From: Candidatus Equimonas faecalis
Lineage (GTDB): Bacteria > Bacteroidota > Bacteroidia > Bacteroidales > Bacteroidaceae
Assembly: GCA_018066245.1 (NCBI GenBank)
Contig: JAGHRT010000031.1
Location: 1 to 64,000 of the forward strand
Direction of reading: 5' to 3'
Length of the DNA stretch: 64,000 bases
A model generated the notes under the pieces. The model was not told the DNA's origin. It did no database searches and saw nothing but the letters and a program-made list of their open reading frames with translations. The translations under genes were made by a program, and so were the position numbers. Positions within the stretch are counted from its first letter, which is position 1, and each line of letters begins with the position of its first letter. Below are positions 1 through 64,000 of the stretch, piece by piece.

Positions 1-518
1 CGGATTTGTGTGGAAATGACTTTTTCTGCGTCGAGTGCGTCGATTGCATCACCTCCCGCCTGTTGTTCTGCCGTAATGTGCAATGGCTGGATAGGCCGTC
101 CCGCACGATGCCTGCCGTAGGTAGGCGACACATACGTGCGTGCGTAAATACGAATATGGTGTATGCACGCCATTGTATCATCCCTTGGGATGCCGTCCGT
201 CCGCTACGATGTCCAGCCATTACGCTCCGCTCATGGCTGGCTACCTTTGTATTATCCCTAACGGGATATGCGCTCCCTGCGGTCGCGCTGGTGTGATACG
301 GCCATGGGTGCGTCACGGCGCGTCGTCCTACCATGTGGGTGCCACGTACCTACGGCGGCGCTCCCTACGGTCGCTCTGCCGCAGGGGCGCAGGTGCGACA
401 ACCAATACCCTTCACTCTCCTAAATCCGATATCCCGTTAGGGATTATACTCTTGGGCTGAAAGCCCATTGGTGTGTAGCTTAGGGAGAATTAGCGGGGGG
501 GCAAGGGTAAGAAAACAT
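1..518. other. Non-coding, repeat-rich stretch downstream of pnp
   Basis: I see no credible gene here. The open frames on the plus strand have low-complexity, Cys/Arg-rich translations without family resemblance. Two structures are visible. A 19-bp inverted repeat with one mismatch lies at 251-269 and 429-447 (core ATCCCTAACGGGATAT). Between its arms is a 103-bp element (304-406) that recurs in inverted orientation at 11530-11632. A short hairpin, GGGCT-gaa-AGCCC, is near 454-466. The layout suggests a dispersed non-coding repeat rather than a protein gene. Confidence 0.6.
304..406 (-). repeat. 103-bp dispersed repeat, copy 1
   Basis: The reverse complement of this segment aligns without gaps to 11530-11632, with only scattered mismatches (I judge about nine tenths identical by eye). 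The shared core includes GGCAGAGCGACCGTAGGGAG. The two copies are in opposite orientation and flank pnp and the two large secreted-protein genes. Confidence 0.8.
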
Positions 519-552
519 TTCACCCCCGACAGCCTGAGCCATCGGGGGTGAA
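511..552 (-). terminator. Terminator of pnp
   Basis: An 11-bp perfect inverted repeat (519-529 and 542-552, arm TTCACCCCCGA) lies just past the pnp stop. On the minus strand it is followed by ATGTTTTC, a short T-rich run, as expected of an intrinsic terminator. Confidence 0.75.
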
Positions 553-574
553 CATGGAAGTATGGCGGAGAGGA

Positions 575-2839
575 CTACTCGGCTGAGTTTTCCTCGCGGT
601 CGTCGTAGCGGGGGCGGCGGGGACGGTCGCCGAACTCGCGGCGTGAGCGCTCACCGTCGAATTCGCGGTGGGGACGGCGGGGACGGGCGGGGCGGTCTTC
701 CCATCCTTCGGGCTTTTCCTCCAAGGCGCGGTGGCTGAGGCGGTACTTGCCCGTCTTGGGATCGATTTCCAGAAGCTTGACCTGAATGTGGTCGTTCTCT
801 TTGAAGCCGGTCTCCTCGATGGTTTCGTAGCGCTTCCAAGCGATTTCGCTGATGTGGAGTAGGCCTTCCTTGCCCGACATAAACTCGATGAAGAAGCCGT
901 AGGGCATCACGCTGACAATGCGGCCGTCGTAGGTTTCGCCCACTTCAGGCACAGCGACGATGGCCCTTATCTTAGCCACGGCTGCGTCGATGCTGGCTTT
1001 GTCGGGTGCGCTGACCTGAACTTTGCCTACGCCGTCTTCTTCGTCAATCGTAATGGTAGCGCCGGTTTCTTCCTGCATACCCTGGATTATCTTACCGCCA
1101 GGGCCAATGACAGCGCCGATGAACTCCTTGGGAATATCGAAGGCCACGATGCGCGGTACCTGGGGCTTGAAGTCCGCACGGGGAGCGTCGAGTGTCTTAA
1201 GCATCTCGCCGAGTATGTGCTCACGGCCGGCCTTTGCCTGCATGAGTGCTTTTTCCAGGATTTCGTAAGAGAGGCCGTCGCACTTGATATCCATCTGGGT
1301 GGCGGTGAGGCCGTTCACTGTGCCTGTGGTCTTGAAGTCCATGTCGCCGAGGTGGTCTTCATCTCCGAGGATGTCGGAGAGCACGGCATACTTGTCTTCG
1401 CCGGGGTTCTTGATGAGTCCCATGGCGATGCCGCTGACGGGATTCTTGAGGGGCACACCGGCATCCATGAGGCTGAGGCAGCCGGCGCAGACGGTGGCCA
1501 TGGAGCTGGAGCCGTTGGATTCGAGGATGTCGCTTACCACGCGCACGGTGTAGGGGAAGTCGGCGGGAATCTGTCCCTTCAGGCCGCGCCATGCGAGGTG
1601 GCCGTGGCCGATTTCGCGGCGGCCTACGCCGCGCTGTGCCTTGGCTTCGCCGGTGGAGAAGGGCGGGAAGTTGTAGTGGAGGAGGAACTTCATGTAGGAC
1701 TTATCGAGTACGTCGTCCACGAGCTTTTCGTCGAGCGACGTGCCCAGCGTCGTGGTGGACAGGCTCTGGGTTTCGCCACGCGTAAAGATGGCAGAGCCGT
1801 GGGGCATGGGGAGTGGTCCGGCTTCGCACCAGATGGGGCGTATCTCGGTCGTCTTGCGTCCGTCGAGGCGTATGCCTTCGTCGAGGATACAGCGGCGCAT
1901 GGCATCCTTCTCCACGTCGTGGTAGTACTTGTCGATGAGGGCGTTTTTCTCTTCCAGCTCTTCGGGGGTGAGTTCGGCGTGAGCCTCGGCGTAGGCCACC
2001 TTGAAGTCCTCGCGGAGCTTCTCGAAGGCTTCGGCGCGGGCGTGCTTTTCGAGGGCCTGCTTGGTTACGTCGTAGGCGGGCTGGTAGAGTTCGCGGCGCA
2101 CCTGCTCGCGGAGTTCTTCGTCGTTCACTTCGTGGCAGTATTCGCGCTTCACGTCGGTGCCAAGCTCCTTCATGAGTTCTTTCTGGAGGCGGCACATGGG
2201 CTTAATGGCTTCGTGGGCGGCCTTCAGGGCTTCGAGGAGGGCGCTTTCGGGCACTTCCTTCATCTCGCCCTCTACCATCATGATGTTTTCTTCGGTGGCA
2301 CCTACCATGAGGTCCATGTCGGCGCGTTCCAGTTGCTTGAAGGTGGGGTTGATGACGTACTCCCCGTCGATGCGGGCCACGCGGCACTCGGAAATGGGGC
2401 CTTCAAAGGGGATGTCGGAGCAGGCCAGGGCTGCGCTGGCGGCAAAGCCGGCCAGGGCATCGGGCATGTCCTTTCCGTCGGCGCTGAAGAGGATGATATT
2501 GACATACACCTCGGCGTGATAGTCGCTGGGGAAGAGCGGACGCAGGGCACGGTCCACGAGGCGTGATGTAAGGATTTCATAGTCGCTGGCGCGGCCTTCG
2601 CGCTTGGTGAAGCCACCGGGGAAGCGGCCTGCGGCGGAATACTTTTCCTTGTAGTCGCACTGGAGGGGCATAAAGTCGGTGCCGGGTACAGCATCTTTGG
2701 CACCGCACACTGTGGCAAGCAGCATCGTGTCGTTCATTCGGAGCATGACTGCGCCGTCGGCCTGTTTGGCCAGCTTGCCCGTCTCGATGCTGATGGTCCT
2801 TCCATCGGGCAGGGAGACTGTCTTCGTAATTACATTCAT
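575..2839 (-). CDS. pnp: Polyribonucleotide nucleotidyltransferase (PNPase)
   Basis: Phosphorolytic 3'-5' exoribonuclease of 754 residues, acting in cytoplasmic mRNA turnover. Domains in order are two RNase PH-like folds (about 12-145 and 325-465) separated by the helical linker, a KH domain with the IGPGGK loop (about 567-625) and an S1 domain (about 635-705, with YGFFIEF and GLLHISEI). The last 39 residues form an Arg/Asp/Glu-rich tail (RPRRPRYDD), likely an RNA- or partner-binding extension. The start at 2839 gives the usual N-terminus. A TAAATTTG -7 element lies about 100 bp upstream. It is monocistronic, with its own terminator. Confidence 0.97.
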
Positions 2840-2942
2840 CGGTTTTATTTGTTATGATTTTTAGAGGCGGCCTGCGGGGAAGGGGCAGGGGGCGGGACGG
2901 GCGTCCTGTACCGCTGCGGGGCATTCCCACACATAACCGCTG

Positions 2943-2950
2943 CAAATTTA
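2943..2950 (-). promoter_or_regulatory. Probable -7 element of pnp
   Basis: The minus strand reads TAAATTTG, a perfect TAnnTTTG match, 104 bp before the pnp start. No clear TTG is found 19-20 bp upstream, so only the -7 half is supported. Confidence 0.5.
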
Positions 2951-3151
2951 CTAAATAGTTTTCATTTGCAGGCCTTTGCTTGCGCTTTTTTTTGCGGTTT
3001 GGGTGCAAAATCGTTCAATTCTGCTTTTTTCGGACGGCGAAACGGCACTTTCGTGCGCGGCGCGGGGGCGCATTCCCCTAACAAGGAGCCACACCTGCGG
3101 CCGGACAAGTCCGTGCATCCCCTACCCCATCCGCCGCCATCCCACAGGAGC

Positions 3152-3260
3152 GTTTTTCCTACTCCCTATGAGAGTTTGCACTACTGTATAGGATAGTTTT
3201 TCCTACTCCCTATGAGAGTTCGCACTACTCTATATGGCAGTTTTTCCCATTCCATGAGAG
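3152..3260 (+). repeat. Brick array: 44-bp period, 2.5 units
   Basis: Segments beginning GTTTTTCCTACTCCCTATGA start at 3152, 3196 and (degenerate) 3240, an exact 44-bp period. Each 44-bp unit splits into two 22-bp halves, the second resembling GCACTACTGTATAGGATA. This is the GTTTTTCCTACTCTATAG type of the window-wide 21-22-bp repeat family. Confidence 0.85.
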
Positions 3261-3401
3261 CGTTCGTGCTTTTCCATACGGCCCTTCCGCCTGCCCTGCA
3301 AATCGGCTCGAAGCGCCCCAGCCATAAGCCCTGCTACACCTGCGCCCCGACACATTTTCGGCGGCAGATTTTCGGCAAGGGCCTGTTTTCGCAAAATTAT
3401 C

Positions 3402-3432
3402 TTGGCGGTACGGATAAAATTCCGTAAATTTG
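3402..3432 (+). promoter_or_regulatory. Promoter of the DUF3472 gene
   Basis: TTG (3402-3404), a 20-bp spacer, then TAAATTTG (3425-3432): a perfect Bacteroidetes housekeeping promoter. It rules out an upstream ATG at 3430, which would lie inside the -7 element, and leaves a leader of about 95 nt. Confidence 0.8.
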
Positions 3433-3534
3433 CACAGATTTCTGCTTACATCCTGTTCCTTGCAGGCGCAGCAATCTTTCCGAACACCCACGACATATCA
3501 CATTCAAACTACCAAACATTCAATTCTTCTAACA

Positions 3535-6500
3535 ATGAAACGTATTCTACTTATCGCAGCACTGGCTCTCGCAACCCTTCCCCAGAGCCTCGTGGCCGAC
3601 ACGAAGGACAAGAGCAATCCCACTGCCGATCGCTACAACGTTACCGATGCCAGCGGCAAGCTGGCTTTCGGCAAAAGCTACTACGAAGTGAACGGCAAGC
3701 CCAGCGGCGCCAACGGCAACTTCTACTCCACCTCCAACGCCGGCTGGAGCATCAAGAACTGGCCCGACAACAACAAGCAAAAGCACATCGCCACCTACCT
3801 CCACTTCCCCAAGTGCAAGGCCGACGCCAAGATGCAGCTCACCACCAAAGGCGCAGCCGCCATCAAAGTGGTCGTAACGGCTATGGAAGACGGCAAAGTA
3901 CTCTACGAAGGCAACATCGACATGGCCAAAGGCACGCAGCAGTGGGTCGATGTAATGCCTGAAATGCAGTTCCCCGCCAGCGGCTGGTACAAGTTCGACT
4001 TCGAATGCACGAAAAACCCCGCCAACATCGGCGAGTTCTTCTACTGGCAGTTCAAGAAGACCGGCAGCACGGAGAAAATCTACACCGCCGACTACATGTC
4101 CTCCCCCTCCGTCCACCTCAGCGGCTGGAAGACCACCGACCCCACGGCTCCCTCCCCCGCCTACTACGACTGGGTGTATGAAGAGGTAATGGTGCCCGAA
4201 AGCAGCGCCGTGGTAGGCACCTATTGCATGAGCCTCGGCGTGCTCCACGGCTACATGGGCATACAGATTGACAGCGACAACGACTACCCCATCATATTCT
4301 CCATGTGGGACAACGGCTCCACCGACGAAGACCCCTACCTGCCCGAATACCTCCGCTCCGGAGCCCTCGACTGGGAGAAGGGCGTAACCATAGCCCGCTT
4401 TGCCAACGAAGGCACAGGCGCACAGGCCAAATACCGCACCGGCAAGAACTGGATTCCCGGCAAGTGGGTGAAGTTCATCAGCAACGCCCGCCCCGAGATT
4501 ATCGACGTGGAGATTGACGACCCCGCCCACCCCGGACAGAAGAAGACCATCACCTACACCAACACCCTCTGCTCCGCATGGTTCATGGCCGACGGCCTTG
4601 ACGACGACTGGCACTACATCGCCACCATCCGCCAGAGCGGTGCCAACAACTATTTCGACGGCTGGTACTCCTTCCTCGAAAACTACAACTGGCCCACCGG
4701 CCAGTGGCAGCGCAAGGCCTACTATCGCAACGGCGGCCTCCACTCCCTCTCCAACGGCAAGTGGTATCACGCCAACAGCGTAGGCTTCGGCCACACCGAC
4801 GGCGGCGACAAGTACGGCGACCGCCGCGACTACGGACAGGGACAGACCGAAGACTTCGACAACAGCTTCTTCATGTCCACGGGCGGCTACCACGAAGACC
4901 CCGTACAGAACGCCCAGGTGCTCCCCCTCAAGCGCAACTACATGCCCGTGGACCAGGCCACCCTCGACCGCCTCACCGAGCGCGTAAACCAAGCCATCCG
5001 CAACGAGCAGGTCGTGGCCATGAAGGAAAACATCAGCAACGCCTGCACCGTCTATCCGCAGAGCACCTTCAAGGTTATTGCCAAGAGCGACGAGGCCACC
5101 AACGAGGGTGCCGGCAATATAGCCGACGCCGTGTTCGACGGCAACGAAAGCACCTACTGGCACAGCAAGTGGAGCGGCGGCGAGACCCCCTATCCCCACA
5201 CCCTCACCATCGAGGTAAGCAATCCTGAAGACGTGCGCATCGGCCAGATTTCTCTCGTGCAGCAGCGTGCCTCCAACTATCGCGCCAAGCAGCTCACCGT
5301 GAGCACCTCCACCGACAACAAGACCTGGACGAAGGCCGAAACCGTAACCCTCGACGACACCAACAACCCCAATGCGGAGTTCGCCAACCCCATCAGCGCA
5401 CCCTACATCAAGCTCTCCTTCGACAAGGGCTACGGTACCAACCTCCTTTGCATCAACGAAATCTACTTCAAGTCCGCCCCCAGCATCGACGACCTCAAGA
5501 AGCAGGTGGCCGACATCATCGCCCATGCCGACCAGTTCAACGGCTACGCCTCTGCCGCCCTCACAGGCGTGAAAGCCGCCTACGCCGCCGGCACAGCCAC
5601 CGACTTCGCCGCCCTCTCCAAGGCCCTCAACGACCTCGCCGCCAACGCCCAGCCCCTCAAGTTCGGACGCGTCGATGAAATGAAGAACCTCAGCAGCTTC
5701 AAGGCCTACCAGCTGCACAACGTAAACGGCCAGGGCGACCTCGTGGCCGCTGCCGACGGAAAGCTCAGCCTCACAGGCGTAACCGACAAGGCCGTAACCG
5801 ACACCAAGCTCACCGCCCCGACCAATGTTACCCTGCCCGAGAACAACTGGCTCCTCGTACACAGTGCCCACACCGGCCAATACTACCTCTACAACCTCGG
5901 CGTGAAGAAGTTCCTCCAGACAGGCACGACATGCAGCCTGTCCGACGAACCCGTGCCCGTCACCCCGGCGAAAGCCACCAGCGGCTTCACCTTCCGCACA
6001 GGTACCGGCAGCAACGACTACGTGAGCGCACAACCCGCCACCGACACCCCCGTGAAAGGCTCCACGGCCGGCAACAAGGGCAGCGTCTGGGAACTGCGCG
6101 ACAACTACTACGCCACCCCCGACTACGCCGTGGCCGAAGCCGTGCTTGCCGCCATCGACTATGCAGCCGACTATGCCATACGCGAACAAAAGGCCAAAGC
6201 CGCAAAGGGCTTCCTGGAGTTCGCCAAGGCCGATGCCGCCAAGGACTACGACAAGAAATACGCCGGAATCTACGACACCAGCGCACTGGAAGCCGCTCTC
6301 GCCAAGGCCGGAGCCTCCGTCGATGAGGTAGCCGCCGCCTACGACCAGGCACGAGCCAGCGCCATGCCCCGCACCGACCGCTACTATCGCCTCGTAAACT
6401 ACAAGCGCCCCGTAGCCGGTGCCAAGGACAACTACCTCACCCTGACCGGCACCAAGGAAAAGTGGAACATCTCCTCCAAGACCAACACCGAGTTCGGACC

Positions 6501-7392
6501 TGCTCCCACCTCCACCCTCGTGGCTGAGAATTACCGCCTCTTCAAGTTTGAGAAGGCCGACAACGACACCACCTTCAACATCCTCTGCGCCGCCACAGGC
6601 ACCTACCTCCTCACGCAAAACATCGACAAGGGCATCAGCTCCAATGCCAAGAGCATCGCCATCAGCTGCGAGGGCGACCGTCTCTTCCGCATGAGCGCCG
6701 ACAATCAGTACATCACCGTCAGCGGCGCCAACGCCCTCACACAGTACGGCACGAAGGAAGATGCCGAACTCTTCTACTTCGAAGAAGTCCTCCAGCTTGA
6801 AGATGCCGTAAGCACCCAGGATTGCGGCTACGGCTGGGCCTGCCTGCCTGCATCCGTACAGTTGCCCGACGGCGTGGAAGCCCTCGTCGTTACCAGCGTG
6901 GCCGACGGACAGCTCCACCTCGCTCCGCTGAACGGCTATCTGGCCGAAGCCGATGCCAACCTGCTGCCAGCCGGCCTTCCCGTAGTGCTCCACAGCACCA
7001 ACGGCAAAGCAGTGGCTCCCACTGCCTGCGCCATCGTCAGCCAGAACATCGACGCCAGCCGGGCCAAGGCAGCCAACATACTCGGCGGCGCAAACTACAA
7101 GCTCACCATCAGTAAGAACGACTACGTGTTCAACGAGGAGTGTACGGCCATCCAGAAATCCACTGGCACCAGCCTACGTGCCAACACGCCCTACCTCACC
7201 GCCGCCCATGTGCCCGAGGGCTTCACGGGCATCTTCGTGCTTGACACGACCGACATCCGGCAAATCGTCATCGACAATGCCGACGGCAGCCACACCACTC
7301 TGCCCGCCAGCATCCTCTATGACCTGCAAGGCCGCATCACCAACGCACAGAAAGGCATCTTCATTCAGAACGCCGAGAAGCACATCAAGTAA
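3535..7392 (+). CDS. Large secreted DUF3472 / F5-8C (discoidin-like) protein
   Basis: Exported protein of 1285 residues starting MKRILLIAALALATLPQ, a clear signal peptide. Residues about 30-160 look like a DUF5077 beta-sandwich and about 190-460 like DUF3472 (HGYMGIQIDSDNDYPIIFSM, FSMWDNGS). These two commonly occur together in Bacteroidete cell-surface proteins. An F5/8 type C (discoidin-like) sugar-binding domain follows at about 498-647. Then come helical linkers and probable ricin-like modules. The protein ends in DLQGRITNAQKGIFIQNAEK, the tail also seen on three other proteins here. A role in surface carbohydrate binding or processing is inferred; no catalytic residues were identified. 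Confidence 0.85.
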   Translation: MKRILLIAALALATLPQSLVADTKDKSNPTADRYNVTDASGKLAFGKSYYEVNGKPSGANGNFYSTSNAGWSIKNWPDNNKQKHIATYLHFPKCKADAKMQLTTKGAAAIKVVVTAMEDGKVLYEGNIDMAKGTQQWVDVMPEMQFPASGWYKFDFECTKNPANIGEFFYWQFKKTGSTEKIYTADYMSSPSVHLSGWKTTDPTAPSPAYYDWVYEEVMVPESSAVVGTYCMSLGVLHGYMGIQIDSDNDYPIIFSMWDNGSTDEDPYLPEYLRSGALDWEKGVTIARFANEGTGAQAKYRTGKNWIPGKWVKFISNARPEIIDVEIDDPAHPGQKKTITYTNTLCSAWFMADGLDDDWHYIATIRQSGANNYFDGWYSFLENYNWPTGQWQRKAYYRNGGLHSLSNGKWYHANSVGFGHTDGGDKYGDRRDYGQGQTEDFDNSFFMSTGGYHEDPVQNAQVLPLKRNYMPVDQATLDRLTERVNQAIRNEQVVAMKENISNACTVYPQSTFKVIAKSDEATNEGAGNIADAVFDGNESTYWHSKWSGGETPYPHTLTIEVSNPEDVRIGQISLVQQRASNYRAKQLTVSTSTDNKTWTKAETVTLDDTNNPNAEFANPISAPYIKLSFDKGYGTNLLCINEIYFKSAPSIDDLKKQVADIIAHADQFNGYASAALTGVKAAYAAGTATDFAALSKALNDLAANAQPLKFGRVDEMKNLSSFKAYQLHNVNGQGDLVAAADGKLSLTGVTDKAVTDTKLTAPTNVTLPENNWLLVHSAHTGQYYLYNLGVKKFLQTGTTCSLSDEPVPVTPAKATSGFTFRTGTGSNDYVSAQPATDTPVKGSTAGNKGSVWELRDNYYATPDYAVAEAVLAAIDYAADYAIREQKAKAAKGFLEFAKADAAKDYDKKYAGIYDTSALEAALAKAGASVDEVAAAYDQARASAMPRTDRYYRLVNYKRPVAGAKDNYLTLTGTKEKWNISSKTNTEFGPAPTSTLVAENYRLFKFEKADNDTTFNILCAATGTYLLTQNIDKGISSNAKSIAISCEGDRLFRMSADNQYITVSGANALTQYGTKEDAELFYFEEVLQLEDAVSTQDCGYGWACLPASVQLPDGVEALVVTSVADGQLHLAPLNGYLAEADANLLPAGLPVVLHSTNGKAVAPTACAIVSQNIDASRAKAANILGGANYKLTISKNDYVFNEECTAIQKSTGTSLRANTPYLTAAHVPEGFTGIFVLDTTDIRQIVIDNADGSHTTLPASILYDLQGRITNAQKGIFIQNAEKHIK

Positions 7393-7464
7393 GCGCCAAC
7401 AACTTCCCCTTCTGAACACAGCCATCAAAGGCACGGCACAGATGATGCCCCCGCGCTGACAGCA

Positions 7465-7506
7465 AGGCGTGGCTACCCTATCTTCAAAGAGACGGTAGCC
7501 ACGCCT
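7465..7506 (+). terminator. Terminator-like hairpin after the DUF3472 gene
   Basis: A 13-bp perfect stem (AGGCGTGGCTACC at 7465-7477, complement at 7494-7506) with a 16-nt loop. Only a weak T-rich tail follows, so termination is likely but not certain. Confidence 0.6.
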
Positions 7507-7653
7507 ACGTTTACACCCACTCCGGCATGAAGCTTCGCCCTACCACGACCGCCATTTAGAGCAACAAGGGATATTTCACTCTTCTTAAACAGCCCTCCCC
7601 GCCCCCTTGTGGGAGGAATTTTGGCCTTTCCCCCGTGTTTTTCGCATATTTAT

Positions 7654-7684
7654 TTGGTAGTTGGCGTAAAAAGCCCTATCTTTG
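7654..7684 (+). promoter_or_regulatory. Promoter of the zinc-ribbon secreted-protein gene
   Basis: TTG at 7654-7656, a 20-bp spacer and TATCTTTG at 7677-7684 form a perfect TTG-N20-TAnnTTTG promoter, 113 bp before the start codon at 7798. Confidence 0.8.
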
Positions 7685-7797
7685 CGCAATCAAACACGTG
7701 CGCGTCCTTACTTACACAATAAATATACGTACACCCGCGCATAACACTCCATAGCACAATTTCAATTCACTTTACTAACCCAAAACCTCTTCAATCT

Positions 7798-10700
7798 ATG
7801 AAAAAGTTTATTACTCTTCTGCTGCTGTGTCTCACAGGCATGGCAGCGTGGGCGGCAGACATTGAGAACGTAGCGTTCAAGAATGATGCCGGTATGTACT
7901 TGAATGCAGCGGTGGCGAACGATGCAGTCAGCGTGGGAAGCGCCTCGCAGAGTTTTTCCATCAAGGCTGTGAGCGGTGAGACCAATGCTTACCAGCTCTA
8001 CTGCAACGACATCAGCCGTTGGATTAACAGTGGTACGAGTGGCTATCTGTCCTCTGCCACAACTCAGACCAATGCACGCTACTTCTATTTCTACAAGGTG
8101 ACGATGTCCAACGCTTCGCTCGTAATGGCCAGTCCCGAGGAAACTCCCGAGGTAGGCCAGAAGTATGTCATCGTCGTGAAGAACACCAACACCGAGTATG
8201 CAGGCTACTACGCCATCTATGGCCAGCTGGCCAATGGTAAGACGAACCGTCTGGACGTTGTCAATAAGCTTAACGACGAGCTTCCCTCTACGATTATGCT
8301 GACCTCAACCGCCCAGACCTCCAACGGTACCGCCGACCTCACCAAGGTGGTGTGGACTGTTGAGCAGCTCGCAGCTCCCGAACCTCCCGTTGACGTAACG
8401 AAGACTTACTACCTGTACGACAAGGGTATCAGCCAGTATGTTGTAATACCCTCTGCTACCAATGCAAATATTACTCCCTCCACCACCGATAAGACTGCTG
8501 TGAAGTTTGCAGCCGTATCAGGAGGTTTCAGTATTCAGGATGCAAATACTGGCAACTATATTGGTATCGACACTTCTTGGAATACCATAAGCACCACCAC
8601 GGCCCAGCCTTGGGCTATTGCCAAGGTTGAAGGCGGTATCACCATCAAAAACACTTCCGGTTCTTATGCCGGCAAATGGTTTGGTGGCCAGAGCGGTAAG
8701 ACGAAGTTCTACAACAACAACGACAATCCTGTCGTCTTCAGCCTTGAAGAAGTAGCTCCTGCCACGAAAGAATGCCCCCAGTGCAGTGAAGCTGTGGACA
8801 TCGACGCTACAGTATGCCCGAAATGCGGATATGTTTTCGAGTCCGCTCCTGCCAGTGCTGTGACTAACCTGAATGCCACTTTCAGCAACACTGGCACCTC
8901 CTGGACCGGTGTGAATATCTCCGTTGCAGCCACCGATGCTGATGGCCATGCCGTCAGCGGCGTTACGGCTACCGTAACGGGCAACACGGCTCCCAAGACC
9001 GTTTCCCAGCCCGGCACGAACTGCATCGTGATAAACAAGAACAGTAAGGACATGAGCAATGAGCCCTTGAACTTTACCATTTCCGGCCTGCCCGCAGGTT
9101 CCAAGTTCAACCGCATCAACCTGCCCATGTATGCCATCAACGGTAGCGGCTCTTTCCAGCAGAATGCCGGTCAGAGCGACGTGAACTTCAAGGTAACCGT
9201 CATTGAAGGCGGCAGCACCCTTTATGAGAACACCATCACCAACTTCAACGTGCCCCAGATACAGAAGGGCAACCTCAACGACCTCCTCGTTTATGAGTGC
9301 GGCGAAGACATCGTTACCAATGGCGGTGACGTTCAGGTGAACTTCTCCATGAGCAAGGGTTCCGTCAACAATGGTATGTGCATGGCTTTCCAGAGCCTGA
9401 AACTCTACTACCTCAGCACTGTTGAATACACCGTGAACGTCACGGGTGCCACTGGCGGTGGCGTAACCTATGGCGGCAACACCTACAACAATGGTGGAAA
9501 GATTTCGGCTACTGGCCTCACTGTGGCTGAACTTACTGCCATTCCCGTAGAAGCCTATACCTGTAATATCACTATCGACGGCACTGTCATCAACGTAGTT
9601 TATACGCTCAACGACATCAACGCTTCCATCAATTACACTCCTCTCACCACCTCTTGTTGGAGCGTAATGAGCAATCCGCCCGCAGACCTCCTTACCGATT
9701 ACGAAGCTACCGACCTCTATGATATCGAAAAGACCTATGTAATCGAAGAAGCCGGTAAACTGCAGTCCACCTTTGTCTATACAAGTGGCAGCCACCGTAT
9801 CGACATCGTCGGTGTTGACGTTGTAGATGGCAGCGGTACTGTTGTGGCTTCCGACTATCACTTCGGCTATAGCGGCGGTCAGAAAGTTGATAATGTTTAT
9901 ACTGTAAAAATCCCCGCAGGCACCTACACCGTACGTTACATTGCTACGGCTCATTCTGCTGACGGTTCCAACACCAACACCAATGGCCATATTGACAACG
10001 TATTCACTGCTGGCGAAATTGACTGGAATGGTCTTGAGGCTGCCATCACCACTGCCAATAGCTATCCCGTTGGTCATGGCCTCGGCCAGTACTCTTGGAT
10101 TGAAGAAGGTGCGGACTACACCGACGACTGGGACAGCACAATATCTTCCTACGAACAGATTCTGGAAGCTCGCGAAGGCGATGCCGATTATGTTGATTTC
10201 CTGATTGACCTCCTCAATACAGCAATTTCCAATCTCCAGCTCAACATGCCCAAGGCCGGCACGTTCCTCCGCGTGAAGGGTGCAGCCTCCGGCAACTACA
10301 TTGCAGGCGACAATTCAATATCCAACGGCCGCGCTGCCATGACTGCCGAAAAGGATGCCTCCAGCATTCTCTACTACACTGAGAATAACGAACTCATCGG
10401 CTACCAGTCCGGTCTCGGTTTCATCAACACGCACAGCCGCGCCGCAGTCGGCAATACCTTCGAGCACCACAGCTTCTCTGCCAGCAACTATGGCAACAAA
10501 GGCGCTTACACCATCCTGTCCAATTACGGCGGCAGCAAGGTATTATATGACGGCAGCACCGACATCAACCGCAACAGCGCCGCCAACAGCGTGAACTGCG
10601 CTTGGTATCTCGAAGAAGTTACCGAACTCCCCGTAACCATAACCACTGCCGGCTACGCCACGCTCTATGCTCCCGTGGACCTCACCGTTCCCACCGGCGT

Positions 10701-11157
10701 GGAGGCTTACAGCATAACGGAGGCCAAGGACGAATACCTCACCCCCTCTGAACTGGCTACCATCCCCGCCAACACGGGCGTCGTGCTCAAAGCTGCCGCT
10801 GGCACCTACAACTTCGCCATCGCCGAAACCGCAGGCAGCGGTACGAGCCTCCTCGACGGCACTTGCGCCACCATCGCCTCCGCTGAGGCCGACGGCAACT
10901 ACGTATTCTCCATCGTTGGCGGCAATCCCGGCTTCTACAAGTTCGCAGGCACCGAGCTCAAGGGCTTCAAGGCTTACTACAAGCCCGCCGTGGCCCACAT
11001 CAACGGTTTCTCCATCGACTTCGGCGGTCAGATCGTAGGCGTAAGCACCGTGATGAGCGCTACCAACCTCAAGGCCGGCTATGACATTCAGGGCCGCCGC
11101 ATCAACAAGATGCAGAAGGGCATCAACATCCTGAACGGCCAGAAGATTATCAAGTAA
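7798..11157 (+). CDS. Large secreted protein with internal zinc ribbon and sorting-like tail
   Basis: Exported protein of 1119 residues with signal peptide MKKFITLLLLCLTGMAAWAA. The N-terminal third has two ricin/lectin-like blocks (for example YYLYDKGISQYVVI, NTGNYIGIDTSW). A zinc ribbon follows with cysteines at 326, 329, 340 and 343 (CPQC...CPKCGYVF), a motif more usual in cytoplasmic proteins. Beta-sandwich segments follow, then another carbohydrate-binding-like block (GNYIAGDNSISNGRAAM). The last residues, AGYDIQGRRINKMQKGINIL, form the tail shared with other exported proteins here. A tiny peptide gene follows after 31 bp. The family is not recognised; a surface or secreted glycan-binding role is inferred. 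Confidence 0.75.
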   Translation: MKKFITLLLLCLTGMAAWAADIENVAFKNDAGMYLNAAVANDAVSVGSASQSFSIKAVSGETNAYQLYCNDISRWINSGTSGYLSSATTQTNARYFYFYKVTMSNASLVMASPEETPEVGQKYVIVVKNTNTEYAGYYAIYGQLANGKTNRLDVVNKLNDELPSTIMLTSTAQTSNGTADLTKVVWTVEQLAAPEPPVDVTKTYYLYDKGISQYVVIPSATNANITPSTTDKTAVKFAAVSGGFSIQDANTGNYIGIDTSWNTISTTTAQPWAIAKVEGGITIKNTSGSYAGKWFGGQSGKTKFYNNNDNPVVFSLEEVAPATKECPQCSEAVDIDATVCPKCGYVFESAPASAVTNLNATFSNTGTSWTGVNISVAATDADGHAVSGVTATVTGNTAPKTVSQPGTNCIVINKNSKDMSNEPLNFTISGLPAGSKFNRINLPMYAINGSGSFQQNAGQSDVNFKVTVIEGGSTLYENTITNFNVPQIQKGNLNDLLVYECGEDIVTNGGDVQVNFSMSKGSVNNGMCMAFQSLKLYYLSTVEYTVNVTGATGGGVTYGGNTYNNGGKISATGLTVAELTAIPVEAYTCNITIDGTVINVVYTLNDINASINYTPLTTSCWSVMSNPPADLLTDYEATDLYDIEKTYVIEEAGKLQSTFVYTSGSHRIDIVGVDVVDGSGTVVASDYHFGYSGGQKVDNVYTVKIPAGTYTVRYIATAHSADGSNTNTNGHIDNVFTAGEIDWNGLEAAITTANSYPVGHGLGQYSWIEEGADYTDDWDSTISSYEQILEAREGDADYVDFLIDLLNTAISNLQLNMPKAGTFLRVKGAASGNYIAGDNSISNGRAAMTAEKDASSILYYTENNELIGYQSGLGFINTHSRAAVGNTFEHHSFSASNYGNKGAYTILSNYGGSKVLYDGSTDINRNSAANSVNCAWYLEEVTELPVTITTAGYATLYAPVDLTVPTGVEAYSITEAKDEYLTPSELATIPANTGVVLKAAAGTYNFAIAETAGSGTSLLDGTCATIASAEADGNYVFSIVGGNPGFYKFAGTELKGFKAYYKPAVAHINGFSIDFGGQIVGVSTVMSATNLKAGYDIQGRRINKMQKGINILNGQKIIK

Positions 11158-11188
11158 CTCCATTTGCCAATTTACCAAATTGCTCCTT

Positions 11189-11380
11189 ATGAAAAAGTAT
11201 ATCATTCCCGCAGTGGACGTTACTGCTATGCACGTTGAAAACACCGTTATGACGACCAGCTTCACCGTTGGTTCCGACGACATAGTCGTTGGCGGCGCTG
11301 GCGACCAATCCGATGAGCATATCGGCCAGCTCACCAATGGCTGGAGCTGCGAAAACTGGACAACGAGCACCGACGAATAA
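11189..11380 (+). CDS. Small MKKxYxxP-type peptide, 63 residues
   Basis: Short protein starting MKKYIIPAVDVTAMHVENTV and ending in the acidic NWTTSTDE. There is no hydrophobic signal peptide. The ATG at 11189 is preferred over an in-frame TTG at 11180 because the protein then begins MKKY. It lies 31 bp after a large secreted-protein gene and directly before a terminator, so it is probably the last gene of that transcript. A second peptide of the same design (M-K/R-K-x-Y-x-x-P start, W...TDE end) lies at 33696-33881, also directly after a large secreted protein. Function unknown. Confidence 0.7.
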   Translation: MKKYIIPAVDVTAMHVENTVMTTSFTVGSDDIVVGGAGDQSDEHIGQLTNGWSCENWTTSTDE

Positions 11381-11400
11381 TCCCCACACTCTCCGATAGA

Positions 11401-11439
11401 CAGGCGGTCGCACAGTGATGTGCGGCCGCCTGCTGTTTT
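11401..11439 (+). terminator. Strong intrinsic terminator
   Basis: A 14-bp stem (11401-11414 with 11419-11432, one G-T pair), loop GTGA, followed by CTGTTTT. It closes the transcript carrying the zinc-ribbon protein and the small peptide. Confidence 0.85.
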
Positions 11440-11529
11440 AGACCCTCTAAATCTCCCTTAAAAGGAGACTTCCCCACACTTCCAGAGAGAGTGAACAGTT
11501 AGAGAGTGAACAATGAGGGCGGGAAGAGT

Positions 11530-11632
11530 GTTGGTTGTCGCACCTGCGACCCTGCGGCAGAGCGACCGTAGGGAGCGCCGCCGTAGGGAGATGGCCCCCA
11601 CATGGTAGGATGACGCGCCATGACGCACCCAT
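11530..11632 (+). repeat. 103-bp dispersed repeat, copy 2
   Basis: Ungapped counterpart, in inverted orientation, of 304-406. Adjacent sequence CGTGCGTAAATA also occurs near copy 1 (about 137-148). Confidence 0.8.
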
Positions 11633-11738
11633 TACTGGGGCCGTAGGCGGACATCCACGCGCGTGCGTAAATATAATATGATAGAAGCGGCTTTTCGCTC
11701 CATTTCTATCCACTTCCATTAAATAATGCCGCCGTAAT

Positions 11739-11769
11739 TTGGCCATTTCCCTATTTGTTCGTATATTTG
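11739..11769 (+). promoter_or_regulatory. Promoter with long leader before the PD-(D/E)XK-like gene
   Basis: TTG (11739-11741), 20 bp, TATATTTG (11762-11769). The next coding start is at 12086, so the leader would be about 310 nt. Confidence 0.7.
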
Positions 11770-11880
11770 CCCCGCAAACGTAAAGCGCGTTTGACAAGAA
11801 GGCGTTCCACGCTTTATCCTTTAAATCGAAAACGGCAAAATTTCATCTACTGAAGGATAGAGGGTATGTAACGCTCACCT

Positions 11881-11944
11881 GTATGTATTTTGCATACGGC
11901 TAACCACGCCGAGTAGCAATTGCATATCGGCGTGGGGTTGCTAC
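11881..11944 (+). promoter_or_regulatory. Candidate structured leader with two interleaved stems
   Basis: Stem A pairs 11904-11912 (CCACGCCGA) with 11927-11935. Stem B pairs 11913-11919 (GTAGCAA) with 11938-11944. The arms are interleaved, so A and B probably form as alternatives. A small hairpin GTATG...CATAC (11881-11897) precedes them. This looks like a regulatory leader, but no known riboswitch class is recognised. Confidence 0.4.
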
Positions 11945-12085
11945 ATTCTTATTCATTTCAGTAATGGTGTTTGCCGATACCAGATTTAAGATGAGTAAGG
12001 ACAGGTCCTCGCGCATTCTTGTATTAATCACCTTTTATACATTAAAAAAGGCCGAGTCGGGGGATCTGTAGGTACCAAACACATT

Positions 12086-12658
12086 ATGGCACAACTATCC
12101 ATTATGTCGCTGCAGCAACGTATGGAAGAGATTGTAAGCACTTCCTACAGGTTGCTGTGCCAAAGGATTGCCTGCCGCAGCATTCGTGCGTCAAGCGAGG
12201 CTGCCCTGCAACTGCACTTTGGCACCATTCTCAAAGACGTAGGTTCTCTCTATGAGTTCTGGCCTACAAGCAAGTTCTCCATCGATTTGGAGAAACAATT
12301 CACGGGAATCAAGACGTCCAAGTCGAACGGCAAGGCCCGCTGCGACATCTTTCTGACTTTGGAGAACCAGAAAGAGAGCGTCTGCGCGGCCATTGAACTC
12401 AAGTACTTCCCCAAGTCGGAGGGCGAGACCACCACGGACAACCGTTTCGCCATCCTTGAAGACATTGAGAACATTGAGCACTACAAGGCTGCTGGAGGCC
12501 CGATGAACGGCTATTCCATCGTGTTCACCACCAATCCCAACTATGCCGATCCCAATACGCGCTCCGGCATCAACATTGGCGAGGGCCAGACCATCACAGG
12601 CAAGGTCGAATCGTGCCGCTTTGCTGAAGTGACCCCAAAATCTTTTATTCACACTTAA
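12086..12658 (+). CDS. PD-(D/E)XK nuclease-like hypothetical protein
   Basis: Protein of 190 residues with no signal peptide. Residues 86-107 read CDIFL...CAAIELKYF, so D87, E104 and K106 match the D...ExK core of the PD-(D/E)XK nuclease fold. That core is used by restriction enzymes, repair nucleases and some defence proteins. The N-terminal half is helical, and the C-terminus ends soon after the core. No partner methyltransferase or helicase is visible, so substrate and role are unknown. It lies at the head of a less GC-rich accessory stretch behind a 310-nt leader and 13 bp before a lipoprotein gene that may be co-transcribed. Confidence 0.6.
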   Translation: MAQLSIMSLQQRMEEIVSTSYRLLCQRIACRSIRASSEAALQLHFGTILKDVGSLYEFWPTSKFSIDLEKQFTGIKTSKSNGKARCDIFLTLENQKESVCAAIELKYFPKSEGETTTDNRFAILEDIENIEHYKAAGGPMNGYSIVFTTNPNYADPNTRSGINIGEGQTITGKVESCRFAEVTPKSFIHT

Positions 12659-12670
12659 ATCTTAGAAGTC

Positions 12671-13366
12671 ATGAAAAGGAAACAAGTATTTAAGCATGCT
12701 ACGATGCTCATCTGTATGCTGATGGGCTTGGCTATGGCTGTGTCGTGCAGCAAGGACGACGATGACGGAGGCGGAAGCAGCGGAAGCGGAAATTCTGACA
12801 ATTACTCCCAATATGTGGGAAAATGGTCTGGTTCGGCAACAAGCAGCACTGGCGGCACATGGGGGCTAATCGTGCAACTCTATGCCAACAAAACCGCCGA
12901 CTTCAAACTCATACTCATCGGAGGGGGAAGTGTACAAACCGTGGAGAACACGACAGGCGAGAAGGTGGTGTATGATGAAAACTCCAAGACCATCTACATC
13001 CATTCGGAAGACGACCTGTACAATGTCCTTCGGGTCGTTTCCATCTCTGGCAACAACATGGTGCTGGATTTCATCGACTGCACTTTCAACATGGAACGCA
13101 CATCGGGGTCAGGAGACGATCCTGGAGGAGGCACGGAAACAGGCAAGCGCTGCACCCTCTGTGGAGGCTCAGGCACTTGCTCCAACGTGAATGCCCTCCA
13201 AAACTACTATTGCTACGGTTCGGGCGAATGCAGATGGTGCATTGAAGGCATCATCTACTGGGCTGGCACAGAACGCATTTGCGACCACTGCAACGGCACG
13301 AACACGTGCGAATACTGTCACGGTTCAGGTAAATGTTCACGTTGCGGTGGAGACGGCAGGATGTAA
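12671..13366 (+). CDS. Lipoprotein with DnaJ-like CxxCxG cysteine repeats
   Basis: Protein of 231 residues with a lipoprotein signal (lipobox-like AMAVSC, then SKDDDD and a Gly/Ser linker). The middle, about 45-150, looks like a small lipocalin-type beta-barrel common in Bacteroidete lipoproteins. The C-terminal 75 residues hold CTLCGGSG, CRWC, CDHCNG, CEYCHGSG and CSRCGGDG, the pattern of the DnaJ zinc-binding central domain. Finding this motif on an exported lipoprotein is unusual; it may bind metal or be disulfide-bonded. It sits 13 bp after the nuclease-like gene and 35 bp before another lipoprotein gene, so the three may form an operon. Confidence 0.65.
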   Translation: MKRKQVFKHATMLICMLMGLAMAVSCSKDDDDGGGSSGSGNSDNYSQYVGKWSGSATSSTGGTWGLIVQLYANKTADFKLILIGGGSVQTVENTTGEKVVYDENSKTIYIHSEDDLYNVLRVVSISGNNMVLDFIDCTFNMERTSGSGDDPGGGTETGKRCTLCGGSGTCSNVNALQNYYCYGSGECRWCIEGIIYWAGTERICDHCNGTNTCEYCHGSGKCSRCGGDGRM

Positions 13367-13401
13367 AAACTCCCCTTTATTCATTTAAAACCTTTACACA
13401 C

Positions 13402-14418
13402 ATGAAAAGAACAGCATTGAAGAGCCTTGCATGGCTTATGATGTGCCTTTGTGCACTCACATTTTCCGCCTGTAGCAGCGATGACGATAACGAAAAGACA
13501 GAACCCGGCACGAACGGTGGAACACCCAGTAATCCAAACGAAGAACTTGCTGTGAACATCCAGAACCTGGCTGGCACATGGCAAGCCATCTCTGCTAAAG
13601 GGACTGATTCTGAAGGGAAAACCATCAACACCAAGACACTAAGCGGCCTTGACTCACTTGATGTGCCCGTATTGATGAACCTAAAGTCTGACATGACCTT
13701 CGTTGCCTACAACCCTCGTTGGAATGACTACAATGGGCAATACACCAATTCTCCCAATTTCACATGGAAAAAAGGCAACGGAATACTTCCCAACGGCGAC
13801 GGAAGCATCCTTTTGGTTGGCAAACAGTTGCAACTGATTGACAGTTACAGGGACGAATATGCCATCAGCGTAATTATCCAAAGCCTGACAAGCAAACGGC
13901 TGACAGTATATTATTCTGCATGGGGTGAAAGTTACACAGTCATCTACGGACGCGATGGTGACGGAGTGGATTACTTTTCCAGCAGCCCTTCGCAGAAAGA
14001 CGATGGCGATACTCCCATCAGTCCCACCCCAAATACAAAGGATATTAGCAACCTGTACGGTACATGGGAAGTTGTACATTCGTTAGGCTATCGCTATGTA
14101 ACCTCTAAGCAGACAGGAGAGACGGAAAAAACCGATTCATGGGATGAGGACATTCCAGCAGGTCATATCCGCACAATCTTCAATTCCGATGGCACATGGA
14201 AAAGCATGGAGTACTCCGACAGTAAGGGAACATGGCACGAGGAGTTTTCCGGCACCTTTTACATGAGTGGCAACGAACTTATTGTGACCGGCATGGAACA
14301 GTTTTCCATCAACCACTTTACAGACAACGAACTGACGGTTGAATACATGACACAAGAAGATAAGGGCAGCATCATTGTGCAAAAATACTACCACGACACC
14401 CTTAGACGCATCAACTAA
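13402..14418 (+). CDS. Lipocalin-like lipoprotein
   Basis: Protein of 338 residues. The start at 13402 gives MKRTALKSLAWLMMCLCALT followed by the lipobox FSAC and an acidic SSDDDNEKTE linker. An in-frame ATG upstream at 13333 would destroy the signal peptide. Two similar modules, about 45-205 (LAGTWQAIS) and 225-335 (LYGTWEVVH), each begin with a G-T-W motif typical of lipocalin-like domains of Bacteroidete surface lipoproteins. Ligand unknown. A strong terminator follows. Its base composition is clearly less GC-rich than the neighbouring core genes. Confidence 0.7.
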   Translation: MKRTALKSLAWLMMCLCALTFSACSSDDDNEKTEPGTNGGTPSNPNEELAVNIQNLAGTWQAISAKGTDSEGKTINTKTLSGLDSLDVPVLMNLKSDMTFVAYNPRWNDYNGQYTNSPNFTWKKGNGILPNGDGSILLVGKQLQLIDSYRDEYAISVIIQSLTSKRLTVYYSAWGESYTVIYGRDGDGVDYFSSSPSQKDDGDTPISPTPNTKDISNLYGTWEVVHSLGYRYVTSKQTGETEKTDSWDEDIPAGHIRTIFNSDGTWKSMEYSDSKGTWHEEFSGTFYMSGNELIVTGMEQFSINHFTDNELTVEYMTQEDKGSIIVQKYYHDTLRRIN

Positions 14419-14437
14419 CACTTCTTTAACAACAAAC

Positions 14438-14476
14438 TAGGGGCTTGGGTCGGATTTGACTCAAGCCCCCTTGTTT
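14438..14476 (+). terminator. Intrinsic terminator after lipoprotein operon
   Basis: A 12-bp stem with one G-T pair (14440-14451 and 14458-14469, arm GGGGCTTGGGTC) followed by CCTTGTTTTA. Confidence 0.8.
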
Positions 14477-14911
14477 TATCTACCTCAAATCCGCAACTAC
14501 TCGCCTAATATGATACAGAAGTGAAAATAATCTGCATCGTTAGTAAAAAAGGGGGCACAGTGCATCGAATGTCACCATAAAGACATATAAATGCCCCTTA
14601 CCCCACCATCAATTTGCAAAAGATGAGCAACGGCACAACGAAGAAGGTGCTGATGCGCTAAGGCCGAAGCGCCATAAGGACGGGGCTTTCTGCCCCACCT
14701 CGGCATAGCCTGACACCACTCTCTTTTGCACCTATATAGCAAGTCTGCTGAAGGAAATCACCTTTGGCGGACTTCTTTTTGGGCTTCCCCGCTCTCTTTG
14801 GGGAGGGGGCACTTTGCCGTTTCAAGCAAACGGAATGGCTGTTCTTAGTAAAAATAGTCATAATTCTGCAAGAAAACAAGAATAAATCTTGGTTAGTTGC
14901 AAAGAAATGAC
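14477..14911. other. Gene-less stretch before the AbiE module
   Basis: No gene seen. It contains the first copy of a 57-bp repeat (14735-14791) and a second GC-rich hairpin region near 14650-14700. Confidence 0.6.
14735..14791 (+). repeat. 57-bp direct repeat, left copy flanking AbiE module
   Basis: Starts TATAGCAAGTCTGCTGAAGG and matches 16410-16466 with about four mismatches. Internally it folds into a hairpin (AAGTCTGC...GCGGACTT with an inner GAAGG/CCTTC stem) followed by CTTTTT, so it may act as a terminator. Confidence 0.8.
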
Positions 14912-14919
14912 TACTTTTG
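14889..14919 (+). promoter_or_regulatory. Promoter of the AbiE module
   Basis: TTG (14889-14891), 20 bp, TACTTTTG (14912-14919). The inferred transcript starts just before the ATG at 14944, leaving a short leader. Confidence 0.75.
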
Positions 14920-14943
14920 CGCCGAACTTCAATAAATAGGAGT

Positions 14944-15555
14944 ATGGATGCTGCCAAGATTCTTCCTGACGTGCCGATGACAAGCAGCGTGCTTGCATCC
15001 TATCTCGCGGACTTCAAGGCTCCGACGCAGAAAGTGGCGGAGATGGAGAAGGCTGGCGAGATTGTGCGTCTGAAGAGGGGGCTTTTTGTGAAGTCGGCCA
15101 CGAGCCTCAACCTGTTCCTGATTGCCAACCATATCTACAGCCCTTCATACGTGTCGCGGGAGTCGGCCCTGAGATACTACGGGCTGATACCGGAGCATGT
15201 GTTTGCAACAACTTCGGTAAGCATCAACCGCTCACGGACATTTGAGAACAGTCTGGGCCTTTTTTCCTACGACCTTCTTCCTCTGGATTTTTATCGCAAG
15301 GGCATAGCCTTGCACGAGGAGAATGGCGTATGCTGGCAGATGGCCACGCCTGAGAAGGCGCTTGCAGACCTGATAGTGTTGTCTGCTGGCATCAGGCTCC
15401 GCTACAGGAGCGAAACCATGTCCTATCTGGAAGACTTCCTGCGTGTCGATATGGACGAGTTCGTGAAGTTGAAGCCTGAGCGATTTGAGGAATATGCCGA
15501 GGTAAGCAAGAAGTCGCAAGCCCTGTTGAACATAGCCAAACTACTGAGACAATGA
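14944..15555 (+). CDS. AbiEi-type antitoxin (type IV TA system)
   Basis: Protein of 203 residues resembling AbiEi antitoxins/transcriptional regulators. An N-terminal winged-helix segment (about 10-45: VLASYLADFKAPTQKVAEME, then VRLKRGLFV) is followed by the AbiEi C-terminal domain (SRESALRYYGLIPE, ATPEKALADLIVL). AbiEi proteins repress their own operon and counteract the AbiEii toxin, often giving phage resistance. The start at 14944 is chosen because the promoter's -7 element covers the alternative at 14917. Its end overlaps the toxin start by 4 bp (ATGA), indicating translational coupling. Confidence 0.85.
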   Translation: MDAAKILPDVPMTSSVLASYLADFKAPTQKVAEMEKAGEIVRLKRGLFVKSATSLNLFLIANHIYSPSYVSRESALRYYGLIPEHVFATTSVSINRSRTFENSLGLFSYDLLPLDFYRKGIALHEENGVCWQMATPEKALADLIVLSAGIRLRYRSETMSYLEDFLRVDMDEFVKLKPERFEEYAEVSKKSQALLNIAKLLRQ

Positions 15556-16361
15556 CGATATACGAACAAATGCTGTCGCGCTATGCCGAGGTTGACCGCA
15601 AGGCCAACTTCGAGGTGATGCAGCAGATTGCCTTGGTTGGACTTTACAGGGCAGGATTCTTTGAGCACGCGGCTTTCTATGGCGGCACCTGCCTTCGCAT
15701 CTTTCATGGGTTGCAAAGGTTTTCCGAGGACATGGACTTCTCGCTTTTGGCGAAAGATGCCAACTTCAACTTTGAGCAATTCTTCCCAGCCGTCATCAAG
15801 GAGTTTGAGATTGCAGGCAGGACGGTGGAAATCACGAAGAAGGACAAGCGCAGTTTCGGCAAGGTGGAGTCTGCCTTCCTGAAAGACACTACAGATGTTT
15901 ACAACCTGACCTTTCAGCACGAGAAAAGCCTGAAGATAAAGATCGAAGTGGATACAGAGCCGCCCTTGCTCTTCCGCACGGAGCAGAAACTCTTGATGAT
16001 GCCGTATTCGTTTATGACGCGGTGCTTCACTCTGCCAGACCTTTTCGCAGGCAAGATGCACGCCTTGGTGTTCCGTATCTGGAAAAACAGGGTAAAGGGG
16101 CGCGACTGGTATGATTTTGAGTGGTATGTGCGCCAGGGCGTAAGGCTCAGCTGGGCACATCTGCACGAGCGCATCCTGCAATTCAATGGCGAGGATATGA
16201 CCCGTGAGCAGTTTAGGACGCTGCTTGAGCAAAAGCTGGAGACGGCAGACATCAATGCGGTAAAGGCTGATGTCGCTCCGTTCGTCCTCAATCCCCGCGA
16301 ACTGGAAATTTGGTCAAATGACTACTTCTTGCAGGTGTCCAGAATGATGCAGTTTGAATGA
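15552..16361 (+). CDS. AbiEii-type nucleotidyltransferase toxin
   Basis: Protein of 269 residues of the AbiEii/nucleotidyltransferase family. The signature FYGGTCLRIFHGLQRFSEDM followed by DFS (about 42-64) contains the GG...DxD-type nucleotidyltransferase core. The helical C-terminal half includes LPDLFAGKMHALVFR, also typical of AbiEii toxins. The family transfers nucleotides to targets (tRNA in characterised cases) and arrests growth unless countered by AbiEi. It overlaps the antitoxin gene by 4 bp. A 57-bp repeat acting as a probable terminator follows 48 bp downstream. No truncation seen. Confidence 0.88.
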   Translation: MTIYEQMLSRYAEVDRKANFEVMQQIALVGLYRAGFFEHAAFYGGTCLRIFHGLQRFSEDMDFSLLAKDANFNFEQFFPAVIKEFEIAGRTVEITKKDKRSFGKVESAFLKDTTDVYNLTFQHEKSLKIKIEVDTEPPLLFRTEQKLLMMPYSFMTRCFTLPDLFAGKMHALVFRIWKNRVKGRDWYDFEWYVRQGVRLSWAHLHERILQFNGEDMTREQFRTLLEQKLETADINAVKADVAPFVLNPRELEIWSNDYFLQVSRMMQFE

Positions 16362-16409
16362 GGTAAACCTTGGGCCTTGCAGCTTAACGGCCTTAAAACC
16401 TCGCTCCAT

Positions 16410-16466
16410 TATAGCAAGTCTGCTGAAGGAAATCGCCTTCGGCGGACTTCTTTTTGGGCTTTCCCG
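16410..16466 (+). repeat. 57-bp direct repeat, right copy flanking AbiE module
   Basis: Near-identical to 14735-14791, same orientation. It forms a terminator-like hairpin followed by CTTTTT just after the toxin gene. Together the two copies bracket the TA pair exactly. Confidence 0.8.
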
Positions 16467-16563
16467 TGCTCTTTTTGTACTTTGCGCTTTGCAGTTTCGT
16501 GGGAAATAAGTATTTTTGCTTGGCTGTGTGCGCGTATGCGTATATAGTATAATAAGGTGTAAT

Positions 16564-18369
16564 ATGCGAAAGATACAATTCTCCCTTGTGTATAGGGACA
16601 TGTTCCAGTCGTCGGGCAAGTATCAGCCCCGCCGCGACCAGTTGGAACGTATAGCCCCCGTCATCGTCCGCATGGGCTGCTTCAGCCGCGTTGAGACCAA
16701 CGGCGGCGCATTTGAGCAGGTGAACCTCCTCTACGGCGAGAACCCCAACCTGTCCGTCCGTGCCTTCACGCGCCCCCTGCGCGAGGCCGGCATCAAGACC
16801 CACATGCTCGACCGCGGCCTGAACGCCTTGCGCATGTACCCCGTGCCCGCCGACGTGCGCCGCCTGATGTATCGCGTCAAGCACGCGCAGGGCGTGGACA
16901 TCACCCGCATCTTCTGCGGCCTCAACGATGTGCGCAACATCATCCCCTCCATCCATTATGCCCTGGAGGCCGGCATGACGCCGCAGGCCACCCTCTGCAT
17001 CACCTCCAGCCCCATCCACACGGCCGAATACTACGCCGGCATTGCCGACCGGCTGATTGAGGCCGGCGCACCCGAGATTTGTCTGAAGGACATGGCGGGC
17101 ATCGGACAGCCGGCCATGCTTGGCGAACTCTGCCGCCGCATCAAGGCGAAGCATCCCGACGTTGTCATCCAGTACCACGGCCACAGCGGCCCCGGCCTCA
17201 GCATGGCCAGCATACTGGAGGTGTGCCGCAATGGCGCCGACGTCATCGACACGGCCATAGAGCCCCTGTCGTGGGGAAAGGTCCACCCCGACGTTATCTC
17301 CGTGCAGGCCATGTTGCGGGCAGCCGGCTTCGACGTGCCCGACATCAACATGGAAGCCTACATGGAAGCCCGAAAGCTCACGCAGGAGTTCATCGACGAT
17401 TTCCTGGGCCTTTTCATGAATCCCTCCAACCGCCTTATGTCCTCCCTTCTCCTGGGTTGCGGATTGCCGGGCGGTATGATGGGCTCCATGATGGCCGACC
17501 TGGCCGGCGTTATGTCGGCCATCAACAACAATCGCGGCAAGAAAGGCCAGCCTGCCCTTACCGAGGATGCGCTCCTCGTCAGGCTCTTCGACGAGGTGGC
17601 CTACGTCTGGCCGCGCGTGGGCTACCCTCCGCTTGTTACGCCCTTCAGTCAGTACGTCAAGAATATAGCCCTGATGAACCTTCTCTGCGAGTCGATGGGC
17701 CGACCCCGCTACTCCATGATGGACGAGGCCATCTGGGGCATGATACTCGGGCGGAGCGGACGGCTGCCCGGCGAGGTGGCTCCCGAAATCAAGGCCCTCG
17801 CCAAGGAGAAGGGCTTGGAGTTCACCGATGCCGACCCCCAGAGCTACTGCCCCGACGACTTGCAGTCCTTCGTCCGCGAGATGGAGGAAAACGGCTGGGA
17901 GCGCGGCGACGACGATGAGGAACTGTTTGAACTGGCCATGCACCCCACGCAATACCGCGACTACAAGTCGGGCGCGGCTCGGCGGCGCTTTCTGGCCGAC
18001 CTTCAGGCTGCCCGCGACAAGGCCGATGCCGAGGTCCTCTCGCCCGCCGAGGCGCTGGCCTTCAAGCACGCCAGGGCCGATGCCCTCGTAGCCCCCGAGA
18101 GCGGTACCCTGCTTTGGGAAATCGGAGGCGACGCCGAGGGCCGGCAAGCCTTGGAGCCCTACATTGGCCGCACCTATGCCGACGGCTCCGCCTTCTGCTA
18201 CATTGAAAATGCCCACGGCCAGATTGCCGAAGTGCCTGCTGCGCTTGGCGGAAGGCTGGTGGAGGTGTGCGCACGCCAGGGCCAGCATGTGCGGCGCGGC
18301 GACGTGTTGGCCTACATCCAGCGCGAAATGCCTGCCCCCGCCGGACAAGGAGAGGAGGTGAAGCCATGA
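16564..18369 (+). CDS. Carboxyltransferase subunit (oxaloacetate decarboxylase alpha / pyruvate carboxylase B-like)
   Basis: Protein of 601 residues with a DRE-TIM carboxyltransferase barrel. Near the N-terminus YRDMFQSS matches the catalytic RDxxQS motif. CLKDMAGI (about 173-180) carries the active-site lysine and YHGHSGPG (about 203-210) the metal-binding H-x-H. A helical PYC/OADA domain follows. The C-terminal segment looks like the second half of a biotinyl barrel (EVPAALGGRLVEVCARQGQH, GDVLAYI), but I see no MKM-type biotin-attachment lysine. Biotin is probably carried by a separate protein encoded elsewhere. Its stop overlaps the next gene's start. Confidence 0.85.
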   Translation: MRKIQFSLVYRDMFQSSGKYQPRRDQLERIAPVIVRMGCFSRVETNGGAFEQVNLLYGENPNLSVRAFTRPLREAGIKTHMLDRGLNALRMYPVPADVRRLMYRVKHAQGVDITRIFCGLNDVRNIIPSIHYALEAGMTPQATLCITSSPIHTAEYYAGIADRLIEAGAPEICLKDMAGIGQPAMLGELCRRIKAKHPDVVIQYHGHSGPGLSMASILEVCRNGADVIDTAIEPLSWGKVHPDVISVQAMLRAAGFDVPDINMEAYMEARKLTQEFIDDFLGLFMNPSNRLMSSLLLGCGLPGGMMGSMMADLAGVMSAINNNRGKKGQPALTEDALLVRLFDEVAYVWPRVGYPPLVTPFSQYVKNIALMNLLCESMGRPRYSMMDEAIWGMILGRSGRLPGEVAPEIKALAKEKGLEFTDADPQSYCPDDLQSFVREMEENGWERGDDDEELFELAMHPTQYRDYKSGAARRRFLADLQAARDKADAEVLSPAEALAFKHARADALVAPESGTLLWEIGGDAEGRQALEPYIGRTYADGSAFCYIENAHGQIAEVPAALGGRLVEVCARQGQHVRRGDVLAYIQREMPAPAGQGEEVKP

Positions 18370-18662
18370 AGGAGTTTCCCCTGCCCCTGCGCATCCTCAG
18401 CCTGCTGTGCCTGCTGCCTGCCCTGTGGGGCATCACGCTCTACCTGTGGGGCGGCGTAATGCCCTTCGGCACGAGCCCTTCGGCCCTTGGCCGACTGCTG
18501 CGCTATGGGGCGGCGCAAGCGTTGTGGATAGTGCCCGTAGTCCTGTTTTTCGTAAGTCTGAACGAAGAGCGCCGAGGCTACCGCTGGAGGGCTTACCTGT
18601 TTGCCGTTACGGGCGTAGCGGTGGGAGCCTACAGCCTGCTGCAAGTTTTTGTGGCTTTATAG
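18366..18662 (+). CDS. Small three-helix membrane protein
   Basis: Protein of 98 residues starting MKEFPLPLRILSLLCLLPAL, with about three transmembrane helices (10-30, 45-65 and 75-97) and a short charged loop NEERRGYRW. The ATGA overlap with the carboxyltransferase gene indicates translational coupling and suggests a shared role, possibly membrane association. It is not recognisable as OadG or OadB. Function unknown. Confidence 0.65.
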   Translation: MKEFPLPLRILSLLCLLPALWGITLYLWGGVMPFGTSPSALGRLLRYGAAQALWIVPVVLFFVSLNEERRGYRWRAYLFAVTGVAVGAYSLLQVFVAL

Positions 18663-18714
18663 GAGACTTTTCACGGGTCTGTACGGCAGGGGAAACTGTC
18701 GTACAGGATAGGGA

Positions 18715-18756
18715 AAATTAGTCCGCCGGCAGGAAAAACTGTCGGCGGACTAATTT
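18715..18756. terminator. Bidirectional hairpin made of two inverted repeat units
   Basis: A perfect 14-bp stem (18715-18728 AAATTAGTCCGCCG, complement 18743-18756) with a 14-nt loop, between two convergent genes. Both arms are copies of the GTCGGCGGACTAA type of the dispersed repeat family. The T/A-rich ends on both strands suit bidirectional termination. Confidence 0.7.
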
Positions 18757-18780
18757 CGTGGCAGGGGCGGAGCATCGGTC

Positions 18781-20109
18781 CTACTTGAGGACGATGCCTA
18801 TCATGCGGTGCTGCGGATTAAAGGAGGCTCCCCATGTTACCATGCCGCCGTCCACCGTGAAAGCCTCGCCCGGGGCCACGGGCGTGCGCACGCTGTCGCC
18901 TTCCAACTGGTAGTAGAGGGCTATGGAGACGCTGTCCGAGGCGGTTTCGTCCACGCCGTCCACAATAATCTGGTACTCCCCCGGGTCGAGGAGCGAGGTG
19001 TATTCGTCCTGCGGCTTGGCAGGAGCCTCCACACGGCTGGGGTCGTTGAGGAAATTGAAGTTGCTCGCTACCGCGCGGACATACACCACCATGGCGATGA
19101 CCTGCGTCAGGAGGAAGGCCACCACGCCCACGATGATGAGCCAGCGGCGGGTGCGGTCAGCCAGCGGCTTGGTGTTGAGAATGAGGCGTACGAGGCCGTA
19201 GAGCAGAAGGGCGTTGAACACAAGAGCCAGCAGGACGGCTGCTGCCAGACAATAGAATGTGGCAGGATGGCCCTCGAGAAGGGTGTAGAGAACCATCACC
19301 TTGTCGCTTGCTCCATACCAATGCAGGGGAATGCCCGCAAAGGCTGTCAAAACTGCCGTCAGGATAAGGCACACGCCCACGCCGCCTGCTATCAGCACCA
19401 GCTTGATAAAGAAACCGAGACAGCCCATGGCACCCGACTGACAGTGCGGCGTGCTCTCCTTCGAAGCGCCTTGTTCGCTCATGCGCATCACCTCTTCGCT
19501 CACGCCCAGGGGCGTTACGTCCTCGCCGCGCATCCGCAGGCGGTCCTCCGCCGTGCGGGCTTCGGGAATCACCGCCCACAGGACGAGGTAGATGATGCCT
19601 ACGATGGAGAAGCTGAAGAAGAGCAACAGCACCAGCACGATGCGCCACAACGTGGGGTCTCCCTTTCCCGACCATTGGGCCAGGCCGGCCATCACGCCGC
19701 CCAGCACCTTGTTGTCGGGGTCGCGGTAGAGCTTGCGGCCGTTCAGCCTGGCCGTGAAGCCGAGTATTCCTTTTTGCTCCCCGGACGTTTCGCCCTGACT
19801 GTCGGAGCCGGTGTCGGCAGGGTTGGCCTGCTCGTGGCCCTCGGCGGAATCCGTCCACTCGGCAGGGTCGCCGATGCGGCGTATTATATCCTGCACGTGC
19901 TCGATGCTCACGGCTTCCGTGCCCTGCGCCTTGAGTTCGCTGAGGAGTTCGGCCACGCGGCACTCTATGTCGTTGCATATTTCTGCGCCCTCGGGCTCGT
20001 GGCTGAAGTAGTGGCGCATGTTGTCCTCATACTGCTTGAGGAGTTCGAAGGCGTCCTCGTCGATGTTGTAGAGGGTGCCGAAAAGGTTGATGGAGAAGTT
20101 GCGTTTCAT
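18781..20109 (-). CDS. PspC-domain membrane protein with HAAS-like N-terminus
   Basis: Protein of 442 residues. Residues 1-85 (MKRNFSINLFGTLYNIDEDA...) resemble the HAAS/DUF1700-like helical sensor domain that often accompanies PadR regulators. A PspC domain follows at about 115-180 (RKLYRDPDNKVLGGVMAGLA, then WRIVLVLLLFFSF). Several transmembrane helices come next, then a C-terminal soluble domain (about 365-442). PspC-domain proteins act in envelope stress sensing. The start at 20109 overlaps the PadR stop (ATGA), so the two are co-translated. Signal sensed is unknown. Confidence 0.82.
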   Translation of the reverse strand: MKRNFSINLFGTLYNIDEDAFELLKQYEDNMRHYFSHEPEGAEICNDIECRVAELLSELKAQGTEAVSIEHVQDIIRRIGDPAEWTDSAEGHEQANPADTGSDSQGETSGEQKGILGFTARLNGRKLYRDPDNKVLGGVMAGLAQWSGKGDPTLWRIVLVLLLFFSFSIVGIIYLVLWAVIPEARTAEDRLRMRGEDVTPLGVSEEVMRMSEQGASKESTPHCQSGAMGCLGFFIKLVLIAGGVGVCLILTAVLTAFAGIPLHWYGASDKVMVLYTLLEGHPATFYCLAAAVLLALVFNALLLYGLVRLILNTKPLADRTRRWLIIVGVVAFLLTQVIAMVVYVRAVASNFNFLNDPSRVEAPAKPQDEYTSLLDPGEYQIIVDGVDETASDSVSIALYYQLEGDSVRTPVAPGEAFTVDGGMVTWGASFNPQHRMIGIVLK

Positions 20110-20468
20110 TGTGCGGTCGTTGTTTGGGGAGTGAAGTTTTCTGCGGTCAGTCGGAGCTGCTGTACCGATGAGCCTAATTCCAGCCAGGCTCGGTCCAACT
20201 CGTTGAGGTAGGTTTCGCCTTCGGCGGTGAGGGCGTAGTACTTGCGCGGCGGGCCTTGCGTGCTCTCCTGCCATTCGTATTGCAGGAGGCCGTCCTTTTT
20301 CAAGCGCGTCAGCAGGGGGTAGAGCGTGCCTTCCACCACGATGAGGTCGCTGGCCTTCAGGCGGGCGATGATGTCGTTGGCGTAGGCCGCGCGGTGGCGC
20401 AGGAGAAGGAGCACGCAGTACTCTATCATTCCCTTGCGCATCTGCGATTTGGCATTGCTTACATCCAT
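20106..20468 (-). CDS. PadR-family transcriptional regulator
   Basis: Protein of 120 residues. Residues about 10-85 form the PadR winged helix (YCVLLLLRHRAAYANDIIAR, VVEGTLYPLLTRLKKDGLL, GPPRKYYALTAEG), with a C-terminal dimerisation helix. It is the first gene of a two-gene operon with the PspC protein. The promoter just upstream overlaps a perfect inverted repeat with PadR-type TACTTTGTA character, so autorepression is likely. Confidence 0.9.
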   Translation of the reverse strand: MDVSNAKSQMRKGMIEYCVLLLLRHRAAYANDIIARLKASDLIVVEGTLYPLLTRLKKDGLLQYEWQESTQGPPRKYYALTAEGETYLNELDRAWLELGSSVQQLRLTAENFTPQTTTAQ

Positions 20469-20523
20469 AGGTCTGTGGGGGATTAAAGTGAGAGGAGTCG
20501 GGGGATGGTTCCCGTTTGCGGTG

Positions 20524-20568
20524 CAAAAGTACGCATTTCTTAGGTACTATGCAATACAAAGTACCTAA
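20524..20568 (-). promoter_or_regulatory. padR promoter with overlapping PadR operator
   Basis: On the minus strand TTG (complement of 20552-20554), 20 bp, then TACTTTTG (complement of 20524-20531). A perfect 9-bp inverted repeat TTAGGTACT...AGTACCTAA (20540-20548 and 20560-20568) covers the TTG element. Its TAC(T)TTGTA-like centre resembles known PadR operators. Confidence 0.75.
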
Positions 20569-20706
20569 TAATTTGCACTTCTTTGTAAAACAGGAAACCA
20601 CTCCTTATATATAAATAAGCGCGTGCGCAAGAAGTGGCGGCCTTTGTTTCCGGATTCCCGCGCACCTCCATGCGGCGGGCAAAGAGCGCCCTGCATGACA
20701 GGAAAG

Positions 20707-20838
20707 ACCGCCGGCGGACTAAGTTCTCCAGCCGTACAGGGCAGCTTTTCCTACTGTATGGAGTAGTTCGCACTACTGTATAGAGTAGTTTTCCCTACTG
20801 TATGAAGTAATTTTTCCTACTGTGTGGGGCAGTTCTTT
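20707..20838 (+). repeat. Brick array with 22-bp period
   Basis: The segment CTACTGTAT-G/A-(G/A)AG recurs with starts at 20751, 20773, 20795 and 20817, exactly 22 bp apart. A single GGCGGACTAA-type unit lies just upstream (about 20707-20722). Confidence 0.85.
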
Positions 20839-21028
20839 CGGTTTGATAGGGTAGGGCAGAGCGGGGTATGGCCTGCGTGCAAATCCCCCTGCCTTGCCGT
20901 CGCGTAAATCCCTTTGGAAAAACACTTTCAGTAGAAGAATTGCCACCCTCGCCTTGCAACTGACTTGCGCAATACGCAAAAAGTGAAAAAAAATTAAGGG
21001 TAGGTGGTGCCATGTAAGCAGAAAATCG

Positions 21029-21184
21029 TACTTTTGCACGCCGATTATTATCAAGCAGCCCCGAAAACGGGCTGCACTCGCCGTGTGTGAATAGCATCGC
21101 CTTGGCCTGACGATGTGGTTCGGGAATCGCGACGGGAAAGATAAGAAAACATGTAGTTATTAACAAACCTAAAACAACAACAAA
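21029..21184 (+). promoter_or_regulatory. rplM promoter and leader with hairpin
   Basis: TACTTTTG (21029-21036) is the probable -7 element; no TTG is found at the right distance. The leader of about 140 nt contains a perfect 7-bp hairpin GCAGCCC/GGGCTGC (21055-21061 and 21069-21075). It may be an autoregulatory leader bound by L13; this is inference from position. Confidence 0.5.
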
Positions 21185-21646
21185 GTGGATACTTTAAGCT
21201 ACAAGACATCCTATGTGAACAAGGAGACCGCCAAGAAAGAGTGGGTCGTGGTTGATGCCACCGACCAGGTACTCGGTCGCCTTGCTACCCGCGTTGCCAA
21301 AATCCTCCGTGGCAAGTACAAGCCCTGCTTTACCCCCCACGTGGACTGCGGCGACAATGTGATTATCATCAACGCCGAGAAGGTACGCCTCACCGGCAAG
21401 AAGTGGAACGAGCGCGTCTATTACACCTACACGGGCTACCCCGGCGGACAGCGTGAGCACACGCCCGCCAGCATCATGGCCAAGCCCAACGGTGCCGACC
21501 GCCTGATGCGCCGCGTCGTAAAGGGTATGCTGCCCAAAAACCGCCTCGGAGCTCAGCTCCTCGGCAATCTGCACGTCTATGCAGGCAGCGAGCATCCCCA
21601 TGCCGCCCAGAGCCCCAAAACTATCGATATTAACACGCTTAAATAA
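21185..21646 (+). CDS. rplM: Ribosomal protein L13
   Basis: Large-subunit ribosomal protein uL13, 153 residues, full length. Characteristic stretches are EWVVVDATDQVLGRLATRVA, KYKPCFTPHVDCGDNVIIIN and VVKGMLPKNRLGAQLLGNL. The start is a GTG at 21185 giving the usual Bacteroidete N-terminus MDTLSYKT. It is the first gene of the rplM-rpsI pair, 9 bp before rpsI. The weak start codon and long leader may serve feedback control. Confidence 0.97.
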   Translation: MDTLSYKTSYVNKETAKKEWVVVDATDQVLGRLATRVAKILRGKYKPCFTPHVDCGDNVIIINAEKVRLTGKKWNERVYYTYTGYPGGQREHTPASIMAKPNGADRLMRRVVKGMLPKNRLGAQLLGNLHVYAGSEHPHAAQSPKTIDINTLK

Positions 21647-21655
21647 TCACAGAGT

Positions 21656-22042
21656 ATGGAAATGATTAACGCACTGGGTCGTCGCAAGGCTGCCGTTGCC
21701 CGTATCTACGTAACCGAAGGTTCCGGCAAAATCACCATCAACAAACGCGACATTACCGAATACTTCCCCAGCAGCATACTGCAGTTCGTCGTGAAGCAGC
21801 CCCTCACACTCCTCGACGTGGCTGAAAAGTACGATATCAAGGTGAACCTCAACGGCGGCGGCTTCACCGGCCAGAGCCAGGCTCTCCGCCTCGCCATCGC
21901 CCGCGCCCTCGTAAAAATCAACGCTGAGGACAAAAGCGCTCTCCGCAAAGCAGGATTCGTTACCCGCGACAGCCGCGTCGTGGAACGCAAAAAGCCCGGC
22001 CAGCCCAAGGCACGCCGTCGCTTCCAGTTCAGCAAACGTTAA
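21656..22042 (+). CDS. rpsI: Ribosomal protein S9
   Basis: Small-subunit protein uS9, 128 residues. It begins MEMINALGRRKAAVARIYV and contains the family motif GGGFTGQSQALRLAIARAL. It ends in the basic tail ARRRFQFSKR, which reaches the ribosomal P site near tRNA. Directly downstream of rplM, as in most bacteria. Confidence 0.98.
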   Translation: MEMINALGRRKAAVARIYVTEGSGKITINKRDITEYFPSSILQFVVKQPLTLLDVAEKYDIKVNLNGGGFTGQSQALRLAIARALVKINAEDKSALRKAGFVTRDSRVVERKKPGQPKARRRFQFSKR

Positions 22043-22086
22043 TTTTCGGCACCGCTTGCTGATAACTGTCCAACGTTTAGCATCTA

Positions 22087-22121
22087 AATCAGGCCGACTC
22101 CAAAAGGACTACCGCCTGATT
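22087..22121 (+). promoter_or_regulatory. Candidate rpsB leader hairpin
   Basis: An 8-bp perfect inverted repeat AATCAGGC/GCCTGATT (22087-22094 and 22114-22121) in the 132-bp gap before rpsB. It lacks a T-run, so it may be an S2-binding or attenuation structure rather than a terminator. Confidence 0.35.
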
Positions 22122-22174
22122 GGTTGAACTACACAACTGAAAAGAAAGTAAACACCTACAAAAAGAACAACAAA

Positions 22175-23047
22175 ATGTCCAGAACAAATTTTGAAACCCT
22201 CCTTGAGGCTGGTTGCCACTTTGGCCATCTCAAGCGTAAGTGGAACCCTGCCATGGCTCCCTACATCTTTATGGAGCGCAACGGCATTCATATCATCGAC
22301 CTGCACAAGACGGTCGAGAAAATCGACGAGGCCGCAGAGGCTCTCAAGAGCATTTCCAAGAGCGGGCGACGCATCCTCTTCGTGGCCACCAAAAAGCAAG
22401 TCAAGGACGTAGTCGCTGAAAAGGCCGCAAGCGTGGCTATGCCCTACGTAACCGAGCGCTGGCCGGGCGGTATGCTCACCAACTTCCAGACCATTCGCAA
22501 GGCCGTCAAGAAGATGGCCACCATCGACAAGCTCACCGCCGACGGCACCTACAGCAACCTCTCCAAGCGCGAACTGCTCCAGATCAGCCGCCAGCGTGCC
22601 AAGCTGGAAAAGAACCTCGGCTCCATCGCCGACCTCAACCGCCTCCCCGCAGCCCTCTTCGTAGTGGACGTGATGAAGGAGCACATTGCCGTGGCAGAAG
22701 CCCAGCGCCTCGGAATCCCCGTGTTCGGAATCGTTGATACCAACAGCGACCCCAACACCGTTGATTACATAATCCCTGCCAACGACGATGCCGCCACGAG
22801 CGTTGAGGCCATCCTCAATGTGTGCTGCGCCGCCATCAATGAAGGCGTGGAGGAGCGCAAGGCCGAGAAAGCCGACGAAAACGCCGCCGCCCAGCAGGAG
22901 GATCAGCCCCGTAAGCGTCAGCGCACCAACCGCCCCCGCGCAGAAGTAGCAGCAGCCGCCGAGGAAGCTCCCGCAGTCGCCGAGGAAACCGCAGCCCCCG
23001 CCGTTGAGGCCCCCGCAGAAGAAGCTCACGCCGAAGCTGCCGAGTAA
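22175..23047 (+). CDS. rpsB: Ribosomal protein S2
   Basis: Small-subunit protein uS2, 290 residues. Start MSRTNFETLLEAGCHFGHLK at 22175 matches the family; an upstream ATG at 22124 would add a lysine-rich, non-conserved extension. The core ends near residue 230. A further 60-residue extension rich in Ala/Glu with a basic patch (RKRQRTNRPRAE) follows. Such low-complexity tails occur in Bacteroidete S2 proteins. The tsf gene follows after 29 bp, the conserved rpsB-tsf arrangement. Confidence 0.97.
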   Translation: MSRTNFETLLEAGCHFGHLKRKWNPAMAPYIFMERNGIHIIDLHKTVEKIDEAAEALKSISKSGRRILFVATKKQVKDVVAEKAASVAMPYVTERWPGGMLTNFQTIRKAVKKMATIDKLTADGTYSNLSKRELLQISRQRAKLEKNLGSIADLNRLPAALFVVDVMKEHIAVAEAQRLGIPVFGIVDTNSDPNTVDYIIPANDDAATSVEAILNVCCAAINEGVEERKAEKADENAAAQQEDQPRKRQRTNRPRAEVAAAAEEAPAVAEETAAPAVEAPAEEAHAEAAE

Positions 23048-23076
23048 TCATTAACCCTAAAATAAGACAAGACGTT

Positions 23077-24069
23077 ATGAACGTTACAATGACCGACATC
23101 AAAAAGCTCCGCGAGCAGACCGGCGCCGGCCTGGCAGACTGCAAGAAAGCCCTGGCCGAAGCCGAAAACTTTGAAGGAGCCGTTGAGATAATCCGAAAGA
23201 AAGGCCAGGCTGTCGCAGCTAAGCGTAGCGACCGCGAAGCCGCCGAAGGTTGCGTAATCGCCAAGATTGACGGCAACTTCGGAGCCATTATCGCCTTGAA
23301 GTGCGAAACCGACTTCGTGGCCAACAATGCCGACTTCGTGGCTCTGACGCACGAAATCCTCGATGCTGCCGTCGCAGCCCGCTGCAAGACGCTCGACGAG
23401 GTGAAGGCGCTGCCCATGGGCAACGCTACCGTTGCCGATGCCGTTGTGGACCGTAGCGGTATCACCGGCGAGAAGATGGAACTGGACGGCTATTGCTACG
23501 TAGAGGGCGAGGAAATCTGCATGTATAACCATCAGAACAAAAACACCCTTTGCACGCTCGTCGCTCTCAGCCAGAAGGTGGACGATGAAACCGTGGGCAA
23601 GAACGTGGCCATGCAGGTGGCTTCCGCAGCCCCCGCCGGCATCGACCAGGCCAGCATCTCTCAGGACGTGATTGACGCTGAGTTGCGCGTGGCCGTTGAG
23701 AAAACCAAGGAAGAACAGGTGCAGAAGGCCGTTGAAGCCGCCATTAAGAAGGCTGGCTACAATCCCGCACACTTCGACTCCGAGGATCACATGGAAAGCA
23801 ACCAGGCGAAAGGCTGGATTACCGCTGAAGACGTGGCCAAGGTGAAGGAAATCATCGCCACCGTAAGCGCTGAGAAGGCTGCCAACCTCCCCGAGCAGAT
23901 GATTCAGAACATTGCTCAGGGCCGCCTGAAGAAGTTCTTCAAGGAGAACTGCCTGCTTGAGCAGGAGTATATCTGGGACAAGAACCAGACTGTGGCCGAC
24001 TATCTCAACAGCGTTGAGAAGGGCCTCACCGTGAAGGCTTTCAAGCGCTTCACCCTCCGTGCCGAGTAA
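23077..24069 (+). CDS. tsf: Elongation factor Ts
   Basis: Guanine-nucleotide exchange factor for EF-Tu, 330 residues. The N-terminal UBA-like domain (IKKLREQTGAGLADCKKALA) and the TDFVAN motif (about residues 78-83), which contacts EF-Tu, are intact. Two core subdomains follow. Start at 23077 gives MNVTMTDIKKL as in relatives. Last gene of the translation cluster. Confidence 0.98.
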   Translation: MNVTMTDIKKLREQTGAGLADCKKALAEAENFEGAVEIIRKKGQAVAAKRSDREAAEGCVIAKIDGNFGAIIALKCETDFVANNADFVALTHEILDAAVAARCKTLDEVKALPMGNATVADAVVDRSGITGEKMELDGYCYVEGEEICMYNHQNKNTLCTLVALSQKVDDETVGKNVAMQVASAAPAGIDQASISQDVIDAELRVAVEKTKEEQVQKAVEAAIKKAGYNPAHFDSEDHMESNQAKGWITAEDVAKVKEIIATVSAEKAANLPEQMIQNIAQGRLKKFFKENCLLEQEYIWDKNQTVADYLNSVEKGLTVKAFKRFTLRAE

Positions 24070-24108
24070 TTCCTAAGGGAATCTCTCAAGTATATCTTTT
24101 TACAGAAA

Positions 24109-24197
24109 CTCCAGTCTGATGTGACAAAGGAGAAGAGTTAACTATTCAAACGTGTAGTTCACGCTTTTTCTGAGTCATCAGGCTGGAGCGTGTTTTT
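24109..24197 (+). terminator. Long hairpin terminator after tsf
   Basis: A 13-bp stem CTCCAGTCTGATG (24109-24121) pairs with 24176-24188 (one G-T pair), enclosing a 54-nt loop, and is followed by CGTGTTTTTAG. Confidence 0.65.
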
Positions 24198-24232
24198 AGA
24201 AGTAGCAACATTACTGACTTAATACAAATCCT

Positions 24233-25495
24233 ATGAAAAAGTTATTTGTGCTATTTGCTGTTGCCCCACTTGTGTTTGGGTGTAGCGACTCTGATGAACA
24301 GGTGCAGGAATCCACCTCCCCTCAAGTCCTCCGCGTAAGCACGCTTGGAGAGAAAGTTTCCAATCCTACTAATTCCGGCTGGTGTAAGGATTCCGTGGCT
24401 GCTGAGGCTACATTGTCATCTGTGCGTCGCATCTCAGATCGTTTCTACAAAATGGACTATCTGACGGAACTTCCCCTTGACCAGCTTGTGGATGGTAACT
24501 ACCGCACTCGTGATGCCTTTGAAACGGCCTTCGATACGCTGATGTTCCACCCCCAAGGCTATGAGTATGCAAAAGTGGATAAAGGGACGGCTTGCTCCGG
24601 CTTCGTGTGCTGGAATGAGAAGGGCGAAATCTTGCTTGGTCGCAACTTCGACGGCGACGGTGGCCCTCTTATGTTGATTCATAACAAGGCCAACGGCTTC
24701 AAGTTTGTGCAATTCACCGACCCTCATTACAACTCCGTGCAGTTCAACAGCTCTGACAGAGAGCACGGTGACGGTATCCTCAGCGACGGCAAGACCTCCC
24801 TCCATCGTTTGCTCCGCGAGCCCCTTGCCACGATGGACGGAATGAATGAGTATGGCTTGTGCTTCGGTGCCTACCAACTTCCCTCGTTCGACAACCATCC
24901 GGGCACTCCGCTGGCACAGAACACGGGTAAGAAGGCTATCGTGTCTTCCTTGATGCACAACCTTATCCTCGCCCGTTGCAAAACTGTGAAGGAAGTAGAG
25001 GCGCTGCTTAAGGCTCACGACATGGTGAATATTATGGAGAGCCTCAATGTGCATTGGATGATGGCCGATGCCACGGGCGACTGGGCTCTCTTTGAGTATT
25101 GGAAGGATGAACTGCATGTCTATCGCGAGGCAGACCTTATCGGCCTGAGCGTGTATGTCGGTACTGACGTCCCCTACGAATGGTACAGCATTGAGAATTA
25201 CTATCGTTCTCTTGAGCCGTACAGCACCTATCCCAAACAATATGTGGCGGATGACTGGCAGATAAAGATGAGTGCTAAAAAGCGCGTGGGCCACATGATG
25301 AACTTCTACAAGCCCACGATGTCGGAGATGGAAGCCCTGCGTTGCTTGCAGGAAGGACGCTATGACTTGGAGGTTCCCCATCACATGACAAACTGGTCAT
25401 GCATATATAATCCCGCCCAGAAGACTGTCATTTTTGCTCTGCGTAACGATATGTCGCAAGTCTATAAGGTTGACCTGAAGGAGGACCTTAAATAA
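24233..25495 (+). CDS. Linear amide C-N hydrolase (choloylglycine hydrolase-like), lipoprotein
   Basis: Ntn-hydrolase-type protein of 420 residues. MKKLFVLFAVAPLVFGC is a lipoprotein signal with cysteine 17. The hydrolase signature is at 119-140: TACSGFVC...GEILLGRNFD, with C121 as probable nucleophile and R137/N138/D140 matching the family's GRNxD. NEYGLCFGAYQLPS and WALFEYWKDELHVYR fit the same family. Members cleave linear amide bonds such as those in conjugated bile acids, penicillin V or N-acyl amino acids. The substrate here is not determinable. Unusually, the nucleophile is about 100 residues inside the mature lipoprotein, so either propeptide cleavage occurs or catalysis differs. A terminator follows. 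Confidence 0.8.
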   Translation: MKKLFVLFAVAPLVFGCSDSDEQVQESTSPQVLRVSTLGEKVSNPTNSGWCKDSVAAEATLSSVRRISDRFYKMDYLTELPLDQLVDGNYRTRDAFETAFDTLMFHPQGYEYAKVDKGTACSGFVCWNEKGEILLGRNFDGDGGPLMLIHNKANGFKFVQFTDPHYNSVQFNSSDREHGDGILSDGKTSLHRLLREPLATMDGMNEYGLCFGAYQLPSFDNHPGTPLAQNTGKKAIVSSLMHNLILARCKTVKEVEALLKAHDMVNIMESLNVHWMMADATGDWALFEYWKDELHVYREADLIGLSVYVGTDVPYEWYSIENYYRSLEPYSTYPKQYVADDWQIKMSAKKRVGHMMNFYKPTMSEMEALRCLQEGRYDLEVPHHMTNWSCIYNPAQKTVIFALRNDMSQVYKVDLKEDLK

Positions 25496-25500
25496 TATAG

Positions 25501-25546
25501 GCAGGAGCTCTTCGCCCTTTGTGAAAGGAGCTCCTGCTTTGTTTTT
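25501..25546 (+). terminator. Intrinsic terminator
   Basis: Perfect 10-bp stem GCAGGAGCTC/GAGCTCCTGC (25501-25510 and 25528-25537) followed by TTTGTTTTTG. Confidence 0.85.
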
Positions 25547-25621
25547 GTGTTCAATCAAGATAAAAAGGAGCAAATATAAAGCCGATTGTTCTCTTTTTCA
25601 CCATTACTAATCAAAGACACA

Positions 25622-27370
25622 ATGAAAATAAAGAATCTGTTGTTTCTCATACTTACGGTGTGCCTTGCCTTTACCGTAAGTTGCAGCGACGATGCGATTG
25701 CCCTCGACCCCGATATTCAAGGTTACGCCGACAAACTGGTCATCGGTAAAATCATCACGATGGTTCCAAATGCCTCCACCGCCGAGGCCATCACCATTAA
25801 GAACGGCAAGGTGCAGTATGTAGGCTCACTCACCGAAGCCCGCAAGCACTGCGATGACAAAACCGTCGTGGAGAACTATGGTAAAAACAGTATCTATCCT
25901 GGCTTCCTTGAAGGGCATCTCCACGGAATAGAAGTCGCCGGTCGTTTGGACCAGTGCGACCTCGCCACTCTTGACGTAAAACCTTCCACCACTATGGAAG
26001 ACTTTGTCAATGCTATGGCGCAGTATGTGAATGACAATCCCAAACGTTCCATCTATAAGGGTGCCGGTTGGTCCGTGCGACGCGATGTGCTCCCCACCCG
26101 CCAGATGCTTGACACCATCTGTCCCAAAGTGCCGATGGTTCTCTCCTCTGTTGATGGACACTCTATGTGGCTCAACACTGTTGCCCTCAAGAAGTTCAAG
26201 TACGACGACCCCGCCAACATTGAGAAGTTCGGCACCGACTGCATTCGCCTTGAAAGCGGCGGTTTCCCCACCGGCTATGTGTCCGAGGGTGCTATGGAAC
26301 TCGCGCGTCCGGCCCTCGCGCTCACCAAGGACGAATACAAGAAGAACCTTCTCAAGTGGCAGGATATGGCCTTCTCCTACGGTATCACCGGAGTAGTGGA
26401 AGCCGCCATCTCCATTGAAGATGCACCCGTGCAAGAAGCCTTTATGGAACTCGCCAAGGAAGGTAAGTGGAAACTGCGTACTTATGCGATGGAGAATATC
26501 AACTACACCACCGACAACGAGAAGTTCTACGGCGACCTCAACAAGATACTTGACCACACCAGGCAGTACAAGAACGAGTATTTCCGCGTCTATGGTGTTA
26601 AGATCTTCGTCGATGGCGTGGTGGAGGCCCACACGGCCTGGCTCATTGACCCCTATGCCGACGACCCTACCTACTACGGCAAGAAGAATTATCCAGAGCC
26701 CACCCGTGTTGCCGATGCCGTGGCCTTTGCCAACCGCAACGGCATCAATGTCCACTTCCACGCCATTGGCGATGCCGCTGTCCGCAATGCTGTTGACGGC
26801 ATCATCAGCGGTCAGCAGCAGGCCGGCGTCAGCGATGCCCGCAATACGATTGTCCATCTCCAGATTGTACGCCCCGAGGATGTCAAGCGTATCTACGAGA
26901 ACCATATCATACCCGTAGTAGCCCCTCTCTGGGTACCCTACGACTCCGCATACTCTCAGCATGAAATCGACTACCTCGGCCAGGAGCGCTTCGACAATGA
27001 GTATCGCATCAAGGACTTCTTCGATTTAGACTGCCCCGTAAACTTCCACAGCGACTACCCCGTGTCGCCCGACATTGATATGCCCCTCACCATCTATTGT
27101 GCCGTTACCCGCACCGATGTCCAGCATGGCCCGGAAGGTGTCCACGGCCCCCGGCAGGCCGTAACCCGTCGGCAGGCTCTTGAGGCGATGACCTTCAACG
27201 TGGCCTACCAAATTAAGGAGGAAAACCGTCTCGGCATGATTAAGCCCGGTATGGTGGCCAACCTCTCCATCTATGACGTGGATTTTCTCAACGCTCCTAT
27301 TGAGGAAATTCCTGCTGCCAAAGTCGTAGCTACCTACGTGGATGGCAATGTCGTCTATCGCGGCAAATAG
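25622..27370 (+). CDS. YtcJ-like amidohydrolase, lipoprotein
   Basis: Metal-dependent amidohydrolase (family 3) of 582 residues. Start at 25622 yields MKIKNLLFLILTVCLAFTVSC, a lipoprotein signal. Typical elements are IYPGFLEGHLHGI (metal-binding HxH, about 97-109), the long insert of YtcJ-like enzymes, NVHFHAIGDAAVRNAVD (about 376-392) and a closing composite beta domain (GMIKPGMVANLSIYDVD). The reaction is probably hydrolysis of an amide or N-formyl/N-acyl bond outside the cytoplasm. It lies just after another amide hydrolase lipoprotein, suggesting related substrates, but a terminator separates them. Confidence 0.85.
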   Translation: MKIKNLLFLILTVCLAFTVSCSDDAIALDPDIQGYADKLVIGKIITMVPNASTAEAITIKNGKVQYVGSLTEARKHCDDKTVVENYGKNSIYPGFLEGHLHGIEVAGRLDQCDLATLDVKPSTTMEDFVNAMAQYVNDNPKRSIYKGAGWSVRRDVLPTRQMLDTICPKVPMVLSSVDGHSMWLNTVALKKFKYDDPANIEKFGTDCIRLESGGFPTGYVSEGAMELARPALALTKDEYKKNLLKWQDMAFSYGITGVVEAAISIEDAPVQEAFMELAKEGKWKLRTYAMENINYTTDNEKFYGDLNKILDHTRQYKNEYFRVYGVKIFVDGVVEAHTAWLIDPYADDPTYYGKKNYPEPTRVADAVAFANRNGINVHFHAIGDAAVRNAVDGIISGQQQAGVSDARNTIVHLQIVRPEDVKRIYENHIIPVVAPLWVPYDSAYSQHEIDYLGQERFDNEYRIKDFFDLDCPVNFHSDYPVSPDIDMPLTIYCAVTRTDVQHGPEGVHGPRQAVTRRQALEAMTFNVAYQIKEENRLGMIKPGMVANLSIYDVDFLNAPIEEIPAAKVVATYVDGNVVYRGK

Positions 27371-27394
27371 GGAGTTAAATACGGTTTCGTTGCA

Positions 27395-27434
27395 AGAAGA
27401 AGGAAGGCGGCCCATCGCGTGCCGCCTTTCTTCG
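27395..27434 (+). terminator. Hairpin after amidohydrolase gene
   Basis: AAGGCGGC (27404-27411) pairs with GCCGCCTT (27421-27428). The stem is extended by GAAGAAGG/CTTTCTTC-type flanks; T-rich sequence follows. Confidence 0.65.
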
Positions 27435-27602
27435 TTTGCTTGCCCGACATGGCGTGATCTGACGGGTGAGGTCTCTGGCGCAGCCTTGTAGAGGCGTGCA
27501 TGAGATGGCTATGGAATGTGCGAATTGTAGGCTCTGACTTGCCTTTTCGAGGCTTTTCGCGGCGAATAATGGGATTTTTTGTGTTTTTTCTTGCGGAAAT
27601 GT
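27435..27602. other. Short gene-less stretch
   Basis: Nothing recognisable other than an AT-richer tract (27560-27600) leading into the next promoter. Confidence 0.5.
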
Positions 27603-27632
27603 TTGCCAACAAGCGGGAAAGCCGTATTTTTG
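27603..27632 (+). promoter_or_regulatory. Promoter of outer-membrane barrel gene
   Basis: TTG (27603-27605), 19 bp, TATTTTTG (27625-27632); leader of about 120 nt. Confidence 0.75.
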
Positions 27633-27759
27633 CAGGCGGAAAGGCGCATCAACCCTGCTGGAGCCAGTGCATGCGGCACGGAAAGAGAGCCGTTCCTGCT
27701 GAAAAGAGAAAAGTCGCATCAAGCGGCGAATATTTTATAATCCTAAAACAAAAAACACA

Positions 27760-28290
27760 ATGAAAAAACTGATTCTGATGGCAGCAGTAGCACTTTGCTC
27801 TCTGTCTGCAAGCGCCCAGTGGTATGCTGGCGGCGGTCTGGGATTTGGTGTTGTAAGTCCTTCTGTGGGCGACAACAAGACTTCCTTCTACCTGACCCCT
27901 GAAGTCGGCTATTCCTTCAACAACAAGTGGGGCGTAGGTTTGGATTTGAGCGTAGGCTACAACAAGATTGCAAAACAGGACAATACGTCCTTCCTCTTTG
28001 CACCCTATGCCCGTTGGACTTTCGCAAAGGCCGGCATCGCTTCGTTCTTTGCCGATGGCGCTCTGGAACTGGAGACCAATCCCGTACTGACGACCAACGA
28101 CGGTACGCGCTTCGGCCTGAGCATTAAGCCCGGTGTGGCTCTCAACGTGTCCAAGCACATCGACTTGCAGGCCAAGGCCAACCTCCTGAGCTTTAGCGTG
28201 TACGACGAGAAGGCTGGCGACGGTGCTATCTTTAATCTTGACGCCAACATTAGCCAGTTGCTCAGCTTCTACGTTATCTACAAGTTCTAA
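27760..28290 (+). CDS. Outer-membrane beta-barrel protein
   Basis: Protein of 176 residues with signal peptide MKKLILMAAVALCSLSASAQ, cleaved before WYAGGGLGFG. The remainder alternates hydrophobic/aromatic and polar residues in about eight strands (FYLTPEVGYSFNNKWGVGLD, TRFGLSIKPGVALNVS), ending in FYVIYKF, a C-terminal aromatic residue as in outer-membrane barrels. It belongs to the OmpW/OmpX-like small porin group; substrate unknown. Monocistronic, with promoter and terminator. Confidence 0.8.
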   Translation: MKKLILMAAVALCSLSASAQWYAGGGLGFGVVSPSVGDNKTSFYLTPEVGYSFNNKWGVGLDLSVGYNKIAKQDNTSFLFAPYARWTFAKAGIASFFADGALELETNPVLTTNDGTRFGLSIKPGVALNVSKHIDLQAKANLLSFSVYDEKAGDGAIFNLDANISQLLSFYVIYKF

Positions 28291-28312
28291 TCGGAACTCT
28301 TCTATTTGCAAC

Positions 28313-28350
28313 GGGTACGGTTCTTTGCAGAGCCGTACCCATTCTTTTTA
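28313..28350 (+). terminator. Terminator of outer-membrane barrel gene
   Basis: Perfect 12-bp stem GGGTACGGTTCT (28313-28324) with 28329-28340, 4-nt loop, then ATTCTTTTTA. Confidence 0.9.
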
Positions 28351-28360
28351 TGCCTCTGCC

Positions 28361-28440
28361 GCAGGGCAAAACTGTCGGCGGACTAAGACGAACTGCCGGC
28401 GGACTAATTTCAACTACTCCGCCGATAGTTTTTCCTCCTT
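28361..28440 (+). repeat. Brick array: two direct units plus one inverted
   Basis: CGGCGGACTAA units start at 28376 and 28397, 21 bp apart. An inverted unit at 28419-28433 pairs with 28368-28381 (AAAACTGTCGGCGG, one mismatch) and ends in a T-run, so the array could serve as a second terminator. Confidence 0.8.
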
Positions 28441-28625
28441 CTTGGCCTGATGATTCTGGCCGTGCGACGAGACGCGCCAAACCGGGTGCCGGCAGGACTT
28501 GTTCCGGGGACGTACAAATCTGCGTTATGTGCGCGTTCCTTGGTGTGTGATGGCAAAATCGTAGTTCGGTGAGAAAAAATGCGAAGTTTTAGGGCTTTGC
28601 GTGCGTGTATGTGAAAAAGAATTTG
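28441..28625. other. Gene-less stretch before sialidase gene
   Basis: No gene recognised. A TAAATTTG element at 28626-28633 probably starts the next transcript; no TTG is found at 19-20 bp. Confidence 0.5.
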
Positions 28626-28633
28626 TAAATTTG
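28626..28633 (+). promoter_or_regulatory. Probable -7 element of sialidase gene
   Basis: TAAATTTG, a perfect -7 match, 71 bp before the ATG at 28705; the -33 half is not evident. Confidence 0.5.
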
Positions 28634-28704
28634 CGGGCGAAAATAAATAGTCTTGGAAAGACATAGCCAATTCAACGCATAACCAATCCCAAACCATACA
28701 CAAA

Positions 28705-31700
28705 ATGAAAAAACAACTGATCCTCTTCTGCCTCACCCTGCTGATGGCAGCGACGGCTTTTGCCACAGGTCCCTTCCGCGAGCACCGCTGGGAGTCTTTC
28801 CATGGGCTGAAGCCGACAGAAAGCAACATCGTGTTTGTTGGCAACAGCATCACGAACATGCACGACTGGTGGGAAGCCTTCGGCGGTAACCATCAGATTC
28901 TCAACCGCGGCACCAGCGGCGGTTTCACCTACGAGGTTCTGCCCCATCTGGAGATGATTCTTGAGGGCCGTCCCGCCAAGGTGTTCATCGGTATCGGCAC
29001 CAACGACGTAACGGCCAACGAGCCCGCCGTGGTGGCTGAGAACATCCGCATCATCATTACGCGCATACGCCGTGAAAGCCCCAATACGGAGGTCTATATG
29101 CAGAGCATCATTCCCTCCACCAACGGCAACCGAGGCCAGCGCATCGTTACGCTCAACAACCTCGTGAAGCCCATTGTGGCAGAGCTCAACGAGAAGTACG
29201 GCAAGGTAACCTACCTCGACGTGTTCAGCCAGCTCGTGGCAGCCGACGGCGTGAGCTTCAAGACCCACAACGGCAAGAGCCTCGCCTTCGACAACCTGCA
29301 CCCCACCGTCCTCGGCTACGGCATCTGGTGTAAGTACATTGCTCCGCAGGTGGGCAGCGACTGCGTCTATGACATCAACGCCTCCACACTCTACAACGGC
29401 GGCCAGAACAACTCCACCGGCGACCGCATCACCTGCTTCGCCCAACAGGTGGTCAATGCCGACGACATTCTCTTCATCGGCGACGAGATGGTAAGCTCCG
29501 GCGAGTGGCATGAATGGCTGCAAAGCGACAAGGTGAAGAACCGCGGCCTCGGCTGGGGCTACACAGGCTCGCAGCTCAATCAGGAGATAACCAACGCCTC
29601 CATCTACTTCCAGCACAAAAACAGTGTCGCACCCAAGGCCATCCTTATCTACGCCGGTGTGCAGGAAGCCCACGACGGCGTAAGCGCCTCCACCTTCAGC
29701 ACACGCTACCAGAGCCTCATCACAGGCTTGCGCAAGAAGGCCGCCAACACGCCCATCTATCTCATCACTCCCCTCAACACGCCTAACACCTCCGCCAATT
29801 CCTACATCAGCCAGTACAAGCTTCAGCTGGCTTCCCTCGCCTCTGCCAACGCCAATGTCAAAGTCATTGACGCCACAAGCATGAATAGCACAAGCAAGTA
29901 TTTCTATCAGGGCGACGGCGGCAACTACTTCACATCCTACGGCTACGCCAAGCTCTCCCAACTCATCGAAACGGCTCTCAAGAAAGACTTCAGCAACCTC
30001 GACATCAAGGCCGTTACCGACGCTGAGTGCCAGGCCAACAACGACCTCTACGCCGCACGCACCGTGCTGGGCAATGCCCTCACCGATGCCCTCCGCACTT
30101 CCGGCAAAATCGGCGATGGCGTGGGCGAGTACTCCGCCGCTGCGATGGGCGACCTTAATGCGAAAATCGACGAAGCCTTTGCCCTGCTCAGCGAAGGCAC
30201 CCACTCCGCCTCCGACTACCAGACCATGGCCAACCAGCTGAAAAGCATCACGCCCACGCTCAATCAGCCCAAAGCCAGCACCGCAGGCAATGAGCACTGG
30301 TACACCATGTGCTCCTCCAACCGTGGCAGCTACTACGTGGCCAGCACAGGCAGTGCCGTGGTCGGCGTAACGGCCGGCAATACCGCCAAGACGCTATGGA
30401 AGTTCGTCCAGCGCACAGACGGCACCTACGACATCATCAACCGCGAGGACGGCAAGTACATCCATACCGCCAACTACGACCAACAGCTCACCGTGAGCGC
30501 TGCCGCCCCCACCTCCGGATGGAGCTTCTCCGACTGCAACGCCGCAGGAATGTATAACATCCAGAACGGTACCTGCGAAATCAATATGACTACCACCGGC
30601 GTAACCGGCGGTATGAAGGTGGTAAACTGGAGCAGCGGCGGCACCGGCAACGACAAAGCCGACACTGGTTGCCAGTTCACGCTGACCGAGTACAACGAGC
30701 CCCCCGTCGAGGACCTCTCCCTTGAGGCAGGCAAGTCCTACACCCTGTGCTGTTCATTTAAGTCCGGCGCAAAGGGCCGCTACCTTATCAATCAGAACGG
30801 CAGCTTGCAGGCCGTAACCGACCTCCCCGCCGGAAATGCCGGCGTGTGGAAGTACACGGGCACCTCCTTGCAAAGCATGGCCGACCAGACCAAGTATCTG
30901 AGCGTCAATCAGGGCTTCAAGCTCACCACGACGGCCACTGCGCTCAACTTCCCCCTTGGTCTTACGCCCGGCACCTTGGCTATTGCTGAGCAAACGCGCA
31001 ACGGTGCCGTCAACAGCAACGGCACGGTCAGCGGTGGGCAGTTCACTGGCCAGCAGTACAACGAGTATCAAGGCTGGTCCACCGATTTCGTAATCAAAGA
31101 ATACAAGGAGAGCACTCCCGACGAGGAACAGCGCCTACAGGTCGCTAAACAAGCTTACAAGGAAGCTACCGACGCTGCCGCCGCCCTTGCCGAAAAGTAT
31201 GCCGACAGCGACAACGAGGCTGTACAGGCCGCACTGGCAGCTCTCAGCAACGCAGTGAAGAACAACACTGTGGCAGAAACAGGGACGACTGACCAGTACA
31301 ATGCTGCCGCCGAGGCTATAAACAACGCTGTGAGAGTGGCACAAAGCGCCATCTCCACGGCACTGGGAGAAGAGACCACCTATACCATCGACAAGAACAA
31401 TGGCCGCTGGACGGCCTCCAACGGTGCCGGAACTTGGGCCAGCGCTTGGGCCAGCAACGACAACCAGCTGAAATTCACCGCTTCCGCCAACAATATGGCT
31501 TGGAAGGGCGACAACATCGATGCCCGCTGCGGCACCGCCGGTACCAGCACCTACGCCATTGAGCCCGCCGACAAGGATAACTACATCATCACCGGCTACT
31601 CTCTCAAGCTTCACGCTAACGGTGCCTCCAACGAAAACTGGACCATCGACGGCAAGAGCTACACCTCCACCTCTGCCGCCGACGTCAAGGAGATCAACGT

Positions 31701-33654
31701 AACCGGTATTGAGGAGCGTCGCGTAGAATTCACCGAGACCGGCACCAACGCAGTCGGCACTCTCCTCTACGACTTCACGGTTACTATGAAGTATCAGCCT
31801 CGCGACCCCAGCGAAGTGGACTACGAGGACTACAAGACCGTGTTCGACACCCACGCCAGCTCCGTGCCCTACCGTATTCCCGCCGTGGGCCAGACCAAGG
31901 ACGGCGACCTTATCTTCGTGGCTGACTACCGCTACTCCCACGCTGACATCGGCGCCGGCACCAAGCTTGACCTGAAGTATCGCAAGCAGTATGCTGACGG
32001 CACATGGGGCGAAGAAAAGACCCTCGCTGCCTACATTCCTCAGCCTTTCTGCGCCTTTGGCGACCCCTGCATCGTCTGCGACCGCGAGAGCAACCGCGTC
32101 ATGGTTACCTCTTGCTGCGGTAATGTTGGCTTCCCCGGCGGCACCTATAACAACCACCAGGGTTGGGCCCGCTGGTACTCCGAGGACGGCGGTGAGACTT
32201 GGGAATCTACCTACACCGACCTCGCTCCCCAGGTCGTAGCCTGGCTCGACCAGCGCAAGGACGACCAGATGCAGGCCTTCTTCATCGGCTCCGGTAAGAT
32301 CAGCCAGAGCAGCACCGTCAAGGTCGGCAAGTACTATCGCCTCTACTGCGCCTCCAACACCCGTATGCAGAGCGGCAAGTGCAACTTCGTATGGTATTCC
32401 GACGACTTCGGCGAGACCTGGAATATGCTCGGCACGCCCGACGTGAAGCCCATTAACGGCGGCGACGAGCCTAAGGCCGACGAAATGCCCGACGGCAGCG
32501 TTGTTGTCAGCAGCCGCGACAGTGGCCGTATCTTCAACGTCTATCACTACACCAACATTGCCACCGGTGAAGGCTACTGGGGCAAGCAGACCACTTCCTC
32601 CTCCAACAACAAGGGTTGCTTCGGCGCTTCCTGCAACGGTGAAATCATGTTCGTCCCCGTTACCCGTGTAGAAGACGGTGCCAAGACCTACCTCGCCCTC
32701 CAGTCCATCCCCATGAGCGGCAGCCGCGTCAACGTAGGTATCTACTGGAAGGATCTCAAGGATCTCTCCTACTACCGCACTTCCAAAGAGTTCGCCCCCA
32801 ACTGGACGGCCTATCAGATTTCCGAGACCACCTCTGCCTACAGCACCATGTGCCAGATGCAGGACGGCCACATTGCCTTCTTCTATGAGGAGAACGGCCA
32901 CAACGACGGCTACGACATGGTCTACAAGAAGTTTGACATCAGCAAGATTACGAAGGGCCAGTACGCCTATAGCGCCCTCACTGCTGAGGAAAAGGCTGCA
33001 TACCTCTCCAACGGCGTAGATGCCTACTTCGAGGGCAAAGAGCTGGACGACCAGCTGGCTAAGGCCATCGAGGCCTATAAGGCAGCTCCCACATACGCCA
33101 ACTACGAAATCCTTAACGAAGCAGAATTTAATTCAGGTTCTGACGACCCGGCTCCCAAGCCCATAGATAAGACGTTCAACATCCGTCTGGACGGTACCGA
33201 CTTCTACTTCACAACCACCGAGGTGCCCGACAATAACCAGACCACCTACTCCCTCTCCACCGAACCCGAGAACTTCTGCCTCGCCACCAAGGACGGCGGT
33301 TTCGTCATCCAGAGCCTCGACACCAAGAAGTACGTCGGCAACGGACAACTCAACAGCTGGGACTTCAGCGACTATGCCAGCGTGTGGGATATTGATAATA
33401 TTGAGGGCGAGCCTACTGCCATCCTGAAGCAAGGGATGGACAAGGGCTTCGGCGTGGACAACCAGTCCGACGGCGCAGGCGTGTTCACCGACAAGGTGGG
33501 CCAGCTCTGGATTTTCGAGGAGGTAACCGTTGAAGGCATCAACGTACTTCGCTCCACCGAGAACGCTACGATGCGCTACGATCTCCAAGGCCGCCGCGTG
33601 GCCCGCAGCCCCCGAGGCCTGTTTATCCAGCAAGGACGCAAACTCATCCGATAA
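28705..33654 (+). CDS. Multidomain SGNH-esterase / exo-alpha-sialidase
   Basis: Exported protein of 1649 residues (signal MKKQLILFCLTLLMAATAFA). Residues 35-215 form a complete SGNH hydrolase: GNSIT with S48, GTND with N100, D196 and H199 in DNLHP. A second SGNH-like domain (about 250-425) lacks the catalytic serine motif. Ricin-like and beta-sandwich modules follow to about 1040. The sialidase propeller then starts with YRIP (1056-1059) and has Asp boxes SEDGGETW (1159-1166) and SDDFGETW (1232-1239) plus SRDSG. After another lectin-like module it ends in YDLQGRRVARSPRGLFIQ. The likely role is removal of O-acetyl groups and release of sialic acid from host glycans by one polypeptide; the esterase substrate is inferred. 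Confidence 0.88.
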   Translation: MKKQLILFCLTLLMAATAFATGPFREHRWESFHGLKPTESNIVFVGNSITNMHDWWEAFGGNHQILNRGTSGGFTYEVLPHLEMILEGRPAKVFIGIGTNDVTANEPAVVAENIRIIITRIRRESPNTEVYMQSIIPSTNGNRGQRIVTLNNLVKPIVAELNEKYGKVTYLDVFSQLVAADGVSFKTHNGKSLAFDNLHPTVLGYGIWCKYIAPQVGSDCVYDINASTLYNGGQNNSTGDRITCFAQQVVNADDILFIGDEMVSSGEWHEWLQSDKVKNRGLGWGYTGSQLNQEITNASIYFQHKNSVAPKAILIYAGVQEAHDGVSASTFSTRYQSLITGLRKKAANTPIYLITPLNTPNTSANSYISQYKLQLASLASANANVKVIDATSMNSTSKYFYQGDGGNYFTSYGYAKLSQLIETALKKDFSNLDIKAVTDAECQANNDLYAARTVLGNALTDALRTSGKIGDGVGEYSAAAMGDLNAKIDEAFALLSEGTHSASDYQTMANQLKSITPTLNQPKASTAGNEHWYTMCSSNRGSYYVASTGSAVVGVTAGNTAKTLWKFVQRTDGTYDIINREDGKYIHTANYDQQLTVSAAAPTSGWSFSDCNAAGMYNIQNGTCEINMTTTGVTGGMKVVNWSSGGTGNDKADTGCQFTLTEYNEPPVEDLSLEAGKSYTLCCSFKSGAKGRYLINQNGSLQAVTDLPAGNAGVWKYTGTSLQSMADQTKYLSVNQGFKLTTTATALNFPLGLTPGTLAIAEQTRNGAVNSNGTVSGGQFTGQQYNEYQGWSTDFVIKEYKESTPDEEQRLQVAKQAYKEATDAAAALAEKYADSDNEAVQAALAALSNAVKNNTVAETGTTDQYNAAAEAINNAVRVAQSAISTALGEETTYTIDKNNGRWTASNGAGTWASAWASNDNQLKFTASANNMAWKGDNIDARCGTAGTSTYAIEPADKDNYIITGYSLKLHANGASNENWTIDGKSYTSTSAADVKEINVTGIEERRVEFTETGTNAVGTLLYDFTVTMKYQPRDPSEVDYEDYKTVFDTHASSVPYRIPAVGQTKDGDLIFVADYRYSHADIGAGTKLDLKYRKQYADGTWGEEKTLAAYIPQPFCAFGDPCIVCDRESNRVMVTSCCGNVGFPGGTYNNHQGWARWYSEDGGETWESTYTDLAPQVVAWLDQRKDDQMQAFFIGSGKISQSSTVKVGKYYRLYCASNTRMQSGKCNFVWYSDDFGETWNMLGTPDVKPINGGDEPKADEMPDGSVVVSSRDSGRIFNVYHYTNIATGEGYWGKQTTSSSNNKGCFGASCNGEIMFVPVTRVEDGAKTYLALQSIPMSGSRVNVGIYWKDLKDLSYYRTSKEFAPNWTAYQISETTSAYSTMCQMQDGHIAFFYEENGHNDGYDMVYKKFDISKITKGQYAYSALTAEEKAAYLSNGVDAYFEGKELDDQLAKAIEAYKAAPTYANYEILNEAEFNSGSDDPAPKPIDKTFNIRLDGTDFYFTTTEVPDNNQTTYSLSTEPENFCLATKDGGFVIQSLDTKKYVGNGQLNSWDFSDYASVWDIDNIEGEPTAILKQGMDKGFGVDNQSDGAGVFTDKVGQLWIFEEVTVEGINVLRSTENATMRYDLQGRRVARSPRGLFIQQGRKLIR

Positions 33655-33695
33655 TAACATAAAACTTCTACTAATTCAAAAAAAACAAACAATTT

Positions 33696-33881
33696 ATGAG
33701 AAAAATCTATTTAATGCCTACTGCCGAATGCGTCAGCTTTTCGGAAAAATCAAACATTCTCCTGGGAAGTATCCCCGTTGTTAGTGGAGGTGGCTCCGGT
33801 GAAGAGCCTCCCACGATAACCGACCCCGATGACGTCCTGACCCACCGTCAGGGTCATGATTGGGCTGATACTGACGAGTAA
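33696..33881 (+). CDS. Small MKKxYxxP-type peptide, 61 residues
   Basis: Starts MRKIYLMPTAECVSFSEKSN and ends in HDWADTDE. It has a Gly/Ser stretch in the middle (VVSGGGSGEE) and no signal peptide. It lies 41 bp after the sialidase gene and before a terminator, the same placement as the peptide at 11189-11380. That peptide shares the M-(K/R)-K-x-Y-x-x-P start and W...TDE end. Possible roles (precursor peptide, small regulator, export partner) are speculative. Confidence 0.7.
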   Translation: MRKIYLMPTAECVSFSEKSNILLGSIPVVSGGGSGEEPPTITDPDDVLTHRQGHDWADTDE

Positions 33882-33931
33882 GCCTATCTGAAAGATTCAA
33901 CCTCGCCTCCGAGGACATTCTCCCAAAACGA

Positions 33932-33973
33932 CAGCGGGAAGGACACCATGCGTGAGCCTTCCCGCTGCCTTTT
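33932..33973 (+). terminator. Terminator of sialidase/peptide transcript
   Basis: Perfect 11-bp stem CAGCGGGAAGG (33932-33942) with 33957-33967, followed by CCTTTTTG. Confidence 0.9.
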
Positions 33974-34029
33974 TGAGGGTGCAATTTCGGCGCTGTGGGA
34001 AAATCAGGCCTATGTCCCCGCAAAAGAAT

Positions 34030-34244
34030 CGGCGGCTTACGGAAAACTGTCGGCGGACTAATTTTTACTGCCGTATAGGATAGGGAGAAGCATCTGGTTG
34101 CCGCACTCGCGGCTCGTATAGGATAGGGAGAAGCATCTGGTTGCCGCACTTGCGGCTCGTATAGGATAGAGCGAAGAATTTGGTTGCCGCACTCGCGGCT
34201 CGTATAGGATAGGGAGAAGAATTTGGTTGCCGCACTTGCGGCTC
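34030..34244 (+). repeat. Brick array: GGCGGACTAA unit then four 43-bp tandem copies
   Basis: A single GTCGGCGGACTAATTTTT unit (about 34046-34066) is followed by four tandem 43-bp units (34073-34115, 34116-34158, 34159-34201, 34202-34244). Each is a 22-bp part (GTATAGGATAGGGAGAAG...) plus a 21-bp part (GGTTGCCGCACTCGCGGCTC) whose GCCGC...GCGGC forms a small hairpin. Confidence 0.9.
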
Positions 34245-34254
34245 GGTGGCCTAT

Positions 34255-34295
34255 GAAAAAGAAATCCCCCGAAACCTTGTGCGGGCTTCGGGGGA
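34255..34295 (-). terminator. Terminator of GH20 gene
   Basis: Perfect 9-bp stem TCCCCCGAA/TTCGGGGGA (34265-34273 and 34287-34295). On the minus strand it is followed by TTTCTTTTTC. Confidence 0.8.
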
Positions 34296-34315
34296 AGACT
34301 GTATGGAGGAGGACT

Positions 34316-36574
34316 TTATTTCAGCACCTTGGCTCCCTGCTGGATGTAGAGGCCGTGTCCGGGCAGCTCTTGCAGTTGGCGGCCCTGCAGGTCGAAGGGG
34401 AGTGCGGAGGAGGATGCCGGGGCGGTCAGGCAGGCCAGACCGTCGGCACGCTTCACCAGCTCCATTTCGTAGAAGGAAGCCCCGTTGGAGGCGGCGTGGG
34501 CAAAGAGGCGGACGTGGGTGGTGTTGCCGATGTTGTTGTTCAGGGCCACGTCGGCATTGGCGGCATGGCAGATGGCCACATACTTGGGCATCGTCGTCCA
34601 GTCGAAGGTCCAGGCCGTCTTCTTCGTGCTCAGCTCCACCATGGTGCCGCTGGCGGACGAGGAGGCATACAGGTACTTGCCGCTTACTGTGCTCTTGATG
34701 TAGTATTGGTCGGCTTTCGGACCCTTCTCCAGTACGAATGTGGTGCATTCAGTTCCCTGTCCGTTCAGCTTTCCGGCATTGTCGCACAGGCTGGTGGGGC
34801 GGTCCTTCGACTGATTGTTAAAGGTGTATTCCGTCTGTCCGTCGGCAATGATTTCGCACGTCTCGATTCTTGGCGGCACGTAGCCGGGCATCCAGTGGCG
34901 GCTATAGGTGTAGTTGCCGTGGTCCAGTATGAGTGTGTCGCACAGCATACGCTCCACGAAGTCAGGCCAGTTTTTCTTGGTCTCGGGTGTCCATCCGGCT
35001 TCAGCCACGCACATGAGGCGGGGCAGGGCGAGGTATTCCAGGTATTCGGGCACGCCCACCCATTCGCACCAGAACGTACCCTGCACGCCGATGACGTTGG
35101 GCGTGGTCTTGGCGTTGGGCTGAGGCACATACTTGTAGCAGCCTTCCACGGTGTCGTCGCCGCCTCCCGCGCCGTCAGGCTCCGAGGGGTGGTTGCTCAG
35201 CTTGCGGTTGATGTAGTAGCCGCCGGCTCCCGATGCGGCCGAGGTGGAGGAGTGGTACTCGGTTATGATGGCGTCCAGACCGATTGAGGCGGCCTTTTGT
35301 GCTCCGCCCTGACAGGGATACCAGCACATTACGACTGGGTTGTGCTCCTTCACCAGATTGAGGTCGGAGCCGTCGGCCGTGATGCTCTCGTTCCATACGA
35401 TGGTGCGCTTTCCCTTGGAGGCGATGTACTTGCTTATCTCGTTGGTGAACCACGACTGTATTTGGCGGTAGGAGGTGAAGCCCTTCTCTTTGTAGAGGGC
35501 CTGGCATTGTGCGTTGTTCTTCCAGGCGTCGGCGGGGCACTCGTCGCCGCCGATGTGGAAGTAGCGGCCTGGGAAAATCTCGCAGAGCTCATCGACCACG
35601 TCCTTGTAGAACTGCATGGTGGCGGGGTTGGCGGGGTTGGCCACGTCAGAGCTTATGCCGCCGTTGGTCCATACTGTGCGCTGTGCGCTGGGGTTGCAGC
35701 TGAACTCGGGGTAGGCGCAGAGTGCGGCTACGCTGTGGCCCAGCATTTCGATTTCGGGGATTACCTCAATGTGGCGTTCGGCGGCGTAGCGCACAATCTC
35801 CCGCATGTCGTCCTGTGAGTAGGAGTAGGGGCCGTAGGCGTGCCCGAGCCAGTAGGTTCCTCTCTCGAAGTCGGTGATTCGGCTGTCGGGGGCGGTGGCT
35901 CCTACGGTGGTCAGTTTGGGGTACTTCTTGATTTCGGCCCGCCAGCCCTGGTCGTCGGTGAGGTGCCAGTGGAATACGTTCATCTTGTAGAGGGCCATGA
36001 TGTCCAGCATCCGCTTGAGTTCGGCCACGTCGAAGAAGTGGCGCGAGCAGTCCAGCATGAAGCCGCGATAGCCGAAGCGGGAGTTGTCCGTAACGGAGCA
36101 GCAGGGCAGGCTGTAGGTGGCACCGGCTTCGCCCTTCACGCCGGCGGGTACGTTGGCGGGGAGCATCTTTTGGATGGAGAGCAGGCCGTAGTAGAAGCCG
36201 GTCTCGTAGAGTGCGGTGAGGCGTATGCTGTCGGGCGTTACATACAGGTTGTAGCCTTCCGTACCCACGGAGGAGTAGAGTCCGCCCTTGGAAATCTGGA
36301 TGAACGCGCCTTTAGTGCTGTGGGCGAGTGTGGCTTTGTGTCCGGTCATCGTGGCGTTGAGCCGTGCCACGAAGGCTTCGGCTTCGAGCAGTGTGCTGTC
36401 GCCGAGTGCTGCGTCCACCCCCACGGTGAACTCCTTGGGGAATGTGCAGGTGCCCTGCTTTTTGATGATGGACTTGGGCGCGGGGGTGAGGTTGTAAACC
36501 TCCCCGGCGGCCTGCGCTCCCTGCTCGGCGCAGAGCCCGAACAGGACGAGTGCGATGGAGAGTAGCTTTTTCAT
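34316..36574 (-). CDS. GH20 beta-N-acetylhexosaminidase, secreted
   Basis: Exported protein of 752 residues with signal MKKLLSIALVLFGLCAEQGA. The GH20b-like N-terminal domain spans about 25-150 and the GH20 barrel about 165-510. MNVFHWHLTDDQGWR (198-212) and the catalytic pair D344-E345 in HIGGDEC are intact; substrate-assisted cleavage of terminal GlcNAc/GalNAc is the family reaction. A C-terminal lectin-like module (about 590-720) precedes the tail PFDLQGRQLQELPGHGLYIQ. The gene is convergent with the sialidase gene, and the two enzymes would act in sequence on host glycans. Confidence 0.93.
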   Translation of the reverse strand: MKKLLSIALVLFGLCAEQGAQAAGEVYNLTPAPKSIIKKQGTCTFPKEFTVGVDAALGDSTLLEAEAFVARLNATMTGHKATLAHSTKGAFIQISKGGLYSSVGTEGYNLYVTPDSIRLTALYETGFYYGLLSIQKMLPANVPAGVKGEAGATYSLPCCSVTDNSRFGYRGFMLDCSRHFFDVAELKRMLDIMALYKMNVFHWHLTDDQGWRAEIKKYPKLTTVGATAPDSRITDFERGTYWLGHAYGPYSYSQDDMREIVRYAAERHIEVIPEIEMLGHSVAALCAYPEFSCNPSAQRTVWTNGGISSDVANPANPATMQFYKDVVDELCEIFPGRYFHIGGDECPADAWKNNAQCQALYKEKGFTSYRQIQSWFTNEISKYIASKGKRTIVWNESITADGSDLNLVKEHNPVVMCWYPCQGGAQKAASIGLDAIITEYHSSTSAASGAGGYYINRKLSNHPSEPDGAGGGDDTVEGCYKYVPQPNAKTTPNVIGVQGTFWCEWVGVPEYLEYLALPRLMCVAEAGWTPETKKNWPDFVERMLCDTLILDHGNYTYSRHWMPGYVPPRIETCEIIADGQTEYTFNNQSKDRPTSLCDNAGKLNGQGTECTTFVLEKGPKADQYYIKSTVSGKYLYASSSASGTMVELSTKKTAWTFDWTTMPKYVAICHAANADVALNNNIGNTTHVRLFAHAASNGASFYEMELVKRADGLACLTAPASSSALPFDLQGRQLQELPGHGLYIQQGAKVLK

Positions 36575-36591
36575 AAAAGTGCTTTTGGGTT

Positions 36592-36672
36592 TGTTGAAAT
36601 TAGTCTATAGGGTTGTTGAAATTAGTCTATATGACAGTTTTTCGCAGTCCGCCGATAGTTTTCCGTAGTCCT
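36592..36672 (-). repeat. Brick array upstream of GH20 / at end of menA
   Basis: TTGTTGAAATTAGTCTATA occurs at 36592 and 36613, 21 bp apart. GGCGGACT-type units (in inverted orientation, AGTCCGCCGATAGTTTTCC) follow up to the menA stop codon. Confidence 0.8.
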
Positions 36673-37591
36673 ACGCCAGCAGGGCGGCAGCCGTGAGTAG
36701 CGTAAAGGTCAGCATGGCCAGCGAGGTGCGGCCTATGAGGGCGTTGAGGCCGCGCCCCGAGTGGATGCGCCTCATGGCTCGGTAGTTGAGGGCGTGCCCT
36801 ACTATATATATAAGGTATAGCCAGAGTGAGGAGGCGGGCACGGCCAGTGCGGCCAATGCTGTGCCGGCCAGTCCTTGCCAGAGGTAGAACTGTTCGCCGA
36901 AGCGCTCCCCGAGTGCCACCACGAGGGTGCGCTTGCCGGCGCGGCGGTCGGAGGCTCGGTCGCGGTAGTTGTTCACGACGAGCAGGGTGTCCGTGACGAG
37001 GCCCATGGCGGCGGCCAGCAGCCACGCCTCGCGGGAGAGTGTGCCCGTCAGCACATAGTAGGTGCCTGCCACGGGTACGAGGCCGAAAAACACCCACACC
37101 AGCAGGTCGCCGCCTCCGCAGTAGCTCAGCAGCGTGGTGTAGAGGAAGGCAAACGCGATGCAGGCCGCGCCCATCCCCATCAGGGCCGGCATGTTGATGT
37201 CCTGCGTCTGGCTGGCCGCTGCGAGTAGGCCGAGGCCGGCCAGGGCAGCCAGCGTGAGTGCCAGCCCTATGGCCAGCAGCATGGCTCGGGGCGTTACCCA
37301 TCCCTGCTGGCAGGCTCGTTCAGGCCCCAGGCGGTCGGCGGCGTCGGTGCCGCGCCGGAAGTCGAAGTAGTCGTTGATGAAATTGGCCGCCACCTGCATC
37401 AGGGCGGCGAAGGTCAGGCAGAGCGCGGCCACGGTCCAGAAGGCGGCGGGGCTTGCGCCGCTGCCGCCCTGCGCGGAGGGCGAGAGGGCCAGGGCCGTGG
37501 CTATGACGACGGGAGCCAGGGCGCCGCTGAGCGTCTTGGGCCGTGCGGCCAGTAGCCATGCTTTGGGACTGTTGGGGCGTATCGTGGGCAT
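36671..37591 (-). CDS. menA: 1,4-dihydroxy-2-naphthoate polyprenyltransferase
   Basis: UbiA-family membrane prenyltransferase, 306 residues, about nine transmembrane helices. The first Asp-rich motif NFINDYFDFRRGTDAADR (about 91-108) and the second NNYRDRASDRRAGKRTL (about 207-223) bind the prenyl diphosphate through Mg. The start MPTIRPNSPKAWLLAARPKT gives the typical N-terminus. It makes demethylmenaquinone for respiration. Its stop codon abuts a repeat array. A TAACTTTG -7 element lies upstream (complement of 37644-37651). Confidence 0.93.
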   Translation of the reverse strand: MPTIRPNSPKAWLLAARPKTLSGALAPVVIATALALSPSAQGGSGASPAAFWTVAALCLTFAALMQVAANFINDYFDFRRGTDAADRLGPERACQQGWVTPRAMLLAIGLALTLAALAGLGLLAAASQTQDINMPALMGMGAACIAFAFLYTTLLSYCGGGDLLVWVFFGLVPVAGTYYVLTGTLSREAWLLAAAMGLVTDTLLVVNNYRDRASDRRAGKRTLVVALGERFGEQFYLWQGLAGTALAALAVPASSLWLYLIYIVGHALNYRAMRRIHSGRGLNALIGRTSLAMLTFTLLTAAALLA

Positions 37592-37643
37592 CGTCAGGAT
37601 TGCTGTGGGGCGCAGGAGCGCTTCGTCGTATAATATGCGTATG

Positions 37644-37651
37644 CAAAGTTA
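37644..37651 (-). promoter_or_regulatory. Probable -7 element of menA
   Basis: Minus strand TAACTTTG, 53 bp before the ATG; no convincing -33 TTG. Confidence 0.5.
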
Positions 37652-37850
37652 CGAAAAAACAACCGAAAAGCCGCACTCCGCATTGCAAAAAAACGACTTT
37701 TCCCCGCCCGGGCGGCGCAAAACGGCACGAAAAAGGGGCTGGATGGCAGTAAGGCGACTCCTCTCCGGCTTCCCCGCAGGGGAAGACTTTCTTCCCGCAG
37801 AGCAGCCGGAACAGCCGGTGCTTCCGCAAAACTCAGCCTATAGGCCAGGC

Positions 37851-37980
37851 AAAACTATCGGCGGACTAATTTCTCCTATCGGCGGACTACGCAAAACTAT
37901 CGGCGGACTAATTTTCGCGGCTCGTATGGGATAGGAGAAGACTTCGGGGGGCTTGTGTCAATTAGTCCGCCGAAAACTTG
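37851..37980 (+). repeat. Brick array with three direct and one inverted GGCGGACTAA units
   Basis: AAAACTATCGGCGGACTAAT starts at 37851 and 37893, 42 bp (two units) apart, with a related unit between them. A GCGGCTCGTATGGGATAGGA segment follows, then an inverted unit ATTAGTCCGCCGAAAAC (37961-37977). The last unit touches the -33 TTG of the next promoter. Confidence 0.85.
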
Positions 37981-38008
37981 CATTTTCGGTCATTTTTGCG
38001 TAACTTTG
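37978..38008 (+). promoter_or_regulatory. Promoter of HATPase gene
   Basis: TTG (37978-37980), 20 bp, TAACTTTG (38001-38008). A repeat unit ends exactly at the TTG. Confidence 0.8.
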
Positions 38009-38074
38009 CCGCGCAAATCCTATAGGCACTCTGCCGCCGCCGTTCCTCCACGGTTGGCAAGTACCAATCCGCTT

Positions 38075-38500
38075 ATGAATACCTTCAGGTTTTCCCCACT
38101 GACGAACCGGACTGAAGAGATAGTAGAGCACCTTCTCCAGCAGCCGGAACTCACGCAGAGTAGCAAGGACGTGTTCGCTTTCCACCTCGTGTTGGAAGAA
38201 CTGGTAAGCAACATCGTGCAGTACGCTTACTCCGACCCCGACCACGGCGACCTCATCGTGGAACTCAGCCGCGCCGACGGCCTCGTTACTATCGTCCTCC
38301 GCGACCACGGCGCACCCTTCAACCCCCTCCGGCAGGAGCCGCCCGACCTCTCCCTGCCCATTGAGCAGCGTCCCATAGGCGGGCTCGGCATACACCTGGT
38401 GAAGAGCATGATGGACGGCGTGGACTATCGCTTCGAGGAGGGATGCAACATACTCACCGTGTTCAAGCGCGTGGAAGCCGCCGGCTCCCCCGATGCGTAG
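38075..38500 (+). CDS. RsbW-like anti-sigma factor / HATPase_c protein
   Basis: Protein of 141 residues consisting of one GHKL-type ATPase domain: HLVLEELVSNIVQYAY (N box), IVLRDHGAPFNP (G1) and GGLGIHLVKSMMD (G2). It resembles serine kinases of the RsbW/SpoIIAB type that control partner proteins by phosphorylating an STAS antagonist. No sigma factor or STAS protein lies next to it. The start at 38075 is chosen because the promoter lies downstream of the earlier in-frame ATG at 37955. Partner unknown. Confidence 0.82.
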   Translation: MNTFRFSPLTNRTEEIVEHLLQQPELTQSSKDVFAFHLVLEELVSNIVQYAYSDPDHGDLIVELSRADGLVTIVLRDHGAPFNPLRQEPPDLSLPIEQRPIGGLGIHLVKSMMDGVDYRFEEGCNILTVFKRVEAAGSPDA

Positions 38501-38551
38501 CACGCCCCGCTCCGCCTCTCCCCTCCGCACACACTGTTATCCCTAACGACA

Positions 38552-39127
38552 ATGACAGCAAGACGCACCTTCACCCTCATCCACCGCTGGCTGGGACTCA
38601 CCACCGGCTTCGTGACGCTCGTCCTCGCCCTGCTCGGCGTGCTGATGGCTTTCGCCGACTACATTGGCCGCCTTACGGGCACCGGCCACCACACGCCGTT
38701 TTTCGCCTTCCTCAAGCAAGGCCACGTTTCCCTATGGCTGCCGGCCGAGATAGGCAAGCCGCTGGAAGGCTACTGTATGCTGGGCTTCGTGCTTATCTGC
38801 CTGAGCGGCCTCGCCCTCTGGTGGAGAAGCAAAATCTTCTGCCCCCGCACGTGGAAGAACCCCAAGGCGCTTTCCTACAATCTGCACATCGTCATCGGCT
38901 TCTGGCTCCTCGTCCCGTTGCTCTACTATAGCATCACGGGTGCGCTCTGCGGCTTGCCGTGGCTGCGCGACTGCCTGGGCCTGAGCGAGTCCTACCGCAC
39001 GATTTTCGCCCTGCACAAGGGCGCGTTCCTCGGCAACGGCGGCAAACTCATAGTGGGTACAGTGTCGCTGGCCCTCGCCGTACTGCCCGTTACGGGCCTG
39101 TTCATCTGGAAAAAGAAACGTAGGTAA
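38552..39127 (+). CDS. PepSY-associated membrane protein
   Basis: Protein of 191 residues starting MTARRTFTLIHRWLGLTTGF, the typical start of PepSY-TM proteins (HRWLGL motif). It has four probable transmembrane helices (about 13-33, 72-90, 112-132 and 166-187) and two histidine-containing segments. Relatives act as ferric-siderophore reductases or have unknown roles. It lies 51 bp after the HATPase gene and 9 bp before a Dabb gene, so they may share a transcript. Confidence 0.75.
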   Translation: MTARRTFTLIHRWLGLTTGFVTLVLALLGVLMAFADYIGRLTGTGHHTPFFAFLKQGHVSLWLPAEIGKPLEGYCMLGFVLICLSGLALWWRSKIFCPRTWKNPKALSYNLHIVIGFWLLVPLLYYSITGALCGLPWLRDCLGLSESYRTIFALHKGAFLGNGGKLIVGTVSLALAVLPVTGLFIWKKKRR

Positions 39128-39136
39128 CACTTTGCA

Positions 39137-39442
39137 ATGGTAAAGCACATCATCCTCTGGACCCTGCGCGACGGCATAGCTCCCGTCGAGAGGGACGAAA
39201 TACTCCATAATATAAAAGAAGGCCTCGAAGGCCTGAAGGGCCGCATCCCCGGCCTCGTGGACATTCACGTACAGACCGCCGGCCGCCTGGCCACGTCCAA
39301 TGCCGACCTCATGCTGGACAGCACGCTGGAAAGCCCCGAGGCTCTGGCCGCCTATGCCGCCCATCCGCTCCACGTCGCCGTGGCCGCGCAGCAAGTAAAG
39401 CCCCACACCGTCCAGCGCGTATGCCTCGACTTCGAGGTGTAG
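39137..39442 (+). CDS. Dabb (stress-responsive alpha/beta barrel) family protein
   Basis: Protein of 101 residues beginning MVKHIILWTLRDGIAPVERD, with GLVDIHVQTAGRLATSNADL and LAAYAAHPLHVAVAAQQVKP, the typical Dabb pattern of a dimeric ferredoxin-like fold. Catalytic activity is not inferable. Nine bp behind the PepSY gene and 49 bp ahead of metX. Confidence 0.85.
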   Translation: MVKHIILWTLRDGIAPVERDEILHNIKEGLEGLKGRIPGLVDIHVQTAGRLATSNADLMLDSTLESPEALAAYAAHPLHVAVAAQQVKPHTVQRVCLDFEV

Positions 39443-39491
39443 CCGGCCCCGACAAGAATCCTGCACCCGCTTTCACGACCCGCCTCCTCCT

Positions 39492-40523
39492 ATGTACGGA
39501 CCACCCGCCACGGCACGCACGTTCACTCACAGTCAGCCCTTCCCGCTGGAAAGCGGCGAGACGCTGCCCGGTATAACCATCGCCTACCACACCTACGGCG
39601 AGTTGTCAGCCGATGCCGACAACGCCGTGTGGGTGTGCCACGCCCTGACGGCCAACAGCGACGTGGCCGACTGGTGGCCGAACACCGTGGCGCAGGGACG
39701 CTTCCTCGACCCCCGTCGCCACTTCGTCGTGTGCGCCAACTTCCTCGGCTCCTGCTATGGCACGACGGGGCCTGCCAGCAACAACCCTGCCACCGGCCGC
39801 CCCTGGGGGCTTGACTTCCCCCGGATTACCGTCCGCGACATGGTACGCGCCCACCAACTCCTCGCCCGGCACCTCGGCATCAGCCGTGTGCGCCTGCTCG
39901 CCGGCGCTTCGATAGGCGGATTCCAATGTATGGAGTGGGCAGCCTCCCAGCCCGACTTTGCAGAGCGCCTCGCCTTGATTTGCACCGCCCCGCAGATTTC
40001 GCCGTGGGTGGCCGCCCTCAACGAGACGCAGCGCATGGCCATTGAGGCCGACCCCTCCTTCCGTTCCGACGACCCAGCCGCCGGACGCAAGGGAATGGGC
40101 GCGGCTCGCAGCATAGCCTTGCTCTCTTATCGCGGCAGTACGGGCTATAACGCCAGTCAGCAGGACAGGGAGCCGGATGCCGCCTGCTTTGCCCACCGCG
40201 TACACACCTATCAGCAGCATCAGGGCGAGAAGCTGGAGCAACGCTTCAATGCCCACAGCTACTACCGCCTTACGCAAGCCGTGGATTCCCATAATTTAGC
40301 GCGGGGGCGTGGCAGCCTGCCCGAGGCCTTGGGACGCATCGCCTGCCCTACACTCCTCGTGTCATGCTCCACCGACATACTTTTTCCTCCCGCAGAGAGT
40401 GAGCTGATGGCCCGTTACGTTCCGCATTCACAGGTGGCTATGATACATTCCCCCTTCGGGCACGACGGTTTTCTCGTGGAAAGCGACCAGCTCAACGAGC
40501 TCCTTTTAGATTTCATGAAGTAG
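39492..40523 (+). CDS. metX: Homoserine O-acetyltransferase
   Basis: Alpha/beta hydrolase of 343 residues that acetylates (or, in some relatives, succinylates) L-homoserine, the first committed step of methionine synthesis. HALTANSDVADWW, the nucleophile elbow GASIGGFQCMEW, CSTDILFPPAESE (catalytic Asp) and FGHDGFLVE (catalytic His) are all present. Only one base separates its stop from hom, and metY follows, giving a methionine operon. Confidence 0.93.
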   Translation: MYGPPATARTFTHSQPFPLESGETLPGITIAYHTYGELSADADNAVWVCHALTANSDVADWWPNTVAQGRFLDPRRHFVVCANFLGSCYGTTGPASNNPATGRPWGLDFPRITVRDMVRAHQLLARHLGISRVRLLAGASIGGFQCMEWAASQPDFAERLALICTAPQISPWVAALNETQRMAIEADPSFRSDDPAAGRKGMGAARSIALLSYRGSTGYNASQQDREPDAACFAHRVHTYQQHQGEKLEQRFNAHSYYRLTQAVDSHNLARGRGSLPEALGRIACPTLLVSCSTDILFPPAESELMARYVPHSQVAMIHSPFGHDGFLVESDQLNELLLDFMK

Positions 40524-40524
40524 T

Positions 40525-41709
40525 ATGAAGAAACTCAATATCGGCCTGTTCGGTTTCGGCACCGTAGGGCGCGGACTCTTCGACGTAGTAGGCCGCATCG
40601 GCTCTCCTGACGTCGTGATTAGCCGGATATGCGTCCGCAACAAGCGGAAAGACCGCGGCGTACACGCCCGCTTTACGGACAATCCCGATGATATATTCTC
40701 CGATCCCGAGGTCAATATCATCGTGGAACTTATCGACGATGCAGAAAAATCCTTCGAGTACGTCCGTCGCGCCTTGCGGCAGGGCTTGCCCGTGGTGAGC
40801 GGCAACAAGAAAATGCTGGCCGCCCACCTGCCCGAACTCATCGCCCTCCAGGCCGAAACAGGCACGGCCCTGCTCTACGACGCGTCGGCCTGCGGCTCAA
40901 TACCGGTAATCCGCAATCTTGAGGAGTACTACGACAACGACCTGCTCACCAGCGTGAAAGGCATACTCAACGGCTCCACAAACTATATCCTTTGGCGCAT
41001 CTTCCGCGACGGCCTTCCCTACGCGGAAGCCCTGCGCCAGGCACAGGAACTGGGCTTCGCGGAAAGCGACCCCAGCCTCGACGTGGACGGATGGGATTCC
41101 CTGTACAAACTAATCATCGTGACGGTCCACGCCTTCGGCCTCTACGTCAAACCGGCCGACGTGTTCCGCTTCGGCATCCGCCGTGTGAGCGAACAGGACG
41201 TGCGCTTCGCCCAAGAGAAGGGCCGCCGCATCAAACTGGTGGGGCACGTCGAAAAACTGCCCGACAACTCCCTCATCATGGCGGTAATGCCGCAACTCCT
41301 ATCCCCTAATAAATACATCTACAGCGTAGATGAAGAATTTAACGGCGTAGTGATAAAGGGACTTTTCTACGGCAAGCAGTTCATGTTCGGGCGCGGTGCG
41401 GGCGGCTATCCCACCGGCTCTGCCGTCTTGTCCGACATTACGGCGCAGGCCTACGACTATCATTACCAGTACAAGAAGCTTAACAGTCCCGACCGCCCTG
41501 CCTATTCTCTCGACGCCAGGTTCCGCATTTACTACCGTTACTCCCGTCCCGAGCATCTGGGCATCCTGCATTTCCTGGACGTGGAGGAGCAATACACCTC
41601 GGCGGCCTCCTCATACGTGGTCGGCACAATCAGTCTGGCCGAACTGCGCGAGCATCAGGACGAGTTGGCGGCTGCCGATGTGTTCGTCGCCGCCTATCCC
41701 AACGATTAA
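40525..41709 (+). CDS. hom: Homoserine dehydrogenase
   Basis: NAD(P)-dependent enzyme of 394 residues converting aspartate semialdehyde to homoserine. GLFGFGTVGRG (residues 7-17) is the Rossmann nucleotide site. The catalytic region reads KGILNGSTNYILWRI and AQELGFAESDPSLDVDGWDS. There is no aspartokinase fusion and no clear ACT domain. It sits between metX and metY, supplying the substrate for MetX. Confidence 0.93.
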   Translation: MKKLNIGLFGFGTVGRGLFDVVGRIGSPDVVISRICVRNKRKDRGVHARFTDNPDDIFSDPEVNIIVELIDDAEKSFEYVRRALRQGLPVVSGNKKMLAAHLPELIALQAETGTALLYDASACGSIPVIRNLEEYYDNDLLTSVKGILNGSTNYILWRIFRDGLPYAEALRQAQELGFAESDPSLDVDGWDSLYKLIIVTVHAFGLYVKPADVFRFGIRRVSEQDVRFAQEKGRRIKLVGHVEKLPDNSLIMAVMPQLLSPNKYIYSVDEEFNGVVIKGLFYGKQFMFGRGAGGYPTGSAVLSDITAQAYDYHYQYKKLNSPDRPAYSLDARFRIYYRYSRPEHLGILHFLDVEEQYTSAASSYVVGTISLAELREHQDELAAADVFVAAYPND

Positions 41710-41710
41710 G

Positions 41711-41773
41711 CCGCCACTCCGCACTCCTTTACCGCCACTCCGTATAACTTTACCTCCACTCCGTACAACTATA
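41711..41773 (+). repeat. Three tandem 21-bp repeats before metY
   Basis: CCGCCACTCCGTATAACTTT-type units at 41711-41731, 41732-41752 and 41753-41773. The sequence differs from the main dispersed units but has the same 21-bp length. They fill the hom-metY gap. Confidence 0.8.
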
Positions 41774-41800
41774 GCACAAACCCTAAACACACCACCGATT

Positions 41801-43114
41801 ATGTCCACTACCAAGCAGACGGCTCCCAAGCAGGGGGGCGCAAAAGAATCCCTGAATACGCTCTGCGTGCAAGCAGGCTATCAACCCGCCAACGGCGAAC
41901 CCCGACAAGTGCCCATCATCCAGAGCACTACGTTCAAGTATGCCACCTCCGAGTCGATGGGTCAGCTATTCGACCTCGAAGCCTCCGGCTACTTCTACAC
42001 CCGACTCCAAAACCCCACAAACGACTTCGTGGCCGCGAAGATAGCCGCGCTTGAAGGCGGTACGGCAGCCATGCTCACGTCGTCGGGACAGGCGGCCTCG
42101 TTTTTCGCACTCTTTAATATATGTGAGGCCGGAAGCCACATCGTAGCTTCCAGCAGTATTTACGGCGGCACGTTCAACCTACTTGACGTAACTATGCGCA
42201 AGATGGGCATTGAGACGACCTTTGTCAGTCCCGACGCTACTGAGGAGGAGATTCATGCCGCCTTCCGCCCCGAGACGCGGGCCCTCTTTGGCGAAACGCT
42301 GGCCAACCCCGCGCTCTCCGTACTCGATATAGAGCTGTTTGCCCGCATAGCCCACGCCCACGGCGTGCCCCTGATAGTCGATAATACCTTCCCGACACCC
42401 TACGGCTGCCGCCCGATAGAGTGGGGTGCCGATATAGTAACGCACTCCACCACTAAGTATATGGACGGCCACGGCAGCGCGGTGGGCGGCTGCATCGTGG
42501 ACAGTGGCCGCTTCCCCTGGCAGGAGCACGCCGACAAGTACCCCGGCCTGTGCCAGCCCGACGACTCTTACCACGGCGTTACCTACATCGAGCGCTTCGG
42601 ACAGGCGGGAGCTTTCATCACCAAAGCGACGGCCCAACTCATGCGCGACCTCGGCAGCATCCAGTCGCCGCAGAATGCCTACTACCTTAATCTCGGGCTG
42701 GAGAGCCTGCACGTCCGTATGCCGCGCCATGTGGAGAACGGTCAGGCCGTGGCCGAGTTCTTGCAAGCGCACCCCGCCATCGAAAGCGTAACCTATCCGG
42801 GACTGCCCACCGACCGCTACTATGCTCTGGCCCAGAAGCAATTCGGGCACGGCGGCTGCGGCGTGGTGAGCTGCGTAGTCAAGGGAGGGCGTTCCGCAGC
42901 CGAGGCCTTCATGAGCCGCCTCCGCCTGTTCGCCATCGAGACGCACGTGGCTGACGCACGCTCCTGCGTTCTCTGCCCCTCGGCCCACACCCACCGCCAA
43001 ATGACGGAGCTGCAGTTGGCCGCCGCCGGCATTCCCGCCGGACTGGTGCGCATCTCCTGCGGACTGGAGGACAAGGCCGACCTCGTGGCCGACCTCCGGC
43101 AAGCACTGGCGTAG
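41801..43114 (+). CDS. metY: O-acetylhomoserine aminocarboxypropyltransferase (sulfhydrylase)
   Basis: PLP enzyme of the Cys/Met-metabolism family, 437 residues, making homocysteine from O-acetylhomoserine and sulfide. YFYTRLQNPTNDFVAAKIAA, the PLP lysine in THSTTKYMDGHGSAVGG, and SCGLEDKADLVADLRQAL are typical. Start at 41801, giving MSTTKQTAPKQ, is the first ATG after the repeat tract. It completes the metX-hom-metY direct-sulfhydrylation route. Confidence 0.93.
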   Translation: MSTTKQTAPKQGGAKESLNTLCVQAGYQPANGEPRQVPIIQSTTFKYATSESMGQLFDLEASGYFYTRLQNPTNDFVAAKIAALEGGTAAMLTSSGQAASFFALFNICEAGSHIVASSSIYGGTFNLLDVTMRKMGIETTFVSPDATEEEIHAAFRPETRALFGETLANPALSVLDIELFARIAHAHGVPLIVDNTFPTPYGCRPIEWGADIVTHSTTKYMDGHGSAVGGCIVDSGRFPWQEHADKYPGLCQPDDSYHGVTYIERFGQAGAFITKATAQLMRDLGSIQSPQNAYYLNLGLESLHVRMPRHVENGQAVAEFLQAHPAIESVTYPGLPTDRYYALAQKQFGHGGCGVVSCVVKGGRSAAEAFMSRLRLFAIETHVADARSCVLCPSAHTHRQMTELQLAAAGIPAGLVRISCGLEDKADLVADLRQALA

Positions 43115-43159
43115 GGCCGGTGCCTGCTCTTCAAACGACATTAAAATCCATACCCCACA

Positions 43160-43456
43160 ATGAGTGAACGCATACAAGGCCTGTGGCATCTCATCCGCCG
43201 TCACAAGTATATCTGGACCATACTCCTCTTCGTGCTCATAGCCGGATTCCTCGACGAGAACAGCCTCTGGCGCTTCTTCCAGCTGCGCCGCCACAACGAT
43301 GACTTGAAGGAGGAAATAGCCCTGTACGAACAGGAATACAAGGAGGTGAGCAACGAGCTTCTGCGCCTGAAGCAATCGCCCCGGGCCTACGAGGAGCTGG
43401 CCCGCGTGCGCCTTTACATGAAATCCGACGACGAGGACGTTTACGTCATCGAGTAA
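43160..43456 (+). CDS. Septum formation initiator (FtsB/DivIC) family protein
   Basis: Protein of 98 residues: short cytoplasmic start, one transmembrane helix (about 19-32), then a coiled coil (LRRHNDDLKEEIALYEQEYK) and the YMKSDDEDVYVIE end typical of DivIC-like proteins. It probably works in the FtsB/FtsL-type divisome subcomplex. Fifteen bp before the next gene. Confidence 0.85.
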   Translation: MSERIQGLWHLIRRHKYIWTILLFVLIAGFLDENSLWRFFQLRRHNDDLKEEIALYEQEYKEVSNELLRLKQSPRAYEELARVRLYMKSDDEDVYVIE

Positions 43457-43471
43457 CACTCCTTCCCCTCC

Positions 43472-43849
43472 ATGAAGACCCTGAACACCATTCAAACGCT
43501 TGTATTTCAAACGGGCGGCCTCCTGCTTGTGGCCGGAGCCGCCCTTCCCCTTTTCGGAATGGCGGGGGCCGGCAGCGTAGTGCTGACGGTGGGTGCCCTG
43601 CTGTTCGGCTCCATGCAGCTGCTGATGCGCTACGAAGGAAGCGACCTCGTGGTGCGCCGCCTGCGCCGCCAGCAAATCATCGGTGCGCTGCTGCTCATCC
43701 TGTCGGGGCTGCTGGCCCTGACCCACACGTTCGGCCTGCTCCGCCTGGGGAGCGGTGCGTGGAAGCTATGCTTTGCGGTGGCTGCTCTGCTGGAGGGCTA
43801 CACGGCCTTCCGCCTGCCTAACGCTTTGCGCCGCGCCGGCGAGTCTTAG
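43472..43849 (+). CDS. Small four-helix membrane protein
   Basis: Protein of 125 residues with about four hydrophobic segments (about 8-30, 32-50, 68-88 and 95-118), beginning MKTLNTIQTLVFQTGGLLLV. No family recognised. It follows the DivIC-like gene closely and overlaps the convergent lipoprotein gene by 32 bp at their 3' ends. Confidence 0.65.
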   Translation: MKTLNTIQTLVFQTGGLLLVAGAALPLFGMAGAGSVVLTVGALLFGSMQLLMRYEGSDLVVRRLRRQQIIGALLLILSGLLALTHTFGLLRLGSGAWKLCFAVAALLEGYTAFRLPNALRRAGES

Positions 43850-44540
43850 CCGGCGAGTAGCCTGCCGCTTGCAGGTAGCTGTTGATGTAGGGGTTTGAAA
43901 AAAAACTGCGGGGGGCGCGGTCGGCAATACGGCGCAGCTGCTCCGTCATCGTAGGGAAGAGCTGCCGGTTACAAAGCATGATGTAGTAGCCCGGCCCCAG
44001 CGCATTGTTGAAATTGTCCGTAACGAAATCTATCTCGGCCTCCTCAATCTGTCGGTTGAGTTTGGCCGATCGTTTTTTCAGCCGCTCCCGCGCTTCGGCG
44101 AAGTGGCTTTTGTCGTTCCGTATGGCGCGGATGCAGGCATTCTCGGCCTCCCAGAGTTCGTTCTGCAGGCGGTCGAGTTTTTTCAGGAAGTCGTAGAGCC
44201 GCTTGTTCAGCTGGCCTCCTTCCACCGTAGGCCCCGCCAGTCCCATTGATATTTGGAGTTCGCCGTCCTCAATGACCACGGGGAGCATCGCGTCGTTGCC
44301 CACGAACACCTGGGCCAGCACGATGCTGTCCACCACGCCGCCGAAGCGGAAGCGTCCGTGTACCACTTTGCAGGAGTCTATGCTGCACTCGCCACTGTCC
44401 ATGCCGCTGCCGGCCACGCGCAGGTAGAGCATGTGGCCGTCCACGTCGTCCAGTGAACTGTTGCCTGCAATGTCGTACTGCGTAGCGCACGAACAAAGGG
44501 TCAGCAGGGCGGCGAGAAGGGATACGGAAGCTTTGGGCAT
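43818..44540 (-). CDS. DUF4369-like lipoprotein
   Basis: Protein of 240 residues. Start at 44540 gives MPKASVSLLAALLTLCSCAT, a lipoprotein signal. Residues about 25-130 form a DUF4369-like beta domain (GHMLYLRVAG, DSIVLAQVFVGNDAMLPVVI, GELQISM), normally N-terminal to a thioredoxin domain in thiol-disulfide proteins. Here a helical segment (about 110-185) follows and no CxxC thioredoxin domain is present. It ends in the basic AKTRRRGAKR. Confidence 0.7.
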   Translation of the reverse strand: MPKASVSLLAALLTLCSCATQYDIAGNSSLDDVDGHMLYLRVAGSGMDSGECSIDSCKVVHGRFRFGGVVDSIVLAQVFVGNDAMLPVVIEDGELQISMGLAGPTVEGGQLNKRLYDFLKKLDRLQNELWEAENACIRAIRNDKSHFAEARERLKKRSAKLNRQIEEAEIDFVTDNFNNALGPGYYIMLCNRQLFPTMTEQLRRIADRAPRSFFSNPYINSYLQAAGYSPAKTRRRGAKR

Positions 44541-44719
44541 AAATCTGGATTGGTACGCAAAGTTACAACCTTTTTCCCACTCCTGCCGCATCGTTCGCCG
44601 ACAAAATGCAGTGCAGTAAGGTTTTTTATGATTTGTCCGCCGACCGGCAGCCGGCATTTAAGGATTGTTAAGACTTAGTCCTGACGGGAATATGCACTCC
44701 CGTGGCGGCTCTCAAAAGC

Positions 44720-44819
44720 GTCCTATAGAGTAGGAAAAACCAGTCCGCCGACAGTTTTTCCTACTCTATAGGACAGTTTTTCCTACTTTATAGGACAGTT
44801 TTCTTTACTCTATAGGACG
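44720..44819. repeat. Brick array with perfect 21-bp hairpin and three 22-bp tandem units
   Basis: Arm 44720-44740 (TCCTATAGAGTAGGAAAAAC core) is the perfect reverse complement of 44754-44774. The 13-nt loop consists of an AGTCCGCCGAC-type unit. From 44754 on, GTTTTTCCTACTCTATAGGA-type units repeat at 44754, 44776 and 44798 (22 bp). It lies downstream of the GH20 gene on the minus strand and may terminate it. Confidence 0.9.
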
Positions 44820-44898
44820 GTTGAAACCTTCTTGCAGGCTGGCTTTCCGTGTCGCGTAGCGGAGAAGGGGCTCTCGGCAGGGCGCATTGTGCCAGTCT

Positions 44899-46929
44899 CT
44901 ATTTCACGGCCACCTCGTCGGTAAAGAGCCATCCGCCTGAGGCGGGCGCGTTGGCACGGATGCGGAGGTAGCGGGCACGGGCCTTACCTTTGACCGTGAA
45001 ATCCAGCACGTCGGGGGTGGGCGTGCGGCGGTAGGGATGGCTGACGCTGCCCAGGTCCGTCCAGGTCAGCCCGTCGGTGCTGGTGCTCACCCTGTAGTGT
45101 TCAGGATAGTAGATTTCCGCACAGCAGTCCTGCCGGAAGGTGGTCGTAACCTCCCGCAGCTTCGTGGCGGTGCCCAGATCCAGCGTGATGTCCAGCACGT
45201 CGTCGGCCTTGTCGCTCCGTATGAAGCCCTGCCACCGCCCGTCGCCGAAGGCCCAGCCCCCGCAGTAGCCGTCCACGAGGGTGCCGTCGCCGCTGCCGCT
45301 GTATTGCGGGGCAGGCGGGGTGGCGTAGCTCACGCGTGCGCCCACGGCCTTGTGCCTGCTCGGCCTGTCCGTGCCCTTGCGCTCCCCCTGCTCCGTGCGG
45401 AGGTTGAAGGCGTTCACGCCGGCTGCCCGCAGGCGGTCGGTCTCGCGTGCGGCCCTCTCGCGGAAGTCGGCGCGGCCACTTGTGCCCCAGCCGATTTCGG
45501 CCACGGCCAGCAGGCGGGGATAGAGCATGTACTCCTGGTGGGCGGCTGTCGGTACGTATTCTGTCCAGAGGTTGCCCTGCACGCCCACGATGTGGGCGGC
45601 CTCGGCGGGCGAGAGCCCCTTCAGGGGGTCGAAGCTGTAGGCTTTTTCCAGCGGGAGGTAGGAGCCGAAGCCTTCGGGCTGCGTGGGCGGCTCGTCCTGG
45701 TAGGCGTCGAAGTAGCAGTAGGCTCCCGGCGACATCACCACGTCCAGTCCCAGCCGCGCGGCCTCCGCCGCTTTTTCCACGCCGCGCCACACCATCACGG
45801 TGGTGCCCGTGTGGAGGCCCTGGTCGATGATTTCGTCCCAGCCCACCAGCCGCCGTCCGTGCTGTTCGAGGAAGCGTCCCATGTGGGCGATGAGTTGCGT
45901 CTGCAGGTCGCGGAAGTCGGTGCCGCCCGCTTCCCGCAGTTTCTGCCGGCAGAGGGGGCAGTTCGGCCAGTCGGCTCGTCCGGCCTCGTCGCCGCCCACG
46001 TGGATGTAGTCGGAGGGGAACACGTCCATCACCTCCCTGAGCACGTTTTCCAGAAAGGTAAGGGTGGCGGGATTGCCCGGGCAGAAGTCGGCGGCTCCTT
46101 CGGCGTGGGTGCAGCTTAGTTCGGGGTAGGCGTGCAGAACCTCCTCGCTGTGGCCCGGCATCTCTATTTCGGGCACCACGGTGATGCCCCTGGCGGCGGC
46201 GTAGGCCACCAGGCAGCGCATCTCGTCCTGCGTGTAGAAGCCGCCGTAGCCTTGCAGGGAGTCGGCGGTGCTGAGGTAGCGGCGGTCGCGCCCAATCCAC
46301 CACGCGTTCCAGTCGGACTGCGTGCGATAGGCGGCCTGCTGGGTGAGACGCGGGTAACGCTTGATTTCCATGCGCCAGCCCGCCGCGTCGGTGAGGTGCA
46401 GGTGGAGGCGGTTGATTTTGTAGGAGGCGAGTATGTCCACCTGCTTCAGCAGGTGCGGGAGGGGGAAGAAGTGGCGGCTCACGTCTATCATCGCGCCGCG
46501 CCATCTGTATTGGGGCCAGTCCTCCACCTCGCAGCAGCGATACACGCCCTGCCTGACTTGCAGCTGCCGCAGCGTGGCTTCGGCGTGGAGGCGTGAGGCG
46601 GAGTCGGTCAGCTCCACGCGCACGCCGTCCTGGGCGGCATGTATGCGGTAGTAGCCTTCGGGCGTGGCGTGTCCTTCCTCTGCGCTTTCGGCCAGTGGGA
46701 GGAAGGTGATGCCGGTCGCCTTGACGGTGCCTTTGCCCCAAGTGATTTTCTGCGGGTAGGGCAGCAGGTTCTGGGCTCGGGCCGCGAGGGGGAGCGCGAG
46801 TAGGAGGAACAGCGCCGTGAGTAGGCGATGCGTTGTCTGGGTCTTCCGGAAGTTTCCCTCTATCCGCCTGCGGTGTATTCCTGTCTGCCCGAAGGGGGAA
46901 AGTTTCGTGGGGATGGCGTTTTCTGTCAT
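44899..46929 (-). CDS. GH20 beta-N-acetylhexosaminidase with F5/8C-like C-terminus
   Basis: Protein of 676 residues. The hydrophobic signal (LLTALFLLLALPLAARAQ) is preceded by about 35 polar residues. No later in-frame ATG exists before the catalytic domain, so either the N-region is long or a non-ATG start is used. The GH20 barrel spans about 140-490: INRLHLHLTDAAGWRMEIKR and catalytic D314-E315 in HVGGDEAG are intact. The C-terminal 140 residues (DVLDITLDLGTATKLREVTT, RYLRIRANAP) form a discoidin-like sugar-binding domain. Unlike the GH20 at 34316, it lacks the DLQGRR tail. Confidence 0.9.
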   Translation of the reverse strand: MTENAIPTKLSPFGQTGIHRRRIEGNFRKTQTTHRLLTALFLLLALPLAARAQNLLPYPQKITWGKGTVKATGITFLPLAESAEEGHATPEGYYRIHAAQDGVRVELTDSASRLHAEATLRQLQVRQGVYRCCEVEDWPQYRWRGAMIDVSRHFFPLPHLLKQVDILASYKINRLHLHLTDAAGWRMEIKRYPRLTQQAAYRTQSDWNAWWIGRDRRYLSTADSLQGYGGFYTQDEMRCLVAYAAARGITVVPEIEMPGHSEEVLHAYPELSCTHAEGAADFCPGNPATLTFLENVLREVMDVFPSDYIHVGGDEAGRADWPNCPLCRQKLREAGGTDFRDLQTQLIAHMGRFLEQHGRRLVGWDEIIDQGLHTGTTVMVWRGVEKAAEAARLGLDVVMSPGAYCYFDAYQDEPPTQPEGFGSYLPLEKAYSFDPLKGLSPAEAAHIVGVQGNLWTEYVPTAAHQEYMLYPRLLAVAEIGWGTSGRADFRERAARETDRLRAAGVNAFNLRTEQGERKGTDRPSRHKAVGARVSYATPPAPQYSGSGDGTLVDGYCGGWAFGDGRWQGFIRSDKADDVLDITLDLGTATKLREVTTTFRQDCCAEIYYPEHYRVSTSTDGLTWTDLGSVSHPYRRTPTPDVLDFTVKGKARARYLRIRANAPASGGWLFTDEVAVK

Positions 46930-46943
46930 ATAGAGTAATGTTT

Positions 46944-46986
46944 ATTAGTCCGCCGACAGTGAAAATTAGTCCGCCGACAGTTTTGC
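46944..46986 (-). repeat. Two GGCGGACTAA bricks, 21 bp apart, inside the end of a glycosyltransferase gene
   Basis: TTAGTCCGCCGACAGT begins at 46945 and 46966. On the minus strand the unit starting near 46986 is read as codons K-L-S-A-D-stop, so it encodes the end of the upstream gene. Confidence 0.85.
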
Positions 46987-48069
46987 GGGGTCTATAGGCT
47001 TCTCCGCGTTGGGCCTTAGAGACGTTGCTTCTGCGTAGGTGCGCTTGCCACGGATATAGTATTCCCAGAGCAGGCTCGCGCGTGCGCGCTCGCGTATTAT
47101 ATATAAGGAGGTGAGGCGGAGGTTCAGTTGGCGCGACACGTCGTAGTTGCGGCGCGTGCGGCGGAAGTCGCGGCGGGCACGGCGTATGGCTCGGAAATTC
47201 TGCCAGTGGAAGGTGAGCAGCTCTTTGAGCGCGGCCACCATGTCCAGCAGGCGGCGGACGCGCAGGACGTGGCGCAGTTCGTCGTCGGGCAGGTTCTTGT
47301 AGAGCAGGAGCAGGTTGTTGCGGAAGTTGAGGTAGGTCTTGCGTGCGCTGCCCTGCGGGAGCGTGCCGCCGCCTACATGGAACACCACGGAGTCGGGCAG
47401 GCACACGATGCTGCGCCCGCGAGCCCGCAGCCTCCAGCACAGGTCGATTTCTTCCTGATGGGCGAAGAAGCTGCCGTCCAGCCCGCCCGCTTTGTGCCAG
47501 TCGGCGGCCCGTATGGCGAGAGCCGCTCCCGTGGCCCAGAACACGGGGGCCACGGTGTCGTACTGCCCCGCGTCGCGCTCCACGGTGCCGAACAGGCGAC
47601 CGCGGCAGTAGGGATAGCCGTAGCGGTCGATGAAGCCGCCGGCCGCACCCGCATACTCAAACAAGCTGCGCCGCCCGTCGCCCTCCTCGGCCCACTGGCG
47701 GATTTTCGGCTGGCAGGCCGCGCATTCCGGATGGGCGGCCAGATAGTCCGTCAGGGGGCGGAGCCACGCAGGAGTTACCTCCACGTCGGAATTGAGCAGC
47801 ACGTAGATGTCGGCATCCACCTGCCGGAGGGCTCGGTTGTAGCCCTCGGCAAAGCCGTAGTTGCGGTCGAGGGCCACAATCCTTACGGCGGGGAAGTCCG
47901 TGCGCAGGAGCTGGAGGCTGCCGTCGGTGGAGGCGTTGTCGGCCACCACGACCTGTGCGCCCTCGCTGTGCCGGAGCACGGAGGGGAGGAAGCGGCGGAG
48001 CATCACCTCGCCGTTCCAGTTGAGAATGACCACGGCCACGGAGGCCGTTCGGGTGGGACTATTCGGCAT
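46966..48069 (-). CDS. Family 2 glycosyltransferase
   Basis: Protein of 367 residues with a GT-A fold: VAVVILNWNGEVMLRRFLPS (about 12-31), VVADNASTDGS, RNYGFAEGYN and the metal site LNSDVEV (about 91-97) are typical of rhamnosyl/glucosyl transferases of family 2. The C-terminal part is helical and basic. Its last five residues and stop codon come from a dispersed repeat unit. The start overlaps the mtaB end by 11 bp. Acceptor unknown; cell-surface polysaccharide or protein glycosylation is likely. Confidence 0.88.
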   Translation of the reverse strand: MPNSPTRTASVAVVILNWNGEVMLRRFLPSVLRHSEGAQVVVADNASTDGSLQLLRTDFPAVRIVALDRNYGFAEGYNRALRQVDADIYVLLNSDVEVTPAWLRPLTDYLAAHPECAACQPKIRQWAEEGDGRRSLFEYAGAAGGFIDRYGYPYCRGRLFGTVERDAGQYDTVAPVFWATGAALAIRAADWHKAGGLDGSFFAHQEEIDLCWRLRARGRSIVCLPDSVVFHVGGGTLPQGSARKTYLNFRNNLLLLYKNLPDDELRHVLRVRRLLDMVAALKELLTFHWQNFRAIRRARRDFRRTRRNYDVSRQLNLRLTSLYIIRERARASLLWEYYIRGKRTYAEATSLRPNAEKPIDPAKLSAD

Positions 48070-49552
48070 AGAGCTCCTCTTGTGATGCGGTGAAGCCGCC
48101 CAGGCGGACGGACGAAAGGGTGTTGGGTGCGCCTGCGCCGACCACGCGTATGTAGTTGTCGGTCCAGCCTGCGCCGTTCTCCCACAGCACGGGGCGCACC
48201 TGCCCCCGGTGGGCCTCGTAGAAGGCCAGTCGCTTCGTCTCGCTCAGGGCGATGAGCTCCTGGGAGCGGGCGTGCTTCTCGGCGGCGGACACGGTGTGGG
48301 GAATCTCCAAGGCCTTGGTGCCGGGCCTCTCGGAGTAGGGAAAGACGTGCAGCTGCTGCACGTTGAGGCTGGCGAGGAAGTCGCGCGACTGTCGGAAGCA
48401 TTCCTCCGTCTCGCCACGGGCTCCCACTATCACATCGACGCCGATGAAGGCGTGCGGCATGGTCTGGCGTATGCGTTCGATGCGGTGGCGGAACAGGGCG
48501 GTGTCGTAGTGCCGCCGCATGAGGCGGAGCACTTCGTCGCTCCCGCTTTGCAGGGGAATGTGGAAGTGGGGCATGAAGGCTCGGCTTTGGGCGCAGAAAT
48601 CAATGATTTCGTCGGAGAGGAGGTTGGGTTCGATGCTGGAGATGCGGTAGCGGGCAATGCCCTCCACCGCGTCGAGGGCCTGGACCAGCTGGAAAAAGGT
48701 CTCGCCCGTGGTGCGTCCGAAGTCGCCTATGTTCACGCCGGTCAGCACCACCTCGCGCCCGCCCTGCCGCGCCACCTCCTCGGCCTGGGCCACAAGGGAG
48801 GCGATGCTGCCGTTGCGCGAGCGCCCGCGTGCCAGCGGAATAGTACAATAGGTGCAGAAGTAGTTGCAACCGTCCTGCACCTTCAGGAAATAGCGCGTGC
48901 GGTTGCCCTTGCTGCAGGAGGGCACGAAGGGCCAGTCGCCCCGCCGCTCCGTCCTGCCGCCGGCATCCGCCGCAGGGGCTGTGGGGACGGCGCTGTCTGC
49001 CCCGCCGACAGCCGCAGGTGCCGCAATAGGGCCTTCTCTTAGTCCGCCGAGAGTTTGATTTAGTCCGCCGAGAGTTTCATTTAGTCCGCCGACAGTTTTT
49101 CCTATCCCTACGATAGTTTCACCTCCTCTCGGGGCGGGGCAAGTTTCCCCTACGGAGGCTGCGCAGAAGTCTGGGGTGCGGCTGAAATGCTCCCGTATGC
49201 GGGCCACCACTTCCCCCTTCTCGCGCTGCGCCATCACATAGGTAACGCCCTCGATGCCGCCCACCTCGCCGGGCTTCAGCTGCGCGTAGCAGCCCGTAAC
49301 CACGGTGCAGGCGCCGGGATTCTGCCGGCAAATGCGACGAATGCCCTGCCGGCATTTCTGGTCGGCCTCGCCCGTAACAGAACAGGTGTTCACAATCACG
49401 ATATCCGCCGGCTTGTCGCCACTGGCATCCGTAACGCCTTCACTCACAAGTAGGTCGCGGATTGTCGCCGTTTCCGCAAAGTTCAGTTTACAGCCGAGAG
49501 TGAGCGTCCTGAGCGTGAGCCCTTCAAGGCTCAGTCCATTAGAATTTTCCAT
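48059..49552 (-). CDS. mtaB: tRNA t6A37 methylthiotransferase MtaB with in-frame repeat insertion
   Basis: Radical-SAM enzyme of 497 residues that methylthiolates t6A at tRNA position 37. The N-terminal [4Fe-4S] domain has C21, C57 and C88; the radical-SAM motif CNYFCTYC has C229, C233 and C236; a TRAM-like end follows (GQVRPVLWE). Between the two iron-sulfur domains there is an extra, low-complexity segment (about 130-205), so the protein is longer than usual MtaB (about 430-440). Residues 151-173 (KTVGGLNETLGGLNQTLGGL) are three 21-bp dispersed repeat units translated in frame. The core is intact and presumably active. tsaB, acting earlier in the same modification, lies at 58764. Confidence 0.93.
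   Translation of the reverse strand: MENSNGLSLEGLTLRTLTLGCKLNFAETATIRDLLVSEGVTDASGDKPADIVIVNTCSVTGEADQKCRQGIRRICRQNPGACTVVTGCYAQLKPGEVGGIEGVTYVMAQREKGEVVARIREHFSRTPDFCAASVGETCPAPRGGETIVGIGKTVGGLNETLGGLNQTLGGLREGPIAAPAAVGGADSAVPTAPAADAGGRTERRGDWPFVPSCSKGNRTRYFLKVQDGCNYFCTYCTIPLARGRSRNGSIASLVAQAEEVARQGGREVVLTGVNIGDFGRTTGETFFQLVQALDAVEGIARYRISSIEPNLLSDEIIDFCAQSRAFMPHFHIPLQSGSDEVLRLMRRHYDTALFRHRIERIRQTMPHAFIGVDVIVGARGETEECFRQSRDFLASLNVQQLHVFPYSERPGTKALEIPHTVSAAEKHARSQELIALSETKRLAFYEAHRGQVRPVLWENGAGWTDNYIRVVGAGAPNTLSSVRLGGFTASQEELYAE
49034..49102 (-). repeat. Three 21-bp bricks in frame within mtaB
   Basis: TTTAGTCCGCCGAGAGTTT recurs with a 21-bp period, identical in type to the intergenic units. 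The reading frame used avoids the TAA in the unit (AAA ACT GTC GGC GGA CTA AAT). Confidence 0.9.
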
Positions 49553-49560
49553 AACGCCTA

Positions 49561-49568
49561 CAAAATTA
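49561..49568 (-). promoter_or_regulatory. Probable -7 element of mtaB
   Basis: Minus strand TAATTTTG, 8 bp before the mtaB ATG, which would give an almost leaderless transcript; -33 unclear. Confidence 0.4.
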
Positions 49569-49661
49569 CGAAAAAAGTAAAACCTCAGATTGCAAAAGCC
49601 TTCTAAATTTTCTAAAAAAGCCGGGAAAACGCATTTTTTTTAGAAAAAAAGTCCGAAATGC

Positions 49662-49692
49662 TTGCCGAGTGTTGAAAAAGTCCGTACTTTTG
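49662..49692 (+). promoter_or_regulatory. Promoter of small lipoprotein gene
   Basis: TTG (49662-49664), 20 bp, TACTTTTG (49685-49692). Confidence 0.8.
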
Positions 49693-49746
49693 CATCGTTT
49701 TAATAAAAGCAATATTGTTTAACCTAAAACCAAAACAAACAAAAAA

Positions 49747-49923
49747 ATGAAAAAGTTAGTTTTCATGTTCGTGGCTTTCGCCGCTGTTAGCTTCGCTTCT
49801 TGCGGTCAGAAGACCGAACAGGCTCCTGCCGAGGATTCCATCTGCGACACCATCTGCGACAGCACCTGCTGCGACAGCGCCGCCGTTGACACCGTAGCCG
49901 CTGACACCGTAGTTGCTCAGTAA
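49747..49923 (+). CDS. Small cysteine-rich lipoprotein, 58 residues
   Basis: Starts MKKLVFMFVAFAAVSFASCG, a lipoprotein signal with a consensus lipobox, followed by QKTEQAPAEDSICDTICDST and an acidic Val/Ala/Asp/Thr tail. It has four cysteines besides the lipidated one. A perfect promoter and a strong terminator frame it, supporting a real gene despite its size. Function unknown; small abundant envelope lipoproteins of this kind are common in Bacteroidetes. Confidence 0.8.
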   Translation: MKKLVFMFVAFAAVSFASCGQKTEQAPAEDSICDTICDSTCCDSAAVDTVAADTVVAQ

Positions 49924-49954
49924 TTCGGCCACACGAACAATTTGAGAGAATTGT

Positions 49955-49989
49955 ACCTGCGGGAGAAAAACCTCCGCAGGTTTTTTTTG
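49955..49989 (+). terminator. Terminator of small lipoprotein gene
   Basis: Stem ACCTGCGG(G)AG with CTCCGCAGGT (49955-49980), followed by eight T residues. Confidence 0.9.
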
Positions 49990-50095
49990 TACCCTCCGCA
50001 GGGGCTGGAAGGCGGTAGCGTAGGCAGACGGCACACACACCGCCCAATCCCATGCGTCAAGCCGCCCCGCCGCTCACTTTCTCAAGGAAAAGCAA

Positions 50096-50325
50096 AGAAA
50101 AGCAGCACCCCACTTTGTTTTTCCTTAATTTATCCGTAACTTTAAGCTGCGCTTTTAGTTACTTTCGCTCGGAAAAGCAAAGAAATCCTGCGGCTTCCTT
50201 TGTTTTTCTCTCGCTTATTCGTAACTCTGAGCTGCGCTCCAAATTACTTTTGCTCGGAAAAGCAAAGAAATCCTGCGGCTTTCTTTGTTTTTCTCTCGCT
50301 TATTCGTAACTTTGCACGCTGCCGC
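50096..50325 (+). repeat. Three tandem promoter-bearing repeats upstream of alaS
   Basis: Units starting GGAAAAGCAAAGAAA lie at 50096, 50171 and 50256 (75 and 85 bp apart). Each holds an inverted repeat (GAAAAGCAAAGAAA against TTTCTTTGTTTTTC) and a TTG-N19-TAAC(T/C)(T)T(G/A) promoter-like sequence: TAACTTTA at 50137, TAACTCTG at 50222 and TAACTTTG at 50307. Confidence 0.85.
50285..50314 (+). promoter_or_regulatory. Promoter of alaS
   Basis: TTG (50285-50287), 19 bp, TAACTTTG (50307-50314). It is the only one of the three tandem copies with a perfect -7 element. Confidence 0.8.
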
Positions 50326-50373
50326 CTGTGTGTGGCCAAGCGCAAGGAAAAACTATACATATAATAATATACA

Positions 50374-53004
50374 ATGACAGCCAACGAAATCCGCGAATCA
50401 TTCGTGAAGTATTTTGAGCAGCAGGGCCACCTCATCGTACCCTCCGCCCCGATGGTCGTAAAAGACGACCCCACGCTGATGTTCACTAACGCCGGTATGA
50501 ACCAGTTTAAGGACATCATCCTCGGCAATGCCGAACCGAAATGCCGGCGGCAGACCGACTCGCAGAAGTGCCTCCGCGTCAGCGGCAAGCATAACGACCT
50601 GGAAGAGGTGGGGCACGATACCTACCACCACACCATGTTTGAGATGCTCGGCAACTGGAGTTTCGGCGACTACTTTAAGAAGGAAGCCATACGATGGGCT
50701 TACGAGTATCTCGTCAAAGTGCTGAAGATAGATCCCAAGCACCTCTACGTCACCGTGTTCGAGGGCTCGGCAGAAGAAGGCTTGGAGCGCGACAACGAAG
50801 CCGCCGGCTACTGGGAAGAATACTTCCCGAAAGACCATATTATCAATGGCAATAAGCACGACAACTTCTGGGAAATGGGCGACACAGGCCCCTGCGGTCC
50901 GTGCTCCGAGATACACATCGACTCACGCTCCGAGGAGGAGCGCCAGGCATCGGGCATCAAGGGCGCAGAACTCGTAAACAAGGACCACCCGCAGGTCATA
51001 GAGATTTGGAACATCGTCTTTATGCAATACAATCGCAAGGCGGACGGCACGCTTGAACCCCTGCCCAATCGCGTCATCGATACGGGTATGGGCTTCGAGC
51101 GCCTCGTCCGTGTGCTCCAGGGCAAGCATTCCAACTACGACACCGACGTCTTTACGCCCTACCTCCGCAAAATCGGCGAACTGTCCGGCTTCAGCTACGG
51201 ACAGGACGATAAGACAGACATTGCCATGCGGGTGATTGCCGACCACCTGCGTGCCATTGCCTTCGCCATAGCCGACGGCCAGTTGCCCTCCAACGCCAAG
51301 GCAGGCTACGTCATCCGCCGCATACTGCGCCGTGCCGTGCGCTATGCCTACACCTTCCTTGGGCAACGCGAAGCCTTCCTGTGCCGCCTCGTACCTACGC
51401 TGGTGGCCGAGATGGGCGCAGCCTACCCCGAATTGCCCGCACAGCAGGAACTCATCACAAAAGTCATGCGCGAAGAGGAAGAGAGCTTCCTCCGCACCCT
51501 CTCCACGGGCATCACGCTTCTCGAAAAGCTGGTTCAGGAAACCGTAGCCGGCGGGAAGAAGGTGCTCTCCGGCGAAAAGGCGTTCACCCTCTTCGACACC
51601 TACGGTTTTCCGCTTGACCTGACGCAGCTCATCTGCTCCGAGCAGGGCCTGTCGGTGGACGAGGCCGGCTTCAATGCCGAGATGCAGAAACAGAAGGAGC
51701 GCGCCCGCAACGCCGCCGCCGTAGAAGCCACCGACTGGGTAGTGCTGCGTGAAGGCGAATGCCAGACCCATTATCTCGATACTACCGAATACACTTGCCA
51801 CATCCTGAAGTACCGCCGCGTAGTCCAAAAGAAGCGCACCTTCTTCGAGGTCGTGCTTGACCATACGCCCTTCTACGCAGAAATGGGCGGCCAGGTGGGC
51901 GACCGGGGCGTGCTTGTGAGCGAAGGACAGGAGGTGTGCATCATCGACACCCGCCGCGAGAACAACCTGCCCATACATATCGTGGAACAGATGCCCGAGC
52001 ACCCCGAAGTGGAGTGGATGGCGTGCGTCGATGTGGAGCGCCGACGCGCCTCGGAGGCGAACCACAGTGCCACGCACCTGCTTGACCAGGCCCTGCGGGA
52101 AGTACTCGGCACGCACGTCGAGCAGAAAGGCTCACTTGTTACCCCCGACTACCTCCGGTTTGACTTCTCGCACTTCCAGAAGGTAACCGACGAGGAACTC
52201 CGGCAGGTGAACCGCCTCGTGAATGCCCGCATCCGCCAGAACATCCCGCTGGCCGACCACCGCGACCTGCCCATCGACGAAGCCAGGAAGCTGGGCGCCA
52301 TGGCCCTGTTTGGCGAGAAGTACGGCGACAGGGTGCGCGTCGTGCAGTTTGGCGACAGCATAGAATTTTGCGGCGGCTGCCACGTGCGCCATACCGGAGA
52401 GATAGGCATGTTCTTCATAGTGAGCGAAAGCAGCGTGGCTGCCGGCGTGCGCCGTATCGAGGCGTTCACGGGCAAGGCGGCTGAAGAATCCGTTTACGAA
52501 GTCCAGGACACGCTGGATACCGTGCGCAAGATGCTTGGCACGAAAGATATAGCCGATGCCATCGACAAGGCGATTGCAGAAAACGCCCAGCTCAAGAAGC
52601 AGGCGGAGAAGGCCATGAAAGACTACATCGCCAAAGTACGGGCCGACATCATCGCCTCATCACGGCAGACGGACGGCGTGAACGTGGTGAGCCACGTATT
52701 TGCCGAGGAACTGCCGGCGCAGTATGTCAAGGACTTGGCCTTCCAAGTGAGTGCGCAGTTGCCCGAAAGCACGTTCTGCGTGTATGGCAGCAAATTCGAG
52801 GACAAGCCCCTGCTCACCGTGATGATAAGCAAGGATCTGATACAAGGCCGGGGCCTCAATGCCGGCCAACTGGTGCGCGAGGCTGCCAAGCTCATACAGG
52901 GCGGCGGCGGCGGTGCGCCCCACTTTGCCACGGCGGGCGGAAAGAGCGTCGCAGGACTTGATGCCGCCGTGGGCAAGGTGCTGGAACTTGCCGGCCTGAA
53001 CTGA
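50374..53004 (+). CDS. alaS: Alanyl-tRNA synthetase
   Basis: Class II synthetase of 876 residues. Catalytic core at about 1-440 ([20 protein letters not shown]; motif 2 region; [15 protein letters not shown]), editing domain at about 540-720 with zinc/catalytic histidines ([13 protein letters not shown] and [13 protein letters not shown]), then the C-Ala domain ending [20 protein letters not shown]. Full length with no lesions. The stop is followed directly by a brick array whose inverted units form a terminator-like hairpin. Confidence 0.97.
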
Positions 53005-53092
53005 AAAACTGTCGTATAGGGTAGTGCGAACTACTCCATAGAGTAATCAAAACTGCCGTATAGAGTGGTGAAAACCATCCTATACGGCAGTT
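53005..53092 (+). repeat. Brick array with perfect hairpin after alaS
   Basis: Contains AAAACTGTCGTATAGGGTAG and related units. AACTGCCGTATAG (53051-53063) is perfectly complementary to 53080-53092, which fits termination of alaS. Confidence 0.85.
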
Positions 53093-53242
53093 TCCCGTAT
53101 CGGGGGAATAGCCGCAACGGGCACTCCTTCAATGGAAGCTGCCCGCTCTCAAAGAGCAGCTTGCCCCTTGCGAAAAGTGGCTTTTCCCCTCCTGTTTGCC
53201 ACGAGTCAGGTGCAGAAAATATATATTTTCACGCTTTCTGTT

Positions 53243-53271
53243 TTGTGTTTCATATTTTTTTGTTAATTTTG
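53243..53271 (+). promoter_or_regulatory. Promoter of the four-gene GTPase-like operon or its leader RNA
   Basis: TTG (53243-53245), 18 bp, TAATTTTG (53264-53271). The first coding start is at 53708, so about 430 nt are transcribed before any gene. Confidence 0.6.
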
Positions 53272-53384
53272 CCTCCGATTTCCCCTGCCATTCCTGCGCA
53301 AGGCCAACGGAAGCGTCCGATGGGTCTGCGCCTGTAGGCGGGAGACGCGACATACGAAAGGCGTTTACAAACGTCTTATTCTTG

Positions 53385-53640
53385 ACTCACTAGAATCTCG
53401 CAAATTCATCACTTCGTCAGGAATGAGGCAACAGTAGATGTCCCGAGATGTGATTCCTCACATCCCTGTTACTACGGTTGGACTTAGCATCTTAAAGAGG
53501 TGCGGTAGGCCAGTCATAAGTAACTGGGGTGAGTGTAATCATATCGGCGTGGGCTCTGCGTTGCTCTTCCAACGAAGTGGACAATGCGAGAGCCTTAGTG
53601 AGTGGGAATGAGCAATAGTATAGTTCCTGCGCTTTTTTTG
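53385..53640 (+). ncRNA. Candidate structured leader or small RNA
   Basis: A long-range closing helix pairs ACTCACTA (53385-53392) with TAGTGAGT (53596-53603) and TCTCGC (53396-53401) with GCGAGA (53586-53591). Inside are the hairpins GATGTGA-ttcc-TCACATC (53447-53464), CCAGT...ACTGG (about 53510-53526) and a GGGCTCTGCGTTG...CAACG region. A run of seven Ts lies at about 53633-53639. No Rfam class is recognised; 6S RNA-like or riboregulatory roles are both possible. Confidence 0.5.
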
Positions 53641-53707
53641 TGCTCGTGAAACAGTAATCCCTCAACAGCCGACTCTAGGGAACTATAGGCAAGCACTATC
53701 AACAAAA

Positions 53708-54763
53708 ATGAACGACAACAAGTTTGTTAAACTGCTCACCGTCTCCCTCTTTCTCGTTTTTGCGGCAGTGAGCTGCTGGGCCACAGCCGAATCTCTTCAT
53801 CTGCTGTTGCCTACGTACCCCAGCGTGTTCTGCTGGGCCATCACCATCGGCTTCTTCTTCATAGCATCTTGGGGCACGAAAATGATAGCCGACAGTCTGA
53901 ACCAAAACATCTATATGGAGCACCGCGGAGCTACGCTGGTGGGTGGTATCCTCATCGTGATGGTGTTCTGGCTCCTTTGCAGTATGCCCACCAATACCCA
54001 CACCTTCTTCTTTCGCAACCTCATCGATGAACGCGTTACTACTGACCTGACCACGACCAAGGCGTACCTTTCGCAAATTAAGGACAACACGGCCAACGAC
54101 CAGCGCATCAAGGCCAAGCAGACCGAGGTGGAGAACCAAGTGAACACCAAACTGCAGTCGCTGGAGGCGGAAATAAAAAATCCGCTCAACCCCGGGAACG
54201 GTCCCGAAACGGAGAAAATCCTGGGTGAGATAGCGCAAATCTTGGGTGTACCCAGCATTAATAAATTGTCAGGGACGGGTAATTCTGTGCAGGAGAGGAA
54301 CACGCTGTATAAAGCTTACAGGGCAGTGGTATTCATGCAGCTGGAAGCCAAAAAGAAAAGCATAGCCCGTGCTATGGCTCCCTCCAACAACAACCACCAA
54401 AAAGCGGCGGCCAAGGACTATAAGAACCTTGAACTCATCCAGAAGTACATTGCCGACGGACAAATCTCCCTCACCGATGCAGAGAACATACAGGAAGTGT
54501 GCAACAAACTCAACGAAGGCTATGCCACCATTAAGGCCAATCAGGACTTCGTGGACTTTAAGTCTGCCGACGACAGGGAGAACTACACCTGCGATAACCC
54601 CCAGACCAAAGGATCCCGCCTGTTGAGCGTGTATGACGTGTGGGTGGACTTCCTTACGGGGAAGGAGGGCGGATTGGCCTTCGTTTTCTGGATTCTCATC
54701 TCCATTCTCTTGGATGTAGCCGCCTTCATCTGCTTCGACATTGCTTTCCACAAAGAACTATAA
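53708..54763 (+). CDS. Multi-pass membrane protein with coiled-coil domain
   Basis: Protein of 351 residues. There are three N-terminal transmembrane helices (about 6-27, 40-62 and 75-93), a long soluble helical region with heptad-like stretches (about 100-300) and a fourth helix (about 323-349, FVFWILISILLDVAAFICFD). No known family. It is the first of four closely spaced same-strand genes (gaps of 20, 5 and 10 bp). It probably provides the membrane component of a complex with the NTPase downstream. Confidence 0.65.
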   Translation: MNDNKFVKLLTVSLFLVFAAVSCWATAESLHLLLPTYPSVFCWAITIGFFFIASWGTKMIADSLNQNIYMEHRGATLVGGILIVMVFWLLCSMPTNTHTFFFRNLIDERVTTDLTTTKAYLSQIKDNTANDQRIKAKQTEVENQVNTKLQSLEAEIKNPLNPGNGPETEKILGEIAQILGVPSINKLSGTGNSVQERNTLYKAYRAVVFMQLEAKKKSIARAMAPSNNNHQKAAAKDYKNLELIQKYIADGQISLTDAENIQEVCNKLNEGYATIKANQDFVDFKSADDRENYTCDNPQTKGSRLLSVYDVWVDFLTGKEGGLAFVFWILISILLDVAAFICFDIAFHKEL

Positions 54764-54783
54764 ACCCTAAACACCATACAACT

Positions 54784-55722
54784 ATGCCCATTTCCATCAA
54801 CAACACGCTGGGTCAGGATGACGAACAGCAGGTTTTTGACCCTATCGCCCCCGAAGTGGCCGACGACTCGGCAGAACAAATCTCCGCAGAAAGCATCCAA
54901 GGCCCCGCAGGCCTCTCTGAGGAAGAACACAACGACCCCAACGCCATCAAAGTCTGCGTATCCGACGACGAGACCCCCATAGTCGTGCTCTATGGTCCGC
55001 CTTCGTGCGGAAAGACCATGACGCTGGTGCGCCTCACCCGCTACCTCGTGGATCAGGGTTATACGGTGGTGCCCGACAGAATCTTCCGCCCGTCAGCCGA
55101 CACTCACTACAAGAAGCTTTGCGACAGCTTCAACCAGATGATAAACGCCAGCAGCGCCGCCACCAGCACAAACAACATTAGCTTCCTTCTGGTGAAAGTG
55201 CTCATGGACGGCAGACCCGTCTGCCAGATTCTGGAGGCCCCGGGCGAGTACTACTTTCATCCTGACTTTCCGGAGCGGCCCTATCCAACCTATTTCCACG
55301 AAATCAAGAACCGTCCCAACAGAAAGGTGTGGGCCATTATGGTTGAGCCGGATTGGCAGGACCCCGGGCCCCGACGGAACTATGTATCGCGGATTAGCAA
55401 ACTCAAGCAGCAGATGACTACTCGCGACAAAGTGCTGTTTGTTTATAACAAGATTGACCTCACTCCGTATGTTTACGGCGTAGGGCAGGTCAAAGTAAAG
55501 GAGGCTGTCAAGGATGTGAAGCAAAAGTATCCAGGCGTCTTTCGCGAGTTTGAGAACAAGAATCCCATCACAAGGCTTTGGAAGGAATACAACTGTGAGT
55601 TCGTGCCCTTCATGACGGGGAGCTATTCCAAGACGTTGAGCGGAGGCTTTGCCTATACCGAGGGACACCACCTCTACGCCCAGCGATTGTGGGAAAAGAT
55701 GCTTAAATTCATTAAAGGATAA
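54784..55722 (+). CDS. P-loop GTPase-like protein (TRAFAC-like)
   Basis: Protein of 312 residues with an acidic, disordered N-terminus (1-55). The Walker A motif is GPPSCGKT (71-78) and the G4-like motif NKID is at 222-225, favouring GTP. The segment QILEAPGEYYF (about 140) occupies the place of the DxxG switch but has Glu instead of Asp. The C-terminus is helical. Such GTPases occur in bacterial conflict systems together with coiled-coil and membrane partners. Start at 54784 is chosen because it lies 20 bp after the upstream gene. Function inferred only from context. Confidence 0.7.
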   Translation: MPISINNTLGQDDEQQVFDPIAPEVADDSAEQISAESIQGPAGLSEEEHNDPNAIKVCVSDDETPIVVLYGPPSCGKTMTLVRLTRYLVDQGYTVVPDRIFRPSADTHYKKLCDSFNQMINASSAATSTNNISFLLVKVLMDGRPVCQILEAPGEYYFHPDFPERPYPTYFHEIKNRPNRKVWAIMVEPDWQDPGPRRNYVSRISKLKQQMTTRDKVLFVYNKIDLTPYVYGVGQVKVKEAVKDVKQKYPGVFREFENKNPITRLWKEYNCEFVPFMTGSYSKTLSGGFAYTEGHHLYAQRLWEKMLKFIKG

Positions 55723-55727
55723 GGAAC

Positions 55728-56885
55728 ATGGGACTCAATATCAACCTATTTGTACACGGCATCCCCATGGGGCAGGCCATCTGGGGGGCTCAAGGAGACG
55801 ACCAGCGCTACTGCGCCTCGTTCTACGGGCCGTCGTGGGACGCACCGGAGCTCATGAAAGTGGAAGCCAAAAACCTTGGAGGCAGCCCTTGTTGCTACTA
55901 CACCTTCGTCAAGGGGCAGAACATCAGCGACTGCAACGGGAGGCAGGGGGCCTACTTCGCCCTGACGCTCCGCTTCAATGCCTGCTATGCCGACTTCCAG
56001 AACATCTACAACATCTTGAAGGCCGCCTGCGACAAGCTCTGCTTGGGTCTGTGTCTGCAGGAAGCTGGCGGGCAGACGCGCTTCAAGGTGGCGGACTTCC
56101 AGAGTATAGACAAGCAGCTGAAGGACATGGAGAAGCGGATTATTGACTATATCGGGCAGTTCTCCGTGGGGGAGGACATTGCCTCCTTTCAGGGCTTTCC
56201 GATGAACAGCACCGCCGCTGCGCCCAAGGCCAATCTGCACGAGTGCAGCCGCCCCGTAGCCATAGAGTGCATCAGGAAGGCCGGAAAACTGATTGTGTCG
56301 CCGTGGTATCTGCCTGTCAGTGCGGCCAAGAAGGTGGACCAAATGGAAAAGGACAAGCAGGCCGCCATCCAGAAAGCCCAGCAGGACATCCAACTTCAGC
56401 GCAGGCAGTGCGAAGCGCAACTGACGGCAGCTCGGCAGCAGGCCGCTTCACAGGAGGCCACCCTGAAAAGCCAACACAGCGAAGCAATGAACCGTTGCAC
56501 GGCAGAGTGGCAGCAGAAGGTGGATGAACTCAAGCGGCAGTATGCCGACACCGACAAGAAAATCGCAGAAGCCAGGAAGAAAGCTCAAGCCGACGCCCAG
56601 AAGGACATACAGCAATGTAAAGACCGCTACGCGGATGACAAGAAAAAGCTGGAGCGCGAGGTGGACAGGCTGAAGGAAGAGTTAGACAGGCTACGGCTAC
56701 AGGCGCAAAGACCTATGGCAGATGCCCCTGTAGGCGCTCCTGTGTTAGGAGGTGTGGGGGCCAATGGAGCGTGGAGGACCAGTATAGCCAGAATGATGGG
56801 ACCGGGCGGGAAGGCGGTGTTGATTGCCGTGGCGGTGGTTGTGCTTGCCGTTCTGATTCTTGCATTGAAACTTACTGACAATTAA
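55728..56885 (+). CDS. Tail-anchored coiled-coil protein, GTPase partner
   Basis: Protein of 385 residues. The N-terminal domain (about 1-195: INLFVHGIPMGQAIWGAQGD, YFALTLRFNACYADFQNIYN) resembles in outline the globular domains that accompany GTPases in conflict systems, though I cannot assign a family. A long coiled coil follows (about 205-330, EKDKQAAIQKAQQDIQLQRR). A single C-terminal transmembrane helix (about 360-381) ends LALKLTDN. No signal peptide, so it is probably tail-anchored with the domain in the cytoplasm. Five bp after the GTPase gene. Confidence 0.65.
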   Translation: MGLNINLFVHGIPMGQAIWGAQGDDQRYCASFYGPSWDAPELMKVEAKNLGGSPCCYYTFVKGQNISDCNGRQGAYFALTLRFNACYADFQNIYNILKAACDKLCLGLCLQEAGGQTRFKVADFQSIDKQLKDMEKRIIDYIGQFSVGEDIASFQGFPMNSTAAAPKANLHECSRPVAIECIRKAGKLIVSPWYLPVSAAKKVDQMEKDKQAAIQKAQQDIQLQRRQCEAQLTAARQQAASQEATLKSQHSEAMNRCTAEWQQKVDELKRQYADTDKKIAEARKKAQADAQKDIQQCKDRYADDKKKLEREVDRLKEELDRLRLQAQRPMADAPVGAPVLGGVGANGAWRTSIARMMGPGGKAVLIAVAVVVLAVLILALKLTDN

Positions 56886-56895
56886 AATTGAAACT

Positions 56896-57903
56896 ATGAA
56901 TCTTTCCAGCTATCTATTTGGTGTTTATGCCGATTCCTATGAGCAGTATCCAGACGACTATACGAGCAAAATTCTCAAACGGTTTTCCGACCTCTCTCAT
57001 CCTCCCGCCCAGCTCATCATCCATAGGGAGGGGGATTTGATGTACTACGGCTACACTCGGATGCTTGGCGAGGAGCATCATGTGGGCTTATGTGCAGTGC
57101 TGAATGGTGTAGCAATAACTGATGTTCAGCGGCTGTTTGGGGCGTTTGAGCGTGTGGTTGAGACTATGGCCAGTAGGCAGTCGTTCATCTGTGTCAAGAA
57201 GAAAGGCGAGCTATGCTCCAAGCTTTGCCAACTGCGTGCGGATAGGGCAGAGGTTACCCACACTATGGAGCTGTTGAAGTCCTGTTTGGAGAATATGGAT
57301 GATGCCACTGTGAATCTGCCAGCCATGGATACAGAAACGGTCAAAGACGATGTACACCGCTTCTGTGCTGAAGACGATGAAGCGGAGATATTGAAATATA
57401 GCCTTGCTCCCGGTTATACTGTTGTCTGGAAACAAGACAAGGTTGTCCGGAAACGAAACAAGATTGTCCAGAAATTAGACAAGGCCAAATCGCTGCTAAT
57501 GGAGCCCTTCCGGAAACAAGACAAGGTTGTCCAGAAACAGGATGTGCCCGAGGCGGCGCCAATGGAGTTTTTCCAGAAACAAGACAAGGTTGTCCAGAAA
57601 CAGGATGCGCCCGAGGCGGCGCTAATGGAGTTCTTCCGGAAACAAGACAAGGTTGTCCAGAAGCCAGATGCGTTCGAGGCGGCGCTAATGGAGTTCCTCC
57701 GGAAACAAGATAAGGTTGTCCAGAAACAGGATGCGCCCGAGGCGGCGCTAATGGAGCTCCTCCGAAAACAAGATAAAGTTGTCCAGAAACAGGATGCGCC
57801 CAAGGCGGCGCTAATGGAGTCCTTCCTGAAACAAGACAAGGCTGTCCAGAAGCCAGATGCGTTCGAGGCGGCGCTAAGGGAGTTCTTCCAAAGTTTGCTA
57901 TAG
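56896..57903 (+). CDS. Protein with six 21-residue C-terminal tandem repeats
   Basis: Protein of 335 residues. The N-terminal domain (about 1-170, MNLSSYLFGVYADSYEQYPD) is mixed alpha/beta and unrecognised. From about 176 there is a degenerate lysine-rich lead-in. Residues 206-331 are then six near-identical units of the form RKQDKVVQKQDAPEAALMEF, encoded by 63-bp tandem repeats (57511-57888). The units are charged and amphipathic, so an extended helix or coiled coil is likely. Near-identity at DNA level indicates recent expansion. Last gene of the four-gene operon; a terminator-like brick hairpin follows. Confidence 0.65.
   Translation: MNLSSYLFGVYADSYEQYPDDYTSKILKRFSDLSHPPAQLIIHREGDLMYYGYTRMLGEEHHVGLCAVLNGVAITDVQRLFGAFERVVETMASRQSFICVKKKGELCSKLCQLRADRAEVTHTMELLKSCLENMDDATVNLPAMDTETVKDDVHRFCAEDDEAEILKYSLAPGYTVVWKQDKVVRKRNKIVQKLDKAKSLLMEPFRKQDKVVQKQDVPEAAPMEFFQKQDKVVQKQDAPEAALMEFFRKQDKVVQKPDAFEAALMEFLRKQDKVVQKQDAPEAALMELLRKQDKVVQKQDAPKAALMESFLKQDKAVQKPDAFEAALREFFQSLL
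57511..57888 (+). repeat. Six 63-bp tandem repeats (coding)
   Basis: The unit begins CGGAAACAAGACAAGGTTGT, period exactly 63 bp. Copies 3 and 6 share a variant (KPDAFEAAL), copies 1, 2, 4 and 5 the other (KQD(A/V)P(E/K)AA), suggesting duplication of multi-unit blocks. Confidence 0.95.
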
Positions 57904-57907
57904 TCTC

Positions 57908-58000
57908 CGTTAGTCCGCCGATGGGAGAAATCAGTCCGCCGAGAGTTTTTCTTATCGGTGGACTAATTTTTAGGAGTATATAGGGTGGTTTTCCCTGTCG
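57908..58000 (+). repeat. Brick array forming terminator hairpin
   Basis: AGTCCGCCG units begin at 57912 and 57933 (21 bp). AGTCCGCCGA (57933-57942) pairs with TCGGTGGACT (57955-57964), followed by AATTTTTA, a plausible terminator for the four-gene operon. A GTATATAGGGTGGTTTTCCC unit follows. Confidence 0.8.
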
Positions 58001-58072
58001 TACAGGCGCGTTTTTTGAACTGTCAGTGATGCGGCTGTCTGGCTTATAGTCATGACGTGGCCGCTAATGAGT

Positions 58073-58107
58073 GAAGGCAGGCGTTCCCTTGGGGAGTGCC
58101 TGCCTTC
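58073..58107 (-). terminator. Hairpin 3' of RNase P RNA
   Basis: Perfect 10-bp stem GAAGGCAGGC/GCCTGCCTTC (58073-58082 and 58098-58107) just past the rnpB 3' end. No T-run follows on the minus strand, so it may mark a processing or Rho-dependent end. Confidence 0.5.
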
Positions 58108-58114
58108 TGTAAGG

Positions 58115-58495
58115 AGCAGTGGGCCTGTAAGCCGGGTTCTGTGCCGCCGCGAAGCGGTGCTTGCCATTTATCTACGCGCTGCGTTGCCGTCGCGCTCTAT
58201 CGTTCTACCCTCCAGCGTAAGCGGGCTTTCGGGCGGGCCGCCCTGATTGACGCTGGTTTACATGAACTTTCAGCCTCCGATGCGCACAGCCGCGACGTCG
58301 CCGCCGCGCTGGTGGGCTCTTGCCCCACCTTCTCACCCTTACCGCGCCGCCCTTTTGAGGTCTGACGCGGCGGTTGTTTTCTTCTGCGCCGGTTAGCTCT
58401 CGCGAACTACTGGTCGTTAGCCAGCGGAGTGCCCTGTGCTGCCCGGACTTTCCTCTGAGCACGCGGGGTGCCCAGCGACAAGCCGTCCCACTGCT
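58115..58495 (-). ncRNA. rnpB: RNase P RNA, class A
   Basis: Catalytic RNA of RNase P, which matures tRNA 5' ends. The minus strand begins AGCAGTGGGACGGCTTGTCG and contains the conserved GAGGAAAGTCCGGGC (complement of 58441-58455). Near the 3' end it carries ACAGAACCCGGCTTA (complement of 58128-58142), followed by the end pairing CCCACTGCT. The P1 helix AGCAGTGGG/CCCACTGCT fixes both termini, giving about 381 nt. It begins on the stop codon of the DUF4290 gene upstream, with no own TAnnTTTG promoter visible, so it may be cut from the tsaB transcript. Confidence 0.95.
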
Positions 58496-58757
58496 ATTTC
58501 TTCCGCGTGATTTCTACGGGATAGTCGATGTCCAGCCGATAGTCGGCAATGTAGGCCAAGTGGTTCCACAGCTTGGCCTGTTTCTCGGGGGTGTTGCCCC
58601 TTTCGCCGCTAATCTTCGCCATGGCGGCCACGATGTCGGCGGCGGCTATCTGCCGTTCTTCGCGGGTGTCAAGCTCTATGGCTTGGTCTATCATCTGCTG
58701 AATGACGCGACCGTATTCGCGCATACGGATGGCGTCGAGTTTCGTATTGTAAATCAT
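58494..58757 (-). CDS. Truncated DUF4290-family protein
   Basis: Protein of 87 residues, MIYNTKLDAIRMREYGRVIQ...LWNHLAYIADYRLDIDYP, matching the N-terminal half of DUF4290 proteins (from memory about 170-200 residues in other Bacteroidetes). It stops after VEITRKK, exactly where rnpB begins, so the C-terminal half is missing. Six bp after tsaB, in the same operon. The remaining part may still fold as a small helical protein; function unknown. Confidence 0.75.
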   Translation of the reverse strand: MIYNTKLDAIRMREYGRVIQQMIDQAIELDTREERQIAAADIVAAMAKISGERGNTPEKQAKLWNHLAYIADYRLDIDYPVEITRKK

Positions 58758-58763
58758 AAGTTT

Positions 58764-59462
58764 CTAAAAGAGGATGTTGCGGGGCTTTGTGGCTTGAAAT
58801 TCCTTGAGGTAGAAGGGTTCGAAGTAGGCCACGTCGGCGGTGTTGCCGTCTATGAGGCGGCGCTCGGCCAGGGGGGCCATGTATTGTGCCTGCGGCGTGA
58901 TGTCGGGCAGGAAGTGGGCACCCGGGTGCGCTTCCAGCAGGGTGCGGCATTTTTCCATGCCGTTGCCGAAGAACCACACGGGGCGCTCGTCCAGCCAGCG
59001 GCGGTAGGTGTCGGCTTCCACCACGTCGGGCTGCACGGGGCGGAGGGGTCGGAGTGCGCGGTCGTAGAGTGCGGCGTACACTTCCATGCGGCGGGCGTCG
59101 ATCATGGGGCAGAGCAGCGCATCGTCGGGCAGTTCGGGGCCATAGATGAGCGGCCACACGCACATAATTTCAAGGGTGGGCACGTTGATGAGCGGGAGGC
59201 TTCGCCCGTAGCACAGGCCTTTGGCCACGCTCACGCCGATGCGCAGGCCTGTGTAGCTGCCGGGGCCTTCGCTCACGGCGACGGCGTCGAGTGGAATGGC
59301 GTGGCTGTCGGCGAAGGAAGCGGCGGCCTCCACCATCGGTGCCAGGCGGCGGGCGTGGTTGGGCCCGTCGAACTCTTCTTCATGGTAGATGACGTGGCTG
59401 TCCTGGCTGACGGCTACGGAGCATACCGATGTGGAGGATTCTATGTGGAGTATGCAGGACAT
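58764..59462 (-). CDS. tsaB: tRNA threonylcarbamoyladenosine biosynthesis protein TsaB
   Basis: Protein of 232 residues with the ASKHA fold, partner of TsaD in making t6A at tRNA position 37. MSCILHIESSTSVCSVAVSQ, the family motif SEGPGSYTGLRIGVSVAKGL (about 65-84) and the C-terminal LAERRLIDGNTADVAYFEPFY are typical. A perfect minus-strand promoter precedes it. First gene of tsaB-DUF4290-rnpB; its product feeds the MtaB reaction encoded elsewhere in this window. Confidence 0.93.
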   Translation of the reverse strand: MSCILHIESSTSVCSVAVSQDSHVIYHEEEFDGPNHARRLAPMVEAAASFADSHAIPLDAVAVSEGPGSYTGLRIGVSVAKGLCYGRSLPLINVPTLEIMCVWPLIYGPELPDDALLCPMIDARRMEVYAALYDRALRPLRPVQPDVVEADTYRRWLDERPVWFFGNGMEKCRTLLEAHPGAHFLPDITPQAQYMAPLAERRLIDGNTADVAYFEPFYLKEFQATKPRNILF

Positions 59463-59481
59463 GGTGCGACGTAATGAGCTG

Positions 59482-59512
59482 CAAAATTACGCAAATCTTT
59501 TTAATTCAGCAA
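59482..59512 (-). promoter_or_regulatory. Promoter of tsaB operon
   Basis: Minus strand TTG (complement of 59510-59512), 20 bp, TAATTTTG (complement of 59482-59489). Confidence 0.8.
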
Positions 59513-59584
59513 ACTTTGCGGGCTTTTTGGGGCGATAGGCAGTCGTTTTATAGGGATAATTGGTGCTATGTCCGAATTTGTTTG

Positions 59585-59592
59585 TAACTTTG
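59585..59592 (+). promoter_or_regulatory. Probable -7 element of the FAD oxidoreductase gene
   Basis: TAACTTTG 23 bp before the ATG at 59616. The nearest TTG (59560-59562) is 22 bp upstream, slightly far. It argues against the earlier in-frame ATG at 59568. Confidence 0.6.
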
Positions 59593-59615
59593 CAGGCAGA
59601 AATGCCCCTATCCGA

Positions 59616-61232
59616 ATGATAAGTTCCCTTCAGCTTCGCGTGGTGCCGCCGGTGGCGGCGCAAGAGCCGCTTCTCCGCAGGGAGGTGGCTGCTGCCCTTG
59701 GCGTGCGCGAGAGCGACATAAGCGCCCTGCGCATTCGCCGCCGCAGCATTGATGCTCGTCAGCGGACTGTGTTTGTGAATCTTGGGCTGGATGCCTACCT
59801 CGGTGAGGAGGCTCCTGCGCTGGCCTTCCCCGCCGTGGTCTATCCCGACGTGAGCGACCGCCCTCAGGTGGTCGTGGTGGGCGCAGGCCCCGGAGGCTTG
59901 TTTGCCGCCCTGCGCCTGATTGAGCTGGGCTTGCGCCCGGTGGTGCTGGAGCGCGGCAAGGACGTGGACAGCCGCCGCCGCGACCTGGCCCGCATATCGC
60001 GCGAGCACATTGTCCTGCCCGACAGCAACTACTCCTTTGGCGAGGGTGGGGCGGGGGCCTACTCCGACGGCAAGCTCTATACGCGCAGCAAGAAGCGCGG
60101 CTCCGTGGAGAAAATCCTGCGCGTGTTCGTGCAGCACGGCGCGGCGGCCGACATTCTGGCCGATGCCCACCCGCACATAGGCACCGACCGCTTGCCGCAC
60201 ATCATCCGTGCGATGCGTGAGCGCATACGGCGGGCGGGCGGCGAGGTGCGCTTTGAGACGCGCGTCGAGGGCCTTATTATAAATAATGAGCGGTGTGAGG
60301 GCGTGCGCTATGTGGCGGCTACGCCCGACGGCCCCGTAGAGGGCGAGTGCCTGGGCCCCGTGATACTGGCCACGGGCCACTCGGCCCGCGACGTCTATCG
60401 CTGGCTCTACGCCGCCGGCGTGGAGGTGGAGGCCAAGGGGCTGGCCGTGGGCGTGCGCCTGGAGCACCCCTCGGCACTCATCGACCGCCTCCAGTACCAC
60501 CGGCGGGAGGGACGCGGCGAATGGCTCCCTGCCGCAGAATACAGCTTCGTGCAGCAGTGCCAGGGGCGCGGCGTTTACAGTTTCTGCATGTGCCCGGGCG
60601 GCGTGGTGGTGCCTGCCGCGTCGGGGCCGGAGCAGGTGGTGGTGAACGGCATGAGCCCGTCGCACCGCAATGGCCGCTGGAGCAATGCGGGCATGGTGGT
60701 GGAACTGCATCCTGACGACGTGCCCGTGGCCGACATCGCCGAGAGCGTGGAGGGCATGGCTCCCGCCGAGCATCCTCTGCGCATGATGCTCTATCAGGAA
60801 CGGCTGGAACGCCTCACTTGGCTGCAAGGAGGGCGCACGCAGGTGGCTCCGGCGCAGCGCATGGCCGACTTCGTGAACCGCCGCCTTTCGGCAGACCTCC
60901 CCCAGAGCACCTACAGCGCGGGCCTCGTAGCCTCGCCGCTCCATTTCTGGCTGCCGGAGTTCATCACCGACCGGCTGCGCGAGGGCTTCCTGGCCTTCGG
61001 CAAGCGTTGCCACGGCTTCCTGACCAACGATGCCCTGATGATTGCCACCGAAACAAGGACGTCGGCCCCTGTCCGCATACTCCGTCTGCCCGACACGCTG
61101 CAACACGTGCGCATAGGCGGGCTCTTTCCCTGCGGCGAGGGGGCAGGCTACGCGGGCGGCATAGTGAGTGCCGCCATCGACGGGGAGCGTTGCGCGGAGG
61201 CAGTAGCCTCCCTCTTGCTCCCCCAAGGGTAG
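59616..61232 (+). CDS. FAD-dependent dehydrogenase (COG2509-like)
   Basis: Protein of 538 residues. After an N-terminal ferredoxin-like extension (MISSLQLRVVPPVAAQEPLL, then RRRSIDARQRTVFVNLGLDA), the FAD-binding motif VVVVGAGPGGLFAALRLIEL lies at about 87-106. NYSFGEGGAGAYSDGKLYTR and the closing FPCGEGAGYAGGIVSAAIDG are hallmarks of this conserved family of uncharacterised NAD(FAD)-utilising dehydrogenases. Cytoplasmic; substrate not known. Divergent from tsaB. Confidence 0.88.
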   Translation: MISSLQLRVVPPVAAQEPLLRREVAAALGVRESDISALRIRRRSIDARQRTVFVNLGLDAYLGEEAPALAFPAVVYPDVSDRPQVVVVGAGPGGLFAALRLIELGLRPVVLERGKDVDSRRRDLARISREHIVLPDSNYSFGEGGAGAYSDGKLYTRSKKRGSVEKILRVFVQHGAAADILADAHPHIGTDRLPHIIRAMRERIRRAGGEVRFETRVEGLIINNERCEGVRYVAATPDGPVEGECLGPVILATGHSARDVYRWLYAAGVEVEAKGLAVGVRLEHPSALIDRLQYHRREGRGEWLPAAEYSFVQQCQGRGVYSFCMCPGGVVVPAASGPEQVVVNGMSPSHRNGRWSNAGMVVELHPDDVPVADIAESVEGMAPAEHPLRMMLYQERLERLTWLQGGRTQVAPAQRMADFVNRRLSADLPQSTYSAGLVASPLHFWLPEFITDRLREGFLAFGKRCHGFLTNDALMIATETRTSAPVRILRLPDTLQHVRIGGLFPCGEGAGYAGGIVSAAIDGERCAEAVASLLLPQG

Positions 61233-61287
61233 AGCCTCTTGTCCTTGGAGAAGCCGGGACGTCCGGAGCTTCCGGAATATCCGGCCT

Positions 61288-61468
61288 ATACGATAGGAAA
61301 AACTCTCGGCGGACTACGAAAAACTCTCGGCGGACTAATTTTCCCTGTCGTATAGGATAGAGGAAAGAAGTTGGTTGCCGCACCTGCGGCTCGGCGGACT
61401 AATTTTCCCTGTCGTATAGGATAGAGGAAAGAAGTTGGTTGCCGCATCTGCGGCTCGGCGGACTACGA
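61288..61468 (+). repeat. Brick array with 21-bp and 64-bp periods
   Basis: GAAAAACTCTCGGCGGACTA starts at 61298 and 61319 (21 bp). From 61329, a 64-bp unit (CGGCGGACTAATTTTCCCTG, then GTATAGGATAGAGGAAAG, then GGTTGCCGCACCTGCGGCT) repeats at 61393 and begins again at 61457. Each 64-bp unit equals 21 + 22 + 21 bp of the three unit types. Confidence 0.9.
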
Positions 61469-61503
61469 AATACGACTCTCAAAACCTATAAACATTAATC
61501 CCT

Positions 61504-63120
61504 ATGATGAAAAAAATCACCCTCCTTCTGCTGGGCCTTGCAGCTATGACCACGGTCCCGGCAAAGGTGAAGACCGTCAGCGTGAGCCGGCCTGCCTTCG
61601 CCTACTCCTTCCAGAACGCCCTCGTCCCCACCGAGGTGGTGGCCAGCGACACCGCCACCGTCGTCAGCTTCCGTGCCAATGCCATGGGGTCGTGGCGCAT
61701 TGGCCCCCAGGCCTGCCTGAAGGTGGGCAATCAGACCCTCCCCTTGCGCCACGGCACCGCCAGCCAGGTGAAGCCTGGCCGTGAGCAGGACGAGCCCACC
61801 GTCGTGCCCTTCCAGCCCGATTCCACCTATCTCGGCTACTACGCAGCCTTCCAACAGGAAGGTGCCAAGGTTACCGTGGGCCTGACCCTCGTGTTCCCGC
61901 CCCTGCCCAAGCGCACCAAGGTGTTCGCCTTCGATGAAGGAATAGACGACCCGCAGAAATTCTGCGTAACGGGCATCCGCCTCGACGGCAAGACCTATCC
62001 CGACCGCCTCAACCTGAACGACGCGCAGTCCACCGTGCCCCTCGCCTGGACAGCCCCTGCCGACGGCAAGGCCAAGCCCTGCCGCATCCGCGTGCGGGTG
62101 GTGGGCAGCGAGTTGCCGGCCGGCCTCACCTTCACCCCGGGCTTCTACACCGTGAGCGAGGCCCCCTTCCACAAATCCCTTACGGAACCCACTTGGGAAC
62201 CTGCCGCAGACGGCACCCCCGGCGGCACCGTAACACTCAGCAGTGCCGTGCCCGTGGGCTGTCTGGTGTATCTGCGCAACAGCCGCAACGACCTGTACGG
62301 CGTGCCCTGCCTGCCGGGTGAGGACCTCACCCTTACGGTGGACTACAACGCCCTGACGCGTCTGGAAAACACCCCGGGCGCCACTCCCTCCACCGTGCCC
62401 TACTACACCCTTACCGATGCCGCAGGCCGTCAGCTCAATCCGGGCGTGGAAGGCCCCGACGGCTGGGTGGACCTTGCCAAGGCCAAGACAGCCGACCTCG
62501 TACACTGCGCCTCCAACCCCGAGGTGGCCCGTCTCCGACTGGCCGAGCGCGATGCAGCCGAGGCCCTGTTCCAGCGCATCGGAGCCCTGGAGGACGTAAG
62601 CCCCGCCGAGGTGGCCGCCACCGCCGAAGCCTACCGCGAGACCGTGGAGACGGCCTACACCGAAGCCCTCACCATCAAGCAGAAAAGGGAGGCCGGCGAA
62701 GGCGGCAAGGTGTGCGAAGCCCCCGACGTGCCGATGAAGGACATGATCAAGGCCATAGCCGCCCGCTACGCAGGCAAAGTGGTGTATATCGACCTGTGGG
62801 CCACGTGGTGCGCCCCTTGCCGCATGGGCATCGAGGCGATGAAGCCCCACCACGCCGACTTTGCGCCCGACGACGTGCAGTTCGTTTACATCACCAACGA
62901 GAGCAGTCCGATGGACAAGTGGAACAAGATGCTTCTCGACATGCCCGGCGACCACTACCGCCTGCCCTCGTTTGAAGGCATGGAGCCCGCCGTGCAAGGC
63001 ATACCCCGCTACCTCATCCTCGACCGCGCCGGCAACGTCGTGTTCGACAAGGCAGGCTTCGGCCCCGGCATGGAAAAGGAATTTTGCAAGACGATACAAG
63101 AAACCATCGACAAGAAATGA
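61504..63120 (+). CDS. Exported TlpA-like thioredoxin-fold protein
   Basis: Protein of 538 residues, signal MMKKITLLLLGLAAMTTVPA. Residues about 25-390 contain beta-rich domains of unknown type and a helical linker. The C-terminal 145 residues form a TlpA-like thioredoxin domain with VVYIDLWATWCAPCRMGIEA, active-site cysteines C436 and C439 (WCAPC), and a cis-proline region VQGIPRYLILD. It probably acts as a periplasmic thiol-disulfide oxidoreductase. The stop overlaps the start of the next gene (ATGA). Confidence 0.85.
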   Translation: MMKKITLLLLGLAAMTTVPAKVKTVSVSRPAFAYSFQNALVPTEVVASDTATVVSFRANAMGSWRIGPQACLKVGNQTLPLRHGTASQVKPGREQDEPTVVPFQPDSTYLGYYAAFQQEGAKVTVGLTLVFPPLPKRTKVFAFDEGIDDPQKFCVTGIRLDGKTYPDRLNLNDAQSTVPLAWTAPADGKAKPCRIRVRVVGSELPAGLTFTPGFYTVSEAPFHKSLTEPTWEPAADGTPGGTVTLSSAVPVGCLVYLRNSRNDLYGVPCLPGEDLTLTVDYNALTRLENTPGATPSTVPYYTLTDAAGRQLNPGVEGPDGWVDLAKAKTADLVHCASNPEVARLRLAERDAAEALFQRIGALEDVSPAEVAATAEAYRETVETAYTEALTIKQKREAGEGGKVCEAPDVPMKDMIKAIAARYAGKVVYIDLWATWCAPCRMGIEAMKPHHADFAPDDVQFVYITNESSPMDKWNKMLLDMPGDHYRLPSFEGMEPAVQGIPRYLILDRAGNVVFDKAGFGPGMEKEFCKTIQETIDKK

Positions 63121-63779
63121 TCGCATCCCACAGGCGTGCGCTATTGCTGACGCTCCTGCTGTGTGTGCTGTCGGGCCTCGGGCCGGCAGCACGCGCCCAG
63201 CAGCAACAGGAACTCCGCCGCAGCAAAATCCCCGTGGTCTTTCCCGAATTTCGGGACGCACGCATCAATCAGACCTTCGGCAGGCACACCACGGCTCGGG
63301 TGAACATCTTTTTGGACGACGGGGCACTCTATTTCCTCGATGAGCAGGAACAGGTGCGCCGGGCCTACGTGGACAACGTGCTGAGCGTGGACATCGACAG
63401 CGTGCGCTACATGAAGGTGGACACCCTCTTCGGACAGTTGCTGGCCGAGCAGAACTACAACTGCCTGGTGCGCGTTACGCTCATCGACAAGAAGCTCTAC
63501 GACAGCGAGGCGCAGGCCCTGAACGACATGCGCATCAACGGCGCAGGATTCTTCAAGGAGAGCATACTCGAAATGGAGGCCGAGCACGAAGCGGGCTACC
63601 CCCTGAAAGACGTGTTCTACTTCATCGTGAAAGGCCGCCCCGTGCTGGCTCGTGAGTCCTATGTAAAGAAGCTCATAGCGCCCGACTACAAGCAGGCCTT
63701 CAAGACCCTCATGGCCGATCGCTGGTGGAGCTGGCGCGACCCCGAAAGCCTCAAGCGCCTCCTGATGTACTTCCCCTGA
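63117..63779 (+). CDS. Exported hypothetical protein coupled to thioredoxin-fold gene
   Basis: Protein of 220 residues with a signal peptide (MIASHRRALLLTLLLCVLSG...ARAQ), cleaved before QQQELRRSK. The remainder is mixed alpha/beta (INQTFGRHTTARVNIFLDDG, YFLDEQEQVRRAYVDNVLSV) with few cysteines (one in the mature part). The ATGA overlap with the upstream gene implies translational coupling, so it may be a substrate or partner of the thioredoxin-fold protein. No family recognised. Confidence 0.75.
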   Translation: MIASHRRALLLTLLLCVLSGLGPAARAQQQQELRRSKIPVVFPEFRDARINQTFGRHTTARVNIFLDDGALYFLDEQEQVRRAYVDNVLSVDIDSVRYMKVDTLFGQLLAEQNYNCLVRVTLIDKKLYDSEAQALNDMRINGAGFFKESILEMEAEHEAGYPLKDVFYFIVKGRPVLARESYVKKLIAPDYKQAFKTLMADRWWSWRDPESLKRLLMYFP

Positions 63780-63782
63780 GAG

Positions 63783-63893
63783 CAGTCCGCCAGAACCCTC
63801 CAAACTCCCCTATACGACCGTTTTTCCTACTCTATACAATAGTTCGCACGACTCTATAGGATAGGAAAAACGATTGTATAGAGTAGGAAAAAC
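63783..63893. repeat. Brick array with perfect 21-bp inverted repeat
   Basis: Arm 63820-63840 (GTTTTTCCTACTCTATACAA core) is the exact reverse complement of 63873-63893. Between them lies GCACGACTCTATAGGATAGG, another unit of the same type. Confidence 0.9.
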
Positions 63894-63958
63894 GCCCCTC
63901 CCGACCCCGTTTAACAATGTTTAAGCCAAGGGAAAGCAGCGGTATGCCGATTTTTTCG

Positions 63959-63966
63959 TAATTTTG
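63959..63966 (+). promoter_or_regulatory. Probable -7 element of the last gene
   Basis: TAATTTTG, 28 bp before the ATG at 63994. Confidence 0.5.
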
Positions 63967-63993
63967 CGGGCAAAACACTAAACCTACTCCCCA

Positions 63994-64000
63994 ATGAACC
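63994..64000 (+). CDS. Start of a further gene, cut by the window end
   Basis: ATGAACC follows a -7 element and a short A/C-rich leader, as at other gene starts here. Only two codons (Met-Asn) are visible, so nothing can be said about the product. Confidence 0.4.

Follow-up and report, generated by a model that had tools for sequence, protein, structure and literature searches.

The window analysed here is the whole stretch of DNA from base 1 to base 64000 of one contig (contig 20) in a draft genome of 2.59 Mb, which comprises 62 contigs, is 89.8% complete and belongs to the genus of the Alloprevotella group. Its proteins of housekeeping families include PNPase, L13 and alanyl-tRNA synthetase, the RNase P RNA and the L13 leader are the sole Rfam matches at the gathering score, a tRNA search of the window found none, and a plasmid search with the array at 44700-44830 gave zero matches. 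The wider sample to which many of the counts below refer covers 382 kb and consists of the window and a further 17 stretches from this genome, which were picked for matches to one of the two unit types (Z) and are biased in that respect; gene positions are provisional ones from our own gene caller. Two congeners recur in the comparisons: G009, the closest named relative as judged by one protein (83% identity), and G063, whose genome is 68% complete.

An earlier note on this DNA had claimed that modular arrays of short units lie between the genes of the window, and 14 multi-unit arrays are indeed found (Table 1), with the Y, Z and W words of that note all present within about ten bases of the positions it gave. 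Units were located either with a weight matrix, which scores 52 of them in the window, or with a strict unit definition, which yields 23 units and 8 neighbour pairs exactly 6 bp apart; in 100 dinucleotide shuffles of the window the strict definition yields 0.07 units on average (at most 2) and zero 6-bp pairs. One lone weight-matrix match, at 51649 inside alaS, is probably due to chance. Tandem repeats of other kinds are also present. An 85-bp repeat (2.2 copies) at 50130-50313, upstream of alaS, carries words like CTCGCTTATTCGTAACTTT, and sequence resembling it occurs at other places of this genome (L213; C15 near 231 kb), while the 63-bp and 189-bp repeats at 57421-57889, whose lengths are multiples of three, lie within a long open frame (56896-57903).

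Table 1. Multi-unit arrays of the window, with unit types (Y, Z), orientations (+, -) and W hairpins in order along the sequence
Position	Units	Setting and remarks
3152..3261	Five partly decayed Y-type units of 22 bp; two scored by weight matrix	Divergent gap
18696..18753	Y-, Z+, Z-; 6-bp linkers	Convergent gap
20708..20834	Z-, a unit without score, then Y- units every 22 bp	Divergent gap upstream of L13 leader
28372..28428	Z-, Z-, Z+; 6-bp linkers	Rare -+ order
34047..34245	Z-, Y-, followed by four repeats of 43 bp that bear the W hairpin	
36600..36658	Y+, Y+, Z+; 6-bp linkers	Different 22-bp array in orthologous G009 gap
37833..37976	Y+, Z-, Z-, Z-, 6-bp linkers; weak Z+ 50 bp further	Divergent gap
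44718..44820	Y-, Z+, Y+, Y+, Y+; all linkers 6 bp	Gap 358 bp here, 140 bp in G009
46923..46980	Y-, Z+, Z+; 6-bp linkers	Overlaps called ends of two genes
48997..49095	Four Z+ units, the first and second separated by one skipped unit	
53009..53090	Y-, Y-, Y-, Y+; 6-bp linkers	Directly 3' of alaS stop codon
57910..57966	Z+, Z+, Z-; 6-bp linkers	
61281..61465	Y+, Z-, Z-, Y-, W, Y-, W	Gap 271 bp here, 74 bp in G009 (L056)
63805..63893	Y+, Y+, Y+, Y-; 6-bp linkers	

Units of both types share one layout, in which a centre is flanked by two arms of 5 bp. The centre of the Z type has 5 bp (CCGCC/GGCGG), giving a unit of 15 bp, and that of the Y type has 6 bp (STATAS), giving a unit of 16 bp; the arms are of a CTRYY type or a TAGT/ACTA type and are combined in many ways. 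Neighbouring units are separated by a linker which has exactly 6 bp in 227 of the 242 pairs that lie at most 30 bp apart in the 382 kb, and the remaining 15 pairs are 27 or 28 bp apart, which corresponds to one unrecognised unit plus two linkers. The period of the arrays is thus 21 or 22 bp because the centre has 5 or 6 bp while the linker has 6 throughout, and the length locking at about two helical turns per unit which had been proposed for this DNA is borne out. Among the ten pairs 31-100 bp apart, spacings of 48 bp (five pairs, at least one of which spans a W), 50 bp (two) and 71 bp (one) fit two or three missed units, and spacings of 54 bp and 73 bp (one each) do not fit.

The sample holds 362 units in 120 arrays, 99 of which have at least two units. 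An array has at most five units when a cut-off of 30 bp is applied, with four or five scored units in 49 of the 120 and fewer in 71. The mixing of types and of orientations which the earlier note had described is frequent and leaves the register intact: Z and Y units occur together in 49 of the 99 multi-unit arrays, and units of one type occur in both orientations in 44. Changes of orientation between Z units are strongly asymmetric (22 of the 24 are +- and 2 are -+), and those between Y units are even (12 and 13).

Other parts of the earlier description require amendment. TRF reports periods of 43, 44 and 64 bp in addition to 21 and 22, but the spacings of 43 and 64 bp contain W, which creates them. 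W was taken for a third interchangeable unit and is instead a separate GC hairpin, GGTTGCCGCANNTGCGGC, with 35 sites here (at most one mismatch), none in G063 and 2 in G009; together with half-units it forms tandem modules of 42, 43 or 64 bp (window 34072-34245 and 61326-61465; L208). The 42-bp spacing read between 37851 and 37893 is a double step of 21 bp by way of a variant unit (37855/37876/37897), and the pair placed at 36592 and 36613, 21 bp apart, has a spacing of 22 bp, its units starting at 36600 and 36622.

The units are not confined to a few chance arrays. Across the draft genome as a whole there are 105 copies of the Z core STCGGCGGACTA, compared to 2 of its reversed control, and 117 sites of the Y word CTRYYSTATASRRYAG, compared to 0 for its control; by extrapolation there are about 700 units genome-wide. 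Restriction to a few arrays and the absence of 21/22-bp quantisation had been named as the two outcomes that would speak against the proposal, and neither was found. Units lie outside called genes in 305 of 362 cases, although genes make up 86% of the 382 kb. Of the gaps of at least 80 bp, units are present in 18 of the 25 divergent ones, 55 of the 102 co-directional ones and 13 of the 19 convergent ones, rates which are upper estimates because the stretches were picked for Z matches. Unit coverage is 4-10% within 60 bp upstream of starts and peaks at 27% between 60 and 150 bp past stops. We make no claim that transcription sets the orientation: Z units in co-directional gaps are 64 sense to 32 antisense, but counted by arrays the ratio is 35 to 23 with 3 ties; the orientation of Y units has no clear link to transcription. 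Some regions are free of arrays (7.4-16.5 kb and 22.0-27.9 kb of the window; 10-18 kb of L046). Codon-use scores are poor for the genes at 11.2-16.4 kb, and the stretch 7393-16563 is perhaps an acquired island, but those for the genes at 22-28 kb, where 22.0-27.9 kb is array-free as well, are normal.

Within the arrays, the cores recur and the linkers vary. Core positions carry a mean of 1.51 bits in Z and 1.24 bits in Y, compared to 0.43 and 0.38 bits for the linker positions, a contrast which is partly built in because it was by the cores that the units were located. Most arrays have linkers unlike those of other arrays. A run of at least four A or four T is present in 136 of 227 linkers, compared to 23.5 expected from column shuffles, and 78 are A-rich and 84 T-rich. 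If the arrays were neutral satellites generated by replication slippage, then the period of 21-22 bp would be a product of the slippage itself and not of any function. This explanation seems quite improbable, since linkers are far more variable between arrays than cores, with the reservation that units were selected by core, and since the exact register survives changes between Z and Y and between orientations.

The arrays also have a capacity to fold. Fold z-scores on the two strands have means of -3.2 and -3.0 for arrays (n=74, pieces of up to 130 nt), compared to -1.1 and -0.8 for unit-free gaps (n=58, pieces of up to 90 nt), and inverted Z pairs can form stems of 15 bp. No significant covariation was detected between the left and right arms within units, and adjacent inverted units do not exceed unrelated ones in complementarity, though there are three inverted pairs with apparent compensation (GATGG..CCATC; two in L041, one in L047). 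The arrays could accordingly be read as RNA or single-strand DNA hairpins that act as terminators or 3'-end stabilisers, a reading with which the z-scores of about -3 on both strands, the peak in unit density after stops, the 15-bp stems and the three apparently compensated pairs are all consistent. We nevertheless consider it improbable: arm covariation is not significant within or between units, arrays occupy 18 of 25 divergent gaps, and orientation is only weakly tied to transcription for Z (35 sense and 23 antisense arrays, 3 ties) and not clearly for Y.

In the relatives, the length of the repeats is shared far more widely than their sequence. The TAGT-armed Y family has 98 strand hits in G063 and 44 here, compared to 0-4 in each of the other 56 of 58 genomes of the genus, and is shared by two species, not one; strict species-privacy, which 60 relatives examined without G063 had suggested, was overturned by the sharing of units with G063. 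In 212 kb of G063, 25 units (1 in the reversed control) show 14 spacings of 6 bp and 2 of 28, and CGGCA, CGCCG and CCTAGG are among its extra centres. Strict units were found in 0 of 80 loci from relatives. In 79 of these loci (1.43 Mb), TRF gives 151 non-coding rows with periods between 12 and 70 (overlapping rows counted separately), of which 61 have a period of 21 or 22, compared to 20 of 133 coding rows, just 2 of which are at 22; at least one non-coding 21/22-bp row is present in 34 of the 79 loci and absent from 45. Twenty congener stretches (397 kb) contain 18 non-coding rows of period 21 or 22, distributed over 11 of the 20, and at most 2 non-coding rows at every other period from 18 to 41. 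G063 excepted, these 21/22-bp arrays are unrelated in sequence to the Y and Z units. Some are clear palindromes (e.g. L059, L166, L197 and L205) but most are not, and a palindromic consensus was rejected as a universal rule in favour of a tendency: p <= 0.05 is reached by just 22% of 76 non-coding 21/22-bp units, compared to 4% of 28 coding 21/22-bp units, and, at other periods, by 11% of 44 non-coding and 0% of 40 coding units. One uncultured Alloprevotella MAG (L128) has a family of GC-rich 21-bp arrays (ACGGGGCTAAGGCGCGT-like) in six places with varied arm combinations; its sequence is unrelated to the window units and A/T tracts in it are scarce.

A comparison of orthologous gaps shows a gain of length in those with an array. 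Gaps which bear an array are longer than their counterparts in G009 or G063 in 10 of 11 comparisons covering 10 gaps; the median difference in the congener is -187 bp for gaps with an array, compared to +4 for array-free gaps (13 comparisons; Mann-Whitney p = 0.0012). The exception is the gap at 36575-36670, for which the G009 gap measures 343 bp and contains a 22-bp array of a different kind. No strict units were found in the compared congener gaps, even in those of G063, a genome with units at other places. Exact matches between arrays on different contigs reach 63 bp, or three units, and the 4851 pairs of the 99 multi-unit arrays give 74 matches of at least 26 bp (pair and orientation counted, some of them via W). 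Since gaps with arrays are longer than their orthologues and multi-unit segments are shared, the arrays seem to have spread by copying, with segments copied between gaps and also duplicated locally. A 7-mer test of 198 array flanks detected no constant leader or tail; no word occurs in more than 21 flanks, and the words that do recur are unit-like and GC-rich. Four arrays (L033 11176, L040 11534 and 15301, L042 3255) have similar end words of the CTAAGG- or CCAAGG-type followed by a GAAAA linker and CAAGTCC, a resemblance which suggests one composite copied several times.

The main rival to the reading we prefer is that of a selfish or semi-selfish, REP/BIME-like mosaic element, copied into gene gaps by an enzyme or by gene conversion without host function, whose cores are what the copying machinery recognises. 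REP, BIME and REPIN elements, which are accompanied by RAYT transposases, are likewise interspersed palindromic mosaic units in gene gaps, and W resembles a REP hairpin. The shorter congener gaps, the exact stretches shared between contigs, the extrapolated abundance of about 700 units and the rarity or absence of the TAGT-armed Y word in 56 of 57 congeners are all in keeping with such an element. Unlike REP, BIME and REPIN elements, however, the Y and Z units do not co-occur with Y1_Tnp matches and have no long stems inside the unit. The link to a REP-type transposase raised in the earlier note was not borne out for these units, and RAYT/Y1_Tnp was rejected as the partner enzyme because its matches do not track them: this genome has three Y1_Tnp matches, two of which have no strict units within about 1.5 kb while the third has three units about 1.3 kb upstream, and their near flanks, judged by eye, hold other hairpins; in G009, four Y1_Tnp matches go with no Y or Z pattern match; and G063, in a genome 68% complete, has units and one sub-threshold match. 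One G009 W site lies about 160 bp from a Y1_Tnp match (L206), and W itself may be the REP element of a Y1_Tnp gene. The negative outcome of the 7-mer test for a constant leader or tail, in spite of the similar end words of four arrays, and the dissimilarity of linkers between most arrays also tell against the selfish element, which on balance appears unlikely.

The earlier note knew of no described class of length-locked repeats, but one is in print. Subirana and Messeguer (PMC8161180, which cites an earlier J Bacteriol 2020 paper by the same authors) describe, in the part of the article available, tandem repeats of constant size in many bacterial groups, with 20-23 nt, or in other cases 52 nt, and variable, species-specific sequences. 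These repeats are non-coding, share a short characteristic sequence and form several families per species; the authors note the correspondence to two helical turns and discuss nucleoid proteins or small RNAs, leaving the function unexplained. The arrays described here agree with that account in their constant period of 21 or 22 bp, their mostly non-coding location, and a sequence nearly limited to the species (two in this case) combined with a length common to relatives. They differ in being short, since just 49 of 120 reach the limit of at least four repeats per array used for detection in that work, and its available text does not describe two core lengths with one 6-bp linker, in-register mixing or freely combining half-sites. 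Searches of open-licence literature listed no account of the arm, centre and linker grammar. BrickBuilt, a 23-nt minisatellite MITE of Porphyromonas gingivalis (PMC4596501; also PMC5771137), is similar, so far as the accessible portions of those papers extend, in its Bacteroidales host, its short tandem units in gene gaps and its limited host range, but its single type of 23-nt unit is enclosed by a leader, a tail and terminal inverted repeats like those of IS5, whereas no constant ends were detected by 7-mers in the 198 flanks here. The arrays are thus best regarded as a richly organised variant of the constant-size class.

To account for the grammar and the fixed spacing, with variable linkers beside recurrent cores, no detectable half-site covariation and A/T tracts, we tentatively put forward, as a possibility falling somewhat short of probable, that the arrays are sites for a predicted dyad-binding protein, phased at two helical turns and spread by copying. 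Each unit of 15 or 16 bp would be the two-half-site target of a dimeric DNA-binding protein, and the 6-bp linker would hold the units 21-22 bp apart; because this linker fixes a step of two turns, neighbouring dimers would share one face of the helix and be able to cooperate, and the linkers, A- or T-tracts for the most part and recurring in phase, would add curvature. The arrays would then probably act as architectural platforms of a nucleoid or domain type, or as broad regulatory platforms, in gene gaps. Copying of segments between gaps, with fast turnover between species, would complete the scheme, in which the gain in length relative to two congeners, the shared segments and the recurrence of the same length in relatives would all have a place.

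Several observations do not sit easily with the dyad-site proposal. Recognition by a recombinase or transposase would conserve the cores too, and the register can also be inherited through slippage combined with palindrome-centred template switching. On either strand the folding of arrays is better than that of unit-free gaps, three inverted pairs have the look of compensation, a simple dyad does not explain the order of the Z flips (22 to 2), the GC-rich 21-bp arrays of L128 have few A/T tracts, and the spacings of 54 and 73 are unfitted.

Why one length should recur with unrelated sequences in many bacteria is an open question in print (PMC8161180, in the text available). A more speculative extension of the dyad-site proposal, which we regard as rather unlikely, is that the 20-23-bp satellites across bacteria are in general dyad-site arrays for fast-evolving proteins that assemble every two helical turns; if this were true, they would be a bacterial counterpart of the fast-turnover satellites of chromatin or centromeres, with the grammar openly visible in this genome. 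The internal spelling rule of constant-length repeats is readable here as an arm of 5 bp, a centre of 5 or 6, an arm of 5 and a linker of 6. Because the rule is explicit and comes with two core types, both orientations, hundreds of copies, one congener with the units in common and others with different units of equal length, variants of the spacing, the half-sites and the linker are directly testable, and readable rules of this kind make the purpose of such repeats testable as well.
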